Positions 1 to 23,276 of a stretch of 23,276 bases of DNA are shown here, in pieces. This stretch comes from a virus, in the IMG/VR virus record IMGVR_UViG_3300037171_000080, positions 1 through 23,276 of that record; one strand, written 5' to 3'. The stretch's first letter is position 1; each line of letters starts with the position of its first letter. The notes beneath the pieces were generated by a model. That model made no database searches, had not been told where the DNA came from, and worked only from the letters and a program-made list of their open reading frames with translations. The translations under genes were made by a program, and so were the position numbers.

Positions 1-2289
1 GGTAAGCGTCGTCGTGCCTGTTCCGGCGTTCCGGCCTGCGTTGTACCCCAAGGCCACGTTGGATGTGCAGGCAGCCCCCGATGTGCCGCAGTTGTACAGC
101 GCCAGGTAGCCGCTGGCCGTGTTGTAGGTCCCGGTGGTGTTGGAATACAGCGCCCCGTAGCCGCTGGCCGTGTTGGAGGCCCCGGTGGTGTTGAAATACA
201 GCGCCTCGAAGCCGCTGGCCGTGTTGTAGCTCCCGGTGGTGTTGGATAACAGCGCCAGGTAGCCGCTGGCCGTGTTGAAGGTCCCGGTGGTGTTGGATAA
301 CAGCGCCTCGAAGCCGCTGGCCGTGTTGAAGGTCCCGGTGGTGTTGGAATACAGCGCCTCGAAGCCGCTGGCCGTGTTGTAGCTCCCGGTGGTGTTGGAT
401 AACAGCGCCTCGTAGCCGCTGGCCGTGTTGAAGGTCCCGGTGGTGTTGGAATACAGCGCCTCGAAGCCGCTGGCCGTGTTATTGGACCCGGTGGTTATGT
501 AAGTGCCGCCTCCGCCCAAGAAATAGTTATGCAAACTTGCCAAGGTCTGTGTGCTCACGCTGCTGGCCGCGCCGGTGCTGTCTTTTGCGGTATAGGCAAA
601 CGTGGAAATCGGCGTGATGGCTTTCGCGCTGATATTGATTGTGCCAACGAAAGCCGCTGTGGGCGTGTATGTCAGCGATGTTCCGTTAGCTTTCGGACCC
701 CAGATAAAAGTAGATGACGCCGCATTGGTCGATGTACCGGACTGCTGGGCGGCACCAGCCGAGCCAATCGCCACGGTGATCGTGCCGCCGCCGATGGTGG
801 AGGTCATGGCGAGCGTGCCCGAACAGGACGCCGATCCAGTTGGCGTGCCCAGAGTTCCGGTCGTTGGCGTCGAGGTAAAAGCGGTACCCGCCGTAAGCAC
901 GGCGATGGCCGCCGTAACCGCGCCGCTCGTGACCGTGATCGTTCCGGTCGCCCCCGATCCACCGCCCCCGGTGACAGTCAGAGGATACGTGCCCGTGCCG
1001 GTGCAACTTAGGCCGCTGCCGTAGGTCATGCCGGTCACGCCCGCGTTATTCGTGATCCCCGTGACGGTCTGGTAATAGGCGTTATTGGTAAAGCCGGTGC
1101 ATGTCAGCGCCGCCGTCGTGGCGGGCGCGACGTAATTCGGATACGTGCCGGTCCAGCCGGTACCCGAGCATGTGCCGCTGGTCGTGACTTCCGATCCCAA
1201 CGTAGCCGTATCGGTGGCTGCCGTGCCGGTGACGATCTCACCCGCAGCGGTGACTGTACTGAGCGCATTCACCGCCCCCGCCGCGCTCACCGTGAACGCA
1301 TTGCTCGTGCCGACAATGAGTGAGTCCGCACCGATAGCATAGGGGTTAGTGATCGTGACGTGCGTCCCCGCCACGGGAGCCTTCACGTATTCCGAAATGT
1401 AGTTGGTGTACGTGACTCCGGTGTTGGTTGCCGCAATACTATTGCCGCCCAACACGTAAGTATAGCCAGTGGCTACAGTACCGGACCCCGCCGTGGATGT
1501 ATCGGTCAGCGTGCCCGGAACACCTATGATGCGCAGCCCGTTTGTGGCCCACGCCGCCGCCGAGATATTACCACTGATAATGATCGGCGAGGCGTTGAAC
1601 GTCACCGCGCCATTGTGGGTCGTGGTGCCAGTCACGCCCAGCGCATCGGAGCCGATGGTTGCGCCACCGAGGGCCGCGCTTGTTGCCAGCAGATTGCCAC
1701 TATCGTCAATCGTGTAGGTGCTTAGCCCCTTGATATGCGTGGCGTCGGTAAATATCGCGCCCTGGTGAATTAAGGGCGTGCCACTGTTGGACACGTTTCC
1801 ATACGATAGTGCCGGAATATCCGCCGCCACGAGCGCTCGCAGCCCCACCGCGCCCGCCGATCCGTTGGGCGTGGCGAGCACCTGATTCTGGGTGAGCGCG
1901 CTGGTGGGCGTCAACTGGAGCACGGGCGTGACCGAACCGCTGCCACCGAAGCTGCATGTCAGCCAGCTCACCGCAAAGCTGGAATTGCAGGCTACAGACG
2001 TAACGGTGCCGCCGCCTGCGCCGGTTGCGGCGGCCCAGTCTCCGGGCACGGCGCAGCGGTTGCCCGTGACGGTGCCATAGCAGACGTAGGCCGTGGCTGT
2101 GCTGGCGCGGTAGCACTGCGTGCCGAGTTGCGCCAGCGGCATCGTGCCTGGCGCGCTCGGGCACGCGCAGGGCGTGGGCACGGCTGCCGATCCCACCACC
2201 GTCTGCTGGCAGGACGGCGCAGTGTTGATGGGCTGGGCAGAGAGCGCTGCGGCCAGCACAGCAACCAGAAAAAGCAAGCGTTTCGTCAT
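1..2289 (-). CDS. Long secreted tail-fibre/adhesin-like protein, C-terminus beyond the window
   Basis: The frame is open for 763 codons from the ATG at 2289 to the left edge, with no stop seen. The start is set by AAGGAG a few bases upstream and an ATGA overlap with the preceding gene. Residues 1-19 (MTKRLLFLVAVLAAALSAQ) form a Sec signal peptide with probable cleavage after Ser-Ala. Residues ~20-130 are Cys-containing and fibre-like. At about residue 160 the segment VGLRALVAADIPAL is a motif often seen in phage tail fibres. The middle is low-complexity Thr/Gly/Ala-rich beta sequence. Residues ~596-731 are eight 17-aa repeats of the type NTASGFEALYSNTTGTF, like the left-handed beta-roll repeats of YadA-type heads and of fibres bearing endosialidase chaperones. 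The protein then continues (VALGYNAGRNAG) off the window. By inference it is a trimeric surface or receptor-binding fibre. An intramolecular chaperone might follow outside the window. The signal peptide is odd for a virion protein. Confidence 0.8.
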   Translation of the reverse strand, partial: MTKRLLFLVAVLAAALSAQPINTAPSCQQTVVGSAAVPTPCACPSAPGTMPLAQLGTQCYRASTATAYVCYGTVTGNRCAVPGDWAAATGAGGGTVTSVACNSSFAVSWLTCSFGGSGSVTPVLQLTPTSALTQNQVLATPNGSAGAVGLRALVAADIPALSYGNVSNSGTPLIHQGAIFTDATHIKGLSTYTIDDSGNLLATSAALGGATIGSDALGVTGTTTHNGAVTFNASPIIISGNISAAAWATNGLRIIGVPGTLTDTSTAGSGTVATGYTYVLGGNSIAATNTGVTYTNYISEYVKAPVAGTHVTITNPYAIGADSLIVGTSNAFTVSAAGAVNALSTVTAAGEIVTGTAATDTATLGSEVTTSGTCSGTGWTGTYPNYVAPATTAALTCTGFTNNAYYQTVTGITNNAGVTGMTYGSGLSCTGTGTYPLTVTGGGGSGATGTITVTSGAVTAAIAVLTAGTAFTSTPTTGTLGTPTGSASCSGTLAMTSTIGGGTITVAIGSAGAAQQSGTSTNAASSTFIWGPKANGTSLTYTPTAAFVGTINISAKAITPISTFAYTAKDSTGAASSVSTQTLASLHNYFLGGGGTYITTGSNNTASGFEALYSNTTGTFNTASGYEALLSNTTGSYNTASGFEALYSNTTGTFNTASGFEALLSNTTGTFNTASGYLALLSNTTGSYNTASGFEALYFNTTGASNTASGYGALYSNTTGTYNTASGYLALYNCGTSGAACTSNVALGYNAGRNAGTGTTTLT
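97..504 (-). repeat. Eight 51-bp in-frame tandem repeats (17-aa units)
   Basis: Eight copies of a 51-bp unit begin at 97, 148, 199, 250, 301, 352, 403 and 454, with exact periodicity and near identity. The outer units (97 and 454) are the most diverged. On the minus strand each unit encodes N-T-A-S-G-[FY]-[ELG]-A-L-[YL]-[SF]-N-T-T-G-[TSA]-[FYS]. Variation is confined to a few codons and the backbone is constant, as expected for a beta-roll solenoid that expands and contracts by unequal recombination or slippage. It is coding sequence, not a CRISPR array. Confidence 0.9.
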
Positions 2290-2561
2290 TTCGACTCCTT
2301 CTTCAGTTTACATTGCGGTTCGCCGTCCTGGCCGGCGACTACATCCGCATCAGTGCCGCACGCCTTTTGGAGTTCGGTTTGCGCGGATTCGAGCGCGGTC
2401 TTGGCGGCCTGGGCGCGGGCCTGCGCGGCGGCCCACTCGGCGGATGCCCGCCAGAACTTCGCCCGCACTTCGGCGGTGATCTGAGGAGCCTTCGGCGGCT
2501 CCGGTTTGGGCGTCTCGGCGGCGAGCGGCGCGAGCGCCAGAATCAAGAATATGTATCGCAT
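2286..2561 (-). CDS. Small secreted coiled-coil protein, function unknown
   Basis: A 91-aa protein. GAGGAG lies just upstream of the ATG at 2561, and the stop overlaps the start of the next gene (ATGA), so translation is probably coupled. Residues 1-15 (MRYIFLILALAPLAA) look like a Sec signal peptide cleaved before Glu-Thr-Pro. A Pro/Lys-rich linker follows. Residues ~30-70 are an Ala/Glu/Gln/Lys-rich helix likely to form a coiled coil, and two Cys lie near the charged C-terminus. I do not recognise the family. Its place between two long fibre-like genes, all three with signal peptides, suggests it is a periplasmic partner, chaperone or stabiliser of those fibres. A spanin-like role is possible, but there is no lipobox. 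Confidence 0.75.
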   Translation of the reverse strand: MRYIFLILALAPLAAETPKPEPPKAPQITAEVRAKFWRASAEWAAAQARAQAAKTALESAQTELQKACGTDADVVAGQDGEPQCKLKKESK

Positions 2562-2573
2562 GGGTTCTCCTCT

Positions 2574-5126
2574 TTAGTGCATTCCGCACTCGTAAGTCAG
2601 TTGTAAGTTAGTGAACGTCGCGAGAGACTCCAGCGTGGCGGTTGTCTGGGAATAGGGGGGGTATTGTGCGACGTACTGGGCGGGTGCGTTCACCGCGTCG
2701 ATGTGACAAACCCAATCCGTAGGCGCGAACTGGGTAAATGTTATAGTCGTGTACAAAATGCTCGCCGCGCTAGTCGATGTCAACAGAAAGTGCCCAACTG
2801 CATCGCTTCCCGAAAAAGAGGACACCGAACAACTTCCACTGCAAGATATCGAGGGAGTTCCGGTGGCGATGAAATCCAGGGCCGATACGATGTCGGAGAA
2901 TTGCACTCCGCCATCCGTCCCGCCGCCGTTCCAGAAAATCTTCAGCGTATTAGTTGGCGAAGTGCCAGAGGATAACTGCGCCTCCATTAGCCACTGCGAT
3001 GCAATCGCGAAGCTTCCATTCCAGTATGAGCCGTCCAATCCCAGGATCGGCGACAGATTCCCGCTGATGCTCGTGGCTGTTCCGGTCTTAACGAAGACCT
3101 GCTCGCCAAGGGTATCTATCCCCGTCGCCAGCAGGTTGCCGCTCGGGGCAACGGTAAAGATGGCCGCGGCGGATGAGTTTTCAATGTGGAGCACGTCTGC
3201 GCTCTGTGAACTAACAGCCTCCACTGTCAGCGTGGGCGTACCTGTCGATGTTGCAACAAAGTCCACGATGCCGCTCAGGTTCAGCGTGCTTGTACTGTTG
3301 TTCCACGCACCGAAGCCACCGAAGGCGCTTCCGGTATTGTACTGGATGCTGCCGGTCGAACCTCCGGGAGTTCCACCTCCTCCTCCCCCGCCGCACGCAC
3401 CGCCGCTACCGCTAAGCAGGCCCGACGAATTTACCTGCACGCATTGCGTGCTTCCGGTGATTCCAGAGACCGTCAAGTTAAGGACAGACGCCGTGTGAGA
3501 AGTTGAGTTGTAAGTGAAATATCCGTCTCCGTAGAACGCCCCTGTGTTATTGATTTGCACATCGGAATTAGACCCACCCGGCGGGGTTGTTCCGCATCCG
3601 GTGCAACCAGGGACAGTCAGATGGCCTACGTTATCGAAAAATGCCACGACAGTACTGCCGCTCCCGGTCTCAATGTCAAGTAAGTTCGCGGTCTGCCCGG
3701 TCGCTCCTATAACGGTCAAAGGAACCGTCGAAGTGCTCCCGGCCCATGCTTGCAACTGCGTGTTGACGGCCAGGAATGGACCGTTGAAGTAGGTCGCGCC
3801 AGTGTTCGTCATGTTGAGGTATTGCGGGCCACCCGAGTACTGATAGATCTCGAACAGGTCTGCGGATTGTGAACTGCCGAATCCGAACACCTGTAGGGAC
3901 TTTCCCGAGTTGCTTACGGCTGTCGCGGTAAGTCCTCCAAGCGCAGCCGTCAGGCCGGCCGCCGTAACCTTGAGGTCGAGCGGCGCGCCACCATAGCCCA
4001 ATACCTGAAGCAGATCGCCAGACTGGCTGCTGCTGTGACCTTTGACCGTGAGCCCTAATCCCGTGTCCGTGGTGGGCTGAAACGTTGCCGCCGGCGCCAC
4101 GAGTTGCCATCCTTGGCCGCCGACATTCAGGTTTAGGTCCATCACGATGACCGCGCTGCTGTCCAGGAAATCCAACTCGTTTACGGTCGGGGCGCCGATC
4201 TCCATATTAAGCGACGTGCTGCTGGTCGGATCGAATTGCAGGTAAGCGCCGTTTGTAATTGCTACGTGAGGGGACACGTAGAGGAGATTCGTTGCGCCCG
4301 CAAAACTGCCTGAGTTGTTGTACTGAAATGATAGTGTTGGGCTGCCGGGTGAACCGCCTCCGCAGCCGGTGCAACCAGGGACAGTCAGATGGCCGACGTT
4401 ATCGAAGAACGCAAGAATCGGGCCTCCATTCTCGATGTTCATCAGATTGGCTGTCTGTCCGCTGGCTCCATTGATGATGAAGGGCACTGTCGAGGAACTT
4501 CCAGCCCATGCCTGGAGTTGCGTGTTCACCGCCAGAAATGGGCCGTTGAAGTAGGTCGATCCATTGGCGGCCATGTTCAAGTATTGTGAACCGCCGGAAT
4601 ACTGATAGATGTCCAGTAGGTCCGCAGACTGCCCACTGCCATACCCAAAAATCTGCATGGACTTTCCAGAATTGCTGACTGCCGTCGCGGTCAATCCGCC
4701 GAGCGCCGCGGTGAGGCCGTTTGACTCAACGCGCAAGTCGAGCGGACCACCAGCGTACCCCAATACCTGAAGCAGATCTGCTGACTGCGTGATGGAATGC
4801 CCGTTGACTATGAGGGGATGCCCCGTATCGGTGGTGGATGTGAACGTTGCTGCTGGTCCGACAAACTGCCACCCTTGCCCTCCAACACTCAGGAACAGTT
4901 GCAAGTCTGTGACGGAACTGCTGTCGATGAAGCTCAGTGTGTTGGTAGCCGTCTCTTTCAACGTGAAGGCCGGCGTAAACGTGCTCGTGTCGTTGAACAC
5001 GAGAATCCCCGGCGATCCACTTGACGGGTTGATGTCGAGTTGATGGTAGCCACCTGTCTGGGCATTCAAGAAACCCGTGCCCGCCATTGCGAGAATTGCT
5101 ATTCCGTATCTCATAAGTTTGCTCAT
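2574..5126 (-). CDS. Repeat-rich tail-fibre-like protein with signal peptide
   Basis: An 850-aa protein. I choose the ATG at 5126 because it overlaps the stop of the hub gene as ATGA and is followed at once by a signal peptide (MSKLMRYGIAILAMAGTGF, then LNA-Q). The longer frame to 5267 would run inside the hub gene. No clear Shine-Dalgarno is visible. Seven motifs of the form GQ[ST]A[DN]LL.I followed by a beta-strand resemble repeats common in phage fibres. Residues ~60-255 and ~320-511 are two copies of one block at an offset of 256 residues. Residues ~560-590 are glycine-rich. The last ~100 residues begin with GSDAVGHFLLTS, a typical fibre C-terminal beta-sandwich start. It is probably a beta-helical trimeric fibre or receptor-binding protein. 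The signal peptide suggests an exported form. The family call rests on repeats and position. Confidence 0.8.
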   Translation of the reverse strand: MSKLMRYGIAILAMAGTGFLNAQTGGYHQLDINPSSGSPGILVFNDTSTFTPAFTLKETATNTLSFIDSSSVTDLQLFLSVGGQGWQFVGPAATFTSTTDTGHPLIVNGHSITQSADLLQVLGYAGGPLDLRVESNGLTAALGGLTATAVSNSGKSMQIFGYGSGQSADLLDIYQYSGGSQYLNMAANGSTYFNGPFLAVNTQLQAWAGSSSTVPFIINGASGQTANLMNIENGGPILAFFDNVGHLTVPGCTGCGGGSPGSPTLSFQYNNSGSFAGATNLLYVSPHVAITNGAYLQFDPTSSTSLNMEIGAPTVNELDFLDSSAVIVMDLNLNVGGQGWQLVAPAATFQPTTDTGLGLTVKGHSSSQSGDLLQVLGYGGAPLDLKVTAAGLTAALGGLTATAVSNSGKSLQVFGFGSSQSADLFEIYQYSGGPQYLNMTNTGATYFNGPFLAVNTQLQAWAGSTSTVPLTVIGATGQTANLLDIETGSGSTVVAFFDNVGHLTVPGCTGCGTTPPGGSNSDVQINNTGAFYGDGYFTYNSTSHTASVLNLTVSGITGSTQCVQVNSSGLLSGSGGACGGGGGGGTPGGSTGSIQYNTGSAFGGFGAWNNSTSTLNLSGIVDFVATSTGTPTLTVEAVSSQSADVLHIENSSAAAIFTVAPSGNLLATGIDTLGEQVFVKTGTATSISGNLSPILGLDGSYWNGSFAIASQWLMEAQLSSGTSPTNTLKIFWNGGGTDGGVQFSDIVSALDFIATGTPSISCSGSCSVSSFSGSDAVGHFLLTSTSAASILYTTITFTQFAPTDWVCHIDAVNAPAQYVAQYPPYSQTTATLESLATFTNLQLTYECGMH
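3595..4950 (-). repeat. Internal duplication within the fibre gene (offset 768 bp)
   Basis: Two diverged copies lie at about 4360-4950 and 3595-4190 and share long near-identical runs. For example, GTGCAACCAGGGACAGTCAG occurs at 3601 and again at 4369, giving an offset of 768 bp (256 codons). Both copies encode the same order: VGGQGWQ, a TTDTG...GHS block, DLLQVLGY, LTAALGGLTATAVSNSGKS, QYLNM, FNGPFLAVNTQLQAWAGS, and VGHLTVPGCTG. This is an in-frame modular duplication that lengthened the fibre. Confidence 0.85.
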
Positions 5127-7855
5127 AAGTTTGAGTTTGCGGTCAGGCATCGCCAGATTCCCGGCGTGTCGGTTTGGACGAACAAGTAGGCCGTTTCCGC
5201 GTAAGGAAGCGGGCTTGGTTGCGGAGGACCGATAGCCGGTGAACCCGTCGAGTAGCTTGAGTCCCACGTTATTGCGTGGCCGCCAACGTGATCCTGAATG
5301 ATCGTGAGCCAGAATGGATCGCCCCCCGTGGCCGTGGGGGGATGTAGGATGGCGTTCATCGTCACGTTCGCCGAGATAGTGTACTCTTGCGCCGTGCCGT
5401 TCGCATAATCAGGCAGAACGTGGCCAGCGATGGTTATGGTGATAGTGAAGTACCCGTAAGTTGCCCCGGATGGAGCCGCCCCCGTCGTTTGCAGCGCGGC
5501 GACTGCCGCCGGTGCGCTGGCACCCGACGTAAAGAACTTGACAGCCGTCTTCCAGTCTCCAATGATGGCCCCGAATACGCAGGTCAGAGACCAAAGCTGC
5601 AAGCGATTCAAATCCGTCAGGCGGGCGGATTGCACCACGAACGTGGCACCCGCGACTCGGTTCAAACTTACGACAATCGACATGCCCGGCGCGATGCCAG
5701 TTCGGTAGGTGTCCACCGCGAGTTCCTGGGAAAGCACCGAGAACAGATTGGAAAGCGTCTGGGCCACTTCCAGCCCGACCGCCTGCGCCGGCGGCCCCTG
5801 CACGAGAGGCAGCGTGTTTGCCAGGTCCAGGTAGGTGTCGTACTCGCCCGAGCCGCCCTCGGCCAATTGGCGCACGCCGATGGCAACCTGGTCTAGGTAC
5901 TGCGCGTAGGAGGACGAAGACGGCTGGTAAACCACCAGGAGGAATTGGCTGCTCATGATCGCTGCTTGCCCGGCATCCTGCTTTAGTTCGTTGCTGCCCG
6001 GCGACCAGTAGAAATCGAAACCGGATTTCCCGACTTCCCCGACCGTCATCGCCAGCGCCATGGCGGTCACGCAGTAGCCGTGCGCTCCCGTGCCTGTGCC
6101 GCCCGTGCATGTGAATGGGTCAATATCGTTGTAGCCTGTGCCGGGATTGCCGAGGTTCCAGGACAGGATCGAGTGTACATTCGGGTCCGCAAAAATGAGC
6201 ACCGTGGCGTTGTTCCCGCTGCCGGGCTGGTGGAGTGTCAGCAGGTCGCCATCGGTGTACCCGGTCCCTGTCCCAGCGAACGCCTGCAAAAAGGTGATGA
6301 CGCCCGAGGGCAGCGGGTTCGGCGCGATGCCGTCGTATCGCGTCACGGTCGGGGCCGCCGCCACCGGATACGGCAACTGGAAAGACTGAGTGCTGTTGTC
6401 GCCTTGGCAGTACACCGAGACCTGATTGGAAAGCTGCGAGAGGTCAAGCCACGTCGCGTTGAAGTACTTCTCGCGCGTGACTGAGCAAGAAACCTTCATC
6501 AGCACGTTGCCATCGCTGGCGTCGAGTTCGCTGATATTCCATGGGGCCGGGTTGCTCACGCCCTGGATGGCGAAGTTGAAGCCTTTGCGTGGGTCCAGGT
6601 AGTACCAATACGCACCAGCCGCCCCGGAGATGTACTGGCAAAGCGAAGCCAGCGCCGCGTCGATGCTCTGGCTGGCGGTGAACTGGATGGCCTGAATCCC
6701 AACCGCTGGAGTCACGTTTGCCAAGTCCACCGTGATGCCTTCGGATGCCGCGATCAGGTTGATGAGGTTGACGGCGATGGCGTCTGCGTTGACTCCGGTA
6801 TAGTTCAGGCTCGGGATGATATTGCTGCCGCCACTCGCCGCAGTGCCGTTCACAGTGAACACGAAGACATCCGTGGGGTTTATCACCAGCGACGGGTCGA
6901 TCCCAATCGAGGGGTTATCCGCCGGAGACCAATAGAAATCGTACCCACCCGCGCCCCAGGGCGGCTGAATGTTGTACGGGCCGTAGGCCACAGCCGTACC
7001 GTTCACCGTGATGAGCACGATGTTCGTGGGCGCCGGGTAGATCGAGAACCAGCGCGTGTGGAACACGGTCGGCGCCGTGCCGGGCGGGGAGCCGGGCGGC
7101 AGATATTGCGAAATGCCGCTCTGTACGCCCATGGGGTTCGTCACGGCGTCGTAGGGAGCGCCGTTGAACGTGAGATACTGTTGCCCCGCCTGGTACTCGG
7201 GCGAGGTCTGGAAGGTCGGGCAGAGCACAATCAGGCGGCGTGCGCAGATCGCCTCCCAGGCTACGCACTGGACCTCTATCTCAGTGCGGCCCGTGCCAGG
7301 GTAGTTCGTCACCTTAGCCTGTTCTATACTGCCCCCAAAAATGTCGCCCACCTGGCCGCCAAAGGGCGCGGTTGCGAGGCTGGAATCTGTTAACAGAACC
7401 GGATTCCCTACCAGAGACGTGGGTATTCCGAACACTCCGATACTTTCGGTGACGTAGTTGTATTTGATTGTGAAGTCGAGTGTCCCCCGCGTCGTGAGCG
7501 AACGCTCAAATACGATGCTGTCTTGCAGTACGGCGTTGTCCGTGCCGAAGTGGGCTTCATCGAGCGGACGATAGATCGTGACTTGCGCGCCGGCCGCAAT
7601 CGCAGTGCTTGCCGCCGTCGCCATCGTGCAGATGCCGGCACTTGCTACGGTGGCGATGGTGGTCCACAGCGGAGCGCCAGACGGCCCAGCGCCGAGCACT
7701 TGAACCTGATCGCCCACGTCCGCGGACGCCAATCCGTAGAACCCGTGTCCCAATCCGAGATAAAGGTTCACCCCACTCACCGCCGCATTTACATTCACGC
7801 CTCCAAGCCAGATCGTCAGGCTGGCCGCGGAGTCGGGCGTGGGCTTGAAACTCAT
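5123..7855 (-). CDS. Tail hub / baseplate-like minor tail protein
   Basis: A 910-aa protein beginning four bases after the tape measure stop, with only a weak ribosome site. Placement directly after the tape measure gene is where siphophages keep distal-tail and hub proteins. Residues ~115-145 (FERSLTTRGTLDFTI) and ~170-208 (GDIFGGSIEQ... EIEVQCVAWEAICARRL) match the usual hub pattern of a strand pair followed by a 'C.DW...A.RR' element. Residues ~375-425 include a stretch ending WYYLDPRKGFNFA, also typical of hub proteins (gp27/gpJ-like). The C-terminus (residues ~800-905), with TIIQDHVGGHAITWDSSY and YLFVQTD..GIWRCL, matches a small beta-sandwich often found on tail fibres, so the gene looks like a hub fused to a fibre-type module. 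It probably forms the tail tip and contacts the host. No signal peptide is present. Confidence 0.75.
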   Translation of the reverse strand: MSFKPTPDSAASLTIWLGGVNVNAAVSGVNLYLGLGHGFYGLASADVGDQVQVLGAGPSGAPLWTTIATVASAGICTMATAASTAIAAGAQVTIYRPLDEAHFGTDNAVLQDSIVFERSLTTRGTLDFTIKYNYVTESIGVFGIPTSLVGNPVLLTDSSLATAPFGGQVGDIFGGSIEQAKVTNYPGTGRTEIEVQCVAWEAICARRLIVLCPTFQTSPEYQAGQQYLTFNGAPYDAVTNPMGVQSGISQYLPPGSPPGTAPTVFHTRWFSIYPAPTNIVLITVNGTAVAYGPYNIQPPWGAGGYDFYWSPADNPSIGIDPSLVINPTDVFVFTVNGTAASGGSNIIPSLNYTGVNADAIAVNLINLIAASEGITVDLANVTPAVGIQAIQFTASQSIDAALASLCQYISGAAGAYWYYLDPRKGFNFAIQGVSNPAPWNISELDASDGNVLMKVSCSVTREKYFNATWLDLSQLSNQVSVYCQGDNSTQSFQLPYPVAAAPTVTRYDGIAPNPLPSGVITFLQAFAGTGTGYTDGDLLTLHQPGSGNNATVLIFADPNVHSILSWNLGNPGTGYNDIDPFTCTGGTGTGAHGYCVTAMALAMTVGEVGKSGFDFYWSPGSNELKQDAGQAAIMSSQFLLVVYQPSSSSYAQYLDQVAIGVRQLAEGGSGEYDTYLDLANTLPLVQGPPAQAVGLEVAQTLSNLFSVLSQELAVDTYRTGIAPGMSIVVSLNRVAGATFVVQSARLTDLNRLQLWSLTCVFGAIIGDWKTAVKFFTSGASAPAAVAALQTTGAAPSGATYGYFTITITIAGHVLPDYANGTAQEYTISANVTMNAILHPPTATGGDPFWLTIIQDHVGGHAITWDSSYSTGSPAIGPPQPSPLPYAETAYLFVQTDTPGIWRCLTANSNL

Positions 7856-7859
7856 GCGT

Positions 7860-10004
7860 CTACCATTTGGCCCCGCTGCGGCGTGACATCTTTACCGCTT
7901 TGTCCATGACGTTCGATACGAGGTCTTGTGTCACGCCGGTGAAGCTGCTGCCCCTGAAGTCAAAATGCGTCCCCACGCTCGCATTGTGCTCGTAGTTGGC
8001 GGTGCTGTAGCGGTTGGACACGTTCTCGGATCGCGGCACGACGGCCTCTCCTTCATGGAGCATCGCTAGGCCGGTGCGTGGTACCCAGTCCGTGCCCTCT
8101 GCAAAGAATGGCACGATGGATAGCGCCCCTTCGATGAGATCGCTGCCAAGACCGCCGTCGCCCCCTCCGCCACCAGCTCCGCCCCCCTTGAACAATCCGC
8201 TCAGAATGCCGCTCAGCGCGGATGTAAGCATATTCTCCAACGGAGCCAGCAGCGCATGGAGGAATATCTGAAGCGCGTCGGTAGCAAGTTGGGAAAATAT
8301 GCTTTTGACGGTTGTCGCCCATCCCTTCCAATGAACGATATCGTTTGCGAGACTACTCTCGATGGTGCCGAACATGCGCGGGATCTCCTGGAACGCCGCG
8401 CCCGCGAGATTCTTGGAGAAGTCCCGGCTTTCGACTGCCGCTTTGGCCAGCGCCGCTCCATAGTTTCGCCAGCCTTCAGCGAGATCCGCCGCCGATCCCA
8501 CGCGCTTGATAATCTCAAGGCTTGAGGCCATCTTTGCCAATTCTTCATCAGCCACATGGAGATGGAGATCGGCGAAGGCCTTGGGAAGATTCATCAGGTC
8601 GTTTACCGTCTGGTACATAGCCGGCGATAGACGATCCTTGAGCGCTATTATTTCGGTGGTCTTGGCGACGGCTTTCTGACCGCCTTCGACGTATTTGTCC
8701 CACGCCTTGTCCATGACCCCTTGCTCGCGCGTTTTCTCATCCGCAACGCCTTGCTGCGCTTTTTGGAGTTCAAGTAGAATTTTGGTGGTTTCCGCCGCCT
8801 CCTGATCGAGACGCTTGTAGAAGGCTTCCCATCCTTTTGCCGCGCGCTCGCCCTGCTGGTTGGAGTCTGTTTGAGTCCCTACTTGGCCCTTGAGGTCTAC
8901 GTTCTTCGCCGCATCTTTTACCTGAACGAGTTGGTTCTGAAGGTATTTGAGCAGATCCAGAAGCGATTTTATCTCTTTGGTAATTGTGGGTGTCTCTGGT
9001 TCTGCGTAAAGCTTATTCAGGGACCCACGCACTTCGACTATCTCGTCATTTATAAGCGCAAGCTGGTGGGGCAAGTCGGAAAACCCGCCCTCCGTGATGT
9101 TGATGCTCTTTAGTTTCTCCTGCAAGTCACTAATGCCATCCGTTAGTGTCTGGATGATCTCTGTAGCCCCATGCGTGTTCGCCCCTGGGCCGCCTCCAAG
9201 GATCTCGGGGTCTAACAAGTTCCGCAACAAAGCCGCCCATGTGCTGCCCTTGCCTTTTTCTAAGTGCTGCTGTATTTGGTCGAAAGCCTTGTCCAAGTCC
9301 AACGCCATCTTCGCGCCCGCAGCAGCGGTCTCCAGGAGCGCAACCTTTAGCTTGTTCTCTGGTTCGCCGCGTAGCTTGGCGAGTTGGTTTTCCAGTTGGG
9401 CATTGGAAACCTCCATTGAAGCATTGGTGACTTGCAGCGATTCGTTAAACTCGCGCCAGTAAAGTTCTGAATCAACGAGCGCGTCCTTTTGCGCCTTCGC
9501 CCATTTGACGATGCCCTCAATGGCATTGGCGATCATCTCGGGGAGCATGACCACCATAAAAAGACTACGGAACAGCCGGAGTTCCGAAACCATGCCGCGG
9601 AAAGATCCGGTTGCCCGTTCGGCCATTCCGCCGAAGTTCTCGCCCGCCATCGCTGCGTTCTGGCCGGTAGCGTCAAGCGCGGAACTGAACTCCTCAAAAT
9701 CCAGGCTGGCGTTTCGTGCTGCCGCTCCAGCCGCCCGGATGGATTCGGCCAGACGCTCGGCAGCAGCAGTGCCTACGGCCCCCATTCTTTCGGATACGGC
9801 TGTCAAGTTCGATACGGCTTCGGCTGCTGTACCGGAGACTCCCTCGATTTCGGATAACGATTGCGCGATGGCTTCTGCCATCGTTTTGCCGCCCTCAACG
9901 TACCTCGCTACTGCTGCCTGAAAGGCCTGGTCAGCTTGGGAGAAGTCTCCAGTGACGGTAATCTTCACGCCACCGATGGACTCGCCGCCTGGTTCGTCAG
10001 GCAT
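7860..10004 (-). CDS. Tail tape measure protein
   Basis: A 714-aa protein that sets tail length and probably helps DNA cross the membrane. The start codon shares one base with the stop of the GT frame (TGATG), and GAGAGGAG lies about nine bases upstream. The first ~130 residues are Ala-rich helix (SQADQAFQAAVARYVEGG...). A hydrophobic segment follows at ~145-168 (FRSLFMVVMLPEMIANAIEG), then long charged helices, a second helical hydrophobic region at ~575-605 and a Gly-rich linker (GGGAGGGGGDGG). Residues ~634-658 contain GTDWVPRTGLAMLHEGE, the hallmark C-terminal element of many tape measure proteins. The length is modest, implying a short-to-medium tail. Position after the tail chaperones and before the hub agrees fully with the call. 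Confidence 0.93.
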   Translation of the reverse strand: MPDEPGGESIGGVKITVTGDFSQADQAFQAAVARYVEGGKTMAEAIAQSLSEIEGVSGTAAEAVSNLTAVSERMGAVGTAAAERLAESIRAAGAAARNASLDFEEFSSALDATGQNAAMAGENFGGMAERATGSFRGMVSELRLFRSLFMVVMLPEMIANAIEGIVKWAKAQKDALVDSELYWREFNESLQVTNASMEVSNAQLENQLAKLRGEPENKLKVALLETAAAGAKMALDLDKAFDQIQQHLEKGKGSTWAALLRNLLDPEILGGGPGANTHGATEIIQTLTDGISDLQEKLKSINITEGGFSDLPHQLALINDEIVEVRGSLNKLYAEPETPTITKEIKSLLDLLKYLQNQLVQVKDAAKNVDLKGQVGTQTDSNQQGERAAKGWEAFYKRLDQEAAETTKILLELQKAQQGVADEKTREQGVMDKAWDKYVEGGQKAVAKTTEIIALKDRLSPAMYQTVNDLMNLPKAFADLHLHVADEELAKMASSLEIIKRVGSAADLAEGWRNYGAALAKAAVESRDFSKNLAGAAFQEIPRMFGTIESSLANDIVHWKGWATTVKSIFSQLATDALQIFLHALLAPLENMLTSALSGILSGLFKGGGAGGGGGDGGLGSDLIEGALSIVPFFAEGTDWVPRTGLAMLHEGEAVVPRSENVSNRYSTANYEHNASVGTHFDFRGSSFTGVTQDLVSNVMDKAVKMSRRSGAKW

Positions 10005-10824
10005 CAGGGTAGCTCCTCTCTGGTTGTGGTCGGGAAGCGCGCTTTGTGCTGCGCGTCTGCGTTCAGGGGTTCCTTGGCGGATTCCAGCGCGCGCCGCTTC
10101 TCTGCCGCCGCGCCAGCCGCCCGCAGATTGGACCGCATGATGGACATTTTTTCCTCTACCGTCTGGCGCCCGATCACGTCTTCGATGGTCGCCGGCCGGG
10201 GCGGTCTGCCCCCGAACATCTCAGGCGAGAAGCGACCGCCGCCCGGATGCTTGAACCAGGCGGCGTGCAGCGTCGTTTGCAGGCCAGCGTACATATCTAC
10301 AAAGTCTTGGAAGTGATGCTCGTACACCTCGCGCAGCGCCCGGTACTCGCGCGCCGTCCGCGACCACAAATAGGCGTCCGACAACCCCAAGCCGTACCGG
10401 CTGGTGCCGAACGCCCACAGCCTCAGCCAGTACTCATCGTCGCGGGTTACTGCAAGGGCGCCTGAGCCTGCTTTGGAGCTTCCACCGGCGTCTGCGGCAG
10501 CCCCAGCCGCTTTCCCAGGCAGGCAATGACCGCCTTGGAAATCTCGGGCATGGCGTCCTCGGGAATGCGCAGCGCCCACTGTTCGGCGGTGGGCACCGGC
10601 TTGCTCGATTCCACGTAATTGTGGCTTACCATCGCGGCGAACAGGTCCAGGACCATGGCTAACTTACCCGGCCCCGGCGTCCGCATCTGCTCGATAAGGT
10701 GCTCCAAGTCCACGCCGCGACGATCCGCGGTGTATTGGCACAATAGCGAGAATTTCAATGTAAGGGATTCCGACGTTTTGCCGTCTTCGATGGTGACGTT
10801 CGGATCTCCCAAAGGAGTGTTCAT
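10004..10824 (-). CDS. Tail assembly chaperone GT, -1 frameshift fusion product
   Basis: Read 10824 to 10510 in frame 0 (105 codons), then slip back one base at the GGGAAAG heptamer (10516-10510) and read 10510 to 10004. This gives about 273 aa. The downstream frame has no good start of its own. Its conserved part, VTRDDEYWLRLWAFGTSRYG followed by LSDAYLWSRTAREYRALREV, begins only after the end of the frame-0 protein. The upstream part of that open frame is just the shifted reading of gene G. The fusion reads ...ACLGK-AAGAAADAGG... across the site. In lambda and most long-tailed phages such a G/GT pair chaperones the tape measure protein during tail tube assembly. The stop abuts the tape measure start. 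The frameshift itself is inferred. Confidence 0.75.
10447..10824 (-). CDS. Tail assembly chaperone, upstream (G-like) product
   Basis: A 125-aa protein starting MNTPLGDPNVTIEDGKTSES at 10824, about 20 bases after the tail tube stop, with only a weak GGTGG ribosome site. A longer frame to 10899 would overlap the tail tube gene, so I reject it. The body is helical (DLEHLIEQMRTPGPGKLAMV...) with a Pro/Gln-rich end. Small acidic-to-neutral helical proteins between the tail tube and tape measure genes are the G-type chaperones that bind the tape measure protein. Residue 105 sits at the slippery heptamer, so the last 20 residues are specific to the unshifted form. The family call rests on position plus the frameshift. 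Confidence 0.75.
   Translation of the reverse strand: MNTPLGDPNVTIEDGKTSESLTLKFSLLCQYTADRRGVDLEHLIEQMRTPGPGKLAMVLDLFAAMVSHNYVESSKPVPTAEQWALRIPEDAMPEISKAVIACLGKRLGLPQTPVEAPKQAQAPLQ
10510..10516 (-). other. Programmed -1 frameshift heptamer GGGAAAG
   Basis: On the minus strand the frame-0 codons are CTG GGA AAG CGG, giving G_GGA_AAG in the X_XXY_YYZ register. This is the same heptamer as the lambda G-T shift site. A slip of -1 leads exactly into the open downstream frame ending at 10004. Plus-strand sequence is CTTTCCC. Confidence 0.8.
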
Positions 10825-10843
10825 GGCGTAATAGTACCACCAA

Positions 10844-11416
10844 TCAGGAAAGCACCGGCATCCCGGTGAGCGTGATGGTGACTTCCGCCTGTTCCACACC
10901 GGCCACAGCGGCTTTCTTCGAGAACTTGGAAACGAAGCCCTGGAAATAGTCTGTAGTCTGGGCAGTGTTGGGATACTGGATAGCGAACGGGACCGGGTTT
11001 CCGGGCGTGGTCAGTCCGCGGCTGGTGAACAATGCCTCCAAGCCGCCCGTGTTGCCGTGCGGGTAGGGCGGCCCGCCGGCGCCGGCCGGAGTGATCGGTC
11101 CCTCCGAGTCCGGAATGTAGTACAACGGAAGCGTGAAATCGCCGGCATCCAGCAGGGTGCAGAGCTTTTCCCGCCAAGGGTTCCCGGTGGAGTGGCTGGT
11201 TACGTCCACCACAGTGGCGCTCATGGACGGCCCGGAAAGGTCGCCCACGTTGGCGATGGGAGCGTAAATCTCGGGCGAAGCTCCGTTACCGATCATCAGG
11301 TACGTATTGATGGCGGGCAGGCCAATCGGGAAAGTCGCCTTAGTGTAGGTGGTGCCAGCAACCAGCGCAAAGGCTGCAAGCGCCATCAGGATGTTGTAAA
11401 TCAGGTGAAGGTGCAT
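10844..11416 (-). CDS. Major tail tube protein with an N-terminal hydrophobic leader
   Basis: A 190-aa protein that forms the tail tube. The conserved core includes LMIGNGASPEIYAPIANVGD, then LSGPS and VDVTSHSTGNPWREKL, the standard tail tube pattern, followed by a beta-rich domain and a C-terminal part with TDYFQGFVSKFSKK and an immunoglobulin-like strand ending ITLTGMPVLS. AAAGGAG lies eight bases before the ATG at 11416 and fixes that start. The protein therefore begins MHLHLIYNILMALAAFALVA, a hydrophobic segment that ends in an Ala-x-Ala-like site before the core starts near residue 24. Typical tail tube proteins have no such leader. It lacks Lys/Arg in the n-region, so it is a weaker signal peptide than those of the fibre genes. 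Function is confident; the meaning of the leader is not. Confidence 0.85.
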   Translation of the reverse strand: MHLHLIYNILMALAAFALVAGTTYTKATFPIGLPAINTYLMIGNGASPEIYAPIANVGDLSGPSMSATVVDVTSHSTGNPWREKLCTLLDAGDFTLPLYYIPDSEGPITPAGAGGPPYPHGNTGGLEALFTSRGLTTPGNPVPFAIQYPNTAQTTDYFQGFVSKFSKKAAVAGVEQAEVTITLTGMPVLS

Positions 11417-11430
11417 CGTCTTTTCTCCTT

Positions 11431-11916
11431 TTATGTCTCAGTATTGAAAAGCCTTACGTCGAGACATTGGACATAGGCTGGCTGCTTCGAAAGCTGATAA
11501 TCCATCCGCCCCCGCTGCGAAAGCAAGAAGCTCGGGAACTGCGGCGGCGTAGCGGGTGGCGTGGCGAATTGCGCGGGGCTGGCCAGGTCCACTGTCCCCA
11601 GGAAGGCGACAACATCGGCGGCCACCTGGCGCGCGACTTCCGCGCAGAAATCCAGTACGTCGATCTGAAGGCGCACTTCGGACAGCGGACTGAGATTGCT
11701 CACGCCGTATCCGTTGCCCTGCACGTACCGCCGCCCCGTGGAGACGCGCAGCACACGCACGCACGACGCCCCGACCGTATTGGCCGGGCTGGAGGGCTGG
11801 AGCGCACCCTGGGCAAGCTGCATGTCAAACCAGCGAAACGGCGTAGTCCCCAGATCGGCCTGGAGGGTCGTGTTCGCCGCCGCGAGTTGCCGTAACTTTT
11901 CTTCCGCGCTCACCAT
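11431..11916 (-). CDS. Tail completion / terminator protein (DUF3168-like)
   Basis: A 161-aa protein. The start at 11916 (MVSAEEKLRQLAAANTTLQA) overlaps the preceding stop by seven bases. The longer frame to 12021 is only the shifted reading of that gene. The layout is an N-terminal helix (residues ~3-20), a segment TTPFRWFDMQLAQGALQPS giving the typical 'W..LPQGA..P' pattern, a central strand pair with VRVLRVSTGRRY, and a strand-helix segment VRLQIDVLDFCAEVARQVAADV. This fits the tail terminator fold of DUF3168/gpU-type proteins, which cap the tail tube and join it to the head. Position immediately before the tail tube gene agrees. The C-terminal ~45 residues are Pro/Phe-rich and extend a little beyond the usual core. 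Confidence 0.7.
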   Translation of the reverse strand: MVSAEEKLRQLAAANTTLQADLGTTPFRWFDMQLAQGALQPSSPANTVGASCVRVLRVSTGRRYVQGNGYGVSNLSPLSEVRLQIDVLDFCAEVARQVAADVVAFLGTVDLASPAQFATPPATPPQFPSFLLSQRGRMDYQLSKQPAYVQCLDVRLFNTET

Positions 11917-12149
11917 TTCCACCTTTGCGATTCGCGCCGCAGCGCGTCGGCCTCGAGGACACAACGCTGGAGGCTCAACAGATCCGCCAACTGCTCCGCG
12001 CACTCGATTGTGCGGCGGCACTCGAATAGCATCGGCCCGGTGCGTGGGAACAGCCGGATCATGGCGTCCGTCAGTTCGATGCGCACCGGCCTGTCCTTGC
12101 CCGCGTACAGCACGTAACCTGGCGCGTCCGGTACCCGAAATGTGGCCAT
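11910..12149 (-). CDS. Small neck-region protein, unknown
   Basis: A 79-aa protein from the ATG at 12149 (MATFRVPDAPGYVLYAGKDR). A TTG at 12158, overlapping the previous stop as TTGA, would add three residues. The sequence is a short beta-rich N-terminus (GYVLYAGKDRPVRIELTDAM) followed by a long helix rich in Leu, Glu and Cys (ECRRTIECAEQLADLLSLQR). I do not recognise the family. It lies between the head-closure-like gene and the tail terminator gene and overlaps both neighbours or nearly so. By context it is probably a neck accessory or small completion protein. Confidence 0.65.
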   Translation of the reverse strand: MATFRVPDAPGYVLYAGKDRPVRIELTDAMIRLFPRTGPMLFECRRTIECAEQLADLLSLQRCVLEADALRRESQRWKW

Positions 12150-12154
12150 TGCGC

Positions 12155-12589
12155 TCAATTTGTCACCATCTGGAGCGCCAGCCGCGTTTGGGTTTGCTGA
12201 CTATCGCTCTCCACTCCCACAACCTCGTAAGTCACAGCCGTATCGCTCGGCCCGGTCACGACCGCACGCAGCGCCGGCCGCGCGCCCGCTTCGCCCCACG
12301 GGATCACATCGCCGTAGTACCCGCCCAGGAGAACGTGGCGGAAGATCCGCGCCTGAATCTCTGGCATAGCCTTCTGTTCACCGGCGGTCAGTCGCTCGCC
12401 CGTGCTCCGCGGCGCGTCCATGCACGGGATGGCTGAGGCCCCCGGGACGGCCACGAAATCCCCGCTCGGCTGGCCGGCGCCGATCAACAAACCGTCCGGC
12501 TGCATGACGGTGCAGAGGCTCGCCAGCAGCCCGCTGTTGGCGGCCTCTCCCATCACGGCTTGGATTTCGTAGCCGATGCCCTGGTACAT
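12155..12589 (-). CDS. Probable head closure / head-tail joining protein
   Basis: A 144-aa protein starting MYQGIGYEIQAVMGEAANSG, with AGGGAGA seven bases before the ATG at 12589. The longer open frame to 12763 crosses the 59-aa gene and is Arg-rich nonsense, so I reject it. The body is a small beta-barrel pattern: DGLLIGAGQPSGDFVAV, a Cys-Met-Asp-Ala-Pro turn, a helix MPEIQARIFRHVLLGGYY, and the C-terminal strand YEVVGVESDSQQTQTRLALQ. The phrase 'Y.V.GVESDSQ...TRL' is typical of head closure proteins such as the SPP1 gp16 type. Its place between the connector and the tail terminator agrees. The family assignment is moderate. Confidence 0.6.
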   Translation of the reverse strand: MYQGIGYEIQAVMGEAANSGLLASLCTVMQPDGLLIGAGQPSGDFVAVPGASAIPCMDAPRSTGERLTAGEQKAMPEIQARIFRHVLLGGYYGDVIPWGEAGARPALRAVVTGPSDTAVTYEVVGVESDSQQTQTRLALQMVTN

Positions 12590-12599
12590 GCAATCTCCC

Positions 12600-12779
12600 T
12601 TACGACGCGGGCGGCGTCGGCGGCGTAGCAGCCTTCTTGCCCCAGATGGCGAGTACCTCGCTGATGAAATTGTCCACCGCCGGGGCCGTGTTAGTGGTGG
12701 GGTTGGAGAATGCCTGCAATGCGTCTTCCAGGGCGAAAAGCCCCGTCGCCAGAATCTTTCCAAGTGTGCTGTTTACCAT
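12600..12779 (-). CDS. 59-residue hypothetical protein
   Basis: AAGGAG sits seven bases before the ATG at 12779, the frame ends at TAA 12602-12600, and the next gene's AGGGAGA follows immediately. The product runs MVNSTLGKILATGLFALEDA, then a Pro/Asn-rich stretch, a helix FISEVLAIWGKKA and a Pro-Thr tail. The two amphipathic helices and a Pro-rich end resemble many small phage proteins of unknown role. No transmembrane segment is convincing. Perfect packing between neighbours and a strong ribosome site argue that it is real despite its size. Confidence 0.7.
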   Translation of the reverse strand: MVNSTLGKILATGLFALEDALQAFSNPTTNTAPAVDNFISEVLAIWGKKAATPPTPPAS

Positions 12780-12794
12780 CGTATTGCTCCTTAT

Positions 12795-13181
12795 TTACTT
12801 TCCTGGAAACATAAAATGGATCGCTATGCCCACCAGAGACGAAATGGCGACTGCGATCCCGGTCGCCATCCATTTGAAGTTGTCCAAGCGGTTTACTTGC
12901 CCTTGCAGTGACTCGCTCTTATCCTCCAACCTCTTGTTTAGGCTCTCCACTTTTTCCTCCACCCTTCGGGCTAGAGTTTCGTGAGATTCCTTCCATTCGG
13001 ACCGGGGGACAAATTCGAGTTTGTCGGCCGCCATCTCCTCGCGGAACTTATTCATCCCCTCCAGTCGCCGGTCCATTTCTCCCCGTGCGACTTCGAGTGC
13101 CCTCTGATGAGCGATAAGGTCGGCTTCCATCACTGCCACTTTTTTATCCAGGTCAAGAAACTCCCGCTCTGTAAGCGCCAT
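12795..13181 (-). CDS. Coiled-coil protein with C-terminal membrane anchor (XhlA/holin-like?)
   Basis: A 128-aa protein from the ATG at 13181 (MALTEREFLDLDKKVAVMEA), one base after the previous stop. The longer frame to 13259 lies inside that gene. Residues ~5-100 are a highly charged heptad-rich helix, and residues ~103-124 (MATGIAVAISSLVGIAIHFM) are a single C-terminal transmembrane helix preceded by KW. This layout (soluble coiled coil, then C-tail anchor) matches haemolysin XhlA-type and similar phage membrane proteins that assist holins. It could also be an assembly scaffold or a superinfection-exclusion protein. Sitting among neck genes rather than next to an endolysin is unusual. Confidence 0.72.
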   Translation of the reverse strand: MALTEREFLDLDKKVAVMEADLIAHQRALEVARGEMDRRLEGMNKFREEMAADKLEFVPRSEWKESHETLARRVEEKVESLNKRLEDKSESLQGQVNRLDNFKWMATGIAVAISSLVGIAIHFMFPGK

Positions 13182-13182
13182 C

Positions 13183-13413
13183 TCACCGTTTCTTCCCTTT
13201 CGCCCGGATTGCCTTGGCCGCGAATGCCGCGAAGAAATGCAGATCGCACTCCATGGCACACAACTCGCGTGTGCCAGCTATCGCCGCTTCCACGGCTTTC
13301 TCTCGCTCGGCGGAGCCAGCGTCGTGCTCTGAATGCACGGCGATGGAAATGCGCCGGTTCACTTCGGCTTCGGTGATACTGCCCGGTTCGGGCCAATTCT
13401 CGCGTCTTGGCAT
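13183..13413 (-). CDS. Small hypothetical protein
   Basis: A 76-aa protein. AAAGGAG, overlapping the connector's TAA stop, lies eight bases before the ATG at 13413, and the TGA stop is one base from the next start. It is Ala/Glu/Arg-rich and mostly helical (EAEVNRRISIAVHSEHDAGS), with a basic end (AIRAKGKKR). A cluster GTRELCAMECDLHFFAAFAA is the only distinctive part. No family recognised. Tight packing between the connector and the coiled-coil membrane protein shows that it belongs to the operon. Confidence 0.7.
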   Translation of the reverse strand: MPRRENWPEPGSITEAEVNRRISIAVHSEHDAGSAEREKAVEAAIAGTRELCAMECDLHFFAAFAAKAIRAKGKKR

Positions 13414-13423
13414 TACGTCTCCT

Positions 13424-13921
13424 TTACGGTCCGAGTAACCGATTCCAAACCTTCCAGGTCCTCTCCCTGGCTGAGAACGAATCCTGCACCATCTCCGCGA
13501 TGGCGAACGCCCCGGAATTGTCGCTCTGTTCCCGGTACGCTTCCGCCTGCGCGTGAAGCGCCTGCTGCACGTCCTTGGCGCTCAGCTTCACATCCAACAT
13601 GCCGGAGATCACGGCGAGCCGCGCCTTGCTCGAAGCCAGCACGTCCAGAGCCTGCGCAGCCGCGCGCAGATAGTCGTATTGATTGCCGCCCAGGCCGACG
13701 TTCGCGCCGGTAGGGTCAGACTGCGAGCTGGTGTAGATCCCCATCTGGCCCGTTAGCGTCAGGTAGAAGCTGATTTCGTCGTCGTTGAAAATCGGGTGCG
13801 TAACGTCGCAGTCGGGAATAAGCGCGCGCACCGCAGTGACCGCGTAATTCGCGTTGAAATCGTAGGTGAAGCCGCCCGGAATGTTTGGCGTGTCCACCGG
13901 GTACTGTGGAAGGCTGCTCAT
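13424..13921 (-). CDS. Head-tail connector / adaptor protein (gp6-like)
   Basis: A 165-aa protein. The ATG at 13921 overlaps the preceding stop as ATGA. Residues ~25-55 carry VTAVRALIPDCDVTHPIFND followed by DEISFYL, the usual start of HK97 gp6-type adaptors ('VR.LIPD....FSDDEI..FL'). A helix then follows (LRAAAQALDVLASSKARLAV), with an amphipathic stretch KLSAKDVQQALHAQAEAYRE typical of the 'A..LRA.A..YR' element in these proteins. It would form the ring beneath the portal. Finding it several genes after the capsid gene, behind two exported proteins, is unusual spacing. Confidence 0.78.
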   Translation of the reverse strand: MSSLPQYPVDTPNIPGGFTYDFNANYAVTAVRALIPDCDVTHPIFNDDEISFYLTLTGQMGIYTSSQSDPTGANVGLGGNQYDYLRAAAQALDVLASSKARLAVISGMLDVKLSAKDVQQALHAQAEAYREQSDNSGAFAIAEMVQDSFSARERTWKVWNRLLGP

Positions 13922-15504
13922 TGCGTCACCACCAGTCCACCAGATGCGGTCACGCCGCCCTGGAAGATATCGCCGGGGCCGACGTTCAGCAAATTTGTCC
14001 AGCTCAGCGCCGTATCGTTTGGAGCCAGCGAGCCCATGGCGGTGGGCGTACCTGTCCCGCTATTGCAGTTGTCGGCCTGCTGGTTCGCGGTCGTATAGTA
14101 TAGCGGAGTCGTGAAAAACCTGGAGACGAACTGGCCGCCGTTCGCCGACACCCAGCCGACGAATGCGCTATTCCACAACTGCTGAAGTTCCAGCCAAACC
14201 ACGTCGATGCACCCGAGATACCTGTTAGGCTCGGACGGGCGCTCCGTGGACGGGGGGGCGAGATTCGTAGAGTTATACGGTGCCCATCCGGGCAGATCGG
14301 TCTGCGTGATCCCCCATGGCACCGTTACCGTGTTGTTTGGGCTGGCTCCGGCGCGCGTGTTGGCGATGAACCCGGTACAGTACGCGGAGGTGCAGGTTCC
14401 CTCGATAGACTGCAGTTCTTCGGAGTAGGCCAAGTTCGATTGGTCCGATGTGCCGTTGAAGGCGTCCCATCCAACGAAATCCAGGTAGGTATGCGTGGCA
14501 CTCTGCGTGGTCTGCGGGCAGTTCCCAGCGACTGCAGGGGTTCCCACCGGGATGATGCTGGCGTTCACCACACCGATCCAGTCCCAGGCAAAACATATGT
14601 CCGAGTTGGACGGCGAGATGTTCGCCGCGACCGGATAGCTTGGCCCGGTGAAGGCCGCGCCGATCTTGACTGACGGAACCACGGCTTTGATGGCCGTCGA
14701 GAAATCCTTGATGACCTGCGCTGCGTAGGCGACAGTCAGCGTACTCGGTGGAATCTGCGTCTGCATCGCTGCCAGCGGCTCGATGAGAACCTGAAAGGAG
14801 GAGATCGCGGCCCCGTAGCGGTCGAACATCGCCAGCGTGGGGGGCAGCACGCACGCCTCGTATTGGGCCTCTGTCAGCGGATACGGGAGATTTAACGTCG
14901 GGTAGCACGAGTTGAGCATGTCCGTCACAACCCCAGGTATTCCAGAGCGCCAGTTCACGCCGTGCGCCACATACCCGTTCACCATCGAATCCAGGATACT
15001 CAGCATCTTGCAGTGCGGCCCGCTTCCGGCCGGCGCGGCAGTCGCCGGACTCGTGAACGCGAGCGTGCCGCCACGCGCGCAGTCGGAAACCGCCATGCAG
15101 CCGCGGCTGCCACACGTTGTGGAAGCAAAGAAAGCCGCGATATCCACGAATGTATCGTGCGTGGTCATTCCACTGGCGAGCATCTGAGCCGAGAACGTCC
15201 CGTTGGCGCAGGGCGCGCCGAATGCCGCCAGGCTGGCGCTCAGAAAAGGGCCGAGGCACGGGATATCCTGCCCGGTGAGCATGATCTTAGGCTGTGGGTG
15301 AGCTGCATCCCGCGCCTTGATGTCTTGGAAGCTCGCGCACTCGTCGGCGTAGAAGTTGGCGAGCTGGTACTGCGCCGCGGGCAGATTGTAGCACTTGCTG
15401 CCAGGCTGGCAGACAGACGCGCACCCTGATTGGTTCGCGCAGTTGCATTGCGCCATGGCCGCCAGAGGCAAGAACGTGAGGAGGGCGAGCACCTTTACTG
15501 GCAT
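13918..15504 (-). CDS. Secreted cysteine-rich protein, possibly glycoside-hydrolase-like
   Basis: A 528-aa protein. GAGGGTGG precedes the ATG at 15504, which overlaps the previous stop by ten bases. Residues 1-19 (MPVKVLALLTFLPLAAMAQ) are a clear Sec signal peptide cleaved after Ala-Met-Ala. The mature N-terminus is Cys-rich (QCNCANQSGCASVCQPGSKC), and I count 20 Cys overall, which suits an oxidising compartment. Strand-like FQVLIEPLAAMQ (Glu-242) and YLDFVGWDAFN (Asp-342) with alternating helices (YAAQVIKDFSTAIKAV) suggest a TIM-barrel, and 'IEP' at a strand end recalls the acid/base Glu of clan GH-A. No family is certain. It could be a polysaccharide-degrading enzyme acting on the host envelope or biofilm. 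The C-terminal ~60 residues are Gly/Thr-rich. It ends in an ATGA overlap with the connector gene. Confidence 0.72.
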   Translation of the reverse strand: MPVKVLALLTFLPLAAMAQCNCANQSGCASVCQPGSKCYNLPAAQYQLANFYADECASFQDIKARDAAHPQPKIMLTGQDIPCLGPFLSASLAAFGAPCANGTFSAQMLASGMTTHDTFVDIAAFFASTTCGSRGCMAVSDCARGGTLAFTSPATAAPAGSGPHCKMLSILDSMVNGYVAHGVNWRSGIPGVVTDMLNSCYPTLNLPYPLTEAQYEACVLPPTLAMFDRYGAAISSFQVLIEPLAAMQTQIPPSTLTVAYAAQVIKDFSTAIKAVVPSVKIGAAFTGPSYPVAANISPSNSDICFAWDWIGVVNASIIPVGTPAVAGNCPQTTQSATHTYLDFVGWDAFNGTSDQSNLAYSEELQSIEGTCTSAYCTGFIANTRAGASPNNTVTVPWGITQTDLPGWAPYNSTNLAPPSTERPSEPNRYLGCIDVVWLELQQLWNSAFVGWVSANGGQFVSRFFTTPLYYTTANQQADNCNSGTGTPTAMGSLAPNDTALSWTNLLNVGPGDIFQGGVTASGGLVVTQ

Positions 15505-17300
15505 TGGAATGCCACCCTCAAGTTGGCCGTCGTATCGGTCGCGTTCGATGTGCTGGTCTCAACCCCTACGTAGAAGGTGTCGCCACTCGAAAAGGTTACG
15601 GAATCGGCTCCGTCGCTGCAAGTCGTGCCGGTTCCCAGCGTACAAGTTAGGGCGCTCTGCGCACCGTTGTGGTAGAGGGTGACTACTCCGCTGCTGGCGT
15701 CCTGCCCGGCTGCGGAGCTCTTGGCGATCAAGGCGAACGCCGTGCACGGCCCACTGATCGGCATCCCGAGCGCCGTCGTGCCGGTACAATCCGGCAAGCC
15801 GTCATCCTGGCTACCGGGGAATAGGTAGTATTCGGTGCTGAGAGATGCGCCCACTGCGCCGTTGCACCAGCTCTCGTAATTCGGAGCGTCCAGAGAAGTG
15901 GGAGTCCATATTCCTCTCGCCAGTCGCAATCCCTGCCCTGTAGTCGGGGCGGTTGCGGAGATGCTTACACCGCGGATGCCAACGACCGACGCCGCCACCG
16001 TTCCAGCCGCGTTCGTCATGTCTCCGGTGAATGCGGGCATCTGCGCAGCCGCGAGTACTCCGGCGATTTGCGGCAGGGTGCAAAGTAACCAAGCGCTGCT
16101 GCCTGTATTCCAGCAATAGACGTCTCCCGCAGTCGTGGGGGCTGTAGGGGTAACCGCATTATGCTGGATGGCTCCGACTGTCATCACGGTACCAGGCACA
16201 CCTGCCACGACGTTGCTCGCGTCTCCAGTGAACCCGAGGCTGTACAACTGGTTCCCGCCATTCAGCCCGAGAGGAGCCCCAGCCACCAGCGCCGCGCCTG
16301 GAGTATAGATCGTCTGGCTGTATCCGGTCGTCGGCCCGCTGATGACAAACTGTGTCGTGTGCGTGGAGTCGTAGAACTTGATCGCTCCCTCGGCCGTGCC
16401 GGACAGTCCGAGCGTGCCGCCAACCGTCACATTGCCGCCAACCGTCAGTAGGTTCAAATTTCCAGGGATCGTGCCGCTGTCAAGACACGTTGGGGAAATG
16501 TAGGAGGTGCAGTCAACCGCCGCCGTGCCGTTGATTTCGTTAGCAGAAATCGCGCCGCCTCCGGTGGGCGCCAGCGTGCCGGACACCAGCAGCGCGTTTC
16601 CGTTCGTACCGCTCCCCACTCCGCTAAAGTTGACGGACCCGCCGGTGCCTCCCGTATCTCCGCAACTCCATGTGTGGGTGGCCGCCGTATAGTTGAGGTG
16701 GAGTCCCGAATCCGGGCAGTCCGGGATGGGCGATATCTGCCCGGTCCCCACGGTCCCTCCGATCTGGTACACGGCATCGGTGACCGTGTCGGCCGGAAAC
16801 GTAGTGCCGTTGATCGTCGCGGCATCAATCGTGCAGCCGGCTGGGGTCAGGTAGTCGGTACAGGGCGTGGCTACCCGAGCCGTGTTGAATCCGGTCGCAT
16901 AGGGAATGCCGGGGCCAGGGTAAGGAATATAGGCCGTGCCGAGTGGCGGGTAGGTCTGCGGCTGGCAATAGGTCGAGAGCCGGGCCGGGCTGGATGCCCC
17001 GATCTGGCAGACTTCCTCGAAACTCGCCCCATTGTACGTGGTGAATAGCAGCACGTACTGGGTTCCGGCGGGGCTTACCACGAGAGACACATTCAGCGCG
17101 CCGCCCGTGATGCTCACCGTCTGGTTCCACGCCGCGATGGTGTTCGCGCTGATATCCACGCTCACCGCCCCGGAAATCTTGAGCGTGCCGTTGAACGGCG
17201 CTCCGGACACCGGCGTGTAAATGGTGTCGGAGATGGTCGTGTACTGCGGCTGCGCCACCAGCGCCAGCGGCATGAGAACGGTAATAATCGCCAGTTTCAT
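15495..17300 (-). CDS. Secreted tail-fibre-like protein
   Basis: A 601-aa protein from the ATG at 17300. The longer frame to 17366 would read through the terminator hairpin, and only the shorter start puts a signal peptide (MKLAIITVLMPLALVAQ) at the N-terminus. No Shine-Dalgarno is visible. Residues ~22-110 (DTIYTPVSGAPFNGTLKISG ... EEVCQIG) are a fibre N-terminal beta domain of a type seen in many phage fibres ('G.PFNGTL.I'). The middle is Thr/Gly/Ala-rich with TVGGNVTVGGTLGLSGTAEG. Residues ~485-601 form a C-terminal beta-sandwich (DSVTFSSGDTFYVGVETSTS...) with paired Cys. It is probably a fibre or adhesin. Export is implied by the leader. It lies directly after the capsid gene and its terminator, ahead of the Cys-rich protein. 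Confidence 0.78.
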   Translation of the reverse strand: MKLAIITVLMPLALVAQPQYTTISDTIYTPVSGAPFNGTLKISGAVSVDISANTIAAWNQTVSITGGALNVSLVVSPAGTQYVLLFTTYNGASFEEVCQIGASSPARLSTYCQPQTYPPLGTAYIPYPGPGIPYATGFNTARVATPCTDYLTPAGCTIDAATINGTTFPADTVTDAVYQIGGTVGTGQISPIPDCPDSGLHLNYTAATHTWSCGDTGGTGGSVNFSGVGSGTNGNALLVSGTLAPTGGGAISANEINGTAAVDCTSYISPTCLDSGTIPGNLNLLTVGGNVTVGGTLGLSGTAEGAIKFYDSTHTTQFVISGPTTGYSQTIYTPGAALVAGAPLGLNGGNQLYSLGFTGDASNVVAGVPGTVMTVGAIQHNAVTPTAPTTAGDVYCWNTGSSAWLLCTLPQIAGVLAAAQMPAFTGDMTNAAGTVAASVVGIRGVSISATAPTTGQGLRLARGIWTPTSLDAPNYESWCNGAVGASLSTEYYLFPGSQDDGLPDCTGTTALGMPISGPCTAFALIAKSSAAGQDASSGVVTLYHNGAQSALTCTLGTGTTCSDGADSVTFSSGDTFYVGVETSTSNATDTTANLRVAFQCQ

Positions 17301-17310
17301 CGTCAGACAC

Positions 17311-17350
17311 AAAAAAAGGCCCGCCCGCCTTTTCGCAGCGAGCGGGCCTT
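17311..17350 (-). terminator. Intrinsic terminator after the major capsid gene
   Basis: On the minus strand, AAGGCCCGCTCGC pairs with GGCGGGCGGGCCTT (arms 17338-17350 and 17316-17328, one mismatch, nine-base loop), followed by a run of seven T (17317-17311). It lies 27 bases beyond the capsid stop and only ten bases before the next ATG at 17300. It probably sets a high capsid-to-fibre ratio by partial termination. Confidence 0.88.
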
Positions 17351-17376
17351 GCTCCACTTTCCTCAAACCTGCCTCG

Positions 17377-18861
17377 CTAGGTTCCGCTGCCGTTCGAGTA
17401 CACGGCCATGAGCGGGTCCATCGTCACGCCGCCGTAGACGTGCCGGATCTTGTAATGGATGGCGTCGGTGTCGAAGTCGCCTTCCATCGGATTCTGCATC
17501 GTGGTGCCGATGGACGGCCCGGTGCCGGGTCCCATGCCGCCTTCGCCGATGGCTACCGAGTTCGGCAGCTTCATAAAGAGTTCGGGGTTGCGGCGTCCGC
17601 GCAGATGCGCGAACTCCACCGCCGGACGCCCGCTGTTCGGATCGGAGAACAGGTACCAGGCCTGATTCCCGTAGGTCGTGTCCACGATGGGCAGGTAGTA
17701 GTTCACCGCCAGTTTCACGATATTGCGCGCCCAGTTGGCGACGTTGAGCCGCTGCCCGGAGGTCAGGTTCGCGGTCGCGCCAGAGCCATCCTGGATCGTG
17801 GTGCCACCCTGGTCGTTGGCAAAGAAATAATCCGCGTTCAGGATGTTTTGTGCGGCCACCTTGAGGGCCGGGGGAACCACCAGCGTCACGGCCTCGATGT
17901 CGATGGGCTGGCCGTCCAGGTCGCGCTGAAGGGACATGACCACCATCGCCTGTGCCAGCGCGGTAATCGACAGCGGCGGGTTGTTCGCCGTGTACACATT
18001 GCCTGGCGAGTTGGCCGCGCTCACGATGTTTTTGAAGTTCGCCGTGTTGAAGAAATTGGTGTTGCTGGCGAAAAGCGAGGTCACGAAGTACTCTTCGCCG
18101 CGGCGCATACCGCGCCCGAATCGAGCCGGCACATCTTTGATCGCATTGAGGTCGTCGTTGATGAACGTCTCCCAGTAGAACGGCATCCGCTTGCCGTACT
18201 TCTGGAGGTTGTAGGCGTAGTACCCTACTCCCTGCGCCGCGCCGGGGGGCACGTAGGTCCCGGCCTGCTGGGCCGAATCTGAAATCTTGTCTTCGGGATA
18301 CAGCGCGCCAAGCCCGATAGGCGTAATGCTGGGTGCCGTGCCGTAGTCCACGCGGAACCGCTTGACCTGGCGGAAGTCGGCCACGTCGGAATGCGCGGCG
18401 ATCATGTTCCAGGTGTACGGCGTCTCGCGGTAGTTGGCGAGGACGGCTCGGTCGATCACGTCACCGAACAGGTTCGGAAAGTCCGAGATGGCCAGCGCCT
18501 CGCGGAATCTTCCGTACATCGCCTCTTTGACCATCAACCGCGCGAACGAATCGCCGTTGAAGGCCTTGGTCAGCAACTTGGAGGCTTCGTACAGATCGCG
18601 TTCGTACAGGCGGCGGCGCGGGTCCTGGACGGAAAAAGTCTTGACTGGGACCATGCCCGGCTCGCCCATGAAGCGCCGATCCGGCACGACCTCGTTGGGG
18701 ATATTGGTGTAGGGCTTGTACAGGCCTTCGCGCATGTCTCCCGTGTGATATTGCGCCCCGGCGTGGCCGCGATAGCTGATTTCGCTGACGTGCGGCTGAA
18801 TGCTACGAGCGCCCGTGGCGAAGTCGCCGAAGTTCTTGAGGATATCGGTAAAGCCGATCAT
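17377..18861 (-). CDS. Major capsid protein (HK97-like fold, Mu gpT-like)
   Basis: A 494-aa protein. The ATG at 18861 follows the decoration gene's stop by one base, with AAGGAGG (18871-18877) nine bases upstream. An earlier in-frame start at 18891 would lie inside that gene. The sequence shows a helical N-terminus (LYERDLYEASKLLTKAF), a long central region with NMIAAHSDVADFRQVKRFRV and KYGKRMPFYWETFINDDL, and later VTLVVPPALKVAAQNILNAD and the C-terminal FDTDAIHYKIRHVYGGVTMD. The last part ('Y.IRH..G....D') and the 'L...P..L...A..IL' element are characteristic of Mu gpT-type/prohead capsid proteins. Its position after a protease-scaffold and a decoration protein agrees. It is the most strongly expressed candidate: best ribosome site and its own terminator. 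Confidence 0.9.
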   Translation of the reverse strand: MIGFTDILKNFGDFATGARSIQPHVSEISYRGHAGAQYHTGDMREGLYKPYTNIPNEVVPDRRFMGEPGMVPVKTFSVQDPRRRLYERDLYEASKLLTKAFNGDSFARLMVKEAMYGRFREALAISDFPNLFGDVIDRAVLANYRETPYTWNMIAAHSDVADFRQVKRFRVDYGTAPSITPIGLGALYPEDKISDSAQQAGTYVPPGAAQGVGYYAYNLQKYGKRMPFYWETFINDDLNAIKDVPARFGRGMRRGEEYFVTSLFASNTNFFNTANFKNIVSAANSPGNVYTANNPPLSITALAQAMVVMSLQRDLDGQPIDIEAVTLVVPPALKVAAQNILNADYFFANDQGGTTIQDGSGATANLTSGQRLNVANWARNIVKLAVNYYLPIVDTTYGNQAWYLFSDPNSGRPAVEFAHLRGRRNPELFMKLPNSVAIGEGGMGPGTGPSIGTTMQNPMEGDFDTDAIHYKIRHVYGGVTMDPLMAVYSNGSGT

Positions 18862-18862
18862 G

Positions 18863-19363
18863 TTACGCAGCCTCCTTGAGGCGAACGGCAATGATGCCGG
18901 TCGCGTTGCTGGCCAGAAGCGGGCCGGCCGCGCCCCCGACGCTCACGGCGCTGCCGAATTTCACTCCGGTCGGTGCTCCCACTGCGTTCCCCATCGTCGC
19001 CGAACTGTTTTTGTCGAGCGTGAAGTTGTACGTCAAGTTGGAGCCATCGGTAGTCGTTGTTCCACCGTCAACATACAGCAAATCGCCTGGATTCACCGCG
19101 CTGCCGGTGCTCGGGCTGAGCGCACTTTTGGCTGTGACGGTGAGCATAAACACGCCCGCCAGCAGGATCGTGACAAATCCGGTGCTCGGCAGCATGAGCG
19201 GGGCCAGCGTGCCGGGCTGAAGCATCGGCGGGTTGCTGGTCATCATAACGCCGGCCAGTTGGCCGACCATAACCGGCGTTCCGGCCTGAAGCGTGAGCGA
19301 AGGCGTGACGGCAACCTGAAGCGGTTGCGCGCCCCCCTGTTCGAGAACTTGGTTGGCGGCCAT
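18863..19363 (-). CDS. Capsid decoration protein (DUF2190-like)
   Basis: A 166-aa protein. The start abuts the protease stop (TAAATG), with GGGAGG nine bases upstream. The body is all-beta and Gly/Thr-rich: LTLQAGTPVMVGQLAGVMMT, a central segment AGVFMLTVTA, the element AVNPGDLLYVDGG and the end GVKFGSAVSVGGAAGPLLAS. The 'V..GD.LY.D' and 'G..FG.A' elements are those of DUF2190/decoration proteins, which stud the capsid surface and stabilise it after expansion. Between the protease and the capsid gene is its usual place. Confidence 0.78.
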   Translation of the reverse strand: MAANQVLEQGGAQPLQVAVTPSLTLQAGTPVMVGQLAGVMMTSNPPMLQPGTLAPLMLPSTGFVTILLAGVFMLTVTAKSALSPSTGSAVNPGDLLYVDGGTTTTDGSNLTYNFTLDKNSSATMGNAVGAPTGVKFGSAVSVGGAAGPLLASNATGIIAVRLKEAA

Positions 19364-21016
19364 TTAGGCGGCCCTCCCTTGTTTGAACGCCTCGTGCAGG
19401 CGCTTGAATTTCTTGCGCTCGGCCTTATCCGCGCCGTCCTGCGCCTCTCCCATCACGAATCCCGCAAGGGATTCCAGGGTCGAGTCGTACTCGGCGCGCC
19501 AGCCTTCCTCGTGCGCTTTCTGCTGCGCCTCGGTCAGTGGGGTGTCAGCGCTGCCCATGGCAATCGGCTTGCCGGCGCCGGTCAACTCGCACGCTTCGAT
19601 GGTGGCCGCTTCCGCCAGTTTCGTGAGCTTTTCGGCATCCACATCGCCCGCTCCAGTCAGCGGAATCGGGCGTTCCAGCAGGTGCTTCGTCACCCAGCGT
19701 TTGACTGATTCGGAGACGTATACGGCCTCGAAGTACTGGCCGATGACGTTCTGGGCGTCCGGCTTCGCCAGGCGCTCGGTGAGTTTACGGACCGTCGATT
19801 TCAGGTCTGTCACTTCTCGTAATTGGGCTTCCGTCATATCGTCGGCCCCTCCTTCCTCACGGCGGCTTCTGGCCGCCTCGAATAACTGCAAAATCTGGCC
19901 GCCTGCGCCAGGCGTGGTCACGTAATCCACGCTCTGTCCGCGGGTCAGCGCTTGGATGATTTGGCCGCGCTTGCCGTCCGGGGCGGTGCCTTCCCGCGCC
20001 TTCCCGCTGGCGCGAATGGACATGCCGATGTGCTTGGCGAGGTCGTCAACTGGCTGGCGGAATTGCTCGAACACCTTAGCCTTGGCGTAGAGTCCGGGAC
20101 CGGTGGGCCCGTTGTGCTCGAAGTGAGCATCCTCGGTGAGCACGCTGGCGAGGTCTCGCAGATCGCCTTCCGGCCGGGCCGCTTCCTCCGCATCGGTTTG
20201 ATGGTTCCAGAAGTTCTTCGTGCCTGCGGGAAAAACTTTGGGGCCATCGCGTTCCAACACTTCGGCGGGGTAGTACCCGCTCGTGCCGCGTCCGGGAGAA
20301 ATTAGCTTGAGGTACGCCGTGCCATCCTGCCCGACCGCGCCCTCACGCAACGGAACCATGTCGCCCGTGATTTCGATCTCGCGGGCCGCCGCCGCCATGT
20401 CGCACTCTTCCGCGCCATCCTGCCAGGACTTCGGCAGATGCGAGGTCCAGCCCTTTTTCTTGGCAATCGACACGATGCGCGATTTCAGTCCAGACATGCC
20501 GTAATTCTTGGACCCGGCGCGCCCCATGGCGTGGACTGCGGCGCCCACGTCTTCCGGCTTCAGAATCGGGAACGACTTGCCCTTGCCGGCGAAATCTCCG
20601 CCATCCGCCTTATCGCGCTCGTCCTTGGAGATGAACCGCTCCACGATGCGGGCGCTGCCCGGCTGGTAAAGCTCGGCGGCTTCCATGGCCGTGTAGTGGT
20701 CGTCTTCGGTGGCTTTGGGGTGGTAGGAAACGTGGGGAACTACTGGGGTGCGGTTTTCGTGGTCAATCGAGACGTGGGACTTGCCGCCTACGTCGGCCAG
20801 GGTGTAAGGAGCAGAGAACGTCTCGCCGTTGCAACCGTAGATGCAGTCGCCGGTCTCGCCGTCGCCGGAATGGTCGATGTAATGGCCGTAATTGCCTTCG
20901 CCTACCGCGTCATGCACGGCGTCGGAGAGGCGGTCGCGGACATTCCCGTGCGTCAAACCGATACTGGCCTCTTGGAGCTTGAGCGCCAGGATTTTCCAGC
21001 CTTCAGAAAGAGGCAT
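19364..21016 (-). CDS. Capsid maturation protease fused to scaffold-like domain
   Basis: A 550-aa protein. Residues ~20-85 hold a small domain with two Cys (DSVHDAV-like helix, YGHYIDHSGDGETGDCIYGC). Residues ~125-198 (RFISKDERDKADGGDFAGKG ... AKKKGWTSHLPKSW) match a short domain frequent in these phage proteins (DUF6582-like). Residues ~212-385 are the protease: KNFWNHQT (His-272), ARPEGDLRDLA, IGMSIRASGKA (Ser-333), RGQSVDYVTTPGAGGQILQL. The His and Ser fit the catalytic pair of herpes-assemblin-like phage proteases. Residues ~394-550 are helical and charged, like a cleavable scaffold. It is longer than a plain protease because four modules are joined. The enzyme trims scaffold and capsid during maturation. 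The ATG at 21016 has no clear ribosome site and may be nearly leaderless. Confidence 0.88.
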   Translation of the reverse strand: MPLSEGWKILALKLQEASIGLTHGNVRDRLSDAVHDAVGEGNYGHYIDHSGDGETGDCIYGCNGETFSAPYTLADVGGKSHVSIDHENRTPVVPHVSYHPKATEDDHYTAMEAAELYQPGSARIVERFISKDERDKADGGDFAGKGKSFPILKPEDVGAAVHAMGRAGSKNYGMSGLKSRIVSIAKKKGWTSHLPKSWQDGAEECDMAAAAREIEITGDMVPLREGAVGQDGTAYLKLISPGRGTSGYYPAEVLERDGPKVFPAGTKNFWNHQTDAEEAARPEGDLRDLASVLTEDAHFEHNGPTGPGLYAKAKVFEQFRQPVDDLAKHIGMSIRASGKAREGTAPDGKRGQIIQALTRGQSVDYVTTPGAGGQILQLFEAARSRREEGGADDMTEAQLREVTDLKSTVRKLTERLAKPDAQNVIGQYFEAVYVSESVKRWVTKHLLERPIPLTGAGDVDAEKLTKLAEAATIEACELTGAGKPIAMGSADTPLTEAQQKAHEEGWRAEYDSTLESLAGFVMGEAQDGADKAERKKFKRLHEAFKQGRAA

Positions 21017-21023
21017 CCTGCGA

Positions 21024-21055
21024 TGATAATATTCGTGTTATGGTTGGTTTGTCAC
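21024..21055. promoter_or_regulatory. Candidate divergent promoter with overlapping -10 elements
   Basis: The 23-bp gap between the start codons at 21016 (minus) and 21040 (plus) holds GATGATAATATTCG. Plus: an extended -10 TGATAATAT (21024-21032) would start RNA about at the ATG. Minus: -10 TATTAT (21031-21026) with GTGACA (21055-21050) at 18 bp would start RNA about three bases before the ATG. Both messages would be leaderless or nearly so, in keeping with the lack of Shine-Dalgarno sites. Prediction only. Confidence 0.4.
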
Positions 21056-21291
21056 GGTTTTTGGTTACAAAGATTCGGATGCTCTGCGCTAAATGTAAAT
21101 TCAGGATGCCCGGTCCTGGGCATACGTGGTGCCTAGAATGCCAGAACGATTATCAGGCTTCTCGGCGCGAAAAAATGGAAACGCTGCTGCGCGCGCAGGG
21201 ATATCGGTCGGGGTGGGAGGCGTGCAAAGACCGCGTGCGGAGTTACGTGGCGATGGGCCTGAATCCTGCGGAGATCGCCTCCAAGCTCTGA
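21040..21291 (+). CDS. Small zinc-ribbon-like protein
   Basis: An 83-aa plus-strand protein. Residues 14-36 contain CAKCKFRMPGPGHTWCLEC, two CxxC pairs separated by 12 residues, a likely zinc-binding knuckle. A charged helix follows (QASRREKMETLLRAQGYRSG) and a C-terminal element VRSYVAMGLNPAEIASKL that resembles part of a helix-turn-helix. A second ATG at 21079 would give a 70-aa form that begins just before the first Cys. Neither start has a Shine-Dalgarno, but a -10-like TAATAT lies just before 21040. It points away from the head operon, so it may be expressed independently, for example in the lysogen. A DNA- or RNA-binding regulator is plausible but unproven. Confidence 0.65.
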   Translation: MVGLSRFLVTKIRMLCAKCKFRMPGPGHTWCLECQNDYQASRREKMETLLRAQGYRSGWEACKDRVRSYVAMGLNPAEIASKL

Positions 21292-21292
21292 A

Positions 21293-21337
21293 CACAGCGC
21301 GCGGGTGCGAAATATGCCCGCTGTGCAATATCGCACC
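21293..21337 (+). other. Intergenic inverted repeats with pseudoknot topology
   Basis: CACAGCG (21293-21299) pairs with CGCTGTG (21319-21325). GGTGCGA (21304-21310), inside that loop, pairs with TCGCACC (21331-21337), outside it. The four arms interleave as in an H-type pseudoknot with connecting segments of 4, 8 and 5 bases. They could instead be two alternative hairpins. It begins two bases after the zinc-ribbon gene's stop. Confidence 0.45.
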
Positions 21338-21366
21338 TTGCCGCGAGCCCCGCTAGGGTATACGAT
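21338..21366 (+). promoter_or_regulatory. Candidate sigma-70-type promoter for the coiled-coil gene
   Basis: TTGCCG (21338-21343) and TACGAT (21361-21366) are spaced by 17 bases, ahead of GACAGGAGG and the ATG at 21387. The match is partial and the leader would be short, so this is a weak prediction. Confidence 0.25.
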
Positions 21367-21386
21367 GAAGGCGACAGGAGGCGGGC

Positions 21387-21737
21387 ATGGATTTTAACTT
21401 CGAGCGGAAGGTACTCGAATCGCTCGCTCGGATCGAGTCGGCCTTACAGGCTCAAACAAAGGAGATAGGAACCATCATGTTGGACATTAGCGGACTGCAA
21501 CAGGCAGTTGCGAACGAAACCACGGTTGACCAATCGGTACAAGCGCTGATTACCGGGCTGGCCAGTCAAATCACAACCCTTATCAACCAGAGCGGAGACA
21601 CCGTGGACCCCACGGCGTTGGCCGCGCTGGTTTCCACGATGCAACAGAACGCCTCGGCGTTGACGGCGGCTGTTTCCGCCAACACGCCCGCGGCGCCCAC
21701 GTCCGCGGCGCTGAAGGCGCTTCCCAAACAGCAGTAA
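21387..21737 (+). CDS. Small coiled-coil protein, unknown
   Basis: A 116-aa plus-strand protein with AGGAGG a few bases before the ATG at 21387. It is a near-continuous helix (FERKVLESLARIESALQAQT ... LQQAVANETTVDQSVQALIT) broken near residue 75 by a Thr/Pro turn, then a second helix and an Ala/Pro-rich tail. A second in-frame ATG at 21477 has its own AAAGGAGAT, so a shorter 86-aa form (MLDISGLQQAVANETTVDQS) may also be made. Similar small helical proteins with 'LTAAVSANTP' ends occur near phage structural genes, but I know no function. Orientation opposite to the head genes suggests separate control. Confidence 0.7.
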   Translation: MDFNFERKVLESLARIESALQAQTKEIGTIMLDISGLQQAVANETTVDQSVQALITGLASQITTLINQSGDTVDPTALAALVSTMQQNASALTAAVSANTPAAPTSAALKALPKQQ

Positions 21738-21749
21738 TCGCTCTAAGTG

Positions 21750-21779
21750 CCGGCGCGTCGTGTTGAAGCGGCGCGCCGG
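21750..21779. terminator. GC-rich hairpin between convergent genes
   Basis: CCGGCGCG (21750-21757) pairs with CGCGCCGG (21772-21779) around a 14-base loop, 12 bases after the plus-strand stop. No T run follows on either strand, so it may be a weak, Rho-assisted or protective 3' structure. The rest of 21738-21884 shows no gene, tRNA or repeat that I can support. Confidence 0.4.
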
Positions 21780-21884
21780 GTTCGGATAAGGTTCGCCGAG
21801 TCGCTGATCGTGGAACCCGGTACGGAGTCCTGATGTGAAGAAATCCAGGCGCCGCCTGCCCCACAAACGGAGTGTAGCAGGCCG

Positions 21885-22073
21885 CTACCCGTGCCGGAAG
21901 ATCGGCCCTCCCCCGAAAGCCCCCGCCAGGATGTAAATCAGCCAGATTGCCACTGCCACGATGACCACGACGCGGATAAGCCGCGCCAGTGTCGCGTCGA
22001 TTGGGAACTGCGATAGCGCCCACAGGATCACGCCAACGACCAGGAGCACGATAATGATTTGCACGAGAAACAC
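21885..22073 (-). CDS. Small two-helix membrane protein
   Basis: About 62 aa from a GTG at 22073 (VFLVQIIIVLLVVGVILWAL...). An alternative TTG at 22160 gives 91 aa but overlaps the previous gene by 59 bases, and its extra residues look like a shifted reading of that gene. Two hydrophobic helices (IIIVLLVVGVILWALSQF and RVVVIVAVAIWLIYILAGAF) flank a short loop PIDATLARL, ending Gly-rich. The pattern resembles the Thivi_2564-type small membrane proteins found in bacteria and phages, of unknown role. A holin is possible from the topology. The start is uncertain. Confidence 0.68.
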   Translation of the reverse strand: MFLVQIIIVLLVVGVILWALSQFPIDATLARLIRVVVIVAVAIWLIYILAGAFGGGPIFRHG

Positions 22074-22101
22074 GCTGGGAACATGTTGTTTCTCGTTTTC
22101 C

Positions 22102-22449
22102 CTACGGCTTAACCTGGAACTTTGCAGGGGTGATGGGGGCCGTCTCCAGTCGGTCGCCAATCACCTTTCCGCCCTGCGGATTCAGCCACGGCACGGCGTC
22201 ATCCGTAACATGTCCGCCGGAAACGATTTGCTGGCCTTCGGCCGGCACGATCTCGGTGTTATCGTCCGGTACGGCCACGACCAAATGGACCTGGCGTTTG
22301 CGGCTCAGTGTGTCGTCCATGCCGTGAGGCGGAGAATCAAACGCCGTACCGGCGCCGTGAAACTCCTGCGCTTCTGCGATTCGATGTAGACGGGCTCCCG
22401 TTACGGGGCCGTCCAAATTGTGCTCTACTCCGTTGATGTGAACTCGCAT
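22102..22449 (-). CDS. 115-aa hypothetical protein with ubiquitin-like pattern
   Basis: GGAGGA sits six bases before the ATG at 22449. The N-terminus MRVHINGVEHNLDGPVTGAR then LHRIAEAQ reads as strand-turn-strand-helix. After a ~25-residue charged insert, VHLVVAVPDDNTEIVPAEGQ and IVSGGHV supply two more strands. This order and the 'ING..H.LDGP.TG..L..IA' start recall single domains of bacterial multi-ubiquitin (beta-grasp) proteins, but I have only pattern resemblance. There is no Gly-Gly end (it ends FQVKP), so conjugation is not implied. It lies between the gp10-like gene and the membrane protein. Otherwise it is an unknown phage protein. Confidence 0.68.
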   Translation of the reverse strand: MRVHINGVEHNLDGPVTGARLHRIAEAQEFHGAGTAFDSPPHGMDDTLSRKRQVHLVVAVPDDNTEIVPAEGQQIVSGGHVTDDAVPWLNPQGGKVIGDRLETAPITPAKFQVKP

Positions 22450-22479
22450 AAATCCTCCGCCCCGAGATTAGCACGGTTT

Positions 22480-22926
22480 TTACTTTAACGCCATCTTGAC
22501 ATCGGAGGCGTAAATCCCCTGCACGCGCTCGCGGACGATGTCCACCGCCGGCCGCAAATATGGCTGCGCTGCGTGGCCGATCCAGTTCTGGTGCTTGTAG
22601 TCGTACACCCATGCTCCGGTGAACGGCACGCCCTCGGTCGGCAGCGGTCCTGGGTAGGTCCCCATGCCGCGCAGGCCGGTTCCGAACTCCACGAACGCCG
22701 CGTGCGGCGCAGTGAAGGCCACGGTGCCCACTGCGCGGCTTTCCTCGGCCAGCACGGCGCGCATTCCGCTATCGCGGAGTTCGCCGGTGTCCACCGGGCA
22801 AATCGCTTGTGCTTCCTCCAGGATCAGATCGCAGGACTGCTCCGTAGCCAGGATGACGGCTTGCCGGATTTTGTCCAGCGCTTCGGCGGTTTTGATGGTA
22901 GTCTCGGAGACGGCCTTGAAGTTCAT
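22480..22926 (-). CDS. HK97 gp10-like neck / tail-completion protein
   Basis: A 148-aa protein from the ATG at 22926 (MNFKAVSETTIKTAEALDKI), with GGGAGG 11 bases upstream and two bases after the preceding stop. A TTG at 22959 would add 11 residues and overlap that gene. The sequence is the classic gp10 order: an N-terminal helix, ILEEAQAICPVDTGELRDSG, a strand VGTVAFTAPHAAFVEFGTGL, then AAQPYLRPAVDIVRERVQGI. The 'PVDTG.LRDS', 'YA..VEFGT' and 'P.PYLRPA' elements define the family (HK97 gp10/tail component). It acts at the head-tail joint. Here it lies upstream of the protease and capsid genes rather than among the other neck genes. Confidence 0.9.
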   Translation of the reverse strand: MNFKAVSETTIKTAEALDKIRQAVILATEQSCDLILEEAQAICPVDTGELRDSGMRAVLAEESRAVGTVAFTAPHAAFVEFGTGLRGMGTYPGPLPTEGVPFTGAWVYDYKHQNWIGHAAQPYLRPAVDIVRERVQGIYASDVKMALK

Positions 22927-22928
22927 AT

Positions 22929-23153
22929 TCAGGTTATCCTCCCGTGCGATGGCCTCCAAAGTGAGCGGCAGCGTGATGGGAAACTAAACCCCGGTGTGAC
23001 CCATCTTTTAAGCGACTCTTCGAGCGCCGGCCAAGTCGAGGGAATGAGCGAGCGCGGCTCAGGCTTCTGCCAGGGCATCCGTACCTTACAAAGCCTTGGA
23101 TTGGCCGCGTCCTGGCGCGCTTCCTGGCCTAAGCTGCGGTAGTTGCGTTTCAT
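22929..23153 (-). CDS. 74-aa basic hypothetical protein
   Basis: The ATG at 23153 overlaps the minor head gene's stop as ATGA, GGAGG lies eight bases upstream, and the TGA stop is two bases before the gp10-like ATG. It is Arg/Pro/Trp/Ser-rich (MKRNYRSLGQEARQDAANPR, then PWQKPEPRSLIPSTW). The composition is unusual and no family is recognised. Coupled translation and perfect packing argue for a real gene. If not, it is a leader open frame that couples translation of the two head genes. Confidence 0.55.
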   Translation of the reverse strand: MKRNYRSLGQEARQDAANPRLCKVRMPWQKPEPRSLIPSTWPALEESLKRWVTPGFSFPSRCRSLWRPSHGRIT

Positions 23154-23276
23154 GCGTGAACCTCCAAAGAACAGTAACAGTTCGGGTGCTCGTTGGGCAT
23201 CATAGCCCCGCTCGGGAACGCCTGCTCAATCGGGATCATACCCGCGGCTTCGTTTGCCGTGCAGGATGGACACGGG
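23150..23276 (-). CDS. Minor head protein (Mu gpF-like), C-terminal fragment
   Basis: Only the last 41 residues are in the window; the start lies to the right. The sequence PCPSCTANEAAGMIPIEQAF, then PSGAMMPNEHPNCYCSLEVH-A, ends in TGA. CxxC, 'ANE..G.IP', 'F.SG.M' and the final 'HPNC.C' are the hallmark C-terminal motif of Mu gpF/SPP1 gp7-type minor head proteins, where the Cys/His set probably binds metal. These proteins sit at the portal. Its stop overlaps the next start (ATGA). The upstream neighbours outside the window are probably portal and terminase. Confidence 0.8.
   Translation of the reverse strand, partial: PCPSCTANEAAGMIPIEQAFPSGAMMPNEHPNCYCSLEVHA

Follow-up and report, generated by a model that had tools for sequence, protein, structure and literature searches.

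Predicted Sec leaders on fibre-type proteins encoded in the structural regions of tailed phages

Leader-bearing genes of the window

The window analyzed here is the whole 23,276-nucleotide stretch of viral DNA in IMG/VR record IMGVR_UViG_3300037171_000080 (positions 1 to 23,276), in which capsid, neck-like and tail genes are accompanied by five genes whose products carry predicted Sec/signal peptidase I (SPase I) leaders (Table 1). All five products singled out in an earlier note on this DNA display a positive n-region, a hydrophobic core and an Ala-x-Ala-type site, a pattern from which the rule used below to flag leaders was composed after the five had been seen, and the note's reading of Gln four times and Glu once after the site was borne out, the +1 residues being Q, E, Q, Q and Q in window order (four A/Q sites and one A/E, the slash marking the cut). 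The N-termini are MTKRLLFLVAVLAAALSA followed by Q in fibA, MRYIFLILALAPLAA followed by E in the short coiled-coil protein, MSKLMRYGIAILAMAGTGFLNA followed by Q in fibB, MPVKVLALLTFLPLAAMA followed by Q in the Cys-rich protein and MKLAIITVLMPLALVA followed by Q in fibC. The fibA product, which is partial because its gene runs off the contig at position 1, contains 14 Cys. Lipoprotein (SPase II) leaders were considered for the five and rejected, as the lipobox Cys is absent at +1 in every case.

Table 1. Leader-bearing genes of the window and the features around them
Feature	Position	Strand	Remarks
fibA, fibre-like, predicted Sec leader (A/Q)	1..2289	-	'TSGTCSGTGWTGTYPNYVAP' beta domain and NTASG...NTTG repeats; contig end cuts gene
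Short protein, predicted leader (A/E), Lys/Pro linker, coiled coil (by eye), 2 Cys	2286..2561	-	
fibB, fibre-like, predicted Sec leader (A/Q), 10 Cys	2574..5126	-	ATGA overlap with tail-tip gene
Tail-tip-like structural protein, no leader	5123..7855	-	named by position
Tape-measure-like protein, no leader at its start	7860..10004	-	assigned from position and size
Tail tube, no leader by rule	10844..11416	-	Pfam PF16461, E 6.6e-7; PHROG 158
Neck/head-completion-like gene	13424..13921	-	named by position; ATGA overlap with Cys-rich gene
Cys-rich protein, predicted leader (A/Q), 20 Cys	13918..15504	-	homologue L018 7833-9209
fibC, fibre-like, predicted Sec leader (A/Q), 16 Cys	15495..17300	-	
Intrinsic-terminator-like hairpin, 14 pairs and T tail	17316..17350	-	between capsid gene and fibC; longest stem among 8 hairpin patterns in the 6.5 kb scanned, where 4.7 are expected
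Major capsid protein, no leader	17377..18858	-	tblastn matches are phage genes mostly annotated major capsid protein

The ATGA overlaps described in the earlier note are present at 2286-2289, 5123-5126 and 13918-13921, while the fibC and Cys-rich genes overlap by 10 bases (15495-15504) and a 12-base gap lies between 2561 and 2574. Ribosome sites precede fibA (AAGGAG), the short coiled-coil gene (AGGAG) and the Cys-rich gene (GAGG); none was scored for fibB, which has an ATGA overlap instead, or for fibC. These two genes have possible upstream starts (5150 and 17357, respectively) that would lengthen the n-region and retain the leader. The placement within a structural operon takes two forms, since fibB overlaps the tail-tip gene and the fibC and Cys-rich genes lie instead between capsid and neck. 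The gene order implies, as a prediction, late expression of the leader-bearing genes. Of the neighbouring genes, the neck-like one follows the capsid gene on its downstream side in each of 15 loci inspected, and the tail-tip-like protein has relatives in the L006 and L008 records and zero Pfam or PHROG matches.

Homologues and isolated phages

Fourteen further viral contigs in which the 5' end is complete, 12 of them distinct, contain the fibA domain, and all 14 homologues begin with a leader (12 by the rule and two by eye) behind a ribosome-site match of at least three bases. The leaders vary in sequence yet retain the n-h-c pattern, and two Cys are invariant across the 12-sequence domain alignment. 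The phages concerned are of different types, some with PHROG-156 portals (L059, L067, L071) and one with baseplate hub and wedge genes (L066), in which the leader-bearing fibres come after the wedge gene. The fibA repeats match PHROG 23837, 6002 and 4636, which are virion structural and tail spike families, the match running through the repeats. The AlphaFold model of the domain from 12 sequences is mostly beta with modest confidence (mean 58.5), and Foldseek searches with this model against the PDB and against viral models returned nothing at E<=0.001.

The remaining window proteins have fewer relatives. The Cys-rich protein has one homologue, of 34% identity, which keeps the leader (1/1) and is encoded downstream of the tail-tip genes of its phage. 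PHROG, Pfam and collection searches supplied no name for this protein, a PDB sequence search was empty, and an AlphaFold model from two sequences was unusable (mean pLDDT 31); the impression by eye is of a TIM-barrel hydrolase. A leader is likewise retained in the one fibB relative beyond the same phage (L121 5680-7437), where the match covers just 38 residues; in the PHROG and Pfam searches fibB gave a weak match only, to a family of unknown function. For fibC there was no phage, Pfam or PHROG match and hence no relative in which to examine the leader. The short coiled-coil protein is only 21-28% identical to the other four leader-bearing products, and small proteins of like layout adjoin leader-bearing fibres in L055, L065, L066 and L069 (the L055 leader being assigned by eye). 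A role for it as a spanin was considered and is possible, Rz-type proteins also passing the leader rule.

The earlier note had named homologues starting downstream of the leaders as the observation that would speak against it; in the homologues compared (fibA 14/14, Cys-rich 1/1, fibB 1/1) the starts include the leaders, which persist across relatives despite changes in sequence and gene position. Cassette positions differ among phages, being capsid-neck, tail-tip or pre-protease, with some away from tail genes. Of ten further proteins scanned against PHROG, two matched tail families and eight (seven leader-bearing, one leader-like) had no match; in the same scan the leader-bearing L068 3825-5207 matched a virion/tail family over residues 43-121. 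No virion-docking domain common to the leader-bearing proteins was found.

Among five Acidobacteriota phage isolates, three have leader-bearing genes arranged in runs, in which the fibre and spike labels are depositors' predictions. The run in Tunturi_1 comprises gp12, 13, 14 (tail spike), 16 and 17 (virion structural) and recurs in Tunturi_2, where the leader-bearing set includes one gene annotated pectin lyase. In Tunturi_5 the run gp337-342 follows the head and tail genes and includes three genes annotated tail fiber and one annotated virion structural. A PHROG scan gave no match for Tunturi_1 gp12-16 and a tail family for gp17, at its end only; among four Tunturi_5 proteins scanned, gp342 alone matched, to a family of unknown function. 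The sole Tunturi_1 gene annotated tail fiber is leaderless, but is only 124 aa long, and gp31 ('virion structural', 1307 aa) and gp36 ('lytic tail') are also leaderless. A whole-genome scan of Tunturi_5 (286 ORFs) listed 12 rule-positives, four from gp337-342 and eight elsewhere with 7, 4, 4, 0, 5, 2, 2 and 0 mature Cys; it was made in 20-kb pieces and may have missed genes cut at piece edges, and gp339 and gp340, absent from its list, pass the rule from their annotated starts. A search for the fibA domain found it in neither Tunturi_1 nor Tunturi_5, and the window is linked to the Tunturi phages by a 36-residue C-terminal match via L066. The term 'mass spectrometry' does not occur in the main text of the Tunturi phage paper.

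The other two isolates differ: no leader was found among 27 structural-region CDS examined in Tunturi_3, which include five genes annotated tail fiber, or among 22 such CDS examined in Tunturi_4. An Acidobacteriota host therefore does not require fibre export. The earlier note's suggestion of an Acidobacteriota host fits, because phage isolates of this phylum share the feature and an Acidobacteriota plasmid shows an A/Q bias (17/56), and the host phylum of these phages is very probably Acidobacteriota. A genome scan with the major capsid protein gave no relative and so no Acidobacteriota prophage, and a portal scan gave 12 loci in Chloroflexota, Bacillota, Actinomycetes and others, with no Acidobacteriota prophage among them.

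Background rates, the +1 residue and cysteine parity

The fair tests of a rule composed after sight of the five are relatives and controls. In the window it flags five of 20 proteins, the remaining 15 being negative, and it also passes one internal start in the tape-measure gene (window_13651 in the counts; no Cys). Among listed CDS of control phages it flags 6/58 in lambda (lom, bor, Rz, Rz1, rexB and Z), 2/50 in Mu (endolysin and spanin) and 2/43 in T7 (spanin and gene 4.2); lambda Z is the one virion protein flagged, and no listed fibre of the three phages is. In the phage loci, 8/183 minus-strand ORFs pass compared to 44/346 on the plus strand (10/109 and 45/364 with a looser ORF caller). 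Some minus-strand positives resemble real genes, such as L030 3071-4426. The minus-strand positives give +1 Gln in 1/8 and even Cys in 7/7, numbers which are too few to judge and come partly from real genes. Given this background on the minus strand and in the controls, a lone rule-positive ORF proves little, and the argument depends on the homologues, Gln at +1 and Cys parity.

The pass rate for plus-strand ORFs of at least 150 aa is 26/81 in 12 fibA-domain loci, which were picked for a leader-bearing family, only 6/150 in 15 loci of the capsid-protein family outside the window's group, and 7/144 in the 12 portal-scan loci. By eye most of these last seven look like portal, tape-measure or other false positives, and L041 5021 (A/Q) and the lipoprotein-like L039 876 look real.

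Gln occupies +1 of the naive site in 20 of 43 rule-positive ORFs, compared to 0-5 at other offsets, and the motif xx[AG]Q occurs in 32/43 rule-positive and 64/277 leaderless ORFs. Cys parity was evaluated because disulfide-bonded proteins are expected to pair their Cys and thus to have even counts. When five truncated and three Cys-free members are removed from the 43 rule-positives (near-copies already excluded), 29 of the remaining 35 have an even number of mature Cys, compared to 101/209 leaderless ORFs (one-sided Fisher p 9e-5); at a length of at least 150 aa the counts are 24/27 and 72/148. The leaderless set includes missed leaders (L066_5097, L070_5395), which weakens the contrast. Three of the six odd members (L066_3970, L027_8698, L068_2591) look like false positives, L065_5896 turns even with a later A/Q site, and L065_7006 and L031_9146 remain odd; among the even members, L010_13392 lies within a tube gene and likewise looks like a false positive. 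Run proteins of Tunturi_1 and Tunturi_5 longer than 200 aa are even in 8/8 cases, and Tunturi_1 gp16 has one mature Cys. Together with hydrophobicity, the +1 Gln and the even Cys counts point to real export.

Export, destination and known systems

The leader, the +1 Gln, the paired Cys and the persistence in homologues are sequence statistics, and on this basis it is highly probable, as far as export alone is concerned, that the proteins form an exported, oxidized set of fibre/spike type. The core proposal of the earlier note, that proteins of this type in structural operons carry real Sec leaders, thus extends well beyond the window to homologues and isolates, and by these statistics the feature is not peculiar to this one contig. 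As to destination, the earlier note offered several options: surface adhesins or exclusion factors, secreted enzymes, or assembly involving the membrane.

The explanation we place first is that the structural region of some tailed phages encodes fibres, spikes and accessory proteins that are exported via Sec; SPase I would cut after A-x-A/G, usually exposing Gln, and the mature proteins would fold and form disulfides in the periplasm. Most fibres and spikes would then meet finished particles at lysis and bind to them, so that the receptor-binding parts would join outside the cytoplasm, in which respect it is relevant that T4 offers a classical precedent, its fibreless particles taking up fibres in lysates. 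Small leader-bearing coiled-coil proteins might assist assembly in the periplasm; action on surface glycans is possible for the Cys-rich protein and the spike annotated pectin lyase. This whole chain, from Sec export through periplasmic folding to joining at lysis, we hold to be probable by a narrow measure. A more specific version, in which assembly has two compartments and Sec-exported, oxidized, pyroglutamate-capped fibres and spikes, with coiled-coil helpers, snap onto virions at lysis, is conceivable, though we would not quite expect it to be correct; phages differing in heads and tails would have arrived at this route, which would supply disulfide-hardened fibres for soil.

Our second choice, which is plausible though distinctly less probable, is that the proteins are exported and never particle-bound, serving in receptor masking (against superinfection or the binding of progeny to debris), as adhesins or in the degradation of surface glycans. 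Leader, +1 Gln and paired Cys require export alone, the set includes the Cys-rich and pectin lyase-annotated proteins, the capsid-neck, tail-tip or pre-protease location of the cassettes varies by phage, and exported phage factors exist, such as T5 Llp and the rule-flagged Lom and Bor of lambda. Against such a destination, the genes occupy fibre/spike positions (after the tail tip in the window, after the baseplate wedge in L066), several isolate genes carry the labels tail fiber, tail spike or virion structural, and three to six proteins per phage (window, L058, L070, Tunturi_1, Tunturi_5) are many for a masking factor.

It is quite improbable that the genes are captured host genes for secreted proteins, carried as passengers near the structural genes by phages independent of them: relatives lack the fibC-Cys-rich pair between capsid and neck, where 11 of 15 have no room, and the same small domain is found with a leader in five loci (L006, L008, L026, L053, L055) and without one in L032 and L068, but phages whose head and tail genes differ share the feature, and isolates carry it as runs of five to six genes. 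Least probable of all is that the hydrophobic N-termini are retained virion-docking or membrane-anchor segments, for although spanin N-termini and the internal tape-measure start pass the same rule, a docking helix would not place Gln exactly at +1 after A-x-A/G (20/43), the even Cys counts would be unaccounted for, and the leaders diverge in sequence with the n-h-c pattern kept.

Cytoplasmic assembly is the rule in well-studied tailed phages, and the annotation of genes and structures assumes it; a limited literature search turned up no report of leaders on tail fibres. If fibre proteins of phages infecting a major soil phylum are indeed exported, a step of virion assembly takes place beyond the cytoplasm or, alternatively, the cell envelope is flooded with receptor-binding proteins; either outcome would alter views of host range, superinfection and lysis. 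The combination of leader, +1 Gln and even Cys could serve as a test for such fibres in metagenomes, and the existing isolates make the question answerable by virion proteome.

Among known systems, lambda J/Stf, Mu S and T7 gp17 resemble the window proteins in that the genes adjoin tail genes and that the fibA repeats and L068 3825-5207 match PHROG virion/tail families; those fibres are leaderless by the same rule, whereas the window proteins have Sec leaders and paired Cys. Streptococcal PblA and PblB are phage tail proteins that act as bacterial surface adhesins; to our knowledge they lack signal peptides and are released by lysis, while all five window proteins carry predicted Sec leaders. 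The lambda morons Lom and Bor are phage-encoded, exported to the envelope and flagged by the rule, but are single small envelope genes rather than sets of large fibre/spike-type proteins. In the available part of the account of Porphyromonas gingivalis phages (proposed family Nixviridae), leader-bearing phage genes follow the Q-rule, with predicted SPase I cleavage exposing Gln as here; these are five genes of unknown function, not described as fibres in that part, and the host phylum is another one (PMC10367356). The Q-rule, Gln at +1 of SPase I substrates, is called Bacteroidetes-specific, with a few high cyanobacterial species, in its description (PMC5837995), whereas the present cases come from phages that include three Acidobacteriota isolates, and from an Acidobacteriota plasmid.

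Leaders in the window and their signature

The earlier note had proposed Sec-type leaders for five products, namely the fibre-like proteins fibA, fibB and fibC, a short coiled-coil protein and a Cys-rich protein; all five, encoded on the minus strand, have starts of the Sec/signal peptidase I type, and the coordinates, Cys count and overlaps reported for their genes were all correct on recheck. Lipoprotein leaders were rejected, a lipobox being found in none of the five. In the window, an IMG/VR virus record of 23,276 bases, the structural genes follow one another on the minus strand in the order connector-type, protease, decoration-like, capsid, fibC, Cys-rich, neck, tail, tube, tape measure, tail tip, fibB, short and fibA, several of these names being assigned purely by position. 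The capsid gene is followed directly by a strong terminator-like hairpin and then by fibC, so the genes distal to the hairpin may need read-through.

Leaders were called by a rule (positive n-region, hydrophobic core, A-x-A-type site) which was composed after the five had been seen, and which ignores the +1 residue except to bar Pro. Among 43 non-redundant rule-positive ORFs, Gln occupies +1 in 20, compared to 0-5 at every other offset from -10 to +15; in the minus-strand control 8 of 183 ORFs are rule-positive, one of them with Gln at +1. When complete ORFs with Cys present are considered, the mature Cys count is even in 29 of 35 that are rule-positive, as against 101 of 209 that lie in these loci and lack a leader (p = 9e-5 in a one-sided Fisher test), in 24/27 versus 72/148 at lengths of at least 150 aa, and in 24/26 versus 65/105 where at least 4 Cys are present; median Cys content is 1.97% versus 1.18%. 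Exported proteins that are cleaved and carry disulfide bonds should show both features, whereas docking helices should not.

The capsid-neck site and the small domain

Capsid searches gave 14 loci at first and then 24, and the gap between capsid and neck genes was examined in 15, in 11 of which it is too small for any gene (-35 to 88 bases). L004, which belongs to the near-identical group of the window, holds fibC and the Cys-rich gene in this gap, L006 and L008 each hold one small leader-bearing protein, and L032 holds the same small domain without a leader. These contents mark fibC and the Cys-rich gene as inserted at a site which two close relatives fill with a different leader-bearing gene. 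The small domain (motif GTGA..RWIQ.IAP..YIANGD) is encoded between capsid and neck in several phages and occurs both with and without a leader, so one phage protein family has gained or lost a Sec leader; L053 came from the small-domain search, not from the capsid search.

Small leader proteins (79-100 aa, adjoining leader-bearing fibres), small-domain proteins and the hairpin
Feature	Locus	Position	Strand
Small leader protein	window	2286-2561	-
Small leader protein	L055	10650-10922	
Small leader protein	L065	7006-7245	
Small leader protein	L066	7651-7953	
Small leader protein	L069	7662-7925	
Small domain with leader	L008	11543-11947	
Small domain with leader	L006	2305-2661	
Small domain with leader	L026	6483-6824	
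Small domain with leader	L053	7920-8258	
Small domain with leader	L055	7923-8273	
Small domain without leader	L032	2538-2825	
Small domain without leader	L068	2477-2803	
Terminator-like hairpin	window	17316-17350	-

In the L008 phage the Cys-rich protein has a homologue of 34% identity, also with a leader, whose gene lies downstream of the tail-tip genes within a run of overlapping leader-bearing genes. In the L055 phage (record L029) the run upstream of the protease comprises the small domain, a fibA-like fibre and another protein, all with leaders by the rule, and a short coiled-coil-like protein with a leader by eye. Only 6 of 150 ORFs of at least 150 aa are rule-positive in the 15 major capsid protein (MCP) family loci outside the window's group.

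Other features of such loci were also recorded. An MCP-family phage ORF (L030 3071-4426, minus strand) has a clear leader with a predicted cut between Ala and Gln and mature start QYTPPN, and resembles fibres elsewhere. Products at L053 7321-7923 and 9345-10753 are glycosyltransferase-like by eye, their genes interspersed among those of capsid type, of connector type and for the leader-bearing small domain. A head-morphogenesis-type protein (L004 3176-4432, L008 5126-6379) has an N-terminal segment which by eye is SixA histidine phosphatase-like (LYLLRHAESEDGP), while its remainder matches PHROG portal/head morphogenesis families. N-terminal SDTNGG.F motifs are alike by eye in L034 2439-3803, which has no leader, and L018 5345-6838, whose N-terminus is leader-like but rule-negative.

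fibA-domain genes and Tunturiibacter phages

The fibA-domain scan found 15 loci, with the gene's 5' end present in 14; all 14 genes (12 distinct, L061/L065 and L063/L064 being near-copies) encode a leader at the start, recognised in 12 by the rule and in L066 and L070 by eye, and a ribosome-site match, 3 bases or longer, accompanies each start. The N-terminal parts of the proteins are mostly dissimilar (alike in L058/L060, L069/L070 and window/L058), and the phages vary, with PHROG 156 portals, of P22 type, in L059, L067 and L071, and a baseplate hub and wedge in L066. Roseobacter phage tail proteins whose match is confined to the fibA repeats have no leader. A second leader-bearing gene adjoins the fibA-domain gene in 7 of 10 mapped loci (L058, L065, L066, L068, L069, L070, L071). 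The small leader proteins, mostly a Lys/Pro-rich linker with a coiled-coil-like stretch, are candidates either for chaperoning fibres in the periplasm or for a spanin-like role.

A 2025 paper whose main text does not contain the term "signal peptide" (PMC11924767) described five phages that infect Tunturiibacter (Acidobacteriota). Fibre and spike labels on their genes are the depositors' annotation, and our PHROG scans barely matched these proteins. In Tunturi_1, leaders are present on gp12, gp13, gp14 (a tail spike by annotation), gp16 and gp17 (virion structural), with 20, 10, 20, 1 and 32 mature Cys respectively, gp15 being leader-like by eye only; Tunturi_2 has the same run, its gp13 being labelled tail fiber and its gp14 pectin lyase. 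In the jumbo myovirus Tunturi_5, leaders occur on six genes in a row, gp337-342 (18, 6, 0, 0, 14 and 12 mature Cys), soon after the major head protein gp334; the annotation is tail fiber for gp337, gp341 and gp342 and virion structural for gp338. By the rule there are no leaders among 27 structural-region CDS of Tunturi_3, including five annotated tail fiber, or among 22 of Tunturi_4.

Destination and precedents

The sequence data support the leader, the +1 Gln, the paired Cys and the persistence of leaders across phages. From these it is inferred that the leader-bearing proteins are very probably exported; they would then fold oxidatively and, as our first choice, join particles at lysis, a virion role favoured by the gene positions, by the fibre and spike annotation in the isolates, and by the size (124 aa) of the sole leaderless gene annotated tail fiber in Tunturi_1, although gp31 (virion structural) and gp36 (lytic tail) of that phage also lack leaders. 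That the proteins instead act free at the envelope is the less probable reading. Against a virion role stand the movement of leader cassettes between positions, the lack of a docking domain common to the leader-bearing proteins, the fibres without leaders in Tunturi_3 and the low frequency of leaders in the capsid family to which the window belongs.

On the Granulicella plasmid pACIX901 (L072-L091, 400 of 476 kb), +1 Gln is found in 17 of 56 rule-positive ORFs versus a 7% background, an excess by which the phage leaders resemble those of Acidobacteriota, the putative host phylum of the window. The same count suggests a Q-rule (Gln at +1 of signal peptidase I substrates) outside Bacteroidetes; the paper describing the rule terms it Bacteroidetes-specific, and "Acidobacteri-" is absent from its main text (PMC5837995). 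Among the matches listed in the open-access literature, no title or abstract opening reports Sec leaders on tail fibres. The nearest case among them is that of the P. gingivalis phages (proposed family Nixviridae), in which five leader-bearing genes lacking an assigned function follow the Q-rule and are not described as fibres in the available text (PMC10367356). In the available text of a rumen paper, two and one leaders are counted for two Bacteroides phages, with no fibre assignment (PMC5723332).

Follow-up and report, generated by a model that had tools for sequence, protein, structure and literature searches.

Among the tail tube proteins described so far, YSD1_22 and gp93 of P74-26 represent a family in which the N-terminus governs ring and tube assembly (PMC7385642, PMC10034513). 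The N-arm of the YSD1 protein braces adjacent subunits, and without residues 1-8 the protein is monomeric (PMC7385642). In simulations of the P74-26 protein the N-terminus keeps a socket of the monomer blocked, whereas in the ring it is freed, and the role of the N-arm is similar in P74-26 and lambda (PMC10034513). These two papers, as searched, mention no hydrophobic leader on YSD1_22 or gp93 (PMC7385642, PMC10034513), and searches of the open-access literature found no tail tube protein for which a hydrophobic leader has been reported.

The tail tube gene and its surroundings

The stretch of DNA analysed here, in the following called the window, is the complete 23,276-base IMG/VR record IMGVR_UViG_3300037171_000080, which is possibly a genome fragment. 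The features discussed below are:

10844-11416, minus strand: tail tube ORF, 190 aa, starting with MHLHLIYNILMALAAFALVAGTTYTKATFPIGLPAINTYLMIGNG
10844-11353, minus strand: tail tube core (lambda gpV type) together with the canonical N-arm and the stop codon (matches to PF16461, phrog_158 and the lambda gpV profile)
11354-11416, minus strand: predicted hydrophobic N-terminal leader, codons 1-21, MHLHLIYNILMALAAFALVAG (from the ORF with its SD, the L003 homologue and the AlphaFold2 helix)
11417-11433, minus strand: gene junction that contains the SD AAAAGGAG and overlaps the upstream gene's stop codon (read from the sequence)
11431-11916, minus strand: putative tail terminator upstream of the tail tube gene, named from position only, with L007 and L020 homologues in the same place
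L007 4520-4879, minus strand: gene for an HNH_3 endonuclease (119 codons), seen only in the L003/L007 phage, where it lies antisense and separates the tail tube gene from the putative terminator

PF16461 (Phage_TTP_12) scores the tail tube protein with 29.8 bits at a curated cut-off of 26.1, and the protein also matches phrog_158 (major tail protein). The profile of its family matches the solved chains of lambda gpV with an E value of 1.9e-6, and the core is beta-rich in the AlphaFold2 model, which is a monomer model. The gene order at the locus, from the putative terminator over the tail tube to the chaperone and tape measure genes, is the same as in annotated phages; the neighbours of the tail tube gene are named from position, as the family searches gave no informative match for them. 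In Streptomyces phages the annotated terminators sit immediately before the major tail protein genes. The window protein shares the core family and the place behind the putative terminator with lambda gpV-type tail tube proteins (PF16461; phrog_158). Unlike these, the window protein and its homologue from the relative L003 carry about 20 and 27 extra hydrophobic residues, respectively, before the usual start. Between the tail tube gene and the putative tape measure gene two ORFs (10004-10579 and 10447-10899, minus strand) overlap in an arrangement which resembles the G/GT tail assembly chaperone pair.

Start site and properties of the leader

The tail tube ATG is preceded by the strong SD AAAAGGAG at a spacing of 8 nt. 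M11 is the sole other in-frame start ahead of the core and lacks an SD; the next one, M41, already lies inside the core, and no ATG, GTG or TTG is found between the two. The alignment with the leaderless L020 protein (MPVYTPSTFPIG...) maps the usual start to about residue 21 of the window protein, in agreement with the extra length of about 20 residues given by the sequence-only reading. Its view that the leader is real and set by the ribosome site also holds, with an SD at M1 in both leader lineages and none at M11.

Of 700 ATG-initiated open 25-mers taken from the window and one relative, a background that includes the leaders themselves, only 0.7% are as hydrophobic as the leader, whose hydrophobicity falls within the range of membrane segments. 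Sums of membrane-insertion free energies are favourable for both leaders, these being approximate values for a segment of only about 16 residues. The AlphaFold2 model, built with 21 sequences, is of moderate confidence (mean pLDDT 71.7, pTM 0.62). It places a helix at residues 2-19, with a mean pLDDT of 80 for residues 1-10 and 60 for residues 11-20, which is weak evidence where the segment is short and hydrophobic and the model that of a monomer, followed by a poorly defined linker at residues 19-35 (pLDDT below 50).

Distribution of the leader

Relatives were sought via the capsid, a four-member tail tube alignment, a degenerate DNA pattern and the putative terminator. Two IMG/VR contigs which are 99.9% identical to the window, and thus near-clonal representatives of the same phage, carry an identical leader, so that it is present in three assemblies of this phage, window included. 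The tail tube protein of L003/L007 (a 46.6 kb contig) is 68-70% identical to the window protein; the L003 leader, MAILMLSMSFGGPMIALLLAAFALMLGGIVY, is partly different from that of the window and is preceded by its own SD, GAGGAG. Next closest is L020, with a capsid core 91% and a tail tube about 61% identical to those of the window phage. Its tail tube begins at the core with the SD directly ahead and carries no leader. A start at the core is also seen in every one of about 22 more distinct tail tube proteins, whose identity ranges from 56% to about 27%, with a clear SD in nearly all of their genes, and the tail tube proteins of annotated Streptomyces and Paracoccus phages have no leader either. 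Neither the degenerate DNA pattern search nor the terminator search gave an additional leader-bearing relative, and no matches came from bacterial genomes when tail tube and capsid were used as queries.

The leader-bearing proteins of the window and L003 pair in the tree (support 89/90) with L020 as sister (80/79); these supports are moderate, and the independent leader lineages are only two. According to the sequences compared, the leader is confined to one small branch of soil phages, and it appears lineage-specific because the proteins of L020 and of the about 22 others begin right at the core. The simplest reading of these sequences is that the leader was gained once, in the ancestor shared by the window phage and L003; if it were older, it would have to have been lost several times, in L020 and in all the other relatives. 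With about 23 distinct relatives leaderless, a leader on such a protein is indeed unexpected, as had been supposed. The alignment of homologues that the sequence-only reading proposed as a check for conservation gives a divided answer: close homologues are leaderless, with their starts at the core, whereas one diverged relative retains a diverged hydrophobic leader.

Apparent selection on the leader

Between the window and L003 the four-fold sites of the core match at 25 of 67 only, which indicates that silent sites are near saturation, while 73% of the core residues are identical. Within the leader none of the 6 four-fold sites and 11 of the 27 residues are identical. The block ILMALAAFALVAG of the window aligns with IALLLAAFALMLG of L003, the leader alignment being gapped except within this 13-residue block. 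Common to both leaders is LAAFAL, for which 5 of the 6 codons are silently changed. Identity in the block amounts to 0.62, 0.77 and 0.31 at codon positions 1, 2 and 3, a pattern that is, at the level of sequence, a coding signature. Composition-preserving shuffles reached the leader alignment score in 0.34% of cases and a shared word of six residues in none of 5000, and a neutral simulation with the silent divergence of the core gave a probability of 2.5e-5 for at least 8 identities in 13 and of 8e-4 for an all-nonpolar 13-mer, all these statistics deriving from the single pair of window and L003. The leader thus looks like a translated segment under protein-level constraint. A start-site error is argued against because L003 keeps a diverged hydrophobic leader under this apparent selection.

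Gene junction

The tail tube SD of most relatives is placed within the end of the upstream gene or next to it. That of L020 is found within the last codons (CTA GAG GAG TTA CCG TAA C ATG), the ATG following one base past the terminator stop. In the window 14 nt separate the upstream stop from the tail tube ATG; the tail of the upstream gene differs (NTET before the stop) and a new SD follows the stop. The upstream gene of L003 ends at the same codon as that of L020. However, the HNH_3 gene separates the terminator end from the tail tube gene, so that a new SD and a new start were needed. The junction therefore appears to be rearranged in both leader lineages, by the HNH_3 gene in L003 and by the changed tail and new SD in the window, from which the HNH gene is absent at this site. 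The HNH element was considered as a carrier of the leader and rejected, as 13 other relatives of the HNH gene have no comparable leader alongside. A supposed fossil start codon at the end of the L003 terminator was dropped, since it is not needed to align the terminator codons with those of L020.

Alternative explanations

The main rival to a functional leader is that it is a by-product of the rearranged junction, where a new start further upstream came into use and the resulting extension is tolerated although it serves no purpose. The position of the L020 SD inside the terminator tail, with the ATG one base after the stop, fits with this, as do the HNH_3 gene between terminator end and tail tube gene in L003 and the changed terminator tail and the new SD of the window. 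We nevertheless consider it rather unlikely, because the non-polar block was kept although silent sites are near-saturated, because relatives of the HNH gene have no comparable leader next to them, and because the window lacks the gene at this site. Even less probable is that the full leader is not made and translation starts at M11 (MALAAFALVAGTTY...) or elsewhere. M11 is in frame and L003 contains several internal start codons, but the strong SD is at M1 in both lineages and not at M11; even from M11 at least 10 leader residues (11-20) would be made, because no further start precedes M41.

Export and luminal plugging are both unlikely. A cleaved Sec signal peptide, with the tail tube protein exported in whole or in part, could be suspected from the hydrophobic core followed by LVA/G near the canonical start (slash marking the possible cut) and from the signal-peptide-like N-termini of nearby genes. 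The leader resembles signal anchors and Sec signal peptides in its short N-terminus and its non-polar stretch of 12-17 residues followed by small residues. Of the Sec features the hydrophobic h-region is present. The leader differs from these signals in that it sits on a cytoplasmic polymerising virion protein and lacks the positively charged n-region: neither leader has K or R ahead of the hydrophobic stretch, in contrast to 1-3 in the n-regions of the signal-peptide-like neighbours. A classical exported Sec substrate is therefore unlikely. Of the possible cleavage motifs, read by eye, the one in L003 (FALMLG/G) is no clear AXA site. Moreover, tail tubes polymerise in the cytoplasm around the tape measure protein, and altogether we give this explanation very little chance. 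The link to exported fibres drawn in the sequence-only reading is weak for the same difference in n-regions, and also because the phage of the leaderless L020 (L058) has a signal-peptide-like gene as well. The least probable of all is that the mature subunit retains the helix, which would then line or plug the lumen of the tube. The leader is predicted to be helical, but in solved tubes the N-arm is located at the ring interfaces, where it contacts adjacent subunits (PMC7385642), and the lumen, which is often acidic, is occupied by the tape measure protein (PMC10721106), so that six greasy helices per ring would be crowded.

Possible function

Taken together, one small lineage has probably extended its lambda gpV-type siphophage tail tube protein by a hydrophobic helix of 20-27 residues before the canonical N-arm; this helix is probably translated, kept non-polar, possibly competent for membrane insertion and connected to the core through a flexible linker. 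From the sequences and the model we infer its translation and its retention as a non-polar helix on this linker. A greasy helix on the N-arm should affect assembly, location or both, because the N-arm clamps adjacent subunits. The leader might be a pro-sequence-like or anchor-like element which keeps new subunits either at the inner membrane or assembly-silent and bound to a chaperone, by occupying the N-arm that normally clamps adjacent subunits; once the tube polymerises, it would be pulled back, trimmed off or stowed at the ring interface. Such a holding element, removed or parked on polymerisation, is the most likely mechanism, but only tentatively proposed. More doubtful is the specific version of a membrane anchor, in which the host inner membrane would be the place where tails are assembled or retained, with the anchor released or buried on polymerisation. 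The N-terminus of the tail tube protein decides the timing of ring formation. If the leader blocks or re-addresses it, the leader lineage beside its close leaderless sister would be a natural comparison for the control of premature tube assembly and for tail assembly at the membrane.

Signal-peptide-like genes in the phage group

Signal-peptide-like N-termini, with K or R followed by a hydrophobic stretch (e.g. MKLAIITVLMPLALVAQ and MPVKVLALLTFLPLAAMAQ), are found in the window at 2574-5267, 13918-15504, 15495-17366 and 2286-2561 (minus strand), and two such ORFs have the capsid gene on one side and the connector genes on the other. The three large ones have no Pfam match. A derivation of the leader from a neighbouring signal sequence was considered and not retained; the best alignment, with the gene at 15495-17366, has p of about 0.02 among 14 comparisons, which is not significant. 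Small signal-peptide-like ORFs of about 118-134 aa occur in relatives (L022 10922-11326; L058 11513-11869, minus strand; L040 1363-1749), and that of L022 lies near the capsid gene. Judging from these ORFs, the phage group may share a small protein, predicted to be secreted, that is encoded close to the capsid.
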